Assembly: GCA_033398695.1 (NCBI GenBank)
Contig: CM065815.1
Location: 98,670,501-98,734,500 of the forward strand
DNA from: Orobanche coerulescens
Lineage: Eukaryota; Streptophyta; Magnoliopsida; Lamiales; Orobanchaceae
Direction: 5' to 3'
Length of the DNA stretch: 64,000 nucleotides
Part shown: piece after piece, positions 1-64,000 of the stretch
Position numbering within the stretch: the first letter of the stretch is position 1
How the letters are laid out: each line of letters opens with the position of its first letter
Program-made: the position numbers and the translations under genes
Notes under the pieces: model-generated
The model's database searches: none
Told to the model about the DNA's origin: nothing
The model's input: only the letters and a program-made list of their open reading frames with translations

Positions 1-1003
1 TAATAGGCTTTGACTTTACCGTGACCCTAATACTTGATTGGGGCATATTACTGAAGGGTTTATATATATGTGGTATTCATAATGTAAAGGTTTTGGAATG
101 ATCACTATCATTCGTTCCCAGTTGAGTTTGTAGGCCACGAGGCTGGCTAGGTGGTGCTAACACTCATTGGATCCTCCCAGTGCTAACTGAGATGAATCTA
201 CATAGTCACGGAATAGGAATTGAGGACGGATGTATAATTTAATTTATTAGATTAAATAATTTGATCTATTGAATTAAATAAATTACCCGGTAATTAATTT
301 TATTCATATTATTTCTTAGAGAATTTATATTTAATATAATTAATTAATTGTACTAATATTAAAATATACCAAGGTATCTATCGGACTAAATACACGAGCA
401 TTCGTTTCACGGACTAAATCGAACTAACTCCATAAAGCTTCATCATTATGAATTGTTAATATTAATAATTAAGGGTGGTGTGTGGAGTGAGGTGGGAGGT
501 GACTTTTGTTTATATAAATAAAACTTCAACATCCACTCGGTGGGTGAGTATTGTACGTTTGAAACACAGGTGTAGAGGAGAGACTATTTTTTCAAAATTT
601 CACACTTGATCTTCAAGTCTTAAACTTGAGTTTAAGAGTATTTTGAGAGATAATTTATTTATAATTTACTTAGAGTGATTTAGATAAATAAATTTAAGTT
701 CTTACTATCGACTTCTAGTCGTATTCTTCGAGAAAAAGTTGATAGAAAATTTTTCGGCCATCTTGCGTCGCGTGATACGTAGAAACACGGTTTTTTAGGT
801 TCTAGGAATTTTACTAAAGCTTGAATCGTTTTCTTCAATATTTAAAGAAAGAATTTCAAGAGTATGATTTCTTATTCATGCTTTGATTTATTATATTCGT
901 ATGTACGATACTTGAAATATCCTCTTAGGGGTTCAATTTTTATTCGGTTAGACCGATTCTATTTTTTCGCTGCGTAACTCGATTTTATTACTGAATCCCA
1001 GCA
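1..1003 (+). mobile_element. LTR fragment, copia-like, right end with primer site
   Basis: This is the right-hand part of an LTR whose left end lies outside the window. A TATA box is visible at about 511-520 (tatataaata). The segment ends in CCCAGCA at 1003 and is followed directly by TGGTATCAGGGC (1005-1016), close to the TGGTATCAGAGC primer site complementary to initiator tRNA-Met. No element coding region follows: within about 40 bp the sequence becomes Helitron-like, so the internal region is lost. The copia assignment is only an impression from the AT-rich LTR and primer site. Unlike the other LTRs here it has no palindrome array before its TATA box. Confidence 0.5.
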
Positions 1004-1049
1004 GTGGTATCAGGGCGTAGGTCTATGCGATCGTATATTCGATATGCAT

Positions 1050-1631
1050 TTGGGACACTTGGTTGTATATTTTTCAAATGTTGTGAGAACTCAGGTACTC
1101 CACCTCTACACTGGTCATCTTCGACATCATTTTTTTGTTGATTTTCTCAATGTCATTAATCGAGGTGAGTATAGATCTATCATATAAAATTTTTGAATTC
1201 GACATAGCCTACAAAATGGACGGGTGTGGTAAGACAGTAACAGGATCATCAATATCTCGTGTCAGAATACCGTATCATTAATAAATGCGGATTTCTCTAT
1301 TATGTTCCTAGCGAACTATAACATTCAATATTTGTAATATCCAATCAATAAAATAGTATGCCAAATATGGAGTGTGCAATCCTACCTTTATGAAGAAAGA
1401 GCAAAGTGATGCTCCTGGAAATTCATTGGGAAGGATAACATCATCCCCACCTCTTAAGGCCGAGTACAAAATCTTATATATAAAAGTTTTTTTCATACCA
1501 TTATATCCACACAAAAAGAATACTCCATCCACTCTGTTATTCACCGCATACATAATCTTCGCAAAACCGTCCTCTGCTCATTAGTCAATAACGGATAAAA
1601 CCTAGCATGTTCAACCCAACATCTCATCTAG
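1050..1631 (-). pseudogene. Helitron PIF1-like helicase, 3' half, decayed
   Basis: Reading the minus strand, about 1590-1400 gives EHARFYPLLTNEQRTV, then after a frameshift YAVNNRVDGVFFLCGYNGMK. This matches the region of plant Helitron helicases around the Walker A P-loop (normally GYGGTGKT, here corrupted to GYNGMKKT). Further downstream, about 1195-1060 gives INDIEKINKKMMSKM and EVEYLSSHNI, corresponding to the EYLSSDS region of the same family. The roughly 200 residues normally between these motifs are largely missing. The 5' half of the gene lies at 29035-29700, on the far side of the A2 insertion whose target duplication is GTAGT. Stops, frameshifts and the lost P-loop make it non-functional. 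Confidence 0.75.
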
Positions 1632-1636
1632 GTAGT

Positions 1637-2947
1637 TGTTGCGATTTTTCGTTAACGCAAGTGCACGTTATCGTTGACAAGTAACAAAGTGATGAGTGAG
1701 TATCGTTCCCACGAGGACTGAATCACTAACTACCGATTTTTATGTATTCTAGTTTTATTTGAACAATCGAACTTCGGGTTGCAATTAATTACTAAAAGAA
1801 TTAATAAAAGACTAAACAGTAAAAACAATCGATCAAATGATGAATAATTCTAGGATTATGAATCCACCTCAGTTTATCCGAATTTACTCTCGATTATCTG
1901 AAATTAATGATTTTCCCAATTTATTGAAGGCAAATATTGCTAAAATACTCTACCGCCTCTCCCGAGGTCAATAGATTTTTCTAAAGGCGAATAACGCACT
2001 CTATCCCTAGGTGAATTGATTCGTCAATAGGCAAAAAGCATAAAATGCTCAAAAGGCCACGTAGTTCCTATGAGTATATTCCTATCTCACAGAATAAAAC
2101 GGTCCTCACCAATAGTTCCTCACCAACTCTCCTCTCCCGATTCGAGTAAGGTAATTAAAACAATCCAATTATTGGCCAGACAATTGAAAGCATTAATATC
2201 AATTGGGAAAACTCAATAGAAAAGGGAATTATATAGATAATCTAAAGCAAATCCGTCAAAACTTAGGTTTCATCAAAATCCTAGAACAAGAGTTTTAGCC
2301 TGACATGCTAAATAATGAAAATATAGAAATAATAAATAAAAGCATGAAAATCAAACGCAGATGAAGAGCTCGGATTCCTCCGTTTTTCTGGCTTCCGCCC
2401 TCTGCCCTTGATGTCTTCTGCTTCTCTCTTCCGCGTTAGTCTTCCGTGATCCTAGCTTTCCCAAGCCTCCCCGATAATTAATTAGGGTCTTAAACCCTTA
2501 TTTATAGCTCCCAACAGCCTCCAAATTGCGTCCGTGTGAGTAGGTCGAGAACTGGCTTCAAAACGGCCCAAACCCGTGCGGAGCACACCAAAACCGCCCT
2601 GTGTGCCGCGGCTCACTTAATCTGTGCCGCGGCATATGGCGTCCAGATTAAAACCTGGGCGCTGTGACTTTCTTATGGGCCGCGGCTCACCTGGTCTGTG
2701 CCGCGGCACAGAGTACAGATTACTCTGATGCCCGCTGGTCCTCTTCGTGTGCCGCGGCCCACTTGCCTTGTGCCGCGGCCCACGGCCAAAATTCGCCGTT
2801 TTCGCCCGTTTTGCCTCGTTTTAGCTTCCGGACTCCAATCTCCTGTCAAACATGCGAGAATAAGACATTAAAAGCTCATTTATGCAATTTTACTCGCCAA
2901 AATAATACAAAATAATGATAAATAAGCGTATAAAAATACACCTAACA
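1637..2947 (-). repeat. A2 3' LTR
   Basis: 1311 bp, nearly identical to the right copy apart from the LINE insertion there and small changes in the palindrome array. On the minus strand it runs U3 (array 2603-2783), TATA (RC of tatttata at 2499-2506), then R/U5 to CGCAACA at 1637. The purine tract of the element abuts at 2948-2960. Confidence 0.9.
2603..2783 (-). promoter_or_regulatory. Palindrome array in A2 3' LTR (three 21-bp pairs) upstream of TATA
   Basis: Six copies of a motif centred on CCGCGG, with consensus GTGCCGCGGCACAG or half-variants ending in CTCAC/CCCAC, start at 2603, 2624, 2677, 2698, 2749 and 2770. Within each of the three pairs the start-to-start distance is exactly 21 bp (14-bp motif plus 7-bp linker). 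Pairs are separated by about 37-38 bp. In the element's orientation the array lies about 100 bp upstream of the TATA box at 2499-2506, so it occupies the U3 promoter position. A role as protein-binding or promoter sites is inferred. Confidence 0.8.
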
Positions 2948-3898
2948 AATACCCCTAAACTTGAGCCTTTGCTTGTCCTCAAGCAAAAAGAATTAATTTC
3001 AACAAAAGAATATCGTGAATAATCGTGCAACTCATAGTGCTCAACCTAATCAATATTACCCTGAAATTCTCTCTGAATAATACGAGTATCGTAATAGCGA
3101 GCTACACTCAGAACACTGATTCCGCAAAGTAACCAAGTTCAGTCCTAATCACTCGTTCATGAAGAAAATCCAGCTCAAAGATTAACAAACGTGAATCTAA
3201 TCGACCGTCAATATGAAAGGTTAAAATAAACGAGCTAATTCGCCCCGTTCCACAGTCTAATGGCAAAATTTTCAGGAGTTTCATCAAAAATAACCCTCGG
3301 ACAGTATTCCCTTATATATATTCTCAAGAAATTGATTCGAGTTGACCACTAGGTTCGGATCTCGGGATGTTTCATCGGGATAATCCTAGGGTGGAACTTC
3401 CATTCTCATGTATTGGGAAACCGTTTGACGTAAAAGACACTCATGGGGCACATGGATGCTTCTAGTTACTAAGTTCCCCTCCACAGCGGAGAAACAACTC
3501 GAATAGCTATTCCCGCATGTCCGATTCAAGGTCGCTGTTTTATGCGAGAGTAAACAACGGGTCACCTGAATACCCCCGGTTACTAGGCTTCCCGTCTTCG
3601 GTACATGTGAAATCTCTAAACCACTAGTCAAATCAGGGTCGTCGTTTTATGCGAGAGTAAACAACGGGTCACGTGAATACCCCCGGTTACTAGACTTCCC
3701 ATCATAGAACAAATATTATCTCGACTTTTGGGGAAAAACTGTCCGACTCTAAACTAAAATCAAATGCCAACACGAAAATGTAACCAAACGTATCAACGGC
3801 GATTTGAAAACACGTATGTCTCTTCTCTTATCCGCTAAGGTCTCTACAAAAAACGAAAAAAAATTCGGACCTAAATGAAGACTTAGCAGAAACAGAAA
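2948..3898 (-). other. A2 internal non-coding tail with about 110-bp direct repeats
   Basis: This is sequence between the extra ORF and the 3' LTR. A block starting with a GTTTTATGCGAGAGTAAACA-type sequence is present at about 3530-3598 and again at about 3640-3708 with only a few differences; a weaker third unit is at about 3420-3480. No convincing reading frame is present. The short ORFs here are translations of the repeat. Confidence 0.65.
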
Positions 3899-4149
3899 TC
3901 ACTGACTACAACTCGACCGTTTCTTCAGAGAGAAAAACAGTGTCGTAACATCAGTATTACACAAATAGAAGCACGAAAAATTCACAAATAAGAGTAAAAT
4001 CATGACAAGCAAGGCTATCGACAAAAAGATAACTAAAAATAACAAAAAGTGCAAACGAAATAAGTACAGCAGTAAATGTAGCAACAGAAATAGACCCCCC
4101 CCCAAACTTAGGACGTACATTGACCTCAATAGACAAAATATAATATACA

Positions 4150-5531
4150 ATAAAAGTGAAAGGTCAAGTACTCCCCTACAAACAGCCCACGAGCTGGTGC
4201 CGGCGTCATCCGGCGAGGAGGGTGGTGTGGCTGGCCGAGCAGGTGCAATAAATGGCCCGTCCGGGTGCAAAATGTGGGCTGTCCATGCGGCAAGGTGCTC
4301 CTGGTGGTAGGCGTCCCTCGCTGCCAGACGCCTCGCCTCACGCCGGTTGGCCCGGCGGGCCTGCTCTCGCATCTCATCCCTGACGGCAGCAATGATGCTC
4401 TCCCTCTCCGTCCGCCTCTCCCCTCTCATCTCAGCCAGAAGGCTCTCTCTCTCTCCTCATCTCCTCTCTCTCTCTCCTCATATCCTCTCTCTCTCTCCTC
4501 ATATCCTCCCTCAGCCCGTCGAACATCGCCTGCAATCTCTCTCTGTCGGGCGGTGGGCCGGCATCTGCCTGCCCCTGTGTCAGCAGAAGAGGCTCGGGGG
4601 ACCCCTCGTGGGCCTCATCCAGTAGAAATCCTCTCCCCCGAGCGTGCGCCAGCGCTCCTCCCCATTGGTCAAAATGTGAGATGATGTGGTGGTCGATCGG
4701 GGCCTGGGGAGCTAGCATCGGCTCGTCGTCCGACCACGTCATCCCCGACTGCCGACACAGAGCGCAGATAAGAGAGGGGTGCTTCAACCCCGTCTTGGCC
4801 CCTCCCTGAATACACTGGAAGATAGATCGGACCAGGAGAGGAGCCACATCGAATCGCAGCCCGGAGGTGATAGCATATAATGTCCGGGCTCGGGAGAGAA
4901 AAACAGTGCGGATCTGAGAAGTAGGGTCTACACGGGCGCAGATAAAGTATAACCATGCTCGCCCGAGCCAGCTGAGTCGCGAGCGCTTGAAGTAGAAAGT
5001 GGAAGAAGCCGGTGCGCGCCGCTCCCAGTCCGAGTCGGGCTGTGTAAGAGTCTCGAGCAGAGCCTCCTTCGTGAGGCTATCCATGACTCGCGCATAAGCC
5101 GTCTCATCAACCACCGGAAGCTCAAACAACCTCCGAATAGCAGCCACAGAAAAATCCACCGTAATGCCTCGGACTACGACCTGAGTCCGAGTGTCCAGCT
5201 GCTGTAACGTCTGCCCCGCCCTAATGTGCTTCAACAACACGCTGGCATAGAACTCCTGCACTATCGATATCACCGCTGGCTCGGGGGGTGCAGCGAATCG
5301 GGCCCACCCCATCTCGTCTATCATGGTCAGCAGTTCCCCGTCCTGGAGGGCTGGAGTGAATCCCCTCTCCGGGATCAGAGGTCGCAGGCGAATCTTCTCG
5401 TTAAAGATTTTGTGGATCTCCGGGTCAGAGAACTGGTGCGCCTCTGAATCGGCTCGACTGTGAGAAGTTTCCTCTCGAGTGGGGGATGACTGAGTCCTGG
5501 CCCTCTTGCTCAGCTTTTTAGTCCTAGCCAT
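4150..5531 (-). CDS. Athila/Tat extra ORF, 'putative plant transposon protein' domain, frameshifted near its C-terminus
   Basis: The intact part is 366 residues (5531-4431) and starts MARTKKLSKRARTQS, a basic N-terminus that could be a nuclear-localisation signal. Residues about 40-260 resemble the domain annotated in many plant genomes as 'putative plant transposon protein', including GITVDFSVAAIRRLFELP and the later FLSRARTLYAITSGLRFD and SLICALCRQSGM segments. It is carried by Athila/Tat elements; its molecular role is unknown to me, although the position after pol resembles the env-like ORF. The C-terminus is a charged heptad-like REREDMRRERE repeat encoded by a CT-rich microsatellite (4438-4520). 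A frameshift there ends the frame at 4431, and the natural continuation (MRGERRTERESIIAAVRDEM) runs on from 4429 to about 4150. A TATA-like box and palindrome array lie upstream. Confidence 0.7.
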
Positions 5532-5554
5532 AGCAAGTCCTTGGGTGTCGGCCG

Positions 5555-5820
5555 AGTGCGCGTTATAAACTACTTGGGCTGTTCAAATTCCGCATGGTGT
5601 GCCGCGGCACAGCTCAAGTGAGCCGCGGCACAGAGTACAGCGTGCCTGGTTGTGGATTTTATGTCGACATGTGCCGCGGCTCAGAATGCAGGTGCCGCGG
5701 CTCAGCCATCAAGTGTTCCGCGGCTCAGTAAGGTTGTGCCGCGGCACATAGTACAGAAAGTTAAGCTCTCTCCTTCGATTTGTGTGTGCCGCGGCTCACA
5801 ATACTTATGCCGCGGCTCAG
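5555..5820 (-). promoter_or_regulatory. Second, internal palindrome array of A2 followed by a TATA-like box
   Basis: Eight CCGCGG-centred motifs start at 5599, 5620, 5671, 5692, 5715, 5736, 5786 and 5807, forming four pairs, each with exactly 21 bp start-to-start. These are the same motifs as in the A2 LTR U3. In the element's orientation the array ends about 70 bp before the ATG of the extra ORF (5531), with TTTATAAC at about 5560-5570 between them. This repeats the array-then-TATA order of the LTR promoter. An internal promoter for the extra ORF is inferred, not shown. Confidence 0.65.
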
Positions 5821-6033
5821 GCATAAATTTCTCCCCTGGGACTTTTCCTGCACAGAATTTTAACAGGAACACGTCAAGAACGAGAGGTAAAAGCAAATCA
5901 AAGCACAAAATGATGAAAAATAAAAATTCAAGAATGCAAGAAAAATACAGAAATGCAAAAATCTACAACTAAGAACTCGGGTTGCCTCCCGAGAAGCGCT
6001 AAGTTTATAGTCTTCAGCCGGACCTATTTAAAA

Positions 6034-7467
6034 TCAGTTCGCTTTTCGCAAACTCCATTTGATCTCCGCCCTGTTCATCGAACCGTCAATATGCTTTTTG
6101 AAATTTTGACCATTGGTCATTAACGATTCGATTTTTGGTTCGGACACCCAATGTTGTTTGCGGAAAGGTTTTGACGAGAATAACTTTCCGAAACACCCAT
6201 TTTCCACATGACTGGGCGTCGGTTTGACTTCCGGCTTATTTTCCTTTTTTACGGACGAACTTATGAAAGCAGCAAACTTTTCCGATTGTGGCTGAATGGT
6301 TAATGATGATGGCATGTCTACATGCTTGAGTTGTGCGACTCGTTCTACATCTTTCTTAGAAGTCTGACCATCTGAAATGGATTCGGATTTTTTCAACCGA
6401 CGATTTTTCTGGTGTCTGTCTTTCACAACGGCATCCACACTTTCAATTTGCGAGTCATTCTCGACACCACCTGGACACGGAAAGGATTTAAATACTTGGA
6501 ACGTGACATGCTCGTCTTGAATCCTTAGAGTTAATTCACCTTTTTCCACATCTATGAGGGTTCGGCCGGTCGCTAAGAATGGTCTTCCCAAAATGATTGG
6601 GATGTCTTGATCTTCCTCCATGTCGAGCACAATGAAGTCGGCCGGAAATATGAACTTATCAACTTTTACTAACACGTCCTCGACTATTCCCCTCGGATAT
6701 TTAATCGATCGATCCGCTAATTGCAAGGAGATTGTCATCGGCTTCGCTTCTCCAATTCCCAGCTTTTTGAAAATAGACAGAGGCATGAGGTTAATACTAG
6801 CACCGAGATCGCACAACGCCTTATTAAAGGAGAGATTCCCCATAGTGCACGGTATGTTGAAACTTCCCGGATCCTTGAATTTTGGCGGAAGCTTTTTCTG
6901 AAGAATTGCGCTGCACTCCTCCGTCAAGGCGACTGTCTCAAACTCCTCGAGTTTTCTTTTCTTTGACAAGATCTCCTTCATGAATTTAACGTAGCTCGGC
7001 ATTTGCTCCAATGCGGCGGCAAATGGAATGTTAATATGAAGCTTCTTGAACACGTCGAGGAACTTAGAGAATTGCTTGTCCGCCTTTTTCTGTTGTAATC
7101 TCTGCGGAAACGGGATGGGTGGCACATATGCCTTCGGATTATCCAGAAACGTTATCGAGGGTCTCCAACCTTGTGATTCCTCCGTCGCTGAATTTTTCTT
7201 CTCCTCAATTTCACTTCTATTTTCACTCCTCTCGGGCTGGTCACATACCTCCTTCCCGCTTCTCAAACTGATCGCATTTAGACTTTCTCTAGGATTTGTC
7301 TCGGTCGTACTTGGCAATGCTCCCTCCGGGCGGGCTGTCAACACATTAGCAATCTGGCCCAGTTGGACTTCCAAGTTGCGAATGGAAACGGAATGATTTT
7401 GTAATGTTGCTTCTGTACGGGTCATGAATTGACTCGTATTCACTGCCAATTTCGCAATTGCTTCCTC
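6034..7467 (-). CDS. A2 gag C-terminus and aspartic protease (3' exon-like half split by B)
   Basis: The open frame continues from the B boundary (EEAIAKL then AVNTSQFMTRTEATLQNHSV) to a stop at 6034. It contains the Gag spacer region (IRNLEVQLGQIANVL, ISLRSGKEV) and then a retroviral-type aspartic protease. The latter has the Athila/Tat signature CDLGASINLMPLSIFKKLGI (catalytic D in DLGAS), the SLQLADRSIKYPRG flap region and IILGRPFLATGRTLID. The protease would cut the Gag polyprotein. The reading frame is open for about 475 codons with no stop, unusually clean for an element that lacks pol. The N-terminal half of the same protein is at 25898-27079; both halves are in matching phase across the B insertion. 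Confidence 0.85.
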   Translation of the reverse strand, partial: EEAIAKLAVNTSQFMTRTEATLQNHSVSIRNLEVQLGQIANVLTARPEGALPSTTETNPRESLNAISLRSGKEVCDQPERSENRSEIEEKKNSATEESQGWRPSITFLDNPKAYVPPIPFPQRLQQKKADKQFSKFLDVFKKLHINIPFAAALEQMPSYVKFMKEILSKKRKLEEFETVALTEECSAILQKKLPPKFKDPGSFNIPCTMGNLSFNKALCDLGASINLMPLSIFKKLGIGEAKPMTISLQLADRSIKYPRGIVEDVLVKVDKFIFPADFIVLDMEEDQDIPIILGRPFLATGRTLIDVEKGELTLRIQDEHVTFQVFKSFPCPGGVENDSQIESVDAVVKDRHQKNRRLKKSESISDGQTSKKDVERVAQLKHVDMPSSLTIQPQSEKFAAFISSSVKKENKPEVKPTPSHVENGCFGKLFSSKPFRKQHWVSEPKIESLMTNGQNFKKHIDGSMNRAEIKWSLRKAN

Positions 7468-7622
7468 TGTAATATCCGGATTTATTACTGTGTATTTTAC
7501 CTGTATTCGAACCCTGTATTATTCGGAATTGTGATCTTGATGATTGGAGTATGATATTTCTTACATTGATATCTTTGTACATAAGTATAGCATCATGCAA
7601 AATTTCTCATGCAAACTCGTGA

Positions 7623-7875
7623 TAGCGCACGCTAAGAATGTAGCTTAACGCGCGCTATCGAGCTACTACTAGCGCACGCTATGTATGTAGGAGTTGCGTG
7701 CGCTAAGCACTCAATTATTGAACTGGACGGCTAGCACATGCGCCAGCCGGGACATGGGTCCGGATAAGATTCCCGCGGACGAACCTGGACAGTTTTGAAT
7801 TCAATCTTATTAGCGCGCGCTAAGGAATGCTTAGTAGCGTGCGCTAATTAGCTAAAGTGCAGAATATTATAAATG
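7623..7875 (+). promoter_or_regulatory. B 5' LTR palindrome array 1 and TATA-like box
   Basis: One quartet of TAGCGCACGCTA-type motifs (variants TAACGCGCGCTA, TTGCGTGCGCTA) from 7623 is followed by a spacer with two CTGGAC sequences. A pair (7811 TAGCGCGCGCTA, 7835 TAGCGTGCGCTA) then precedes ATTATAAATG at 7866. The quartet, spacer, pair, TATA order matches elements C, D and E. Confidence 0.75.
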
Positions 7876-8688
7876 AGACAACAACCCGTTTTGGCTTACA
7901 CTTCATTCGTCCATTCTTCATTCTTGAGAGGCCAGAGAGCTATAATAATCCTTCTATACACTTAGAACACATCTTATTGATCCTTGTATATTGGTGAGTG
8001 ATCATTGAAGTGGAGTAGCACCTTGGAGTGGCATACAACCAACCGGAGTCGGATTCTACCTTACGGTTCAGTGATTTTTGTCATATTAAGGTATGTTCAA
8101 CCTATCTCCAGACTTAGAGTTGGATTCTAAAGAATTGGATGATCATGTTAACGAGATATTGATTTTCATTAGTGAATTATCCAAAGTACATCATGTTTGG
8201 AATATTGAGATGAATAAGCCTTAAGTACCTTGATTATGAACATCATGATTCGAATCTTATTACATTGAACAAGTAGAGGAAGCTTCTATCATTGGTAATC
8301 CGAATCTAGTAGATGACTTCATAACAATCATGGACTTGACTTTAACATCATTATTGTTAGATGAATCTAAGGGATTGATCATGGAAGGATTTATCTAGTA
8401 TAGATGGAATCTTAAACAACTACAGAGTGATAGTTTTCATTGATATAAAGGTGTTGATATCAACCGTTAAGCCTTCCGAATTATCGCATGAAGAATGGTA
8501 TTTGCAATGGAATATGGTTTTATAATAGTATACATATTCTTGAATCCGAAGTTGTTGTTATCCGTAAGATCATTCATAATCGTATGAACATGATATTCAT
8601 GGAGGTAACATGAATTATCACGGAAGATTTCATTGTTTTGATCATGATGAGAATAGTCTTCTGCCGGTAGTGAACTGCCATGCACAGT

Positions 8689-8904
8689 TAGCGCACGCTA
8701 AGTTATGTAAATTAAAGTGCGCTATCGAGCATCGGTTAACGTGCGCTACGTTTGGTACGTAACGTACGCTAGGACATCAGACGAGTCAGTCAGCTGATCA
8801 GTGAAGTACTGACCATGCATAGTTAGCGTACGCTATGCTTTGTTGTTTGCGTGCGCTATCGAGCAGACTTAACGCACGCTACACAGAGTACTTAGCGTGC
8901 GCTA
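8689..8904 (+). promoter_or_regulatory. B 5' LTR palindrome array 2 (two quartets)
   Basis: Eight motifs of the TAGCGYRCGCTA type, several starting AACG or TTGCG, form two groups of four with a spacer of about 50 bp containing GTACTGACC. A weak TATA-like CATATTATG lies about 20 bp downstream. This second array is not seen in the C, D or E LTRs. It may be a duplicated promoter module or part of a composite LTR. Confidence 0.6.
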
Positions 8905-10037
8905 AGAAGTTCAGGCAGATTACATATTATGAGGTTTTGGCCGTAAATCGAATTGTTAGACATTCGTACGACGTGAGATAAATCCTATATTATTTCTTTT
9001 GTTAAGGTTTGAGCTTGTTACGTGATTGATTGAGGGGGGGACGACCTTCAAGTGTTCGTTTTCGTGGAAGTATTGTTCTTGTCTTCATCGAGGCAAGTAC
9101 CTTATTTGTTTTACGTATTGATATTATACATATTGTCATGCATGTATGTCGTTGTTGTATGTCCACCTCGTGTTGGTCCGACGGGATCATCGGGGGATCT
9201 ATGCTAGCGTGCGCTGGATCATCGGACGGGTTTTTCCACCACGGGTTGGTCTGACGGGATCATCGTGGGTTCTAGGCAGTGAACGCTGGATCGTCGGAAT
9301 TACTATGTGTATGTTGAGATTATCAGTTGTGTATATTATGTATGAGTTTCTCGCAGGAGAAGACTTGTTTGACATTTTATCATTTACGTTATTATTATTC
9401 TGCGTGTGACGTTGAATAATATGTTGTGGTACTTGTACTAGCATCGTTGTGCTAACCCCTTCGGGGGTGAACATTTTATTTATGTTCAAGATCCAGGAGA
9501 GCGGGAAAACAACCACTGGAGCTGCATGACGACGAGGGTGCAGAGTGATGTTCCGGCCGGGTTTAATTGTCTGTTGTTTATTGGTTATTTCAATAAGTAC
9601 TCGAGTACGAAGTCATTTATGAGGAATTTGAATTTGGTGATGTATTATTAAGTTTCTGTTGAACAATTGTATTTTCAGTACTTGGTCAGAACTGTTGTAT
9701 CTTAATTCCGTTATTTCCATTCGTTAGTACCTTTTAATGTCTGTTCAATTCTTCAGCCTTGTAAATCCTTATGTAAAGGATTTACGGCGCTGTAATATTC
9801 CTGAATATATCGGGGGTGTTACAGAATATGGTATCGGAGCTAAGATTATGGATATCTTGGCCGTTGGGTTAAAATAAGGGTCATTTACGTCTTTTGAGGT
9901 AACTGGCCGTGAATGACATCACTGCACTGCCTACGTCTTCATGCGAACGGTGGTTGTAAGTTCCTAAAGTCTATCTCGTCCTTTGCAAGTTATATTTCCT
10001 TGTACTTGAGCATTCGAACGATATTGATTCTTGTATA

Positions 10038-11258
10038 TTGAGTATTTATGCTTACAGTATGTTGAGAGGCGGACGTGGACGTGGTCGCGGTCGTGGACGC
10101 GGACGAAGAAATGCTGAAAGGGAAGCGTCGCCTTCTAATCAGGCCAGTCATAGCTCAGGCGAGCCGCAACAATCTATTAATAACGAACCAGAACCTGCTG
10201 TACCAGAGATCCTTCGTCAAGTGGTGAACCAGATGACTCAGTTCGCCCAAGTCGTGGACCGAATGCAAGTGGCGGTGGGACTACAGCAGGGAGAGAGACA
10301 GCAAGGGATCCCAGACATGGGAAATCGAGGTGACCGGTGGCTGCAAGAGGTGGCGAAGATGCAACCACCCAAATTCGATGGTATTTCTGAGACTCCCACC
10401 TGGGACCATTGGTTGAAGGAACTGGAGAAAATATTTGCCGGAATTAACTGCCCAGACAACCGGAGAGCCTCTATCGCGCAATACTTTCTGATAGGGGAAG
10501 CGTCCGAATGGTGGGAAGCCATCCGGCCTGTAGACCATGATGCTGATTGGACAGAGTTTAGATTGATGATGGAAGCTCAGTATTGCCCTCGTCCTGTGAG
10601 GGAAGCCAACGTTCGGGAGTTTTTCTCCGCTCAGCCTTCAGATGTGCCAGTATCCGAGGCAATTAAGACGTTTAACCAGCAGCTGGCATTTGTTCGACAT
10701 CTGGTCAGAACAGATGCAGAAATGATGATCCATTTCTATATGAGGATGAAACCAAAAATCCAGAGGTACATGTCCGTCTTTGAATGTACCACACTCCGTC
10801 AATACCAGGATAAGGCGTTGGCGTATGAGATTAAGGAAGCAGCTATGGAGAAATTTTCGGAATCCAAGAAACAGAAAGTCTCTGGTACTTTTACAGAGCA
10901 CAAGAACAGCGGGCCCCGTAAGGCCCAGTCATCCTTTCACTCTTTCAAGAAACCTCCGCACCTAGTTAAGAGCGGAAAGAACTTCGGAGCGATATCAACT
11001 ATTACTGATGTTACCAGGAAATGCTTTAACTGCGCCCAGACGGGGCACTATCGACAGAATTGCCCCTACCTACCGTGACTTGTTTTGATTGTGGTCGAGA
11101 GGGACATCGTGCGGTGTTCTTTGAAGAGGCTGCAAAGTCTTTTAGAGCCCGTACACCACAGCCAGTCCAGAAGGAAGCCAGTATCCAACAGACGCAGCAA
11201 AGTGTTCAGATGCCTCAAAATTTTGGCCGCGGACGAGGCAGAGGACAATGGGACCGAA
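10038..11258 (+). pseudogene. B gag, frameshifted between its two zinc knuckles
   Basis: Gag of a Tekay/Del-like element. The likely natural start is [15 protein letters not shown] at 10059, a Gly-Arg-rich N-terminus. The capsid-type retrotransposon gag domain spans about residues 110-260 of the 346-residue frame (WDHWLKELEKIFAGINCPDN, IAQYFLIGEASEWWEAI). The first knuckle CFNCAQTGHYRQNC is intact. A frameshift near 11075 moves the second knuckle (CFDCGREGHRAVFF, last Cys lost) into another frame that runs to the C insertion at 11259. When one copy of the CCGAA duplication is ignored, this frame continues into the protease linker at 20059. Function in assembly is therefore broken. Confidence 0.85.
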
Positions 11259-13485
11259 TGTAATATCCGCATTTTTTCTTTCCCTTGTATCTTCATTTTT
11301 CGGTGTATTTCTCGGTTTTAGTGACCCTTGTGTATCTTTCAGTGTATCTTTCCCATCATCTATTGATCTGATTCTCGTTATTGTTGTACGAAACCGCTAT
11401 TCGGGGTTGCCGTGGATCCATTCTATGTTTTGATGCGTCTTGAGATGTTCCGTTCAACGTTTCGTTCATATTCCGGTGTTTTGGACCGTTTATATTTCGT
11501 ACCTAGCGCACGCTATATTTTCTGCATAGCGCACGCTAGGGGTCACTTAGTAGCACACGCTACGACTGTTTCATAGCGCGCGCTAGAGGGCAAGCCCTGG
11601 GAGTGGCAGTGCTGATTCCAGTCCTCTGGACTGGTGGATTAGCATACGCTACGTAGCCTAGCGCACGCTAATGTTGGGAGTTAGCGCACGCTGAGACGCC
11701 CGGTAGCGTGCGCTAGTGTGGATGCCCAGTACTGGATAGTTTGCCACTGGACTCTACTGATGCCCAGGTAGCGCACGCTATTGGTCGATAGCGCGCGCTA
11801 CCAATACACTTTAGCGCACGCTATGTTTGGTCGATAGCGCGCGCTAACCGGATCAGGTGTGTACTGACAGTTCCTTCTGGACTTGGCTGATGTCCAGGTA
11901 GCGCACGCTATTGGTCGATAGCGCGCGCTACCGAGAGGTTATTAGCGCACGCTACGTTTGGAGTAGGCGCACGCTAATGGCCAGAAGTCTGGCTACTGGA
12001 CTGTAGTCTGTTTCGTTAGCGCACGCTAACCTGTAGGATTAGCGCGCGCTAACACTCCCTGGCTATATAAACTAGGGAGTTGACCCAGATGAACATATTA
12101 CGTTCATTTCTTATCCTCCCCCCGCGGCTTAGAGCTCCTTTGGCGATTTTGGGCGATTCTTGGTGATTTCTTCTTCCAATCATCTCATCCAACATCTTCC
12201 TCGAATTCTTGGTGTATTATATCAACATCAACACGAAACTTTCATCCTAATCCAAGGTAAAATCTCTTAGAACCCTACTTTTCGATAAATTGGGGGTTTT
12301 GGGATTTTCGTCCGATTCGTTCCGTTTTGTTGATGGATTCATGATGAATATGATTAATCTTGTTAGTATCATTAGTTTTCCTACGGATTCATGGTATATT
12401 TCATAGTTTTTGCAGAATCGAGAGGGTTTGGTTGTGGTCCACCCTCGTTGTTGTTTATATACGGATATACATGAATCGTAGGCGGGTTTTCGGGTGTATT
12501 CCATTTCTGTATTCGTCTAGAGTTGGTTGTAATTATGTTCTTAGAATCGTTAGGTTCGGTTTCGTTGATTCCTAGCATTCGTCGGTGATTATCCTTTCCA
12601 TTCGTTGCGTCATCAATTATTCAAGGCAAGTATTTTTGGAAACCTTTATGCTTAACGTGGAATGGTAGTGTATTTTGTGTGTGATTTGCTCACCTCGTGT
12701 TGGTCCGACGGGATCAAGGAGGGAATCCAAAGGGTTGAGTCCTGGATTCATGAGTTTGTTTAGCTAGCCAGCGCGGGAGGGTCCTTAGAGGCCTCGGGCG
12801 GGAATCTATGATATTACTCTGTTCCCAAGGCGATGCATGTGCGTGTTTTGTTTTATAATATAACCAGCGCGGGAGGGTCCTTAGAGGCCTCGGGCGGGAA
12901 TCTATGATATTACTCTGTTCCCAAGGCGAATTGTTTGACTGTTTGTTTTCGGAAAAGACATGTCTGGTTTTGGTTTTCGAAATGATATTGGTGCATGTAC
13001 TATGAAATGTGTAAGCGATTGGTTTGCCTTGATTACTTGTACTAGCGTAATTGCTAACCCCTTTGGGGACCCGTTGTGGGGAAATTCTTGTTATGGATTT
13101 CAGTTTATGATCATCCGGACGAGCGAGCGCTGGGACAGTACGAGGATGTTGGCCAGGGTCGTTGACATGCGCATTTGGGTCTACTTATTTCTTTTGTCCA
13201 TTTCGATATGGTTGTTTCCACATTTATAAACTGATAGATTGTACACGCGAGTACTTAGGCTTTTCATTTCAAACTCCGTATTGTATCACTTTAAATTGTT
13301 ACATTGTCAGTTGATGCTTATTTCGCCAGTTGCTCCGGGCGTATCTTTATATGTAATATTATTTAAATGTGTGACCTCGCTAACCGAGATGGTTAGTCGA
13401 GTGGTGTCTTCTAGTTGTAGCATGTTGGGTCCCATGTAGGGGTCCACGGCGCTGTAATATACTCCGAATATCTCGGGGTGTTACA
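11259..13485 (+). repeat. C 5' LTR
   Basis: 2227 bp, TGTAATATCC...GGGGTGTTACA. Order: short U3, palindrome array 11504-12051, TATA 12064-12071, leader, a direct duplication of about 68 bp with 96-bp period (12768-12835 and 12864-12930, CCAGCGCGGGAGGGTCCTTA), ACTAGC/GCTAACCCC block at about 13034-13070, and a terminal TGTAATAT repeat. Confidence 0.92.
11504..12071 (+). promoter_or_regulatory. C 5' LTR palindrome array: four quartets plus a pair, then TATA
   Basis: Eighteen TAGCGCRCGCTA-type motifs, about 23-24 bp apart within groups. Quartets begin at about 11504, 11640, 11769 and 11899 (steps of 136, 129 and 130 bp), and a final pair begins at 12017 and ends at 12051. Each spacer between groups contains CTGGACT. 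TATATAAA follows at 12064. Orientation variants TAGCGCACGCTA and TAGCGTGCGCTA and the perfect palindrome TAGCGCGCGCTA all occur. Confidence 0.8.
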
Positions 13486-13725
13486 GAAAATGATAGCAGA
13501 GCTCTTGGTTTATGGATACCTAGGCTTGTCGGTTATTTGGGTCTAGTCGTGTTTTGTTTCGCACATTGTCACACCGCTGCCGGCATCTCAGTACTTCCAG
13601 TGTTCGTAAGTTTCCTTACTCAATTCTTTACTTTCTAGTACTGTATTCCATTTCTTGGACTGTGATTATTCTCCCTCTTTTACTTATCATCGAGTTGCTT
13701 TTGCCACCTCTTATCACCAGCATGG

Positions 13726-16251
13726 ATGCTGGAAGGGGGGCGCGGTCGTGGTCGTGGCCGTGGACGCGGTCGAGGACGTGGGGCAGCCGGTGGAGCGGCC
13801 ACGTCGCATTCTTCGGGAGCCGGCAGTACCGGTGACCGTCACAGTCATGCTTCTTCTCAGGAGCGCGCCGACCTTGGTATTGCGGCCGTTATGCAGCAAA
13901 TGGTAAACCAAATGGCGGCGATAGCTCAAGTGGTTCAAAACCCCGATCAGGCCCATGCTAATCGGGGCGGAGCAGACCGTTGGCTCCAAGATGTCATCAA
14001 GATGCACCCTCCTCAATTTTCAGGAGCATCAGACCCGATCGGCTGGGAGGGGTGGATCAAGGAGATATCTAAGGTCTTCGTTGCCACCAACTGTCCCGAG
14101 GACCGCAAGGTCCCTATTGCCCAGTACTTTCTCACTGGGGACGCTATGGATTGGTGGGAGGCCGTTGGGCCCAAAGACCATGTTGCTTCGTGGGCCGAAT
14201 TTCAGGAATTGATGGAGGCCGAATATTGTCCGTGGCCGGTCAGGCAGGCTCGAGTCCATGCTTTCTACGATGCTCAACCTCGGGATATACCCGTGTCCCA
14301 AGCCATTGCCGACTTTAACAAGGAGTTGGGTTATGTGAAAACCCAAGTGGTCGAGGAGAGCGACAAAATTTTCCATTTTTCCAGGAGGATGAAGCTGTCC
14401 ATTCGGGACTATATGTCTGGACTCGTCTACACTACTTTGAAGGATTATCAGAGTAGGGCCCTCGCTTATGATATGTCGGTGACAGCCAGTGATTTGGCTC
14501 GTGAAAGCAAGAAACAGAATTCGGTCGGAAATTTTTCTGGTCCCAAGAGTGGAGGCCAGCAGAAATCTCAAGCTGCGAATATTTCTACGGGCGGTTCGGC
14601 TCGTTTCTCTGGGAGCTTTCGGGGTGCCGCCGGAACCTCCGCTCGTGAGCCCACATGCTTTAACTGTGGTGCGCAGGGCCATAGGAGCCGACAGTGCTCT
14701 CGTCCGAAGTTTACTTGTCATACTTGTGGACAGTTGGGCCACAAGGCCCCCTTTTGTGAACAGATCAAACAGCTTTGCGGCGCCCGTTCTTCTCAACCAA
14801 TACCTTTGGAGCCGAGTGTGAACCAGGGCTCATTTGCTCCGCCGCCTCCACCGAGTGCCGGCCGCGGTAAGGGTCGGGGTCAACCCGCTAGAGGAGGAGC
14901 TTCCAGTGTCGGCTCTGCCCAGCCGCGTATATACGAGATGAGGAGGGCCGATGACCCAGCAGCTACTGTGGCGACAGGTACCGTTCATATCTATTCTCAT
15001 CCTGTCGGTGTGCTTTTTGATTCGGGTGCTACGCATTCATTCATTTCTCTAGAGTGTGTACGCCGATTGAGTCTCGACTGCTTGTCACCTTGCGAGCCTT
15101 TCGTCGTTAAACTTCCTAGCGGTGATAGAATTCTCGGTGATCGAGAGGTCCGAGACTGCTCTGTGTCTATTTGTGAAAGAGCTTGGCTCTCTAATCTTAT
15201 TGTCGTTAATATTGCGGGTGAGGATTTGATTCTCGGGGATGATTGGCTCGAGCGGCATGGCGCAATCATGAACTACCGCACGAGAATCATTACTATGTTA
15301 GCCGAGGACGGCACTGAACACTCTTTCGCGGGGCGAAAGAGAAACCAGAAGTTTGTTATTAACGCCTTGAAGGCGATGAAACTCCTGCGAAAGGGGTGTA
15401 CTGGTTATTGGTGCTATGCCTTGAAGGCGGAGAATGGTGGAGTCGCGCTTTCGTTGATTCCAGTCGTTAGTGAGTTTCCTGATGTATTTCCTGACGAGTT
15501 GCTGGGATTGCCACCGGATCGTGAGGTTGAATTTGTTATAGAGTTAGAGCCGGGCGCGGCTCCTATTTCTAAGGCGCCGTATCGCATGGCACCTTCAGAG
15601 ATGTCAGAGTTGAAGAAGCAGTTGAGTGAACTTCTTGAGTCGGGGTATATTCGACCGAACGCCTCGCTTTGGGGCGCACCGGTCTTGTTTGTGCAGAAGA
15701 AGGATGGTTCACTGCGTTTGTGTATCGACTACCGCGAACTAAACAAGGTGACCATCAAGAACAAGTATCCCCTACCGAGGATTGATGACTTGTTCGATCA
15801 GTTGCAAGGAGCTGCAGTATTCTCGAAGATCGACTTGAGATCGGGTTACTATCAGCTTCGGGTGAGGGAGTCCGACGTGCCGAAAACAGCTTTTCGGACG
15901 AGATACGGACATTATGAGTTCGTAGTTATGCCTTTCGGGTTAACTAATGCGACAGCGGTGTTCATGCAGTTGATGAACAAAGTCTTTATTGAGTATTTGG
16001 ATAAGTGTGTCGTCGTCTTCATCGACGATATTCTTATCTATTCGAGGAGCGAGGAAGAGCATGCCCATCATTTGCGGATAGTGTTAGACATTTTGAGGAC
16101 CGAGCAACTCTATGCGAAGTTCTCGAAATGTGAGTTCTGGCTGAAGGAAGTGACGTTTTTAGGTCACGTGATTTTAGCCGAGGGGGTTCGAGTGGATCCG
16201 CAGAAGATTGAGGCAGTGTTGGATTGGGCGCCGCCCAAGAATGCGAAGTAG
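13726..16251 (+). pseudogene. C gag-protease-RT, first part of polyprotein, ends at an in-frame TAG
   Basis: An 841-residue open frame. It has a Gly-Arg-rich N-terminus ([17 protein letters not shown]) and a capsid domain at about residues 90-250 ([20 protein letters not shown]). Two intact CCHC knuckles follow, [14 protein letters not shown] and [14 protein letters not shown]. The aspartic protease has [11 protein letters not shown] (catalytic D near residue 432). The reverse transcriptase has [20 protein letters not shown] and the FIDDI active site near residues 765-769; the usual NAPAVF reads NATAVF. A single TAG at 16249-16251 interrupts the RT connection region, and the same frame continues immediately after it. 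The frame is otherwise very clean. Confidence 0.9.
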
Positions 16252-18066
16252 ATCCGTAGTTTCTTGGGTTTGGCTGGCTACTACCGTAGGTTCGTCGAGG
16301 GTTTCTCAAAACTAGCTCGGCCACTTTCACAGTTGCTCCAGAAATCCGAGAAGTTCGTCTGGAATGACGAGAGACAGTCGAGTTTTGAGGAACTGAAGAA
16401 GCGTTTGACCTCAACCCCAGTCTTGGCATTGCCATGTGGAAATGAGGGTTTTGCCGTTTATAGTGATGCTTCGGGTCAGGGTCTTGGGTGCGTATTGATG
16501 CAGCACGGCAAGACCATTGCCTACGCGTCGAGACAGTTGAGGCCGTATGAGCTGAACTACCCTACTCATGATTTGGAGTTAGCGGCAGTCGTTTTTGCGC
16601 TCAAGATTTGGCGTCACTATCTTTTCGGCTCTGCATGTCAGATTTTTACCGATCATAAAAGTCTGAAATACATATTTACTCAGAGGGAGTTGAATATGAG
16701 GCAGAGGAGGTGGTTGGAGCTGATTAACGATTATGACCTCAAAATCCTTTATCATCCGGGCAAGGCGAACGTCGTGGCCGATGCCTTGAGTCGGAAACCG
16801 ATTGCATTGCGAATGCTTGAGATCCTTACGTCTCAGTCTGAGCTTCGGCGGGCTTTGATCGAGTTGGATGTTGAGGTTTTGTTGCCTGGAGCTATCGGGC
16901 AACTTTGTGCTTTAGAGGTTTCGTCATCTTTGATCGATGAAATTAAGATGAAGCAGTTAGAGGATCCGATGATTACTCAAATCCGAGAGAACGTTCTTAA
17001 GGGAAAGTCTCCTGGGTTTGTGATTCACGAGGATGGTGTTTTGAGATTCCAGAGTCGGCTTTGTGTGCCGAACGATCCAGAGTTGCGACAGAGTATTTTG
17101 CGTGAGGCTCATGCTACACCTTATTCCGTTCATCCTGGTTCGAGTAAGATGTACAAGGACCTGAGGAGAAATTTCTGGTGGAATGATATGAAGGAGGAGG
17201 TCGCACAGTTTGTAGCGAGATGTTTGACTTGCCATCAGGTCAAAATCGAGCATCGGCACCGGGTCAGGTTATTGCGATCACTTCGCTCCGAATGGAAATG
17301 GGAAGATATATCGATGGATTTCGTTACGAGTTTGCCGAGATCGAGGTCGGGCATGAATATGGTATGGGTGATTGTTGATTGTCTGACCAAGTCGGCACAT
17401 TTTCTGGGCATCAAGGACACTTGGGGCCCGGAGAAGTTGGCTCGTGTGTTTATCGCGCAGATTGTGAGACTTCACGGTACTCCGAAGTCTATTGTTTCAG
17501 ATCGTGATGGCCGTTTTGTATCGCACTTTTGGCAGGCGGTGCATAAGGCGTTGGGTACCCGTTTGCGTTTGAGTACCTCTTTTCATCCCCAGTCAGATGG
17601 ACAGTCGGAACGCACTATCCAGACATTCGAGGATTTATTACGTGCTTGTGCTCTCGATTGGGGTAGTGACTGGGAGGAGCATTTGCCATTGATCGAATTC
17701 ACGTACAACAATAGTTGGCACGCGTCGATTCGGATGGCACTGTATGAGGCACTTTATGGGCGGCGATGTCGATCACCGATTTGTTGGAATGAGGCATCTG
17801 ATTTAGTCGGGACCGAGCCGGATGTCGTTTTAGAGACGAGGCGGAAGATAGAATTAATTGGGGAACGGATGTTGACTGCCCAGAGTCGACAGAAGTTGTA
17901 TGCCGATGTCCGTCGTCAACCTTTGGAATTCGAGGTGGGAGACCACGTTTTACTAAAGGTGTCGCCGACGAAGGGAGTTTTTCGTTTCGGGAAGAAAGGG
18001 AAGTTAAGTCCGAGATTTATTGGACCCTTTGAGATTCTCGAGCGAGTCGGTGGGTTGGCATACCGT
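16252..18066 (+). pseudogene. C RNase H and integrase, second part of polyprotein, truncated by deletion
   Basis: Same frame as the preceding entry. It begins [20 protein letters not shown], then RNase H ([34 protein letters not shown]). The integrase has a zinc-binding HHCC region ending in CLTCHQVK (near 17221) and a DDE core with IVSDRDGRF and the [15 protein letters not shown] segment. The [10 protein letters not shown] motif lies near the end. After GGLAYR (about 18066) the frame runs into LTR sequence and stops at 18147. The chromodomain-like C-terminus found at the equivalent place in B, D and E is therefore missing. Confidence 0.9.
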
Positions 18067-20053
18067 TTCGTACCTAGCGCTCGCTATATTTTCTGCATAG
18101 CGCACGCTAGGGGTCACTTAGTAGCGCACGCTACGACTGTTTCGTAGCGCGCGCTAGAGGGCAAGCCCTGGGAGTGGCGATCTTGATTCGATCCTCTGGA
18201 CTGGTGGATTAGCGTACGCTACGTAGCCTAGCGCACGCTAATGTTGGGCGTTAGCGCACGCTGAGACGCCCGGTAGCATGGGCTAGTGTGGATGTCCAGT
18301 ACAGGACAGTTTGCCACTGGACTCTACTGATGCCCAGGTAGCGCACGCTATTGTTCGATAGCGCGCGCTACCGATACACTTTAGCGCACGCTATGTTTGG
18401 TCGATAGCGCGCGCTAACCGGATCAGGTGTGTACTGACAGTTGCTTCTGGACTCGGCTGATGTCCAGGTAGCGCACGCTATTGGTCGATAGCGCGCGCTA
18501 CCGAGAGGTTATTAGCTCACGCTACGTTTGGAGTAGCGCACGCTAACGGCCAGAAGTCTGGCTACTGGACTGTAGTCTGTTTCGTTAGCGCACGCTAACC
18601 TGGAGGATTAGCGCGCGCTAACACTCCCTAGCTATATAAACCAGGGAGTTGACCCATATGAACGTATTACGTTCATTTCTTCTCCTCCCCCCGCGGCTTA
18701 GAGCTCCTTTGGCGATTTTGGGCGATTCTTGGTGATTTCATCTTCCAATCATCTCATCCAACATCTTCCTCGAATTCTTGGTGTATTATATCAACATCAA
18801 CACGAAACTTTCATCCTAATCCAAGGTAAAATCTCTTAGAATCCTACTTTTCGATAAATTGGGGGTTTGGGATTTTCGTCCGATTCGTTCCGTTTTGTTG
18901 ATGGATTCATGATAAATATGATTAATCTTGTTAGTATCATTAGTTTTCCTACGGATTCATGGTATATTTCGTAGTTTTTGCGGAATCGAGAGGGTTTGGT
19001 TGTGGTCCACCCTCGTTGTTGTTTATATACGGATATACATGAATCGTAGGCGGGTTTTCGGGTGTATTCCATTTCCGTATTCGTCTAGAGTTGGTTGTAA
19101 TTATGTTCTTCGAATCGTTAGGTTCGGTTTCGTTGATTCCTAGCGTTCGTCGGTGATTATCCTTTCCGTTCGTTGCGTCATCAATTATTCAAGGCAAGTA
19201 TTTTTGGAAACCTTTATGCTTAACGTGGAATGGTAGTGTATTTTGTGTGTGATTTGCTCAGCTCGTGTTGGTCCGACGGGATCAAGGAGGGAATCCAAAG
19301 GGTTGAGTCCTGGATTCATGAGTTTGTTTAGCTAGCCAGCGCGGGAGGGTCCTTAGAGGCCTCGGGCGGGAATCTATGATATTACTCTGTTCCCAAGGCG
19401 ATGCATGTGCGTGTTTTGTTTTATAATATAGCCAGCTCGGGAGGGTCCTTAGAGGCCTCGGGCGGGAATCTATGATATTACTCTATTCCTAAGGCGAATT
19501 GTTTGACTGTTTGTTTCCGGAAAAGACATGTCTGGTTTTGGTTTTCGAAATGATATTGGTGCATGTACTATGAAATGTGTAAGCGATTGGTTTGCCTTGA
19601 TTACTTGTACTAGCGTAATTGCTAACCCCTTTGGGGACCCGTTGTGGGGAAATTCTTGTTATGGATTTCAGGTTATGATCATCCAGACGAGCGAGCGCTG
19701 GGACAGTACGAGGATGTTGGCCAGGGTCGTTGACATGTGCATTTGGGTCTACTTATTTCTTTTGTCCATTTCGATATGGTTGTTTCCACATTTATAAACT
19801 GATAGATTGTACTCGCGAGTACTTATGCTTTTCATTTCAAACTCCGTATTGTATCACTTTAAATTGTTACATTGTCAGTTGATGCTTATTTCGCCGGTTG
19901 CTCCGGGCGTATCTTTATATGTTATATTATTTAAATGTGTGACCTCGCTAACCGAGATGGTTAGTCGAGTGGTGTCTTCTAGTTGTAGCCTGGTGGGTCC
20001 CATGTAGGGGTCCACGGCGCTGTAATATACTCTGAATATATCGGGGTGTTACA
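18066..20053 (+). repeat. C 3' LTR, 5'-truncated
   Basis: Matches the 5' LTR from about 11495 onward. The first about 235 bp are absent and are replaced by integrase coding sequence. The junction lies in TTTCGTACC, which fits deletion at short microhomology between TACCGTTT of pol and the LTR. The array (18075-18620), TATA (18633-18640) and tandem duplication are retained. Confidence 0.88.
18075..18640 (+). promoter_or_regulatory. C 3' LTR palindrome array and TATA
   Basis: Same quartet architecture as in the 5' LTR, ending in the pair at 18609-18620 and TATATAAA at 18633. Some motifs differ between the two LTRs (for example TAGCGCTCGCTA, TAGCATGGGCTA). One spacer shows CAGT in the 5' copy against CGAT here (about 18178-18196). 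Confidence 0.75.
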
Positions 20054-20058
20054 CCGAA

Positions 20059-20901
20059 AGGGGACATCGAGTGCCGGATCTGCTCCCCCACGTCTGTACG
20101 AGATGAGGAGGACAGACGATCAGGATGTCATTGCCGCATCGTGCAATCGGCCCGCATCCTTTCCCGCCGATTAGCGTTTTATTCGATACAAGAGCTACGC
20201 ATTCTTTTATATCTTTGTCATGTGTAAATCATTTGAATATTTCCGAGTTTCATACTTGTGAACATTATGTTGTTGGTTTACCGAGTGGAGAGAGGATTGT
20301 CGGGAACTTAGAAACTAGAAATTTCCCTGTATCATTTGGAGGCAGAGAGTGGCTCTCAAATTTGATTGTAATAGAAATGCAAGGAGACGACCTGATACTC
20401 GGAGACGATTGGCTTAATCGATATGGAGCAATTATAAACTACCGAAGGAGGAATATCTCGCTGATCGCTGACAATGGTTCAAATTGCTTTGAGGATGGAA
20501 ACCGGAAGCTCGGGAAAATTGATCAAGGCGATGAAAGTCACAAATTGTTGAAACAAGGTCTGCAGGATCGGTGTTATGCAATGAAGAAAGAAGACGAAAT
20601 TGCGGAACTTTCATCCATTCCTGTTGTGAACGAATTTCCAGATGTATTTCCTGACGAGTTACCTGGACTACCTCCACGAAGGGATGTAGAATTTACCATT
20701 GAGCTGGAACCCGGAGCTACACCAATTTCTAAGGTGCCGTATCGTATGGCACCTACTGAGATGTACGAATTGAAAAAGCAGCTGGAGGAGTTACTGGACA
20801 AAGGCTATATTCACCAAGCGTTTCGCCCTGGGGAGCGCCAGTACTTTTTGTCCGAAAGAAGGATGGATCGCTTCGACTGTGTATTGACTATCGAGAGCTG
20901 A
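20059..20901 (+). pseudogene. B protease and start of RT, frameshifted
   Basis: Continues the B polyprotein after C (APPRLYEMRRTDDQDV at about 20083-20130). A frameshift follows before the protease, which reads [14 protein letters not shown]. The catalytic DTG triplet is altered to DTR by a single G-to-A change, which should abolish activity. The LGDDWLNRYGAIINYRR and DVFPDELPGLPP segments are recognisable. A one-base loss near 20813 (GYIHQAFRP instead of a GYIRPS-type sequence) ends the frame at 20901, in the middle of the RT domain. Confidence 0.85.
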
Positions 20902-21521
20902 ACAAGATGACGATTAAGAACAAGTATCCGTTGCCACGAATTGATGATCTGTTTGATCAGTTGCAAGGGGCAACAGTATTTTCTAGAATCGATCTGAGAT
21001 CAGGGTATCATCAGCTGAGGATTAATAAATCTGATGTTCCGAAATCAGCGTTCAGAACTCGCTACAGACATTATGAGTTTGTAGTGATGCCGTTTGGTCT
21101 CACTAATGCACCTGCTGTATTTATGCAATTGATGAACCGAGTGTTCATCGAATTTTTGGATAAATTTGTAGTCGTGTTCATTGATGACATTCTGGTGTAT
21201 TCTAAGAGCCCGGAAGAACATGCGCAGCATTTGCGGATTGTATTGGAACTTTTGAGAAGCGAGCAATTGTACGCCAAACTTTCTAAGTGTGAATTCTGGC
21301 TAAAGGAAGTAATGTTCCTCGGCCATGTGGTATCAGCTAAAGGAGTCCGAGTAGACCCTCAGAAAATCGAAGCAATTATGGATTGGAAACCACCAAAGAA
21401 CGTGAAAGAAGTCCGAAGCTTCTTAGGACTTGCTGGGTATTATCGTCGATTCGTGGAAGGGTTTTCTAAAATTTCCCGCCCACTTACTCGACTCCTGCAG
21501 AAAACTCAAAAGTTTGAGTGA
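20850..21521 (+). pseudogene. B reverse transcriptase core, ends at in-frame TGA
   Basis: Frame resumes with [20 protein letters not shown], the [11 protein letters not shown] motif, [20 protein letters not shown] and the catalytic FIDDILVYS (about 21180). It continues with [20 protein letters not shown] and [20 protein letters not shown] at 21519-21521 stands where related elements have TGG (Trp). The downstream frame is the same phase, so this is a simple nonsense change rather than a frameshift. Confidence 0.88.
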
Positions 21522-22745
21522 AACGAGTCGTGTCACACTAGTTTTGATGAATTAAAGAAGAGATTGACGATGGCATCGATTCTATCACTTCCACAGGGAA
21601 CTGGAGGATTTATAGTTTACAGTGATGCTTCGAACCAAGGGCTCGGATGCGTATTGATGCAGAATGATAAGGTGATCGCTTATGCGTCGCGACAGCTGAA
21701 ACCTTATGAAGTGAATTACCCAACACATGATTTGGAGCTAGCAGCAGTAATTTTTGCTTTAAAGATCTGGAGGCATTATCTGTACGGGACTCACTGTCAG
21801 ATCTTTACGGATCACAAGAGTCTCAAGTACATATTCAGTCAGAAAGAGTTGAATATGCGGCAAAGAAGATGGTTAGAACTGATTAAGGACTATGACTTGG
21901 AGATTTTGTATCATCCAGGCAAAGCGAATGTAGTGGCCGATGCACTCAGCCGCAAGCCTATTTCTATTCAGATGCTGGAGACGCTGACCTCCCAACTTAG
22001 CCTTCAACGAGAGATGATTCGAGAAGGAATTGAAGTGTGGTTACAAAGAGTCCAAGGACAACTGTGCGTGATGGAAATAACTTCATCACTAACCGAAGAA
22101 ATCAAATCTAGACAGGCAGATGATCCTCTGATGATTCGGTTACGTGATGAAGTGATCAAGGGGAAGGCCCCCGGATTCATAATTCATGATGATGGAGTTT
22201 TGAGATTTCAGAACCGACTCTGCGTTCCCGATGTCGATGTACTGAAACAGACAATTATGAAGGAAGCTCACAGTTCGCCCTATTCTATCCACATGTATAA
22301 GGACTTGAAGCAGAATTTCTGGTGGGGCAACATGAAGAAAGATGTAGCGGACTATGTTTCGAAATGCTTGACTTGTCAGCAGGTTAAGATCGAGCATCAA
22401 CGGCCTGCCGGAATGTTGAATCCACTCCCGATTCCTGAATGGAAGTGGGAGGACATATCGATGGACTTTATCACTAGTATGCCGAGAGCCAGGACAGGAA
22501 TGAACATGATTTGGGTGATAGTTGATCGTTTAACCAAATCAGCTCATTTTCTAGGCATTAAGGACATGTGGGGACCAGAGAGGTTGGCACGAGTATTTAT
22601 TTCGGAGATAGTTCGATTGCATGGTACGCCGAAAACCATTGTTTCTGATCGAGACGGCCGTTTTGTGTCTCACTTTTGGAAAGCAGTTCATAAGGCCTTG
22701 GGGACCGAATTGAACTTCAAAGATGCCTTATCACCCGCAGACTGA
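21522..22745 (+). pseudogene. B RNase H and integrase N-terminal part, frameshifted
   Basis: RNase H is recognisable ([34 protein letters not shown]). The integrase zinc region ([16 protein letters not shown]) and catalytic core follow ([28 protein letters not shown]). Compared with C, D and E about five residues are missing in frame before [11 protein letters not shown] (about 22285). An indel near 22717, at the place where others read STAFHPQ, shifts the frame. Confidence 0.88.
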
Positions 22746-23505
22746 CGGACAATCCGAGAGGACTATTCAAACGGTGGAAGACATGCTAAGGGCCTGTGCC
22801 TTAGATTGGTCAAACGATTGGGAAATTCATCTACCGTTGATTGAATTTACCTACAAAAATAGTTGGCATGCTTCCATTAAGATGGCACCATTTGAGGCAT
22901 TATACGGGAGGAGATGTAGATCGCCCCTATGTTGGGACGATTCATCAGACTTAATCGGGACAGAACCAGAGTTGATCGTGCAGACTCGAGAAAAGATAGC
23001 CTTGATTCGTGAAAGGTTGTTGACCGCCCAGAGTTGCCAGAAATCTTACGCAGACGTACGCCGTCGCCCTTTGGAGTTCAGTACGGGAGACCACGTACTT
23101 TTAAAAGTTTCTCCTACTCGAGGAATTTTTTGTTTTGGAAGGAGGGGAAAGCTGAGTCCGAGATATATCGGACCATTTGAGATCCTTGAGAGAGTTGGGG
23201 AGTTGGCATACAGATTGGCATTGCCGCCGTCATTGTGCCATGTTCATAACGTGTTCCACGTATCCCAGTTACGAAGGTATATACCAGATCCCAGTCATAT
23301 CATTGATTTCGGCGAGATCGAAGTGGCGCAGGATGGGACATTTGAAGAAAGACCGGTCAAGATACTCGAGAGTCGAGTTAAGCAGTTGAAAAACAAACCA
23401 ATCGTTTTGGTCAAAGTTCAATGGTCACGTCACGGAATGGAAGAAGCCACATGGGAAACGGAAGCTGGTATGAAGTCCAGATATCCCGAGTTATTTTCGT
23501 CTTGA
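22723..23505 (+). pseudogene. B integrase C-terminal part with chromodomain-like end
   Basis: Frame resumes at [20 protein letters not shown] and contains [30 protein letters not shown], the [20 protein letters not shown] motif and [13 protein letters not shown]. The C-terminus ([20 protein letters not shown], ending PELFSS at 23505) is the chromodomain-like tail typical of Tekay/Del chromoviruses. That tail is thought to guide integration to heterochromatin. A purine-rich tract TAGTAGGAGAGTA (23528-23540) immediately precedes the 3' LTR. Confidence 0.88.
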
Positions 23506-23540
23506 GTTTCGGGACGAAACTCCTTTTTAGTAGGAGAGTA

Positions 23541-25897
23541 TGTAATATCCGGATTTATTACTGTGTATTTTACCTGTATTCGAACCATGTATTATTCGGA
23601 ATTGTGATCTTGATGATTGGAGTATGATATTTCTTACATTGATATCTTTGTACATAAGTATAGCATCATGCAAAATTTCTCATGCAAACTCGTGATAGCG
23701 CACGCTAAGAATGTAGCTTAACGCGCGCTATCGAGCTACTACTAGCGCACGCTATGTATGTAGGAGTTGCGTGCGCTAAGCACTCAATTATTGAACTGGA
23801 CGGCTAGCATATGCGCCAGCCGGGACATGGGTCCAGATAAGATTCCCGCGGACGAACCTGGACAGTTTTGAAGTCAACTCTTATTAGCGCGCGTTAAGGA
23901 ATGCTTAGTAGCGTGCGCTAATTAGCTAAAGTGCAGAATATTATAAATGAGACAACAACCCGTTTTGGCTTACACTTCATTCGTCCATTCTTCATTCTTG
24001 AGAGGCCAGAGAGCTATAATAATCCTTCTATACACTTAGAACACATTTTATTGATCCTTGTATATTGGTGAGTGATCATTGAAGTGGAGTAGCACCTTGG
24101 AGTGGCATACAACCAACCGGAGTCGGATTCTACCTTACGGTTCAGTGATTTTCGTCATATTAAGGTATGTTCAACCTATCTCCAGACTTAGAGTTAGATT
24201 CTAAAGAATTGGATGATCATGTTAACGAGATATTGATTTTCATTAGTGAATTATCCAAAGTACATCATGTTTGGAATATTGAGATGAATAAGCCTTAAGT
24301 ACCTTGATTATGAACATCATGATTCGAATCTTATTACATTGAACAAGTAGAGGAAGCTTCTATTATTGGTAATCCGAATCTAGTAGATGACTTCATAACA
24401 ATCATGGACTTGACTTTAACATCATTATTGTTAGATGAATCTAAGGGATTGATCATGGAAGGATTTATCTAGTATAGATGGAATGTTAAACAACTACAGA
24501 GTGATAGTTTTCATTGATATAAAGGTGTTGATATCAACCGTTAAGCCTTCCGAATTATCGTATGAAGAATGGTATTTGCAATGGAATATGGTTTTATAAT
24601 AGTATAGATATTCTTGAATCCGAAGTTGTTGTTATCCGTAAGATAATTCATAATCGTATGAACATGATATTCATGGAGGTAACATGAATTATCACGGAAG
24701 ATTTCATTGTTTTGATCATGATGAGAATAGTCTTCTGCCGGTAGTGAACTGCCATGCACAGTTAGCGCACGCTAAGTTATGTAAATTAATGTGCGCTATC
24801 GAGCATCGGTTAACGTGTGCTACGTTTGGTACGTAACGTACGCTAGGCCATCAGACGAGTCAGTCAGCTGATCAGTGAAGTACTGACCATGCATAGTTAG
24901 CGTACGCTATGCTTTGTTGTTTGCGTGCGCTATCGAGCAGACTTAACGCACGCTACACAGAGTACTTAGCGTGCACTAAGAAGTTCAGGCAGATTACATA
25001 TTATGAGCTTTTGGACGTAAATCGAATTGTTAGACATTCGTACGACGTGAGATAAATCCTATATTATTTCTTTTGTTAAGGTTTGAGCTTGTTACGTGAT
25101 TGATTGAGGGGGGGATGACCTTCAAGTGTTCGTTTTCGTGGAAGTATTGTTCTTGTCTTCATCGAGGCAAGTACCTTATTTGTTTTACGTATTGATATTA
25201 TACATATTGTCATGCATGTATGTCGTTGTTGTATGTCCACCTCGTGTTGGTCCGACGGGATCATCGGGGGATCTATGCTAGCGTGCGCTGGATCATCGGA
25301 TGGGTTTTTCCACCACGGGTTGGTCTGACGGGATCATCATGGGTTCTAGGCAGTGAACGCTGGATCGTCGGAATTACCATGTGTATGTTGAGATTATCAG
25401 TTGTGTATATTATGTATGAGTTTCTCGCAGGAGAAGACTTGTTTGACATTTTATCATTTACGTTATTATTATTCTGCGTGTGACGTTGAATAATATGTTG
25501 TGGTACTTGTACTAGCATCGTTGTGCTAACCCCTTCGGGGGTGAACATTTTGTTTATGTTCAGGATCCAGGAGAGCGGGAAAACAACCACTGGAGCTGCA
25601 TGACGACGAGGGTGCAGAGTGATGTTCCGGCCGGGTTTAATTGTCTGTTGTTTATTGGTTATTTCAATAAGTACTCGAGTACGAAGTCATTTATGAGGAA
25701 TTTTAATTTGGTGATGTATTATTAAGTTTCTGTTGAACAATTGTATTTTCAGTACTTGGTCAGAACTGTTGTATCTTAATTCCGTTATTTCCATTCGTTA
25801 GTACCTTTTAATGTCTGTTCAATTCTTCAGCCTTGTAAATCCTTATGTAAAGGATTTACGGCGCTGTAATATTTCTGAATATATCGGGGGTGTTACA
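23541..25897 (+). repeat. B 3' LTR
   Basis: 2357 bp, near identical to the 5' LTR, with palindrome arrays at 23696-23920 and 24763-24978. Scattered base changes lie in some motifs (for example TAGCGCGCGTTA, TAGCGTGCACTA). It ends GGGGGTGTTACA at 25897 against A2 gag. Confidence 0.92.
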
Positions 25898-27079
25898 GAG
25901 CGAAACCTTTGGAGCGGGAGGAGGTTGCTGTTGGTTTTGAGCGAACGGAGGCTGGTTCGAGTTCTGTCCATTTCTCCATGAGAAGTTGGGATGATTACGC
26001 CATCCCGGATTATACGTGTTGGAGTATGGATTATTTTGCCGGTTCCCATTTCCTACGAACTGAGCTTGTTCAATTGGGGGCTGCTCGAACGGGTTTCCGA
26101 CTTGGCATTCTATGCTAGGATGAGATCCATTACACCAATTGCACGATTCAATGGCAACGGGGGGAGGAGCATGCGAAAAGGCTTGAAGTTGTTGCCTCAA
26201 AGCGGCGACTTGGGCTGACAATGTAGAGATTGGATCATTATTTGAGATCTCCATAACTCGCTTCGGATTTACTCTTTCGGATGGCCATTGATATGCATTT
26301 GCGGCCATAGCTTCCAACAAAGAATGTGCTTCAGCCATCGTTTTTCCCATTAAAGCTCCTCCAGCGGCTGCATCCACGAGAGTGCGTGTAGAGGCACTCA
26401 AACCATTGTAGAACGTCTGAATTTGGAGCCAGTCCGGAAGGCCGTGATGTGGGCATCTCCTTAGCAAATCTTTGTATCGCTCCCACGCCTCGTGAAGCGA
26501 CTCCATATCATATTGACAAAAGGTGGTAATTTCGTTCCGTAACCCCGCCGTCTTTGAAGGTGGGAAGAATCTAGCAAGGAAGGCTTGCGCTAATTCTGCC
26601 CATGTCGTGATCGAGCCCGGCGGTAAAGAATTCAACCAAAATTTCGCTTTGTCCCTCAAAGAGAAAGGGAAAAGCCGTAATCGGATAGCATCATCGGTGA
26701 CACCATTGTTCTTGAACGTGTCACAAATCTCGAGAAACGACGCAATGTGTGCGTTGGGGTCATCATTCGGCAATTCACAGAACTGGCTCGCTTGTACCAT
26801 CTGAATAATAGCAGGCTTGATTTCGAAGTTGTTTGCCTGGATGGTGGGACGCCGAATCCCCGAAAAGTTTGGGTTAATTTGCGGCATAGCGTAATCTCGA
26901 AGTGCCAGTGCCGGTTGAACTTGCTGCACATGGTTATCTCCTCCGTGAATTTCGATATTTTCGGCCATGGTCACTGTCGTCTGTAAATCTCGTTTCTCCT
27001 TCTTCTTCTTACTTCTCCGAAGAGTGCGCTCGAGTTCGGTATTCAAAGGTAGTAGTCCTTTGTTACCGAACTTTCTCAT
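25898..27079 (-). CDS. A2 gag N-terminal half, interrupted by B
   Basis: Athila-type Gag starting MRKFGNKGLLPLNTELERTL at 27079. The capsid domain lies at about residues 100-240 (MVQASQFCELPNDDPNAHI, FLEICDTFKNNGVTDDAIRL, FPFSLRDKAKFWLNSLPPGS). It is followed by SLLEAMAANAYQWPSER and one zinc-knuckle-like CNWCNGSHPSIEC. A Gln/Pro/Asn-rich linker reaches PKVSL at the B boundary. The protein would package element RNA. The frame is open throughout and continues in phase at 7467 (EEAIAKL). Gag and protease are thus intact apart from the B insertion. Confidence 0.88.
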
Positions 27080-27202
27080 GCACTACCCGAAAGATCCTGA
27101 AAGGACAAACAAATAAAATAAAATAAAATACAAGAAAATAAGTAAATAAAAAAATGTCCAAACTAAGACTAGAAATACTGAAATCGATATTAGTAAAAAT
27201 TC

Positions 27203-27222
27203 AATCCCCGGCAACGGCGCCA
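27203..27222 (-). other. A2 primer-binding site, tRNA-Asp type
   Basis: On the minus strand TGGCGCCGTTGCCGGGGATT begins six bases after the 5' LTR end. This is the primer site typical of Athila/Tat elements. Confidence 0.85.
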
Positions 27223-28194
27223 AAAACTTGTTGCGATTTTTCGTTAACGCAAGTGCACGTTATCGTTGACAAGTAATAAAGTGATGAGTGAGTATCGTTC
27301 CCACGAGGACTGAATCACTAACTACCGATTTTTATGTATTCTAGTTTTATTTGAACAATCGAACTTTGGGTTGCAATTAATTACTAAAAGAATTAATAAA
27401 AGACTAAACAGTAAAAACAATCGATTAAATGATGAATAATTCTTGGATTATAAATCCACCTCAGTTTATCCGAATTTACTCTCGATTATCTGAAATTAAT
27501 GATTTTCCCAATTTATTGAAGGCGAAGATTGCTAAAATACTCTACCGCCTCTCCCGAGGTCAATAGATTTTTCTAAAGGCGAATAAAGCACTCTATCCCT
27601 AGGTGAATTAATTCGTCAATAGGCAAAAAGCATAAAATCCTCAAAAGACCACGTAGTTCCTATGAGTATATTCCTATCTCACAGAATAAAACGGTCATCA
27701 CCAATAGTTCCTCACCAACTCTCCTCTCCCGATTCGAGTAAGGTAATTAAAACAATCCAATTATTGGCCATACAATTGAAAGCATTAATATCAATTGGGA
27801 AAACTCAATAGAAAAGGGATTTATATAGATAATCTAAAGCAAATCCGTCAAAACTTAGGTTTCATCAAAATCCTAGAACAAGGGTTTTAGCCTGACATGC
27901 TAAATAATGAAAATACAGAATTAATAAATAAAAGCATGAAAATCAAACGCAGATGAAGAGCTCGGATTCCTCCGTTCTTCTGGCTTCCACCCTCTGCCCT
28001 TGATGTCTTCTGCTTCTCTCTTCCGCGATAGTCTTCCGTGATCCTAGCTTTCCCAAGCCTCCCCGATAATTAATTAGGGTCTTAAACCCTTATTTATAGC
28101 TCCCAACAGCCTCCAAATCGCGTCCGTGTGAGTAGGTCGAGAACTGGCTTCAAAACGGCCCAAACCCGCGCGGAGCACACCAAAACCGCCCTGT

Positions 28195-28348
28195 GTGCCG
28201 CGGCTCACTTAATCTGTGCCGCGGCACATGGCGTCCAGATTAAAACCTGGGCTCTGTGACTTTCTTCGGGCCGCGGCTCACAGTTCAGGCCGCGGCATGC
28301 AGTACATTACTCGTGCCCGGCCGGTCCTCTTCGTGTGCCGCGGCCCAC
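28195..28348 (-). promoter_or_regulatory. A2 5' LTR palindrome array (contracted)
   Basis: CCGCGG-centred motifs: the first pair keeps the 21-bp spacing. The second is 19 bp, centre to centre. The third retains a single member. Since both LTRs are copied from one template at insertion, the difference from the left LTR arose afterwards. Confidence 0.7.
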
Positions 28349-28465
28349 GGCCAAAATTCGCCGTTTTCGTCCGTTTTGCCTCGTTTTAGCTTCCGGACTC
28401 CAATCTCCTGTCAAACATGCGAGAATGAGACATTAAAAGCTCATTTATTCAATTTTACTCGCCAA

Positions 28466-28972
28466 CAACAACATCTAAGCCTTAGTCCCAAAATGATTTG
28501 GGGTCGGCTAACATGAATCAAACTTTGAAACCGTCAATAATCGTTACATAAATAACATAAAAGGAAAAAAGAGAGAAAAAGTAGAGAAAAAAGCAAATAA
28601 AAAAAGAGAATGAATGTAAAAAAAAATCCTGAAAAATAAATTAAAAGATAACATGAAATAAAAGAAAATAGGAATTAAAAAAAAAAAAGGAATCAGACTC
28701 CATCCACCATCCGTATTCTTTCCCGCCACATTTGCCTCTTCATCGCCATACTTTCTCCAATTCCAAGAAACCGCATATCATTTTCAATCATCTTTATCCA
28801 AGTTTTCTTGGGTCTTCCTCTACCTTTCACAACATTACTTGTTCCCTAACTTTCTAGCCTCCTCACTGGGGCATCAATAGGTCTTCTTCTCACATGACCA
28901 AACCATCGTAATCGATTCTCCATCATATTGTCTTCTATAGACGCAACTCTTACCTTCTCGCTGATCACCTCA
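28466..28972 (-). mobile_element. RTE-type LINE, 5'-truncated 3' end, with 12-bp target duplication
   Basis: The minus strand encodes [20 protein letters not shown] and [12 protein letters not shown], then after a stop GRGRPKKTWIKMIENDM and MWRERIRMVDGV. This is the C-terminal tail of plant RTE-clade reverse transcriptase proteins. The 3' end reads GATGTTGTTGTTGG, the short TTG-repeat tail typical of the clade. TTTACTCGCCAA is duplicated at 28454-28465 and 28973-28984. The single-copy form is seen in the left A2 LTR, which proves insertion after A2 arrived. Confidence 0.88.
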
Positions 28973-29034
28973 TTTACTCGCCAAAATAATACAAAATAAT
29001 GATAATAAGCGTATAAAAATACGCCAACAGTAGT

Positions 29035-29700
29035 AATACATCGCACATTACAAGACTGATTTCAACATCAGTAATGATAAATTTCTTAGATAAAGGCATG
29101 TAATCAAAGTTACGCATACTGCTCGAATTATCTGCGAGTAATTTTTGATTTTCATCCAAAGCAAAATTCTACACCTGTTCATCCGTGAGATGTAAATCTA
29201 CAAAGATTGAAAGTTAATATTAAAATAAAAATACATAATACATAATATAATTTAATATTATTACTCTTACTAAAGCATAAAAAAGGTTTACTGAGAAGGA
29301 ATAATAAAATAATATGATCCAATAATAATAACTTATGCTATAATGGTAACACTAATTTAACTAGAAAAAATAATGAATCACAGAATTACAATTTACTATG
29401 AAATAATGTTTATACAGAAGTAAATAGAGTACACTAAATAATTTGTATAAGTATAATTATCACGATTCCTAAAAATTCGGCGCCTCATGTGAATGATGTC
29501 ATTTGAAAGTAAATGTCATGTCTTCCTCCATACCTCATCAGCTCTCGACATACTGTCGGACATCTATAACATAGCAAAGTGGCACCATAACTGATATCGC
29601 AAAGCCTAGATATATGACTCAGTAACTTCGTCCTCTTCCTTCTATTGTCATCCAGCAACCGCAACGCATAACATGCTCCTTTGCACGATTTGTACCAATT
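29035..29700 (-). pseudogene. Helitron PIF1-like helicase, 5' half with an intron-like gap
   Basis: On the minus strand about 29700-29465 reads GACYALRLLDDNRRK and then MSRADEVWRKT, HLLSNDIIHMRRRIF. This corresponds to the ACYALGLLDDD and MSRPEVVWEKTW segments of plant Helitron helicases (one Trp codon is now TGA). About 29200-29035 reads DLHLTDEQV, NFALDENQKLLADNSSSMRN, FDYMPLSKKF, matching the next conserved stretch. The AT-rich 29205-29465 between them ends in an acceptor-like TTTGTAG and looks like an intron. The gene continues at 1631 beyond A2. It is broken by stops and frameshifts. Confidence 0.75.
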
Positions 29701-29901
29701 TTAGAAAAATACAAATAAATTTTTTTGGAATATTATAATTTATTTGAACCAATCTGAAAATAATAGAAAAAAATCACTAGAGGCAAGAATTTAAATTTAT
29801 ATAGTCTTATAAATTTTTATATCACTATGAAATTCTTCGTCGGATCCTAAATACACAATGTCAAAACAAATTAGGTGAGAAAAGTACTCTATTAAAAAAA
29901 A
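29701..29901. other. AT-rich sequence, no gene seen
   Basis: AT-rich stretch between the helicase remnant and the Pack-MULE. It may be a further Helitron intron. No reading frame or motif is recognised. Confidence 0.4.
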
Positions 29902-30116
29902 GTCTAAAATGCTTCTGGGGTCCCTTAACTTAATTTCAGATAACGATTTAGTCCTTTATCTTTTTTTGTCCCAAGTAAGTCCTTTATCTTTCAAATTTTA
30001 AGCAAAGTTAGCCTTTTCCGTTAGTCTCCGTTACAATAATTAATTAGATGCTAATTTTATACCTACATGGCTCTAACCATTCCTACGTGTCTATTTCCTT
30101 ACCTAATAATCAGATC

Positions 30117-30188
30117 CCTCACTCTCTCTCCCTCCCTCCCTCCCTCTTTCCTTCCCTCCCTCCCGCCTCCCTCTCGCTCTCTCTCTTT
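30117..30188 (+). repeat. CT-rich simple-sequence tract
   Basis: Pyrimidine-only run with CTCTCTC, CCCTCCCTCC and CTTTCC units. It may be captured 5' UTR or promoter DNA of a host gene; no TATA box is evident beside it. Confidence 0.6.
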
Positions 30189-30408
30189 GGGTTGGGGATC
30201 TATAGGTGATTGAGTTGTTCTGGAGTCTGTGGTCAACTGATCCTGTGCCAAAGTTTTGAATGTTTTACTTAGACATGTGTTAGATCCATGTTTGCTTGGA
30301 ACTGGCTATAGGAAGTTCCTTCTGTCAGATGCATATTATACATGATGTGTGTATTGCTTTTCTAGGCTCACTTATAGGTGACCTAATTGAATATTTATTA
30401 TTGTGTCA

Positions 30409-31320
30409 GATACAAAGGCTTGGGAGGTGGATACGTTGAGAGGCCACATTAACAATGTGTCGTGTGTTCTATTCCATGCAAGGCAGGACATGTGTCAAAT
30501 TGAGAAGACAAGAGTATCCGAGTTTGGGATGCTACTAAAAGAACTGCCCTACAAACCTTTCGTAGGGAGCATGACAGGTTCTGGATCCTTTCAGCCCATC
30601 CTGAGATGAATCTTCTGGCTGCTGGTCCTGATAGCGGCATGATTGTTTATGTTGGAAAGAGAGCGTCCTGCCTTCTCTGTTAGTGTTGATTCACTCTTCT
30701 ATGTCAAGGACAGGTTTCTGCGCGCTTTTGAGTATTCATCCCAGAAAGATACTCAGCTGATGCCTATCCGCCGGGTTGGGTCCATGGTACATCCCCATGT
30801 AGTGCATCCCTGCCGGATGCACTACACGTGGCGTGCATGGACAGTGCAGATCAATGCTCCATCTAGTGCATCAATCTGCACCGTCCATGCACGCCACGTG
30901 TAGTGCATCCGGCATGGGATGCACTATATGGGGGTGTATCATGGACGGTACCCTATCCGCCGCCCTGGTTCTAATAGTTTGAATCAAGGTCCCCGAACTC
31001 TATCCTACAGTCCCACTGAGAATGCTGTTCTGATTTGTTCAGACATAGATGGGGGATCGTACGAACTCTAAATTATTTCCAAGGATAGCTATGGTAGAGG
31101 CGACACAGTTCAAGATGCAAAAAGAGGTATTGGTGGGTCAGCAGTTTTTGTTACACGAAATAGGTTTGCTGTGCTTCAGAAGAGCACCAACCAAATCCTG
31201 GTTAAAAACCTAAAAAACGAAATAGTGAAACTGGAAATCTGCTGTGCAGGTCTGAGGACAGGGTTGTCATCTTTGACCTCCAACAGAGAAATGTTCTTGG
31301 GGATCTTCAAACATCTTGCT
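30409..31320 (+). pseudogene. Captured coatomer subunit alpha (alpha-COP) fragment
   Basis: Encodes segments of the WD40/linker part of alpha-COP, the COPI vesicle-coat subunit of the Golgi: [18 protein letters not shown], then after frameshifts [20 protein letters not shown] and [16 protein letters not shown]. These are followed by [66 protein letters not shown] and KSTNQILVKNLKNEIVK. The last block resembles GNLLCRSEDRVVIFDLQQR. It begins after an intron-acceptor-like TTGTGTCAG, so genomic DNA rather than cDNA was taken. A deletion removes sequence after KNEIVK, and a MITE interrupts it at 30774-30952. Several frameshifts prevent a functional product. Confidence 0.85.
30774..30952. mobile_element. 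Foldback MITE inside the captured alpha-COP exon
   Basis: 179-bp element that is almost entirely inverted repeat: the left arm, with GTAGTGCATCC and GGATGCACTACACGTGGCGT, pairs with the right arm from ATCTGCACCGTCCATGCACG onwards, leaving a short central loop. It is flanked by CTATCCGCCG at 30764-30773 and 30953-30962 (10 bp; 9 bp would be typical of Mutator-type MITEs). Removing it and one repeat restores the expected PIRRPGS coding sequence of alpha-COP. Confidence 0.85.
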
Positions 31321-31628
31321 GACCAAATCGACCCACCGCCATCGCGAATGATGAATTGTTTTTAAGCATTAGTCTGTCAGTTTTTAATCTAGGGTTGAAA
31401 TAGTGAGTCAGCATCTGATTTGGCATCAATGTGACCCACTTAACAGCCACCTGGACAACAGTTAACGACGTTATTCAAAAAATATAACCAAGGCTAACTT
31501 TGCTTAAAATTTGAAAAATAAAGGACTTAGTTGGGACAACTAAAGGACTAAATCGTTATCTGAAATTAAGTTAAGGGACCCCAGAAGCATTTTAGCCTAA
31601 AAAAATAGTTTGAAATCTGAAGCAAAGT

Positions 31629-33764
31629 TGTAATACCCGTACTTTTGTTGACCATTTGACCTTTCCGTTCTCCTTATTTTGTTGCTCTGTAAACGCATAG
31701 AGATGTTGTGGATATTGTTATTAAGTCTCGTGCCTTGTTTAGGCCACGATCATATTGTTTAGACCTTTCGGAAGTGTTCTGGGCCAGAGGAATAGCGCAC
31801 GCTAGGTCTAGGCTAACGCACGCTAATTCAGCTTGATTAGCGCACGCTAGCTTTGAACCGTAGCGCACGCTAAGGGACCAGTCAGGTCAGAACCAGTAAC
31901 TCAGACTGCTCTATGGACTGGCGGATTAACGCACGCTAGGAGTTCATTAGCGCGCGCTATTCGTGGTTAGTAGCGCACGCTAACATCCGTCCGTAGCGCA
32001 CGCTAATGGCCGGGTCGGCAGAGGCAGTGAGGTTGTCAGGTTTCTGGACTATCAAGTAGCGCACGCTATGCTTCGGCTAGCGCACGCTCAAATCAAGCAT
32101 GAGCGCACGCTAAGGCATAATGGTAGCGCACGCTAATGTTTTGGTCAGTAGAAGCAGTGGTGTTTTAGACTTTCTGGACTAGCAGGTAGCGCACGCTAGG
32201 CAGCGGCTAGCGTACGCTATATGTGTTGTGTAACGCACGCTAGTGCTCAGTATTAACGCACGCTAGCGGACCCAGGCAGTAAGCTGAGATTTTGGCAGGG
32301 CAGCAGTTAGCGCACGCAAAGGATGTTTCGTAGCGCGCGCTAACATCTTATGGAAGTAACCACTGGACTACCCGGTAACTTCGCTAGCGCACGCTAATGA
32401 AGGAGGCGTAGCGTGCGCTAGACTGGGCAGATATAAATATGACAGTTGACTTCCATTTCGTCATTTCTCACCTACTTCACTCCTTTTCGACGGAAATCGC
32501 TCGGGAGAGACGATCTTGGGCGATTGGAAGCAATCTTCCTTCCAACAACAACATATTTGGTTGGATAACAAGGATTTTTCAACATCTAATTCCTCCTAGC
32601 GTCCGAATCAAGGTAAAAATCCTTAGAACCCTACTTTTTGGGAATTTTGGGGTTTTTCGTAGATTCGTCCGATTTATCCGTTTGGAAGCTTGAGAACCTT
32701 GAGATTATGATGTATCTATACCGTATGCATGCTTTTCCTACGATTTTATGGTTTGGATTGTGCCGTTTTCGGACTTGTGAGATTTTGGACGACTTTCCAA
32801 CCTCTAGTTGATTATCCGTATATCTTTATGAATCGTAGACGGGTTTCGGGGGTTTCTTCGTGTAATTTGAATATGGATAATTGATTATCATATTCCTTGC
32901 GAATCGTTTAGGTGCCGGAAGCGCGTTCTTGGACCTACCGATCTCATACCCCTTTTTCCGTTCGTTTTCTCGATGTCTCAAAGGCAAGTATACATTTATG
33001 ATTGTGCGTTCTCAACTTTGAAAGTAAGAAATATTGATGGTATGATATGAACGAACCGTTTCTACGGCATTCATAGATATATTGATGGCATGATATGAAC
33101 GAACCGTTTCTACGACATTCATATATGAATTGATGGCATGATATGAACGAACCGTTTCTACGGCATTCATACATGTATTGACGGATGATATGAACGAACC
33201 GTTTCTACGGTATTCATATACGTCTTGATGTGGCACTATGAGATTTTAGTTATTCCGGAATACTAGCCTTAAATTGACGAATTGACGGTTACATTTACCT
33301 TATTGTCGAGAAGTATTGTGTTTCATACTTGATATCCTTGCACTAGCTATTCGACGGCTAACCCCTTTATGGGGAAAATACGTTTTATGTATTTCAGGTT
33401 CCAAGAGAGCGGACAAAGGTGTATCGGGTCGGCATGAAGATGGTGGGCAAGTGTGATAATCGTGTTTTTCTTCCGATTATGTTTGGAGTTTCCCATTCGG
33501 TGTTGTTGTATCTTGGATCGCTATTGAATACTCGAGTATTGTTTTCCATTTTCCTTGATGTTCCTACTGTTTGCCGAAGTATTGATTCGAGTTGTGTTGT
33601 TTGTGAATACATTGGTTATGTTTTGAATACCTTTGTATTGTTTTTCATCCCTTTGTGTGTAGACCTTATCGGTCAAAATTTATGGTTCCGCGTATGTTTA
33701 GCCTTGTGGGTCCCACGGCGGGACTTACTACTGTAATATCCCTGAATAACTCGGGGGTGTTACA
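31629..33764 (+). repeat. D 5' LTR
   Basis: Contains the palindrome array (31793-32420), ATATAAATAT (32431-32440), and four tandem 48-bp units of the ATTGATGGYATGATATGAAC type at 33033-33224. The ACTAGC...GCTAACCCC...GGGG block is at about 33341-33375, with a TTTCAGGTTCCA acceptor-like site after it. Its last 350 bp differ from the 3' LTR mostly at CAG/CTG sites. Confidence 0.93.
31793..32440 (+). promoter_or_regulatory. D 5' LTR palindrome array: four quartets, two pairs, then TATA
   Basis: About twenty TAGCGCACGCTA-type motifs. Quartets begin at 31793, 31927, 32057 and 32187 (steps of 134, 130 and 130 bp). A pair follows at 32308 and a terminal pair at 32385-32420. Spacers carry TGGACT (CTGGACT in most). 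TATA box ATATAAATAT at 32431. Confidence 0.8.
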
Positions 33765-33988
33765 GAATATGGTATCAGAGCTTAGGTCTATGGATACCTA
33801 GGCTGTCGGTCTTTTGGGTCGATCGAGTTGTCATTTGTCCGCAGTATCACTACTTTGCCATCATCACAGTGCGACCGGTACCTGTAAGACCTCTTATTCT
33901 TCTGGTGTTTCCTTGTTCGTTTTGCTTCGTTTTGTTAGTATTCGTGAGAATCGGTCACTTTGATGACGTGTAATTTAAGTGTGCTTAC

Positions 33989-35060
33989 GTGACTTGTGTG
34001 TTCTTCAGTATGTCAGCTGGTAGGGGCCGTGGCCGTGGACGTGGAAGAGGTCGTGGCGCGGCCGTTTCCATCAGTTCTGTTGCGGGGTCAACCAACCCCA
34101 GCTTGTCAAACTCGGTGCATCCCGACACCGAAAGTCAGCACGACCAGTCGAATGGCCAGGGGAACAACGCGGACATTGGAGTTGCGAATGTACTTCAACA
34201 ATTGGCCGCCCAGATGACCATTTTAGCCCAAACAGTTCAGCTGAATAATCCGAACCCGAACACAGATGCCTTGCTTCAGAATGTAATTCGTATGCACCCT
34301 CCACAATTTGGCGGTGCCACAGATCCGTTAGGATGGGAAGACTGGCTAGCGGAATTGGAAAAGATTTTCGAGGCGGTTGACTGCCCCGAAGTGAGGAAAG
34401 TACCGATTGCTCAGTATTTCCTCACCAAGGAGGCCGCTACCTGGTGGAAGGTCATCAATCCACAGGATCTCATTGCCACATGGGAGGAATTTAAGGAGCT
34501 TTTGGAGGCTGAGTTTTGTCCTTGGCCGGTGCGAGAGAGCCGAATCCGAGCCTTTTTCGAGGCTAAACCGCAAAACATTCCTGTTTCGCAAGCGATTGTT
34601 GAGTACAACCAACAACTAATCCACGTGAAGGATCAAGTACGGAACGAGCATGATAAGATCCGTTATTTTGATATGCGGATGAATTTGGACTTACGACGGT
34701 ACATGGCCGGATTTGCTTGTACCACACTGAAGGAGTACCAGGACAGAGCTTTAGCCCATGATATGTTAAGCCCCAACAACGATACCATTGAAGAACCGAA
34801 GAAGCAGAAAGTCGCGGGCAATTTTTCTGGCTCTAAGGGTGGCAACTTTCCGAGGTCACAGACAACTAACCGATATGCCTGATCGTCACGTTCTAATAGA
34901 GGAAAGAGGGTTACCGTCCTACTCCGGCACCACAAATCGCACGGTGACTTGCTATAATTGTGGTCAGCCTGTGCCACGTCGATTTGGAATGCAACTTTCC
35001 ACCATTGAAGTGTCACACGTGCGGACAGATGGGGCATAGGGCGGCTTATTGTTTGAACCA
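33989..35060 (+). pseudogene. D gag, frame disturbed around the zinc knuckles
   Basis: Likely start [16 protein letters not shown] at 34010. The capsid domain (WEDWLAELEKIFEAVDCPEV, IAQYFLTKEAATWWKVI, FCPWPVRESRIRAFFEAKPQ) fills an open frame to 34882. The first zinc knuckle (CYNCGQPVPR) is damaged and out of frame. The second, [14 protein letters not shown] at about 35010-35053, is intact but in yet another frame. The damage is confined to about 34880-35160 while sequence on both sides is clean, so consensus error is possible. Confidence 0.85.
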
Positions 35061-36818
35061 AATCGGACTTTGGACACTCGGGCACGCTTGACACCACTTG
35101 ATCAAAGTATGAATCAACGTCAATCTTTTGGTCAACCTCAATGCACTTCGGCAGGGGCCGGGACGGTCGAATGCTTTGGAGGAGATTCTAGCGTCGGTTC
35201 GGTACAACCTCGGGTTTATGAGATGCGTCGAGCAGATTTAACCCGACGCAGCGGTGGCTTGTGTACCATCCATATTTTATCTTATCCAGTCCGTGTACTC
35301 TTTGATACGGGTGCTACACATTCTTTTATATCTTTGGATTGTGTACGCCGTTTGAATATAACTTGTTTAACTGCTTGCGATCCCTTTATCGTGAAACTAC
35401 CCAGCGGGGATAGGATTGTGGGGAATCGGGAGATTAGAGACTTTCCGGTGAGTATATCCAGTATGGAATGGTTATCGAATCTGATCGTAGTTGATATAGA
35501 AGGCAAGGATGTGATCCTCGGCGAGGATTGGCTTGATAATCATCAAGCGATTATGAACTACCGTACCAAGGTTATCACCATGATGACTAAAGACGGATCC
35601 GAGTACTCCTTTTTGGGGCATAAGTCGGGACTATCCAAGTTACTTATCAGTGCCATGAAGACCGTAAAACTTTTGAATAAAGGTTGTACGGGCTATTGGT
35701 GTTATGCCTTGAAAACGGAAGGAAACGAAATCGATTTCTCTTCGATTCCGGTTGTTAGTGAGTACCTGACGCGTTTTTCGGATGAACTCCCGGATTACCG
35801 CGATCGAGAGATAGAATTTGCTGTGTACTTTGAGCCAGATGCGGCTCCGATTTCTAAAGCACCTTATCGGATGGCACCTTCCGAGATGCAAGAATTGAAG
35901 AATCAGTTGGGAGAACTTCTGGAGAGAGGGTACATCAGACCGAGCGCTTCGCCTTGGGGAGCGCCTGTTCTTTTCGTGAGGAAGAAAGATGGTTCACTAC
36001 GTTTGTGCATCGACTACCGTGAGCTGAACAAAGTAACCATCAAAAACAAATATCCTTTGCCTCGTATAGACGATTTATTTGACCAATTGCAAGGGGATAT
36101 GGTTTTCTCGAAGATTGATTTAAGATCCGGATATTATCAACTCAGGGTGAGGGAGTCCGACATTCCGAAGACGGCATTTCGGACGAGATACGGGCATTAT
36201 GAATTTGTAGTTATGCCTTTTGGGTTGACTAATGCACCGGCAGTATTCATGCAGTTAATGAATAAGATATTCATCGAGTACCTCGACAGGTGTGTAGTCG
36301 TCTTTATTGATGACATCTTGATATATTCTCGAGATAAGGAGGAACATGCCCGACACTTGCGTTTGGTTTTAGATATTTTGAGAACCGAGCATTTCTATGC
36401 AAAATTCTCGAAATGCGAATTTTGGTTGGAAGAAGTTATGTTTCTCGGCCATGTGATCTCGGCCGAAGGGGTTCGTGTAGACCCGCAGAAGATTGAGGCA
36501 GTGCTAGATTGGGCACCGCCTAAAAATGTTAAGGAAGTTCGTAGCTTTTTGGGCCTTGCTGGATATTACCGTCGGTTTGTCGAGGGGTTCTCGAAACTCG
36601 CTCGGCCGCTTACGAAATTACTCCAGAAGACCGAAAAGTTCGTTTGGACGGATGAAAGACAACAGAGCTTCGATGAACTGAAGAGGCGTTTGACTTCAGC
36701 ACCGATTTTAACCTTGCCACATGGTAGTGAGGGCTTTGCAGTTTATAGTGATGCTTCGGGTCAAGGTTTGGGTTGTGTACTTATGCAGTATGATAAGACG
36801 ATAGCTTTTGCGTCATGA
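35049..36818 (+). pseudogene. D protease, RT and start of RNase H, ends at in-frame TGA
   Basis: The 589-residue frame holds the protease ([14 protein letters not shown], catalytic DTG present; [17 protein letters not shown]) and an entire reverse transcriptase. The latter shows [51 protein letters not shown] and [15 protein letters not shown]. RNase H starts at [19 protein letters not shown] at 36816-36818 replaces an Arg codon (CGA in C and B: YASRQL), a C-to-T transition. The frame continues after it. Confidence 0.9.
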
Positions 36819-37458
36819 CAATTAAAGCCCTATGAGATGAATTATCCTACCCACGATTTGGAATTGGCCACAATTGTCTTCGCACTCAAGATTTGGCGGC
36901 ATTATTTGTATGGTTCACCGTGCCGGATTTATACCGATCACAAGAGCCTGAAGTATATTTTCAGTCAGATGGAGCTGAATATGAGACAGAGGCGTTGGTT
37001 AGAGTTGATAAAGGATTATGATTTAGAAATTCTTTACCACCCCGGTAAAGCTAATGTCGTTGCGGATGCTTTGAGCCGCAAATCGGCATCTCTTCAAATG
37101 CTCGAGGTTCTTACATCTCAGACGAAAATTCGTCAGGATTTAATTGAGCAAGGGATAGAAGTTTGGCTTCAGCGAGTACATGGACAGTTGTGTACTCTCG
37201 AGATTACATCATTCTTAGTTGATGACATCAAGGGGAAGCAGTGGAGTGACCCGATGATTTCTCAACTGAAGGAAGACGTAATTAAAGGAAAAGCTCCTGG
37301 TTTTATGGTTCACGAGGATAGTATTCTGAGATTTCAGGGCAGGCTTTGTGTCCCGAACGATTTAGAGTTGAGGCAGAGAATTCTCCGAGAAGCTCATGCT
37401 ACGCCTTACTCGATCCACCCCGGGACGAGTAAGATGTACAAAGATTTGAAGCGTAATT
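36819..37458 (+). pseudogene. D RNase H end and integrase zinc region, cut by E
   Basis: Continues the same frame: [39 protein letters not shown], then the linker and the histidine part of the integrase zinc region ([20 protein letters not shown]). Element E interrupts at KRN. The other side, at 47482, resumes with FWWNNMKKD when one TAATT copy is ignored. Confidence 0.9.
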
Positions 37459-39854
37459 TGTAATACCCAGTTGTAATTCAGTAATTATCATTCAGTATTT
37501 ATCATTCAGTAATTGATACTCAGTAATTTCATTCATCATTGATCATTTGTCACTCATATTCAGTCATGGTATTCATCATTCAGAGTAATTGTACCGTGTA
37601 TCAATCGTCATTCATCACTAATCTGATTGGAGTTTCGTGCCGTGTTTATCATCATTGTCATTTTCGTTGTGAGCTGTGCGTGAGGAGTAGCGCACGCTAC
37701 ATACTCCTTTTAGCGTACGCTAATTGGGTATAGGTAGCGCACGCTACCACTCAGCTTTAGCGCACGCTAAGGTTTACATTGCCGATCCGAAGGTACTGAC
37801 CTGCAGTGAGCAGGCAGCGCACGCTACGATTGGTAAGTAGCGCGCGCTAGTGGGTTGAAGTAGCGCGCGCTACTTACTGGACTGCACTGGATTAATTCAT
37901 AGCGCACGCTATGTGTTGTTGTTAGCGTACGCAACCGATATATTAGCGCACGCTAAACAATTGTTGTAGCGCATGCTATCGGGGTCGAATCGGAGGTCGA
38001 CGGTTTTACGGACTCAGTCCGGGCATCAATATTTCGTTAGCGCACGCTAATAATGGGTCTTAGCGCACGCTAGTAGTATGGCCGTAGCGCACGCTACAAG
38101 AAGGTACGTAGCGCGCGCTACCGTGTTCGGACAGTGGGTACTGGACTACCCAAATTACCCGTTAGCGCACGCTACGCTCAAGGGCTAGCGTACGCTAACC
38201 TGGACTGACTATAAATTGGACAGTTTAGTCAGAGTTCGTCATTTATTCATCTCATTTCATTCCTTCGGTAATTTTGGGCGATTTCGAGCGATTCGGAGAG
38301 GATTCTTCGAGGTGTAATCATCAATCATCATCTTCAAGATCATCTTTCGGATTAATCATCATTTCATCATCTTCATCGTATCGAATCAAAGGTATTAATC
38401 TCTTGGATCTAGAATTTCGGATTTTTGGGTTTTTCCTCCCGATTTCTTCGTGTAAGCTTGGATTATCATTGGAATATGTTGGATAAGGATTATCTACCTT
38501 GGATAAGTATATTCTTACGGATTTAATGGTTATTTTCGGAATTATTTCAAGAACCCTTGGGGTTGACTTCGGTTATTTTGGGGATTTCCGATTGTCGTTT
38601 CTATAAACTTGAATTGTGGATTTCTATGAGATTATTGATGTCATTGATAATGTTTTGCTGGTTTGAATCAATCATTTTGGAGTTGGTTCGATAATTCGGG
38701 TTTGGTTTTAACCAACGGGTATCTCAATGTTTTCGTTAGAGTTCATCTACGAGTTCGGATATTGTTGTATCGACGTTTGGGTCGGTTATGATCGTATTTG
38801 ATTCGTGTATTGATCGGTTGTTGGTAACTATTGTTGTTCAAGGTTGTTCGAGCGGCCAGACATTTCATTTTGGAAGTTGTTCGTGGAAGGACATTCTTCA
38901 TCGGTATTGAGTAAGTTAATTCTTACTCGGTTAAAAGGATATTCATTCCTTTTGTCGTTGTTCATTCATAATCGTAACTCATTCATCATTGTATTAACCG
39001 TATCAAAACTTGTCATTGTCAATTAATCACCTCAGTCATAAGGAGCAGCGGTTCGATCATTTCATTGAGCTATCATTCATTTCACCATCATTTAATCTTG
39101 GTGAGTCATTATTCATCTTCGTTGTCACTTTTGTCATATTGTGGCATTCCGGTCATCTTGCGTGCGGTTGGTATGTGTAGGATTTTCATGTCGGGCACAT
39201 TATAGTCGTGTGTTGGTTGGTGGCCTCACATTGGGTGTGCACACGAGTTGATGGCTTCGTGAGATCGATTAGGTACAAGACCACACGTGTATTCGATCAA
39301 TACTCGTTGGTGGCTTGTGCGGACACATTTCCATCCGGACGTAGTGTGGCGCCATTTTTTTGAGCCGTCTTGATAGTCGATTCATATAGCATGTTTGATT
39401 GCGTATGTTTCGACAGGATAATTCATAATTTGAGATATTTCATGATTGTGTATTTTCAACCCTTGAGGATTGTTGTTACGTAATCGGCCCGTTGGGGATA
39501 CTGCTTTTTCGTGTCATGGCAAGGCTAAGGCACGGGAGAACATGGTGACGGCGAGAGTCCCAGTGATACTAGTAGGGGCCCGATCTATTGATCACTTATG
39601 TTTTCTTCATTTATTCAGCTGCAGACATTCCGTTTGAATATTCATTTCACTCGGTGTTGTATATTTTATCTCCATATAAAATATACTTGTATTGATATCA
39701 TCACAGGTATGTTGTATGAAACTCCTCATCGGAGTAATTAATTGTGTAATGTGGTTCGGTACTACATTTACCTGTAATTCATTCATTTTCATTACTTTGG
39801 TGGGTCCCGATCGGGGTCCACGGCCGTAATATCCGCCTAGTTTGGGGTGTTACA
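37459..39854 (+). repeat. E 5' LTR
   Basis: Shows the palindrome array (37688-38197) and TATAAATT (38210-38217). Compared with the 3' LTR it lacks about 50 bp around 37770-37890 and differs at many CAG/CTG sites. Example: GTCGAATCGGAGGTCGACGG here, GTCAGATCAGAGGTCAGACA in the 3' copy. Confidence 0.92.
37688..38217 (+). promoter_or_regulatory. E 5' LTR palindrome array and TATA
   Basis: As in the 3' LTR, but the second quartet has lost a motif together with its spacer. It ends with a pair (TAGCGCACGCTA, TAGCGTACGCTA at 38186-38197) and then TATAAATT. Confidence 0.75.
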
Positions 39855-40344
39855 GAGTTGGTATCGGAGCGTGGTTTTGAATACTACCCTCCAAGTCATG
39901 TCTCATTTGAAATCATCGTCATCGGACTAGTATCATTGGACTTTCGCGTCACGTGTGACCTGTGCAAATGCCGAGCCAATCAGACCAAGAACTGTAAGAT
40001 TTCTAATGCCATGGTATAATTTCTGGCATTAATCATTCATTCATAATTCATCAGTTAACAATCCTCAATCATCATTGTCATTTTGACCGGGACGGTCAGG
40101 TTAACTCATTAAGCACCCAATTCATTTCATTACTCAGTTGTTGATCTTGAAGATCATATCATCAATCTTGTTAAATTATTCAAGATAATCATTTGATAAC
40201 CGTCAGCTAATCATGTCACGTCAACTAATCATTCATGTAATCGCTGTATTTGAGCGCGTATGCTCATTTTCATCATTTCATAATATAATCATAATGTGAT
40301 ACTCATGCGAGATATATAATCATCATATGACTTTCCACTTCAGT
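39855..40344 (+). other. E untranslated leader
   Basis: Primer site at the start, then ATTCATT-rich sequence without a reading frame up to the gag ATG at 40345. The equivalent leader of G is at 62513-62988. Confidence 0.6.
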
Positions 40345-41556
40345 ATGGAAAGGTGGCGGAAGGGCGTGGAGGACGAGGCAGTCGAGCGGGCCGAATCACG
40401 AGAACTCTTTCGAACACACGTGCAAAAGCCAGGAATAAAGCTAACTCATCGGCGGTGACGCTGCCACTCATTCACCTAGACGCGATCATTCACTATCGAA
40501 GTCGTACCGGACACGGCTCGGTCGAGAGGTGTCGGGTTGACCCACTCGCATTTATGCGAGGGCATGATGGCCCAAATGACCAGATGGCTCGATTGATGGA
40601 GACGATGCATAACTCGTCAATCAAAATCAGCGAGCTCCTCCGCCGCCACCTCGGAGGCAAGAGAGGGTGTAAGCAATATCATTAGCGATATCTCTCGCGG
40701 CTGACCACCTACCTTTGAGGGCTCATCGGCGGCGGATATTGTTCATTGGCTTGAGCATTTTGAGAAGTTATTTGCTATGGTGGATTGCCACGAAGGGCAT
40801 AAAGTTTCGATTGCGGCTTACTATCTCGGTAAGAGCGCTCATTCATGGTGGTTATCGTTGAAGCCCAGACGGATCATGTACTTGGGATCGATTCAAGACT
40901 CTCATGATGGAGAGGTACTATCCGGCCCCACTCGGGAGGCCAAGTTGTCGGAATTACTCACTCCCGACCTTTCGGCGGATGATGATGTTCTCGCCATCGC
41001 CGAAAAATTTGAGAACTTCTTAGTTCGCCTCATCTATCATTCACTCGAAGCGGACAAGATCAAGTATTTCAAGAAGGTGAAACCGTATGAGACTTCAGTT
41101 ACTTAATCATAACTGTACCACTCTGGCCGAGTTCATTGAGAAAGCTCTTACTTACGAGCTTATGGCTAAGGAAATTGCTAAGCAGCAACCTTCGTCTGCT
41201 AACAAGAAGTCCAAGAACCGTAATCAGTCTGACGGGAGTCAGGCCACTTTCAAGAAACCACGTGCGGGCTCTACTTTTTCTGAGCGACCTCCCATGGCGT
41301 CTAAACCCGCGGAATCTCAGTCGCGAGTGGCCAGTTCGGCCATCACCTGTTTCAACTGTGAGGAACAGGGTCATTTCAGCACCAAATGTCCGAAGCAGTC
41401 TGTCACGTGCCACAACTGTGGGATTGCTGGGCATAGGGACCGTTTTTGCCGTAGGGACTCTAAACCCACTCCGGCGTCATCTCAAGCCCCAGGTCATTCA
41501 GCGGTGCAGAATCAGGCCACTCAGTCGGCGTCGTTCCAGGGCAGCGGGAGCTAAAG
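40345..41556 (+). pseudogene. E gag, frameshifted in several places
   Basis: Gag related to that of G (62512-61390). Pieces in different frames: a Gly/Arg-rich start (EGRGGRGSRAGRITRT), capsid segments VDCHEGHKVSIAAYYLGKSA and HSWWLSLKP (from 40777), and the C-terminal part with two intact CCHC knuckles. These are CFNCEEQGHFSTKC and CHNCGIAGHRDRFC (41087-41554). At least three frameshifts separate them. Several breaks fall where G has CAG or CTG and E has CG or a shortened sequence, so at least some may be consensus errors. Confidence 0.85.
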
Positions 41557-43548
41557 GCGGGCTAAGAGCTATCGAGGCAGGAGCGTCGGTTCGGGGCAGC
41601 AAGCCCCGAATTTATGAGATGAAGAAAACCGATGATCCGAGGCCCGAATGATCTCGGTACACTCGATATTCTATCTCAACTTCGTGTGTACCCTTTTTGA
41701 TCTTGGTGCATCTCATTCATTCATTTCCGAGTCATGTTTGAGTAGACTACGTGCAGGTAGTGCTACTAGTTGTGAGCCTTATGTCATTGGCCTACGATGG
41801 TAGACGAATTATCGGTAAGTGAGATTGTAATGTCGATTCGATTTCATGGTCGTGTATGGCGTGGACCTAATCGTAGTAGATTTGCCGAGGGACGGCGTCA
41901 TCTTGGGTATTGATTGGATGGATCGTTATGATGCCATCATTAGTGTCCAAAGCGTTTGGTCACTATCATTTGAACGATGGAGTCGAATGTGTGTTTCAGG
42001 AGGTAATCCATTACTGCAGTAAAGTCATTAATTTGATGAAAGCGGTAAGGTTACTCAATCGGGGATGTGTCGGTTATTGGTGCTACATGGCCAAAACCGA
42101 GAAATCATCGATAATGTTAACGGATATTCCGGTGGTGAGGGAATATGCCGATGTTTTTCCGCACGAGTTACGGTTTGCCTCCACGAGAGGATGTGGAATT
42201 CACGATTGAGTTGGAGCACAGTACGTCCCGATATCGAAGGCACCGTCCGGATGGCCCGACCGAAATGCAGGAATTAAAGAACCAACTTGAGGAGTTGTTC
42301 GAGAAAGGTTATATCCGACCGAGTGCGTCCCGTGGGAGCACCGGTGTTGTTTGTCAAGAAGAAGGATGGTTCATTCCGCTTATGTATTGATTATCGGGAG
42401 TTGAGCAGGTGACGATCAAGAATAAGTATCCCTTACCCCGTATTGATGATCTCTTAGATCAACTTGGGGAGCTTGTATTTTCCAAGATCGACTTAAGATC
42501 TGGATATCATCGATTCGGATTCGAGTCGGATATCGCGAGGACGGCGTTTGAACACGCTATGGTCATTATGAGTTTGTGGTTATGCCGTTCGGATTGACTA
42601 ATGCACCTGCGGTATTCATGGAGTTAATGAATCGGGTCTTCATCGACTTTTTGGATCGGTTTGTTGTTGTCTTCATCGATGACATTTTGATTTATTCTCG
42701 TGACCAGGAGGAACACGAGTTTCACCTTCATCAAGTGCTCGACGTGTTGAGACGAGAACAACTTTTTGGGAAGTTTTCCAAATGTGAGTTACGGATCTCG
42801 AAGTGACTTTTCTCGGACATGTAATTTCATCAGACGGAGTTCGTGTCGATCCTCAGAAGACGGAGGCTATTCGGGATTGGCTACCTCCGAAGAACGTTAA
42901 GGAAATCCGAAGTTTTCTCGGATTAGCGGGTTATTATCGGCGGTTTGTGGAAGGATTTTCTAGAATCGCCCAACCCTTAACGAACCTTTTGCGGAAGGAT
43001 AAGAAATACACGTGGTCCGACGCGTGTCAACGGAGTTTTGAGGAACTCAAAAGCCGGTTAATGTCAGCACCTGTACTTTCCTTGCCACAGGGGACGGAAG
43101 GATTTGTGGTCTATAGTGATGCGTCCGGACAGGGTCTCGGATGTGTACTCATGCAGAACGGGAAGGTTATTGCCTATGCTTCACGGCAATTGAGACCTTA
43201 CGAGGTTAATTATCCGACCCACGACCTGGAGCTAGCGTAGTGGTGTTCGCTTTGAAAATTTGGCGTCATTATCTTTATGGCGTTACATCGAGATATTCAC
43301 CGATCATAAGAGCTTAAAGTATATATTTACTCGAAGGAGTTAAATATGCGTCGAAGCAGTGGTTGGAATTAATCAAAGATTATGATATCGAGATCCTCTA
43401 CCACCGGGCAAGGCGAACGTTGTCGCGGCGCCTTGAGTCGTAAGTCCGTTCGGGAGCAGATGCTTGCCCGTTTAACAGATTCGAAGGAGCTTGGCGGGAA
43501 TTCCTTAGATCCGAGATCGAGGTCAGCGGCGAGTTCGGGCGGCTTTGT
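41557..43548 (+). pseudogene. E protease, RT and RNase H, heavily frameshifted
   Basis: Recognisable pieces, each in a different frame: protease remnants around 41680-41940 (a G-like DTGASHS region, disrupted), and MKAVRLLNRGCVGYWCYM with VREYADVFPHEL (41910-42209). RT pieces are [14 protein letters not shown] (42409-42597) and [20 protein letters not shown] with [15 protein letters not shown] (42576-42806). [20 protein letters not shown] through [16 protein letters not shown] and THDLELA spans 42803-43240. The stretch 43241-43548 (RNase H end) has a break every 20-50 bp. Element G gives the template for these assignments. Confidence 0.85.
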
Positions 43549-45000
43549 ATGTTAGAAATTTCATCGTCACTCGAGGAGGAAATCCGAGAGAATCAGGGTT
43601 CGGACCCATCATTGTTGCGCATCCGAGAGGATGTGGCTCAGGGGAAAGCCCCTGGATTTGTGGTCCACGAGGATGGACTTTTGAGGTTTAAGAATCGGTT
43701 GTGCGTACCGGCGAATGACGAGTTGAAAAACTTGATTTTGAAAGAAGCTCATGCTACCCCTTATTCTGTGCATCCGGGGTCTAGCAAGATGTACAAGGAC
43801 TTGAAACAAAATTACTGGTGGAGTAATATGAAGCGAGAAGTCGCGGAATTTGTTTCGAGATGCTTAACCTGTCAACAAGTTAAGATTGAACATCAGCGAC
43901 CGGCAGGTATGCTGAAACCTCTTCCTATTCCCGAGTGGAAATGGGAAGACATTTCTATGGATTTCATCACGAGTTTGCCGACGAGTCGTCGTGGCATGAA
44001 TACGATCTGGGTGATCGTGGACTGCTTAACTAAATCAGCTCATTTCCTTGAGATCAAGGGAACGTGGGGTCCCGAGAGACTTGCTCAACTGTTCATCAAA
44101 GAGATAGTCAGACTGCACGGTACTCCTAAAAGTATCGTTTCCGATCGTGACACACGGTTTGTGTCCCATTTTTGGAAATCAGTTCATCGTGCTATGGGAA
44201 CCCAGCTTAATCTCAGTACCGCTTTTCACCCTCAGTCCGACGGACAATCAGAGAGGACCATTCAGACATTAGAGGACATGTTGATGGCATGCGTCCTCGA
44301 TTGGAAAGACGATTGGGAAGCCCAACTACCATTGATCGAGTTCACGTATAATAATAGTTGGCATGCTTCGATTAAGATGGCACCTTACGAGGCCTTGTAT
44401 GGTCGTCGTTGTCGATCTCCGTTGTGTTGGGACGACTTATCAGAATCGATCGGCACCGAGCCCGATATGCTTATAGCCGCCCGTGAGAAGGTAGCTTTGA
44501 TCAGAAGTCGTTTGTTGACCGCTCAGAGTCGACAGAAATCATACGCAGATAACCGTCGTAGACCATTAGAGTTCGAGGCTGGCGACCATGTGTTGGTCAA
44601 GGTATCCCCGAGTCGTGGTATCTTCCGTTTTGGGAAGAGGGGAAAGTTGAGTCCGAGATTCATTGGACCGTTTGAGATTTTGGATCGAGTAGGCGAGTTA
44701 GCTTATCGATTGGCTTTACCTCCGGCGTTGAGCCGAATTCATAATGTGTTTCACGTCTCTCAGTTGCGGAAGTATGTTGCCGACCCGAGTCACATACTTC
44801 AGTTCGACGAAATCGAGATCGTCAACGATCATTCATATGAGGAACGTCCTATACGAGTTTTAGAGCGACGAATCAAGCAGTTGAGGAATAAGACGATTCC
44901 TTTGGTTAAAATTCAGTGGTCTAGACACGGAGTCGAAGAGGCTACTTGGGAAACCGAGGATAGTATGCGGGAGAGTTATCCCGAGTTGTTTGACCCTTAG
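43549..45000 (+). CDS. E integrase with chromodomain-like C-terminus (open frame)
   Basis: 483 residues without interruption. The zinc region is [14 protein letters not shown] to [14 protein letters not shown]. The DDE core has DFITSLPTSRRGMN, IVSDRDTRFVSHFW (Gly of the usual DRDGRF is Thr) and [30 protein letters not shown] and the [20 protein letters not shown] motif follow, then [19 protein letters not shown] and the end PELFDP. It would insert element cDNA, with the tail recognising chromatin. As an isolated frame downstream of broken gag and RT it is probably not made as an active enzyme. The sharp change from broken to clean sequence at 43549 is odd. Confidence 0.88.
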   Translation: MLEISSSLEEEIRENQGSDPSLLRIREDVAQGKAPGFVVHEDGLLRFKNRLCVPANDELKNLILKEAHATPYSVHPGSSKMYKDLKQNYWWSNMKREVAEFVSRCLTCQQVKIEHQRPAGMLKPLPIPEWKWEDISMDFITSLPTSRRGMNTIWVIVDCLTKSAHFLEIKGTWGPERLAQLFIKEIVRLHGTPKSIVSDRDTRFVSHFWKSVHRAMGTQLNLSTAFHPQSDGQSERTIQTLEDMLMACVLDWKDDWEAQLPLIEFTYNNSWHASIKMAPYEALYGRRCRSPLCWDDLSESIGTEPDMLIAAREKVALIRSRLLTAQSRQKSYADNRRRPLEFEAGDHVLVKVSPSRGIFRFGKRGKLSPRFIGPFEILDRVGELAYRLALPPALSRIHNVFHVSQLRKYVADPSHILQFDEIEIVNDHSYEERPIRVLERRIKQLRNKTIPLVKIQWSRHGVEEATWETEDSMRESYPELFDP

Positions 45001-45034
45001 TTTCGGGGACGAAACTCTTTTAAGGGGGGGTGTA

Positions 45035-47481
45035 TGTAATACCCAGTTGTAATTCAGTAATTATCATTCAGTATTTATCATTCAGTAATTGATACTCAGT
45101 AATTTCATTCATCATTGATCATTTGTCACTCATATTCAGTCATGGTATTCATCATTCAGAGTAATTGTACCGTGTATCAATCGTCATTCATCACTAATCT
45201 GATTGGAGTTTCGTGCCGTGTTTATCATCATTGTCATTTTCGTTGTGAGCTGTGCGTGAGGAGTAGCGCACGCTACATACTCCTTTTAGCGTACGCTAAT
45301 TGGGTATAGGTAGCGCACGCTACCACTCAGCTTTAGCGCACGCTAAGGTTACCCTGGCTGCAGTCCAGAAGGTACTGGACTGCAGGTGAGTTATAAGTAG
45401 CGCACGCTACGATTGGTAAGTAGCGCGCGCTAGTGGGTTGAAGTAGCGCACGCTAATATGAGGTGTAGCGCGCGCTAAGGACGGATCAGGTTGAGTCCAG
45501 TGGCTACTGGACTGCACTGGATTAATTCATAGCGCACGCTATGTGTTGTTGTTAGCGTACGCAACCGATATATTAGCGCACGCTAAACAATTGTTGTAGC
45601 GCACGCTATCGGGGTCAGATCAGAGGTCAGACAGTTTTCTGGACTCCAGTGCTGGGCATCAATATTTCGTTAGCGCACGCTAATAATGGGTCTTAGCGCA
45701 CGCTAGTAATATGGCCGTAGCGCACGCTACAAGAAGGTACGTAGCGCGCGCTACCGTGTTCGGACAGTGGGTACTGGACTACCCAAATTACCCGTTAGCG
45801 CACGCTACGCTCAAGGGCTAGCGTACGCTAACCTGGACTGACTATAAATTGGACAGTTTAGTCACAGTTCGTCATTTATTCATCTCATTTCATTCCTTCG
45901 GTAATTTTGGGCGATTTCGAGCGATTCGGAGAGGATTCTTCGAGGTGTAATCATCAATCATCATCTTCAAGATCATCTTTCGGATTAATCATCATTTCAT
46001 CATCTTCATCGTATCGAATCAAAGGTATTAATCTCTTGGATCTAGAATTTGATTTTGGGTTTTTCCTCCCGATTTCTTCGTAAGCTTGGATTATCATTGG
46101 AATATGTTGGATAAGGATTATCTACCTTGGATAAGTATATTCTTACGGATTTAATGGTTATTTTGAATTATTTCAAGAACCCTTGGGGTTGACTTGGTTA
46201 TTTTGGGGATTTGATTGTCGTTTCTATAAACTTGAATTGTGGATTTCTATGAGATTATTGATGTCATTGATAATGTTTCTTGGTTTGAATCAATCATTTT
46301 GGAGTTGGTTCGATAATTCGGGTTTGGTTTTAACCAACGGGTATCTCAATGTTTTCGTTAGAGTTCATCTACGAGTTCGGATATTGTTGTATCGACGTTT
46401 GGGTCGGTTATGATCGTATTTGATTCGTGTATTGATCGGTTGTTGGTAACTATTGTTGTTCAAGGTTGTTCGAGCGACCGACATTTCATTTAGGACGTTG
46501 TTCGTGGAAGGACATTCTTCATCGGTATTGAGTAAGTTAATTCTTACTCGGTTAAAAGGATATTCATTCCTTTTGTCGTTGTTCATTCATAATCGTAACT
46601 CATTCATCATTGTATTAACCGTATCAAAACTTGTCATTGTCAATTAATCACCTCAGTCATAAGGAACGACGGTTCCGATCATTTCATTGAGATATCATTC
46701 ATTTCACCATCATTTAATCTTGGTGAGTCATTATTCATCTTCGTTGTCACTTTTGTCATATTGTGGCATTCCGGGTCATACTGGCGTGCCGGTTGGTATG
46801 TGTAGGATTTTCATGTCGGGCACATTATAGTCGTGTGTTGGTTGGTGGCCTCACATTGGACTGTGCACACGAGTTGATGGCTTCGTGAGACTGATTAGGT
46901 ACAAGACCACACGTGTATTCGATCAATACTCGTTGGTGGCTTGTGCACGGACACATTTCCATCCCAGACGTAGTGTGGCGCCATTCCTTTGAGCCGTACT
47001 GATAGTCGATTCATATAGCATGTTTGATTGCGTATGTTTCGACAGGATAATTCATAATTTCAGATATTTCATGATTGTGTATTTTCAACCCTTGAGGATT
47101 GTTGTTATGTATGGCGGCCGTTGGGGATCGCTTTTCGAGTCATGGCAAGGCTAAGGCACGGGAGAGCACGGTGACGCGAGGAGTCAGTGATACTAGTAGG
47201 GGCCAGTCTATTGATCACTTATATTTTCTTCATTTATTCCTTGCAGACATTCCGTTTGAATATTCATTTCACTCGGTGTTGTATATTTTATCTCCATATA
47301 AAATATACTTGTATTGATATCATCACAGGTATGTTGTATGAAACTCCTCATCGGAGTAATTAATTGTGTAATGTGGTTCGGTACTACATTTACCTGTGTA
47401 ATTCATTCATTTTCATTCGCCTGGTGGGTCCCAGTCGGGGGTCCACGGCACTGTAATATCCGCCTAGTTTGGGGTGTTACA
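45035..47481 (+). repeat. E 3' LTR
   Basis: 2447 bp with the complete array (45264-45830) and TATAAATT (45843-45850). In 46040-46280 it lacks CG/CCG/CGG dinucleotides or triplets that the 5' LTR has, so both copies carry small deletions in different places. Confidence 0.92.
45264..45850 (+). promoter_or_regulatory. E 3' LTR palindrome array: four quartets plus a pair, then TATA
   Basis: Eighteen motifs. Quartets begin at 45264, 45398, 45530 and 45671 (steps of 134, 132 and 141 bp), the pair at 45796 and 45819. Spacers contain ACTGGACTGC, ACTGGACTGC, CTGGACTCC and ACTGGACTAC. TATAAATT follows at 45843. This is the cleanest example of the architecture in the window. Confidence 0.82.
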
Positions 47482-47486
47482 TAATT

Positions 47487-48673
47487 TTTGGTGGAATAAT
47501 ATGAAGAAGGATGTTACGGAGTTTGTACTACGGTGCTTGACGTGTCAACAAGTCAAGATCGAACATCAACGACCAGCGGGGTTGTTGAAACCGCTTCCCA
47601 TTCCCGAGTGGAAGTGGGAAGACATCTCTATGGATTTCATCACTGGCATGCCGAGGACTCGAGCCGGAATGAATATGATTTGGGTAATTGTCGATCGGTT
47701 GACCAAGTCAGCACACTTCTTGGGTATTAAGGATACTTGGGGACCAGATAGACTGGCTCGAACCTTTATTGCTGAGATCGTGAGGTTACACGGAACCCCC
47801 AAGACCATTGTTTCGGATCGAGACGGCCGTTTCGTATCGCATTTTTGGCAGGCCGTTCATCAGGCTTTGGGTACGGAGTTGAGATTGAGCACTTCTTTTC
47901 ATCCTCAGTCGGACGGTCAGACAGAGAGGACGATTCAGACGTTGGAAGATATGTTACGAGCTTGTGCCTTAGATTGGAGTAATGATTGGGAGCTTCATTT
48001 GCCATTGATCGAGTTTGCTTACAATAATAGTTGGCACGCGTCAATCAAAATGGCACCGTTCGAGGCACTCTATGGTAGGCGATGTAGGTCGCCATTATGT
48101 TGGGACGAGGCTTCTGAGCTAGTTGGGATGGAGCCGGATATGTTGATAGAGACTAAGGAAAAGATTTCTATCATCCGGGACCGATTGCTGACTGCCCAGA
48201 GTCGTCAGAAATCTTATGCTGATACTCGTCGTCGACCCTTGGAGTTTGAAGTGGGAGATCATGTCTTACTCAAGGTGTCGCCGACCAGAGGGGTCTTCCG
48301 CTCTGGGAAAAAGGGGAAACTTAGTCCGAGGTATATTGGGCCCTTCGAGATTTTGGATAGAGTTGGGGATCTAGCTTATCGCTTGGCATTGCCTCCAGCT
48401 TTGAGTCACGTCCACAGTGTTTTTCATGTGTCTCAGTTGAGGAAGTACGTACCGGATCCGAGCCACATTATCGACTACAGCGAGATTGACGTAGCCGAGG
48501 ATGTTACCTTTCCGGAGAAACCCGTGAGGATCCTTGAGCATCGCGAGAAACAACTTCGGCATAAGACCATTCCACTGGTTAAAGTGCAATGGTCGAGGCA
48601 TGGAGTCGAGGAAGCAACTTGGGAGACGGAAGAGAAGATGCGGGTGGAATACCCCGAATTATTTATTTCTTAA
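47487..48673 (+). pseudogene. D integrase core and chromodomain-like end (after E)
   Basis: Resumes D's polyprotein: [108 protein letters not shown] (next residues RSGKK), [20 protein letters not shown]. It ends [20 protein letters not shown] and PELFIS at 48673. All catalytic landmarks are present and the frame is clean. It is a pseudogene only because E and the upstream stop separate it from the rest. A purine-rich stretch (TTTTTAGAGGGGTAGAA, 48692-48708) precedes the 3' LTR. Confidence 0.88.
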
Positions 48674-48708
48674 GTTTCGGGACGAAACTTCTTTTTAGAG
48701 GGGTAGAA

Positions 48709-50844
48709 TGTAATACCCGTACTTTTGTTGACCGTTTGACCTTTCCGTTCTCCTTATTTTGTCGCTCTGTAAACGCATAGAGATGTTGTGGATATTGTTA
48801 TTAAGTCTCGTGCCTTGTTTAGGCCACGATCATATTGTTTAGACTTTTCGGAAGTGTTCTGGGCCAGAGGAATAGCGCACGCTAGGTCTAGGCTAACGCA
48901 CGCTAATTCAGCTTGATTAGCGCACGCTAGCTTTGAACCGTAGCGCACGCTAAGGGACCAGTCAGGTCAGAACCAGTAACTCAGACTGCTCTCTGGACTG
49001 GCGGATTAACGCATGCTAGGAGTTCGTTAGCACGCGCTATTCGTGGTTAGTAGTGCACGCTAACATCCGTCCGTAGCGCACGCTAATGGCCGGGTCGGCA
49101 GAGGCAGTGACGTTGTCAGGTTTCTGGACTATCAAGTAGCGCACGCTATGCTTCGGCTAGCGCACGCTGAAACTGTTACGTAGCGCACGCTAAGGCATAA
49201 TGGTAGCGCACGCTAATGTTTTGGTCAGTAGAAGCAGTGGAGTTTCAGACTTTCTGGACTAGCAGGTAGCGCACGCTAGGCAGCGGCTAGCGTACGCTAT
49301 ATGTGTTGCGTAACGCACGCTAGTGCTCAGTATTAACGCACGCTAGCGGACCCAGGCAGTAAGCTGAGATTTTGGCAGGGCAGCAGTTAGCGCACGCAAA
49401 GGATGTTTCGTAGCGCGCGCTAACATCTTATGGTAACCACTGGACTACCCGGTAACTTCGCTAGCGCACGCTAATGAAGGAGGCGTAGCATGCGCTAGAC
49501 TGGGCAGATATAAATATGACAGTTGACTTCCATTTCGTCATTTCTCACCTACTTCACTCCTTTTCGACGGAAATCGCTCGGGAGAGACGATCTTGGGCGA
49601 TTGGAAGCAATCTTCCTTCCAACAACAACATATTTGGTTGGAGAACAAGGATTTCTCAACATCTAATTCCTCCTAGCGTCCGAATCAAGGTAAAAATCCT
49701 TAGAACCCTACTTTTTGGAAATTTTGGGGTTTTTCGTAGATTCGTCCGATTTATCCGTTTGGAAGCTTGAGAACCTTGAGATTATGATGTATCTATACCG
49801 TATGCATGCTTTTCCTACGATTTTATGGTTTGGATTGTGCCGTTTTCGGACTTGTGAGATTTTGGACGACTTTCCAACCTCTAGTTGATTATCCGTATAT
49901 CTTTATGAATCGTAGACGGGTTTCGGGGGTTTCTTCGTGTAATTTGAATATGGATAATTGATTATCATATTCCTTGCGAATCGTTTAGGTGCCGGAAGCG
50001 CGTTCTTGGACCTACCGATCTCATACCCCTTTTTCCGTTCGTTTTCTCGATGTCTCAAAGGCAAGTATACATTTATGATTGTGCGTTCTCGACTTTGAAA
50101 GTAAGAAATATTGATGGTATGATATGAACGAACCGTTTCTACGGCATTCATAGATATATTGATGGCATGATATGAACGAACCGTTTCTACGGCATTCATA
50201 TATGAATTGATGGCATGATATGAACGAACTGTTTCTACGGCATTCATACATGTATTGACGGATGATATGAACGAACCGTTTCTACGGTATTCATATACGT
50301 CTTGATGTGGCACTATGAGATTTTAGTTATTCCGGAATACTAGTCTTGAATTGACGAATTGACGGTTACATTTACCTTATTGTCGAGAAGTATTGTGTTT
50401 CATACTTGATATCCTTGCACTAGCTATTCGACGGCTAACCCCTTTATGGGGGAAATACGTTTTATGTATTTCAGGTTCCAAGAGAGCGGACAGGCAGGTA
50501 TCGGGTCGGCATGAAGATGGTGGGCAAGTGTGATACTGTGTTTTTCTTCCAGTTATGTTTGGAGTTTCCCATTCAGTGTTGTTGTACTGGATTGGCTATT
50601 GAATACTCGAGTATTATTTTCCATTTTCCTTGATGTTCCGGCCTGTGTTTGCCGAAGTATTGATTCGAGTTGTGTTGTTTGTGAATACATTGGTTATGTT
50701 TTGAATACCTTTGTATTGTTTTTCATCCCTTTGTGTGTAGACCTTATCGGTCAAAATTTATGGTTCCGCGTATGTTTAGCCTTGTGGGTCCCACGGCGGG
50801 ACTTACGGCGCTGTAATATCCCTGAATAACTCGGGGGTGTTACA
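48709..50844 (+). repeat. D 3' LTR
   Basis: 2136 bp, array 48873-49497, ATATAAATAT at about 49508-49517, and 48-bp tandem units at about 50112-50304. It ends GGGGGTGTTACA before AAAGT. Confidence 0.93.
48873..49517 (+). promoter_or_regulatory. D 3' LTR palindrome array and TATA
   Basis: Same group structure as in the 5' LTR. Individual motifs have decayed independently (TAACGCATGCTA, TAGCACGCGCTA, TAGTGCACGCTA). These are mostly C-to-T or G-to-A changes at CpG, as expected for methylated DNA. Confidence 0.75.
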
Positions 50845-50857
50845 AAAGTGACACTTA

Positions 50858-52306
50858 GGGCTTGTTTACTTTTTATTTAATCAGCTTAATGCTTAATCAG
50901 CTTCATCAATCAGCTATATTTTGCTGTTTACTTTCAACTTAATGATCTTAATAATGTCTTTTTCATTAAGCAACTTTTGGGGTGTCCTTACTATTAAGCC
51001 AGAAATACTTCTCCAATATACCAAAATTACCCTCTCTAATAATAAAAGAATTGAGTATATATAGTATAAATTATCATATAATCTTAATTATAATTGAGTG
51101 TATATAGTATAAATTAAAAATATATATTAATATTATATATTTAAAAGTCATAAAATAAACTATTTATTGATAGAAAAATTAATATAACTATATATATTAA
51201 AATATAACTTAATATATTTATAAAAATATTATCTGATTATTTAAATATACCTGAAAATTATAATATGATTTATGAATATATATATATTATAATATAAATT
51301 AAAATATATATTATGTTATATTATATAAATTGATTTTTTTATATTGACTGTATAGTATAAATTTAAAATATATATTAATATTATATATTTAAAAGTCATA
51401 AAATAAACTATTTATTGATAAAAAATAATATAACTATATATATTAAAAAATAACTTAATATATTTATAAAAATATTGTCTGATTATTTAAATATACCTGA
51501 AAATTATAATATGATTTATGAAAATATATTATAATATAAATTAAAATATATATTATGTTATATTATATAAATTGATTTTTTTATATTGACTATTAAAAAA
51601 ATTAATATAACTATATATATTAAAATATAACTTAATATATTTATAAAAATATTGTCTAATTATTTAAATATACCTGAAATTATAATAAGATTTATGAATA
51701 TATATTATAATATAAATTAAAATATATATTATGTTATATTATATAAATTGAATTTTTTTATATTGACTATTAAAAAAATTAATATAACTATATATATTAA
51801 AATATAACTTAATATATTTATAAAAATATTGTCTAATTATTTAAATATATCTGAAAATTATAATATGATTTGTGAATATATATTATAATATAAATTAAAA
51901 TATATATTATGTTATATTATTTAAATTGATTTTTTTATATTGACTATTAAAATAATTAATATAATTATATATATTAAAATGTGACTTAATGTATTTATAA
52001 AAATATTGTCTGATTATTTAAATATAACTGAAAATTATAATATGATTTATGAAAATATATTATAATATAAATTAAAATATATATTATGTCATATTATTTA
52101 AATTGATTATATAAACTAAAATGCTCAATCTGTCCTTTATAAAAAAGGACTTAATTCATATTGAGGGGTAAAATGGTCATTTCTGTCATTCAGATAGTTC
52201 ATTCAGAAAAGAAAGAAACAACAAGATATTTTTTCAAATCAGACAGATTAATCCACTCAGACAGCTTAATCTATTCAGAGATTAATGCAAAAAAGTAAAG
52301 AGTCCC
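50858..52306. mobile_element. Tourist-like (PIF/Harbinger-type) element with internal tandem repeats
   Basis: Left end GGGCTTGTTTACTTTTT, right end (reverse complement) GGGACTCTTTACTTTTTT, flanked by TTA on both sides (50855-50857 and 52307-52309). This is the TTA duplication and GGG...GTTTA terminus type of Tourist/PIF-Harbinger elements. At 1449 bp it is long for a MITE because the interior (51105-52110) is a tandem array. There is no transposase frame. Confidence 0.65.
51105..52110. repeat. AT-rich tandem array, about 177-bp and 247-bp units
   Basis: The TAATATAACTATATATATTA segment starts near 51179, 51426, 51602, 51779 and 51957, giving steps of about 247, 176, 177 and 178 bp. The longer first unit carries an extra stretch (AAAAGTCATAAAATAAAC) of about 70 bp that later units lack. 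Confidence 0.75.
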
Positions 52307-52309
52307 TTA

Positions 52310-53712
52310 AATAGTTAGTGAATATCCTTATTTTTTTCAATCTGAATCATTGAACAAAGTAATCTCTTCTTGAACATCGGTAAAATAATATATAAAAAGA
52401 TATATATATATATATATATAAACTATAAGAAGAAATATATTATATCCCGTATACATTATAAGTGAATTCTGCCTTTTTTTCAAATGTTCTTTTCTTCATA
52501 GATTGATGTTATTAATGGTGCATAAACTCATGCCATCGTGAACACAGAAATATTAACTAATAGATTGCACTTTTATAAGTACAAATAAAACTTTGGTTGA
52601 TAAACTTTTACCACTTTCCGAACGGAGAGTTTTTAAGTATGTTCTCTTCTATTATAATTTAAACTAAGTTAAAAATAACATATTAAACAAAATCACAAAA
52701 GCATAATGTTAGATTGATAAAGTGTTACCAATTTTTTGTTCATCAAAATTTCCTCTATTCTCTCCCTAGATTGCCTCGCTGCATTACGTGTGCTTCAGAC
52801 ATCCTGGATTCTTGATAGATAATATCAACACAAATTTGAATATTAAAACATAGCAATGTAATGTGTAAATAGTTGGTCGAGTTACGAAGAGATTTGTAGT
52901 TTACTTAAATTATTGTACAAATTAATAGATGGTAAATAACCCGTAAAGGAAGTGAAAACTTGCAGTTTAAGTTTACGTATCTACCGTTTACTAAAATAAA
53001 AATAATACATATATAATTAAGTCAATAGTAACTCATGCAACTAGGAGTTTTTTATACAAAAATATATAATAAGTTACATGTTGTATGATTAAAAAATATT
53101 TTTATTTGATAAAATTTCACTATTTTTAGGCACGAATTTTTCTAAAAGATTTTCTTATTATTTGCCCTTGCGATCCTCGAAATAACTTGTGCATGGACAC
53201 ATGGGATCATAAATAAGTGACATCAATACAAACTCTATGATTAGAGTATTGTATAAAAATAATTTGAATAAACAGAGTAGCATGTAAATAGTAATGTAAA
53301 TTCTTATTTTTACTTTACCTAGAGACTTGCACCAGCAGGTTGGGCCAATTCAAAATAATCTGTAAAAAAAATAATATATATAGAAAGTGGTAAATTTAGA
53401 AATAGTATAATATAATAAGTAAATAGAAATATTTAGTTTAAGAATGTAGTTCAAAAGTTTTAAAAACTAATTCTTATGGTAAAAGTAAATATGTTCATAA
53501 AAACTCATCATTCGTAATGATAGACAATGGAGTTCTCTGAATAATAAGCGTAACTCTAGAACTCTAACTACAGCTACTAAGCCTTTGTCGCTTTTTACCA
53601 TACTACTTATCTATTAAATTATGTATATTTTTAAAACAACTTCATACCTATTTTCTTTCAAATATTCTCAAATATGTACGCAATATATAGTAATTGATAA
53701 ATACAAATAAAA
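52310..53712. other. AT-rich region without recognisable gene; (TA)n at 52400-52421
   Basis: Contains a TA microsatellite at about 52400-52421 and otherwise AT-rich, intron-like sequence. A few minus-strand patches look exon-like (about 53330-53370 and 53160-53230), but none matches a family I recognise. Because it lies upstream of the Helitron helicase on the same strand once D is removed, it could be the same Helitron. That is a guess. Confidence 0.35.
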
Positions 53713-53714
53713 TA

Positions 53715-54007
53715 CTTTCTCCATCCCCCAAATTTCTTCCTAGAAATCTTCGGCACAAGTTTGAATAAAAGAAGTCGTCGAGTGTATTGTGGAGTGTAAT
53801 GTGAGTTGAGAAGGGGTTCTGTATTAGTGTATTATTAGGTTATTAGTGTCTAGTCCCAGGTCAAAGGTCAAGAGTTCAAACCCCACCAATACTAGGTTGG
53901 GTGTGTGAGGTTAAAAAAATTAATTAGTGTCCATAAATGGCATAGGAACAAATTTGATGGACCTACTGAAAAAGAAAGGTAAGAACAAATTTAGGGGATG
54001 GAGGTAG
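53715..54007. mobile_element. Stowaway-like MITE
   Basis: Terminal inverted repeats CTTTCTCCATCCCCCAAATT (left) and, reverse-complemented at the right end, CTACCTCCATCCCCTAAATT, with TA on both sides (53713-53714, 54008-54009). This is the Stowaway (Tc1/mariner) pattern. The interior holds AAGAGTTCAAACCCC (about 53870), resembling a pol III B box, so a SINE may have inserted. Confidence 0.65.
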
Positions 54008-54052
54008 TAAATAATACCTCGTATATAATCAAGTTAGTAATAGTGCATGAAA

Positions 54053-55381
54053 TGTAACAACCCCAATCCACTGGGGAATATTACAGCGCCACAGACCCTC
54101 TCCGTGAGGATCTACCAGGCTAGATACCAAGTCAAGACATCACATCAATATGCCAACATAGCTAAATACGAATAGGTAGACCGATTTGGCCTTTCGTCAA
54201 TAACATACAACTCAAGCTTCATATACATCTCTATTACAAAACTCTTACCCGCACAGGGGTCAAAGTATAACTACACTCCCAAAATAAGGGAGAACACTAC
54301 AGCGGAAAGAATAATACGATTCGACCTACAAATCTCAATACTGGCCCTCATGTGATTAGTATCATTTGTCCTCCATCATCCTTCATACCGATCGCGTGTT
54401 TTTCTTCTCAAGAACCTGCACGTACCTGAATGCAATACAGACATCCACCCCCAATTACTCGGGGTTAGCAAAATTGCACTATTTTGCTAGTGCAAGTATA
54501 AAGTACAAATACGAGCCATACACAATATATTCCGAAAATATAATAATCGAGAATAGCCAACCAGTTAATGTAATAATAAACTTTCTGAGATAATTCACTT
54601 GAGTAAAACAGTTTGAAATCATGAAAGGTAGGAACGAAATCAATATACATTTTTCAAAACATTTTAAGATCTCGAGAGTTATGGAAACACTTGAGTTCGA
54701 AGGACCTTTAACTCATCGAAAACCACTTAGGTACACCGCCCCAAGGATTATTTTCAAAATACAATTCATATCACGAAATGCGGGGTCCACGACCCAATCG
54801 TCCATATCATTCATACGCCCAAAGGTTATTCTCGTCCCATGCTAACAAGCATGAACCTCGGATCTCCTTCGTGCGTATCCGAGTGAATAAACCAATGGTA
54901 AATAAGAGAGTCACACATCAATATGAAAACGGTCACGCAAACGACCCATAGATTAGGATTCCACAACGGACATATAGCATACACTCATAGTTATCCTGGC
55001 ATCGGGCTAGCAAGCCACGAAACTCGGAGTCTTGTGACGACATACCCGGTTTGGATAACCTAATAGTTATCCTGGCATCATGCTAGCAAGCACGAACCTC
55101 GGAGTCTCACGATGGCATACCCAGTTTGGATAACCCATGACGAGTATGTAACACGCCCAAATATACACCCATAAACTATTTTGGCATCGGGCTAGCAAGC
55201 CACGAACCTCGGAGTCTCCTCGAGACATACCCAGTTAGGATAATCCTATGGTAAAGTTCGACCCGTACTAACAAGGACGGATCCCGGAGGTCTCAACGAA
55301 CCCTACCCGGTAGAACATCACTTACAAACGATCATAAACCACGAGGGGATATACTTATCGAACAACACCGAATAATATTAC
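54053..55381 (-). mobile_element. LTR F, partial, interrupted by G
   Basis: On the minus strand it ends ...TGGGGTTGTTACA at 54053, with the CGCTGTAATATTCCCC block just inside, as in the other gypsy LTRs. The remainder is interrupted by G at 55381/55382 and would resume outside the window. It has the CTAGC...GCTAACCCCGAGT...GGGGG block (about 54444-54500, minus) shared with B, C and D. Tandem units of about 76-100 bp (TTATCCTGGCATCGGGCTAG at 54991 and 55067, similar at about 55177) lie in 54991-55250. Solo LTR or full element cannot be decided. Confidence 0.7.
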
Positions 55382-57763
55382 TGTAACACCCCAAACTAGG
55401 CGGATATTACAGTGCCGTGGACCCCCGACTGGGACTCACCAGGCGAATGAAAAATAATGAATTACACAGGGTAAATGTAGTACCGAACCACATTACAACA
55501 TCAATTACTCCGATTAGGAGTTTCATACAACACACCCACGATAATATAGAATACATGTGTATCTTAAGTGACGATAAAATACACAACACTGAATGAAATG
55601 AGTATTCAAACGGAATGTCTGCAGCGGAATAAATAAAGGAAACATAAATGACTGAATAACTGACTAAAAAGACTGGGGGCCCTTCTAGTATCATTGGGAC
55701 TCCTCGCCGTCAACGTGCTCTCCCTGTGCCTTTGCCTTGCCATGACCTGAGAAACAAATATCCCCAAACGGGGTCAGTTAAACAGAACAACAATCCTCCA
55801 GAGTTGAATAAACACAATCATATAATATGTAGGATAAACCACAAGTTCGATCAAAATGAAACGGTTAGATTATAACCCAATCTTGTTGAAAACATACGCA
55901 ATCAAACATGCTGTATGAATCAACTAACAGTACGGCTCAAAGGGTGGCGCCAAACTACGCCCGGGATGGAAATGTGTCCGTGCACAAGCCACCAACGAGT
56001 ATCAATCGAATACATGCGTGGTCTTGTGCCTAATCAGTCTCACGGAGCAATCGACTCGTGTGCACAGTCCAATGTGAGGCCAACAACCAACACACGACAT
56101 AAATGTGCCCGACATGAAAATCCTACACATACCAACCGGCACGCCAGTATGACCCGGAATGCCACGATATAACAAAAGTGACATCGAAAATGAATAATGA
56201 CTCACCGAGATGGAATGATAGTAATGTAAATGACAGCTCAATGAAATGATTGGAACCGTCGTTCCTTATGACTGAAGTGATTAATTGACAATAACAAGTT
56301 TTGATATGGTTAATACAATGATGAATGAGTTATGATTATGAATGAACAACAACAAAAGGGATGAATATCTTTTTAACCGAGTAAGAATTAACTTACACAA
56401 TACCGGTGACAATTATCCTTCCACGAACAACGTCCTAATTGAGATATCGGTCGCTCGAACAACCTTGAATTATACAATATCCAACAACCCGTTCAATATA
56501 TGAATCAAACACGAATATAACGAACTCAAAACGTCGGTACGATTAAACTAAGTTCATTGGGGCATTATATCGAATACGTTGTGGCCAAACTCCGATTGTT
56601 TACAATCAAATCTAAATGAGCCACTATCAAATCCCCCAAGAAGTGTTTCAAACCAACAAACATCTTCCAAATGATCAATAATCCAAAATGAATATCCGAA
56701 AACGTGATTATAACGACAATTAATCGAAAACCCCCAATTTCAACCCGATATTCAAGGTGTTCTTGAATAATCCCTCAATAATCCAATGAATCCTTATACA
56801 AACTCATAATCATATACATATCCCTTCATATAACATGATTATAACGTCCAAAACATCATATCTCAACACAAAATCGAAGTCCAAGGTGTTGAAGAAATTA
56901 CCTCTAGAAGATCCAACCACTTCGATCCGAAGAACACGAGTTTAATCGAGTATCCAAGCTTCACAACCGAATGAAAATGATTAAAAACCACACTCAAGTG
57001 ATAGGTGAAGAGAATTCTCTCCCTCAAGCCTCTCTCTCTCGTATGAAGGTGGAAGAAATGGAAGCAATGGTGAAATGCTCAAAAACGAAATTATAGGGGT
57101 TGGCGCCTGTCGGACACGGCCGTGCCCGATCGGCACGGCCGCGGCCCCGGCAGCGAGGGACTCGACCGTGTCTGCCCGGCTGACACGGCGGCGCGAAGGC
57201 CTTAGATAGTGACTGTCAAGCGGCGGACTTCGGCATGACTCGGCCGTGTCTGGAACACGGTCGGGCGTCTGGCGATCGGTTACAGCTTATCCGGAAGAGT
57301 TTGACTCGGCCGTGCCGACGACGGTCGAGTCCTGTGGCGAGACTTCAGCATTTCCGGATGAGTACAACGAGCCGTGTCGGACGACACGGCCGAGTTGATC
57401 GGCGATGATCGCCAATAACTAAAAATGAGCGGGTGAGCTAAAGCGACCATAACTCTCTCGTCGGACTTCGATTGACTCACCGTTTGAACCATTGGAAAGC
57501 TAACTCGATGCTCTATAATATTGCAAAGATTCAGAATTTTTGGAGTTACCAAAAATTAATGGTGATCTAACAAAGTCGAACTCATATGCGGAAAGTTGAA
57601 ACAATGGACAATAACGATACACAACTCGAAGTTTTTCCGAACGGTGAACACGGGTGAATGAACATGATTGATGAATGATTATAAATGAGTGAAAATCCAC
57701 TGAGTGACAATCACCGAATGAAATTACTGAATGATAATGACTGAATTACAACCGGGTATTACA
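55382..57763 (-). repeat. G 3' LTR
   Basis: 2382 bp. Homologous to the E LTR at both ends and through much of the leader. The promoter-proximal block is different: instead of TAGCGCACGCTA motifs it has CGGCCGTGTC inverted pairs (57111-57395). Confidence 0.9.
57089..57395 (-). promoter_or_regulatory. G 3' LTR array of CGGCCGTG inverted pairs next to a TATA-like box
   Basis: Five GC-rich inverted pairs at about 57111-57143, 57160-57192, 57237-57267, 57303-57330 and 57370-57394. Examples are GCCGTGTCGGACGACACGGC and CGGCCGTGCCGACGACGG. Each can fold into a hairpin with a 4-8 base loop. Steps are about 50, 77, 66 and 67 bp, and spacers share TCCGGA and TCGCCA words. In the element's orientation the array ends just before CCTATAATTTCG (57089-57100, minus). 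Confidence 0.75.
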
Positions 57764-59280
57764 TACACCCCCCTTAAAAGAGTTTCGTCCCCGAAACTAA
57801 GGGTCAAACAACTCGGGATAACTCTCCCGCATACTATCCTAGGTTTCCCAAGTAGCCTCTTCGACTCCGTGTCTAGACCACTGAATCTTGACCAAAGGAA
57901 TCGACTTATTTCTCAACTGTTTGATTCGCCGCTCTAAGACTCGTATAGGACGCTCCTCATATGAATGGTCGTCGGCGATCTCAATTTCGTCGAACTAAAG
58001 TATGTGACTCGGGTCGGCAACATACTTCCGCAACTGAGAGACATGAAACACATTATGAATTCGGCTCAAAGCCGGAGGTAAAGCCAATCGATAAGCTAAC
58101 TCGCCTACTCGATCCAAAATTTCAAACGGTCCAATGAATCTCGGACTCAACTTCCCCCGTTTTCCGAAACGGAAAATACCTCGACTCGGGGATACCTTGA
58201 CAAAAACGTGGTCACCCGTCTCGAACTCTAGTGGTCGACGACGATTATGTGCATATGATTTCTGTCGACTCTGAGCTATCAACATACGACTCTTGATCAA
58301 AGCTACCTTCTCCCGGGCGGCTATAAGCATATCGGGCTCGGTGCCGATTGATTCTGACAAGTCATCCCAACACAAAGGATATCGACAACGACGACCGTAC
58401 AAGGCCTCGTAAGGTGCCATCTTAATGGAAGCATGCCAACTATTATTATACGTGAACTCGATCAACGGTAGTTGGGCTTCCCAATCGTCCTTCCAATCGA
58501 GGACGCAAGCTCTCAACATGTCCTCTAATGTCTGAATAGTCCTCTCTGATTGTCCGTCGGACTGAGGATGAAAGGCAATACTGAGATTAAGCTGAGTTCC
58601 CATAGCACGATGAACTGATTTCCAAAAATGTGACACAAACCGTCCGTCACGATCGGAAACGATACTTTTAGGAGTACCGTGCAGTCTCACTATCTCTTTG
58701 ATGAATAACTGGGCAAGTCTCTCGGGACCCCAAGTATCCTTAATCTCAAGAAAATGAGCTGATTTAGTTAAGCGGTCCACAATCACCCAGATCGTATTCA
58801 TGCCACGACGACTCGTCGGCAAGCTCGTGATGAAATCCATAGAAATGTCTTCCCACTTCCATTCGGGAATAGGAAGAGGTTTCACATACCCGCGGTCGCC
58901 GATGTTCAATCTTAACTTGTTGACAGGTTAAGCATCTCGAAACAAATTCTGCGACTTCGCTTCATATTACTCCACCGGTAATTTTGTTTCAAGTCCTTCT
59001 ACATCTTCTTTGGACCGGATGAACAGAATAAGGGTAGCATTAGCTTCTCTGAATATATAGTTTTTCAACTAGTCATTATTGGTACGCACAACCGGTTCTT
59101 AAACCTCAAAAGTCCATCCTCGTGGACCACAAATCCAGGCTTTCCCTGAGCCACATCTTCACGGATGCGCATCAATGCCGGGTCGAACCCCGATCCTCCC
59201 CGATTTTCTCCTCAAGTGACGATGAAATCTCTAACATACAAAGCTGTCCCTGAATTTGCTGAAGCCGGACCTCGATCTCG
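57764..59280 (-). pseudogene. G integrase, frame broken
   Basis: Main frame 58909-57995: [100 protein letters not shown] at about 57993 (Gln codon CAG in E) ends it. The chromodomain-like tail continues in frame to 57798 with a second TAG in place of GAG near the end. Upstream the zinc region ([11 protein letters not shown]) is in another frame because of a break near 58890, where E has CAGCATACCTGCCGG-type sequence (reverse orientation) and G has lost the CAG and CTG. Confidence 0.87.
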
Positions 59281-59283
59281 GGT

Positions 59284-59847
59284 CTAAGGAATTCCTTTGA
59301 AGCTCCTACGAATTAAGCGAGTAAGCATCTGCTCCTGCACGGACTTACGACTCAAGGCGTCGGCGACAACGTTCGCCTTACCCGGGTGGTAAAGGATCTC
59401 GATATCATAATCTTTGATTAATTCCAACCACCGTCTCTGTCGCATATTTAACTCCTTCTGAGTAAATATATACTTTAAACTCTTATGATCGGTGAGTATC
59501 TGACAGGTAACGCCATAAAGATAATGACGCCAAATTTTCAAAGCGAACACCACGGCTGCTAGCTCCAGATCGTGGGTCGGATAATTAACCTCGTAAGGTC
59601 TCAATTGCCGTGAAGCATAGGCAATAACCTTTCTATTCTGCATGAGCACACACCCGAGACCCTGTCCGGACGCATCACTATAAACCACAAATCCCTCCGT
59701 CCCCTGCGGCAAGGAAAGTACAGGTGCTGACATTAACCGGCTCTTGAGTTCCTCGAAACTCCACTGACACGCGTCGGACCACGTGTATTTCTTATCCTTT
59801 GGCAAAAGGCTCGTCAAGGGTTGAGCGATTTTAGAAAATCCTTCCAC
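59284..59847 (-). pseudogene. G RNase H
   Basis: 187-residue frame: [92 protein letters not shown]. It would remove the RNA strand after reverse transcription. The frame ends in a frameshifted linker to integrase. Between it and the RT (59848-59964) a stop interrupts the connection. Confidence 0.87.
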
Positions 59848-59964
59848 AAATCGCCGATAATAGCCCGCTAATCCGAGAAAACTTCGGATTTCCTTAACAT
59901 TCTTTGGAGGTAACCAATCTCGGATAGCCTCCGTCTTCTGAGGGTCGACACGAACTCCGTCTGA

Positions 59965-60423
59965 TTAAATTACATGTCCGAGAAAAGTCACTTCGGACAT
60001 CCAGAACTCACATTTGGAAAACTTTCCATAAAGTTGCTCTCGTCTCAACACGTCGAGAACCTGATGAAGATGAACCTCGTGTTCCTCTTGGCTACGAGAA
60101 TAAATCAAAATGTCATCGATGAAGACAACAACAAACTGATCTAAAAAGTCGATGAAAACCCGATTCATTAACTCCATGAATACCGCAGGTGCATTAGTTA
60201 GCCCGAACGGCATAACTACGAACTCATAATGACCATAGCGTGTTCGAAACGCCGTCCTCGCGATATCCGACTCTCGAATCCGCAACTGGTGATATCCAGA
60301 TCTTAAGTCGATCTTGGAAAATACTGAAGCTCCCTGAAGTTGATCTAAAAGATCATCAATACGAGGTAAAGGATACTTATTCTTGATTGTCACCCGGTTC
60401 AATTCCCGGTAATCAATACACAA
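59965..60423 (-). pseudogene. G reverse transcriptase core
   Basis: [66 protein letters not shown] (catalytic DD present), [19 protein letters not shown]. The frame ends at TAA where E reads SSDGVRVD (TCA to TAA). Upstream, the RT start is frameshifted between 60424 and 60530. Confidence 0.87.
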
Positions 60424-60526
60424 ACGGAACGAACCATCCTTCTTCTTGACAAGCGACCTTTGGTGCTCCCACGGGGCGCACTCTGTCGGATATAACCTTT
60501 CTCGAACAATTCCTCAAGTTGATTAT

Positions 60527-61207
60527 TCAACTCCGCATTTCGGTCGGGGCCATCCTCACGGTGCCTTCGATATCGGAGACGTGCAGGCTCGACTCCAACT
60601 CAATCGTGAATTCCACATCTCTCTGTGGAGGCAAACCGAGTAACAAATGCGGAAAAACATCGGCATATTCCCTTACTACCGGAATATCCGACAACATTAC
60701 TGATGATTCCTCGGTTTTGGTCATATAGCACCAATAACCGACACATCCTTGACTGAGTAATCGCACTGCTTTCATCAAATTAATGACCTTACCAGAACAG
60801 CCGGGATTACCTCCCTGAAACACACATTCGACCCCATCGTCTGAAATGATAGTGATCATACGCTTACGGACACTAATGATGGCATCATGACGATCCATCC
60901 AATCAATACCCAAGATGACGTCGTCCCTCGGCAAATCTACTACGATTAGGTCCGCGGGCCATACACGACCATGAAACTGAATCGGACAATTCTGAATCTC
61001 ACGATTACCGATAATTCGTCTACCATCAGGTAGGCCAATGACATAAGGCTCACAACTAGTAGCACTACCCAGACGTAGTCTACTCAAACAAGACTCGGAA
61101 ATGAATGAATGCGATGCACCAGTATCAAAAAGGGTACACACAGGTTGAGATAGAATATCGAGTGTACCTGAGATCATTCGGGCCTCGGGATCATCGGTTT
61201 TCTTCAT
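60527..61207 (-). pseudogene. G aspartic protease and RT linker
   Basis: MKKTDDPEARMISGTLDI, then FDTGASHSFISESCLSRL with the catalytic DTG, GLPDGRRIIGNREI, VILGIDWMDRHDAIISVRK, GCVGYWCYM, VREYADVFPHLLLGLPPQRD, then a frameshift at ELESSLHVS. This is the intact counterpart of the badly broken protease in E. Cleavage of the polyprotein would be its job. Confidence 0.87.
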
Positions 61208-61389
61208 CTCATAAATCTGGGGCTTGCTAGTCCTGCCGCAGACGCTCCGTCTGCGCTATAGGTTCCACCTTTAGTCGCTCTGTCGTTTTAAACGACGCCG
61301 ATTGAGTGGCCTTTGATTACGAGCAGTGACCGCTTAGGGGCTGAGATGACGCGTCGAGTAGGTTTGGAGTCCCTTCGGCAAAACGGGCC

Positions 61390-62512
61390 CTATGCCCGGC
61401 AATCCTGATTGTGGCACGTAATGCATCGCTTCGGACATTTGGTGTGAAATGGCCTGTTCCTCATGATTAAACAGTGATGGCCGGCCGCTCGTGACTGAGA
61501 TTCCGCGGGTTTGGACGCCAGGGGAGGTCGCTCAGAAAAAGTAGAGCCCGCACGTGGTTTCTTGAAAGTGGCCTGACTCCCATCAGACTGATTACGGTTC
61601 TTAGACTTCTTGCCAGCAGATGAAGGTTGTTGCTTAGCAATCTCTTTGGCAGTGAGCTCGTAAGTAAGAGCTTTCTCAATGAATTCGGCCAACGTGGTGC
61701 AATTATGATTAAGCAACTGTAGCCGCATACGAGGTTTCAGCCTCTTGCTGAAATACTTGATCTTATCCGCCTCAGAGTGAATGATAGATGAGGCGAACGG
61801 AAGAAGTTCCTGAAATTTCTCGGCAATGGCGAGAACATCCGCGTCTGATGAGGGGTCGGGAGTGAGTAACTCTGACAGCTTGGCCTCTCTGAGTGGGGCC
61901 GGATAGTACCTCTCCATCATGAGAGTTTTAAACTGATCCCAAGTACATGATCCGTCTGTGGGCTTCAACGATAACCACCATGAATGAGCGCTCTTACCCA
62001 GATAATAAGCCGCAACTGAAACTTTATGCCCTTCTGGGCAATCCACCATAGCAAATAACTTCTCGAAATGCTCAAGCCAATGAACAATATCCGCCGGCTC
62101 AGATGAGCCCTCAAAGGTAGGTGGTCGCTGGCGAGATATATCGCTAATGATATTGCTTACAACCCCTCTCTTGCCTCTGAGGTGGCGGAGGAGGAGCCTG
62201 TTGATTTTGATTGACTGAATTGTGCATCGTCTCCATAAGTTGTGCCATCTGCGTCATTTGGGCCATCATGCCCTGCATAAATGCAAGTGGGTCCACCCGA
62301 ACACCTTCTGACTGAGCCGTGTCCCGGGTACGACTCCCCGATAGTGAATGATCACGTCCAGGTGAATGAGTGGCAGCGTCGCTGCTCGATGAATTAGCAT
62401 TATTTCTCGCATTCGCACGTGTATTCACACGACCTATCGGGATTCGGCCCGCTCCACGGCCTCGTCCTCCACGTCCTCTGCCAGCTCTTTCCATACTGAA
62501 GTGGAAGGTCAC
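61390..62512 (-). pseudogene. G gag, frameshifted; zinc knuckles damaged
   Basis: Start MERAGRGRGGRGRGAGRIP at about 62494 (an upstream in-frame ATG at 62512). The N-terminal frame runs to 62144, through RVDPLAFMQGMMAQMTQMAQ. The capsid frame 62049-61390 has VDCPEGHKVSVAAYYLGKSA, HSWWLSLKPTDGS, YYPAPLREAKLSELLTPDPS and KRLKPRMRLQLLNHNCTTLA. The knuckles, intact in E, read CHHCLIMRNRPFHTKC-like fragments here, with missing bases. The two copies complement each other. Confidence 0.85.
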
Positions 62513-62988
62513 ATGATGATTATATCTCTCGCATGAATATTACATTATGACTATGGCATGAGATGATGAAAATGAGCATACGCTCTTACACAGTGGTTAC
62601 ATGAATGATTAATTGAGGTGACATGATTATCTGATGAAATTATTGAAATGATTATCTTGAATAAGTTAACAAGATTAATGATATGATCTTATAGATTAAC
62701 GACCGAGTAATGAAACGAATTGAGGGATTAATGAGTTAAAATGACCGTCCTGGTCAAAAATGAAAATGATGTTTGAGGATTGTTAACGGATGAATTATGA
62801 ATGAATGATAATTGCCAGAAATTATACCATGGCGTTAGAAGTCTTACAGTTCTTTCGGTCTGATTGGCTCGGCATCTGCACAGGTCACACGTGACGCGAA
62901 AATCCAATGATACTAGTCCGATGACGATGATTTCAAATGAGACATGACTCGGAAGGTAGTATTTAAAACCACGCTCCGATACCAACTC
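62513..62988 (-). other. G untranslated leader
   Basis: Leader between the 5' LTR (62989) and gag, with the primer site next to the LTR. ATTCATT-rich on the minus strand; no coding sequence seen. Confidence 0.6.
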
Positions 62989-64000
62989 TGTAACACCCCA
63001 AACTAGGCGGATATTACAGTGCCGTGGATCCCCGACTGGGACCCACCAGGCGAATGAAAAAGGATGAATTACACAGGGTAAATGTAGTACCGAACCACAT
63101 TATAACATCAATTACTCCGATTAGGAGTTTCATACAACACACCCAGGATAATATAGAATACATGTGTATCTTATGTGACGATAAAATACACAACACTGAA
63201 TGAAATGAGTATTCAAACGGAATGTCTGCAGCGGAATAAATAAAGGAAACATAAATGACTGAATAACTGACTAAAAAGACTGGGGCCCCTTTCTAGTATC
63301 ATTGGGACTCCTCGCCGTCAACGTGCTCTCCCTGTGCCTTTGCCTTGCCATGACCTGAGAAACAAATATCCCCAAACGGGTCGATTAAATGTAACAACAA
63401 TCCTCCAGAGTTGAATAAACACAATCATATAATATGTAGGATAAACCACAAGTTCGATCAAAATGAAACGGTTAGATTATAACCCAATCTTGTTGAAAAC
63501 ATACGCAATCAAACATGCTGTATGAATCAACTAACAGTACGGCTCAAAGGGTGGCGCCAAACTACGCCCGGGATGGAAATGTGTCCGTGCACAAGCCACC
63601 AACGAGTATCAATCGAATACACGCGTGGTCTTGTGCCTAATCAGTCTCACGAAGCAATCGACTCGTGTGCACAGTCCAATGTGAGGCCAACAACCAACAC
63701 ACGACATAAATGTGCCCGACATGAAAATCCTACACATACCAACCTGCACGCCAGTATGACCCGGAATGCCACGATATAACAAAAGTGACATCGAAAATGA
63801 ATAATGACTCACCGAGATGGAATGATAGTAAAGTAAATGATAGCTCAATGAAATGATTGGAACCGTCGTTCCTTATGACTGAAGTGATTAATTGACAATA
63901 ACAAGTTTTGATACGGTTAATACAATGATGAATGAGTTATGATTATGAATGAACAACAACAAAAGGGATGAATATCCTTTTAACCGAGTAAGAATTAACT
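62989..64000 (-). repeat. G 5' LTR, partial
   Basis: Matches 55382-56400 closely. The window ends before the palindrome array would be reached, so its state in this LTR is unknown. Confidence 0.9.

Follow-up and report, generated by a model that had tools for sequence, protein, structure and literature searches.

The long terminal repeats (LTRs) of Sireviruses carry palindromic repeated motifs upstream of the TATA box and of the ENV gene (Bousios et al. 2010, PMC2829016). In that account each element has 8-32 motif copies, which are located in the upper LTR half, are tied to a CpG island and vary between elements, and 12 of the 13 published motifs have a CGG-CCG core. The LTRs of Del elements contain a variable, "plastic" CpG island in their 5′ half, and none is reported there for eudicot Del elements (Cruz et al. 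2014, PMC4029996). The original prediction that no described element class is defined by such a promoter architecture is refuted by the Sirevirus motifs and the Del island. It is chiefly the U3 regulatory region that distinguishes related elements of the Tnt1 superfamily, a pattern described as modular evolution (PMC1838419). VANC proteins bind short tandem motifs in VANDAL transposons and remove silencing; the binding was shown experimentally, and the VANDAL21 motif is YAGTATTAY (PMC5735166, PMC10398659).

We analysed a 64-kb stretch of DNA, referred to as the window, in which all eleven LTR copies with U3 sequence contain a palindrome array, far above chance. Three motif types are distributed over two lineages: elements B, C, D and E, which belong to a single lineage, have in common the palindrome TAGCG-YR-CGCTA (also written TAGCGYRCGCTA), and A2 and G each have their own. 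The window contains 106 exact matches to TAGCGCRCGCTA on both strands (0.00 expected from shuffles), 249 to TAGCGCACGCTA with up to two mismatches (2.64 expected) and 34 to TGTGCCGCGGC with up to one mismatch (0.44 expected). The G motif CACGGCCGTG is weaker than the others, with 28 matches at up to two mismatches against 13.3 expected and a shuffle maximum of 20; eight of the 28 lie inside the G array, which is the weakest in the window. A motif-blind scan of 300-bp windows, looking for GC-rich palindromic words that recur, found 14 clusters: 12 are the arrays and two belong to a tandem repeat of 48 bp in the D LTR. The top among 1275 base-shuffled windows was two copies. The scan did not pick up the G array or the 3′ copy of the second B array. 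The arrays comprise 18 palindromes per LTR in C, 20 in D, 18 in E and 14 in B, six in one LTR of A2 plus eight internal ones, and ten half-units in G, not counting stray matches outside the arrays (one farther along the LTR in each of B and C, one in A2 at 7022, and three in G). The original prediction of arrays upstream of the LTR TATA box in six elements was correct in their location, and the arrays exceed shuffles both by motif counts and by the motif-blind scan of the window, G only weakly by motif count. It held that the motif differs by family, which is true of the three types but not of B, C, D and E. Its layout was incomplete, because the other LTR copies, a second region of the B LTR and an internal region of A2 also bear arrays. 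A2 and G are on the minus strand, and the G units are five inverted pairs instead of single palindromes.

Elements B, C and D are read on the plus strand. The 5′ LTR of B (7468-9823, ends read) is 98.8% identical to its 3′ copy (23541-25897). Its first array (7623-7846) has six units and is followed by a TATA at 7868, and its second array (8689-8904; 3′ copy 24763-24978), with eight units in two quads, is exceptional in being located downstream of that TATA. The 5′ LTR of C (11259-13485) begins with TGTAATATCC at 11259, to which its start was corrected. Its array (11504-12051) contains 18 units arranged as 4+4+4+4+2, with CTGGACT at 11626, 11747, 11877 and 11996, and TATATAAA is at 12064. The 3′ LTR of C (18066-20053) is without its first part and the PPT, and has its array at 18075-18620. 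The 5′ LTR of D (31629-33764, ends read) is 97.2% identical to its 3′ copy (48709-50844); its array of 20 units (31793-32420, 4+4+4+4+2+2) precedes the sole TATAWA of the LTR at 32432, and the array of the 3′ LTR spans 48873-49497. Element C has protease and reverse transcriptase (RT; 13666-16251) followed by RNase H and integrase (16252-18147), together with Retrotrans_gag. This is the Ty3/gypsy order and not the Ty1/copia order with integrase before RT, which rules out Sirevirus as the lineage of C. Between families, the integrases are 70-74% identical. The chromodomain PF00385 was detected in B, D and E with E-values of 0.0005-0.002, all below the curated cut-off, and was not matched in the scanned pieces of C and G. 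We provisionally place B, C, D, E and G in the Tekay/Del lineage, a name that follows the original prediction.

The spacing of units is regular within arrays, and in C, D and E most units form groups of four at intervals of about 23 bp. A CTGGACT-like box (at least six of seven letters) is present in 12 of the 13 long gaps of C, D and E, compared to five of 13 in the minus-strand control. All four long gaps tested in A2 contain the box, in the forms CTGTACT/CTGGACG preceding the GCCGCGGC pair, and the p-value is optimistic because the one-mismatch rule was fixed after the A2 gaps had been seen. The box was found in one of two gaps in the other A2 LTR, one of two in B and none of three in G. 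Helical phasing is not claimed, since the p-value of 0.014 for all long gaps of up to 80 bp changes to 0.11 once repeated values within arrays are removed. In all six elements an array is positioned before the TATA box. The distance from the last unit to the TATA-like word, defined as TATAWA or TATAAT, is 21 bp in B, 12 in C, 11 in D, 12 in E, 18 in G and 96 in A2; five of the six distances fall within 11-21 bp.

The Athila-like element A2 has its 3′ LTR (1637-2899, ends read) on the minus strand, 94.9% identical to the copy at 27229-28464. Its array (2603-2781) consists of six GCCGCGGC palindromes forming three pairs with units 21 bp apart, and 51 and 53 bp between pairs, start to start; the TATAAA is at 2501-2506. 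The 5′ LTR array (28195-28346) has five palindromes. An internal array (5599-5818), also on the minus strand, is built of seven exact GCCGCGGC palindromes and one with a mismatch, spaced 21/50/21/23/21/51/21, and is about 70% identical to the LTR array over 116 bp. A TATAAC of imperfect consensus located 31 bp after it (5562-5567), the sole TATA in 5301-5640, is a possible internal promoter. The ATG of an extra open reading frame (4431-5531, minus strand) follows 67 bp after the internal array. The 366-residue product begins with MARTKKLSKRARTQ, has a basic stretch at its start and a long C-terminal helix, and PF20167 (Transposase_32; E=1.1e-27) is its sole Pfam family above the cut-off. The gag (25856-27082; PF03732, E=6e-23) and a protease-bearing frame (6034-7518; PF13650) are on the same strand. 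No RT or integrase domain was found in the scan of the longer A2 frames, and A2 may be either a pol-less copy or a deletion. Since Athila-clade pol domains are absent from the scanned frames, the Athila placement rests on gag, PF20167 and the presumed type of PBS, whose letters were read. The element combines gag with an extra frame related to Athila ORF1 by PF20167, a family that has been linked to Athila (PMC11728184).

Elements E and G are sisters. The 5′ LTR array of E (37688-38197, plus strand) has 17 units and is shorter than the 3′ LTR array (45264-45830, plus strand), which has 18 units arranged as 4+4+4+4+2. CTGGACT is present in the 3′ LTR at 45375, 45507, 45639 and 45774, and again at 45833, between the array and the TATAAA at 45843. 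The 3′ LTR of G (55382-57763, minus strand, ends read) is related to that of E outside the array, and the 5′ LTR of G is interrupted by the window end. The G array (57114-57395, minus strand) contains five inverted pairs of CGGCCGTG-type half-palindromes with arms of 9-12 bp, and a TATAAT is at 57095. The integrases of E and G are 93% identical and their arrays are unrelated, so that array divergence between these sister elements is complete. The RNA folding z-scores of the arrays are -8.9 for E, -3.4 for G and -6.5 for A2, all better than every shuffle; strong folding is expected of any palindrome array. Searches of viral contigs gave no loci with the paired TAGCGC pattern, no pattern match for a piece of the E integrase, and eight stretches matching a pattern for the A2 gag, none of which was confirmed. 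A single exact TAGCGC pair in one bacterial contig of the genome contig collection was taken as unrelated.

Judged from sequence, the arrays are probably cis-regulatory modules of predicted protein-binding sites. Each would be an upstream module, enhancer and proximal promoter in one, in which many copies of a regularly spaced, dyad-symmetric, sequence-specific putative binding site reach as far as the TATA box in every element but A2. A single module of the Tekay-type C, D and E would comprise one CTGGACT box and four TAGCG-YR-CGCTA sites at intervals of about 23 bp; that of A2 would be two GCCGCGGC sites at a distance of 21 bp, with the CTGTACT/CTGGACG box before them. The binder may be a dimeric protein, probably a transcription factor of the host, which would bind in cooperation with a CTGGACT factor, activate transcription and maintain an open promoter. 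In A2 the reader could be the extra protein of the element. Tandem duplication would enlarge the arrays, and occasional array replacement would change the factor used. The direct evidence is the conservation of sites among random spacers, the regular spacing, the proximity to the TATA box, the second motif and the E/G divergence. Across three of the four D quads (the first is 1 bp off register and was left out), cores are 92% identical (37/40, 37/40 and 36/40) and short spacers 27% (5/31, 9/31 and 11/31), the apparent conservation being inflated by the choice of units with up to two mismatches. Short spacers of equal length from different families are 28% identical compared to 27% after shuffling (327 pairs). 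The C, D and E arrays are of common ancestry, so that their copies are not independent. The proposed convergent selection for a promoter architecture is supported to the extent that both lineages have a module under constraint close to the promoter, and the regular spacing, the preserved D cores and the CTGGACT motif are consistent with cooperative sites. Shared position without shared sequence is correct for the position, but four of the six elements have the same palindrome and the CTGGACT-like word of A2 is also found in C, D and E.

By analogy with VANC and VANDAL, the PF20167 protein of A2 might bind the GCCGCGGC arrays in its own LTR and internal promoter, which we consider unlikely. The presence of arrays both in the LTR and ahead of the TATAAC and the ATG, and the basic start and long terminal helix of the protein, would agree with such a self-encoded reader. 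In sunflower, an Athila extra frame with similarity to PF20167 and the 5′ extra frame of one Tekay group are predicted to be nuclear (PMC11728184), and the tandem motifs targeted by VANC vary from one related element to another (PMC5735166). However, a protein search with the A2 frame found no homologue, the single-sequence model is of poor quality (pLDDT 42.4, with confidence in the C-terminal helix alone), there is no significant solved relative (one chance-level match, E=0.89), and no DNA-binding fold could be demonstrated. Moreover, no extra frame with a recognised domain was found in the Tekay-type elements, which have a 124-residue sense frame in the D LTR (33362-33736) and several antisense frames; the scan covered five of the antisense frames, and none had a Pfam family above the cut-off; a self-encoded reader is therefore not shown to be general.

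Selection on structure is likewise improbable. It would act on hairpins or cruciforms in DNA, or on hairpins in the U3 region at the 3′ end of the genomic RNA, and small-RNA silencing would be fed or evaded. The folding of the E, G and A2 arrays and the true inverted pairs of G favour it, and in maize the palindrome-rich Sirevirus LTR regions are small-RNA hotspots (PMC10760457, PMC5311732). However, the dyad symmetry of the B-E units ends sharply at 12 bp: flank complementarity is 20/70 (29% expected, p=0.56), with no extension overall or in B, C and D, and E alone borderline at the first flanking position (10/18, p=0.056). Changes are one-sided, with A.C at pair 3/10 in nine of 70 units and A.T in none, and mismatches number 17 in left halves versus four in right halves. 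With 5-bp arms and a 2-nt centre, the units make poor hairpins. Because the symmetry stops at 12 bp and the changes are uncompensated, the B-E arrays point to predicted protein-binding sites rather than hairpins, and the suggestion of a structure that resists silencing is disfavoured for these elements.

A function of base composition, as a CpG island or by nucleosome exclusion, is very unlikely. The GC content is 0.51-0.66 in the arrays versus 0.38-0.42 elsewhere in the same LTRs, and Del LTRs have their known 5′ island (PMC4029996). However, composition does not need near-identical 12-mers in register among random spacers, and CpG observed/expected is not consistently raised (0.94-1.49 in arrays, lower in those of A2 and D, and 1.08-1.28 in the rest of the LTRs). 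A CpG island is present around the motifs, mainly as a GC effect, since the ratio of the whole window is already 1.10. Protection of CpGs after insertion was not seen in five LTR pairs (34/472 decayed in arrays versus 45/713 elsewhere in the LTRs, as sums). As array CpGs decay like others, their presence across families with 70-74% identical integrases suggests that active copies are under selection. A neutral origin, by minisatellite growth within a hypervariable stretch, could draw on the approximately 130-bp tandem units of C and D and the unequal E arrays, but is hardly credible given the cores kept among random D spacers, the position before the TATA box in every element and the CTGGACT box in most gaps.

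The LTR sequence of large plant retrotransposons is often regarded as impossible to align. If the arrays are binding modules, they mark where the transcription of very abundant elements is controlled, offer a sequence by which the controlling proteins could be found, and might account for the plastic CpG island of Del/Tekay LTRs. E and G represent a natural module-swap experiment, and with the internal array of A2 the function of the PF20167 protein becomes open to direct test. We speculate, as a doubtful extension, that plant Ty3/gypsy elements and Sireviruses converged independently on one promoter design, with palindrome groups that end at the TATA box and, in the gypsy elements, a common accessory box; that array replacement between E and G switches the reader; and that the reader of Athila-like elements is their own PF20167 protein, made from the internal promoter with its copy of the array, in a self-encoded anti-silencing or transactivation loop.

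The arrays resemble those described for Sireviruses: each element has eight or more palindromic units, clustered in the upper LTR ahead of the TATA box, the motif varies between elements, and extra copies are found before an ENV-like gene, as the internal A2 array precedes the PF20167 frame. They differ in that Sireviruses are Ty1/copia, whereas the Tekay-type and Athila-like elements are Ty3/gypsy. Instead of CGG-CCG, B-E have TAGCGYRCGCTA and A2 has GCCGCGGC, and only G contains CGGCCG. The units form quads or pairs with a CTGGACT-like box, which is unmentioned in the available part of the Sirevirus account (PMC2829016). The Del CpG island belongs to the same lineage as B-E and G by our reading, but its description does not contain "palindrom", "tandem" or "inverted repeat" (PMC4029996), whereas the window has ordered arrays of candidate binding sites. 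As in Tnt1, U3 differs between relatives such as E and G, but Tnt1 is Ty1/copia and the main text lacks "palindrom" and "tandem" (PMC1838419). VANDAL elements similarly have short-motif arrays in non-coding parts that differ between relatives, and the extra frame of A2 adjoins an array; however, they are DNA transposons, YAGTATTAY is not the motif here, and the Pfam match of the A2 frame is PF20167 only. Palindromes as insertion targets (PMC6911290) concern target sites and not LTR promoters. A literature search with four motif strings returned no related match. The layout is thus known from Sireviruses; what is new is that two further lineages have it, that a second motif recurs, and that the motif changes entirely between sister elements. 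The occurrence of the layout in Sireviruses, which are copia elements, as well as in two gypsy lineages, Athila-like and Tekay-type, each with a CTGGACT-like box here, points to a common rule of promoter building.

LTR retrotransposons are abundant in the window, and self-comparison together with the LTR ends showed that several of them are nested. The Athila-like element A2, on the minus strand (LTRs at 1637–2899 and 27229–28464), contains element B (LTRs at 7468–9823 and 23541–25897), inside which lies C, with a 5′ LTR from 11259 and a truncated 3′ LTR that lacks its start. Element D (LTRs at 31629–33764 and 48709–50844) contains E (LTRs at 37459–39854 and 45035–47481). Element G, on the minus strand, has a 3′ LTR at 55382–57763, and its 5′ LTR runs off the end of the window. 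An AT-rich tandem array lies between D and G (51039–52108), with a 177-bp period at 51420–52108. B, C, D, E and G form a single Ty3/gypsy lineage, probably Tekay; the chromodomain matches in B, D and E are all under the Pfam cut-off. In A2, gag is of Ty3 type and is accompanied by a protease and by an additional ORF belonging to PF20167, a family that a sunflower study ties to Athila (PMC11728184). In A2 (2900–7468 and 25856–28465, minus strand), the ORFs scanned for domains contained no reverse transcriptase or integrase domain, so that this copy has suffered a deletion or else represents a non-autonomous Athila-like family without pol. Element types such as these indicate that the host is a plant. 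The PF20167 protein starts with the strongly basic MARTKKLSKRARTQ (5490–5531, minus strand), which recalls the start of the histone H3 tail, ARTKQTARKS; the resemblance could be fortuitous, could mark a nuclear signal or could be mimicry. Another charged, helix-like frame, at 3902–4456, is out of phase with the PF20167 ORF and overlaps its end.

The palindrome arrays upstream of the LTR TATA boxes, as described in the original prediction, are real. Of the LTR copies, eleven have U3 sequence within the window, and each of them contains an array. The motifs TAGCGCRCGCTA and TGTGCCGCGGC have 106 and 34 matches in the window, compared to 0.00 and 0.44 in shuffles. The excess is weakest for the G motif (28 matches versus 13.3), eight of whose 28 matches lie within the G array. 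A motif-blind scan for repeated palindromic words found 14 clusters, twelve of which are arrays, and at most two copies in any one of the 1275 windows of the shuffled control; it failed to pick up the G array and one copy of the second array of B. The remaining two clusters are a tandem repeat in the D LTRs, 3′ of the TATA box, made of four 48-bp units with an AACGnnnCGTT palindrome (33027–33218 and 50104–50295). The arrays of B–E are of common descent, and therefore this one window holds only two or three independent cases.

In C, D and the 3′ LTR of E, the palindromes form groups of four with units 19–24 bp apart, separated by 63–74 bp from last unit to first unit and followed after 52–54 bp by pairs. 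The totals are 18, 20 and 18 units, and the last unit precedes the TATA box by 12, 11 and 12 bp, respectively; in the D LTR this is the sole TATAWA. B has six units upstream of its TATA box, at a distance of 21 bp, and eight further units about 820 bp downstream. The A2 LTR contains paired units 21 bp apart, with TATA 96 bp after the array. Inside A2, a further array of 2+4+2 units precedes a TATAAC at 5567, beyond which the PF20167 ORF begins with its ATG at 5531. G has five inverted pairs with arms of 9–12 bp and TATAAT 18 bp past the last pair. Single units outside arrays (one each in B, C and A2, three in G) were excluded from the counts. The two E LTRs differ by loss of part of the array, 17 units at 37688–38197 versus 18 at 45264–45830, with a 39-bp step replacing the longer spacing; therefore, array length changes after insertion or in copying. 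A splice-donor-like AAGGTA or GAGGTAA lies 189, 179, 180 and 191 bp after TATA in the LTRs of C, D, E and G, and the near-constant distance suggests an intron in their 5′ leaders; D and E each contain one additional AGGT match. Two TAGCGCACGCTA sites 22 bp apart, near the array spacing, occur in the bacterium Aurantiacibacter xanthus (contig L001:396–429), probably by coincidence.

The units of B–E behave like a sequence-specific site, unlike a selected hairpin, because their symmetry ends at 12 bp and changes in the arms are one-sided. Of 70 array units, from one LTR per element, 20 have complementary bases at the first flanking position (expected 29%, p=0.56), with E alone borderline (10/18, p=0.056). 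The pair of positions 3 and 10 shows A.C nine times and A.T never, and 17 mismatches lie in the left half versus four in the right. RNA folding scores are strong for all three arrays tested (E, G and A2), as they must be for palindrome arrays. A structural role is possible in G, since its units are true inverted pairs. In D, three of the four quads are in exact register (the first, 1 bp out, was omitted), and their cores agree at 37/40, 37/40 and 36/40 positions, figures to be read with the two mismatches allowed in unit choice. Short spacers are identical at 5/31, 9/31 and 11/31 positions, and long gaps at 35/51, 14/51 and 12/51, where the shorter gap of the third quad puts its figures out of register. 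Short spacers of equal length are 28% identical between families, versus 27% when shuffled (327 pairs). Summed over five pairs of LTRs of the same element, differences affect 34/472 array CpGs versus 45/713 other LTR CpGs, and 39/1848 array versus 88/7046 other non-CpG positions. Because array CpGs change about as often as others after insertion, dead copies give the arrays no protection; that the arrays are nevertheless intact in several families suggests that active copies are under selection.

The long gaps between unit groups carry a second motif, CTGGACT, defined from B–E, where its exact form occurs in 11 of 15 gaps; in 500 rounds of shuffling, no 7-mer was common to more than three. With one mismatch allowed, it occurs in 12/13 gaps of C, D and E together (5/13 on the minus strand), 1/2 of B and 0/3 of G. 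All four A2 gaps, two from one LTR and two internal, contain it (minus strand 0/4; null mean 0.14), and none of 5000 shuffles reached four, a p-value that is optimistic because the one-mismatch rule was fixed after the A2 gaps had been seen. The other A2 LTR has the word in one of two gaps. The word is notable in A2 for its position, not its number: both matches of the LTR used fall in its two gaps, and the internal stretch overall has seven matches versus about six expected. The next palindrome follows after 9–11 bp in A2 and after 13–14, 21–23 or 32 bp in C–E.

On balance, we favor the arrays being enhancer and proximal-promoter modules. A dimeric factor would bind the palindromes, a second factor would bind CTGGACT cooperatively with it, and the bound modules would act on the adjacent TATA box. 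Protein binding is inferred here, and the binder, probably a host factor, may activate transcription or prevent silencing. A minority reading, which we consider improbable, is that A2 encodes its own reader by analogy with VANC, the product of its extra ORF recognizing the array directly in front of it. The Tekay-type elements of the window carry arrays, yet no extra ORF with a recognized domain was found in them; one sunflower Tekay group reportedly has a 5′ extra ORF whose product is predicted to be nuclear (PMC11728184).

Modules of this promoter type may be exchanged as close relatives diverge. E and G are sister elements: across 902 bp around the integrase they share 92.8% identity, versus 70–74% for every other pair, and the split has full support. 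Their LTRs are 82% identical at the start and 87% later, and weak similarity is kept over 400 bp past TATA (score 151, null maximum 96). Their arrays align no better than shuffled sequences (score −28, null mean −27). B, C and D have the same motif as E, so the difference is most simply explained by replacement of the array in the G line; a gain in E instead is possible. Tnt1 elements, whose main differences are also in U3 (PMC1838419), are similar in that relatives differ chiefly there.

Among the papers listed, which were judged by title and opening abstract and lay mostly outside the subscription literature, none describes such palindrome arrays for Athila, Tekay or other gypsy elements. 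The original prediction knew of no element class defined by this layout, but Sireviruses have the same architecture, as described by Bousios et al. 2010 (PMC2829016). Their 13 Sireviruses carry repeated palindromic motifs within the upper half of the LTR; these define a CpG island, and the TATA box lies on average 37 bp past it. Nine of the elements possess an ENV gene, and in these, further motif copies occur 5′ of it. In maize, such palindrome-rich LTR regions of Sireviruses are small-RNA hotspots (PMC10760457, PMC5311732). For the Del/Tekay lineage, Cruz et al. 2014 (PMC4029996) report a CpG island of variable sequence in the 5′ half of the LTR, although not in eudicot Del. The arrays of the window share this Sirevirus architecture, including the internal copies of A2, which match the pre-ENV copies.
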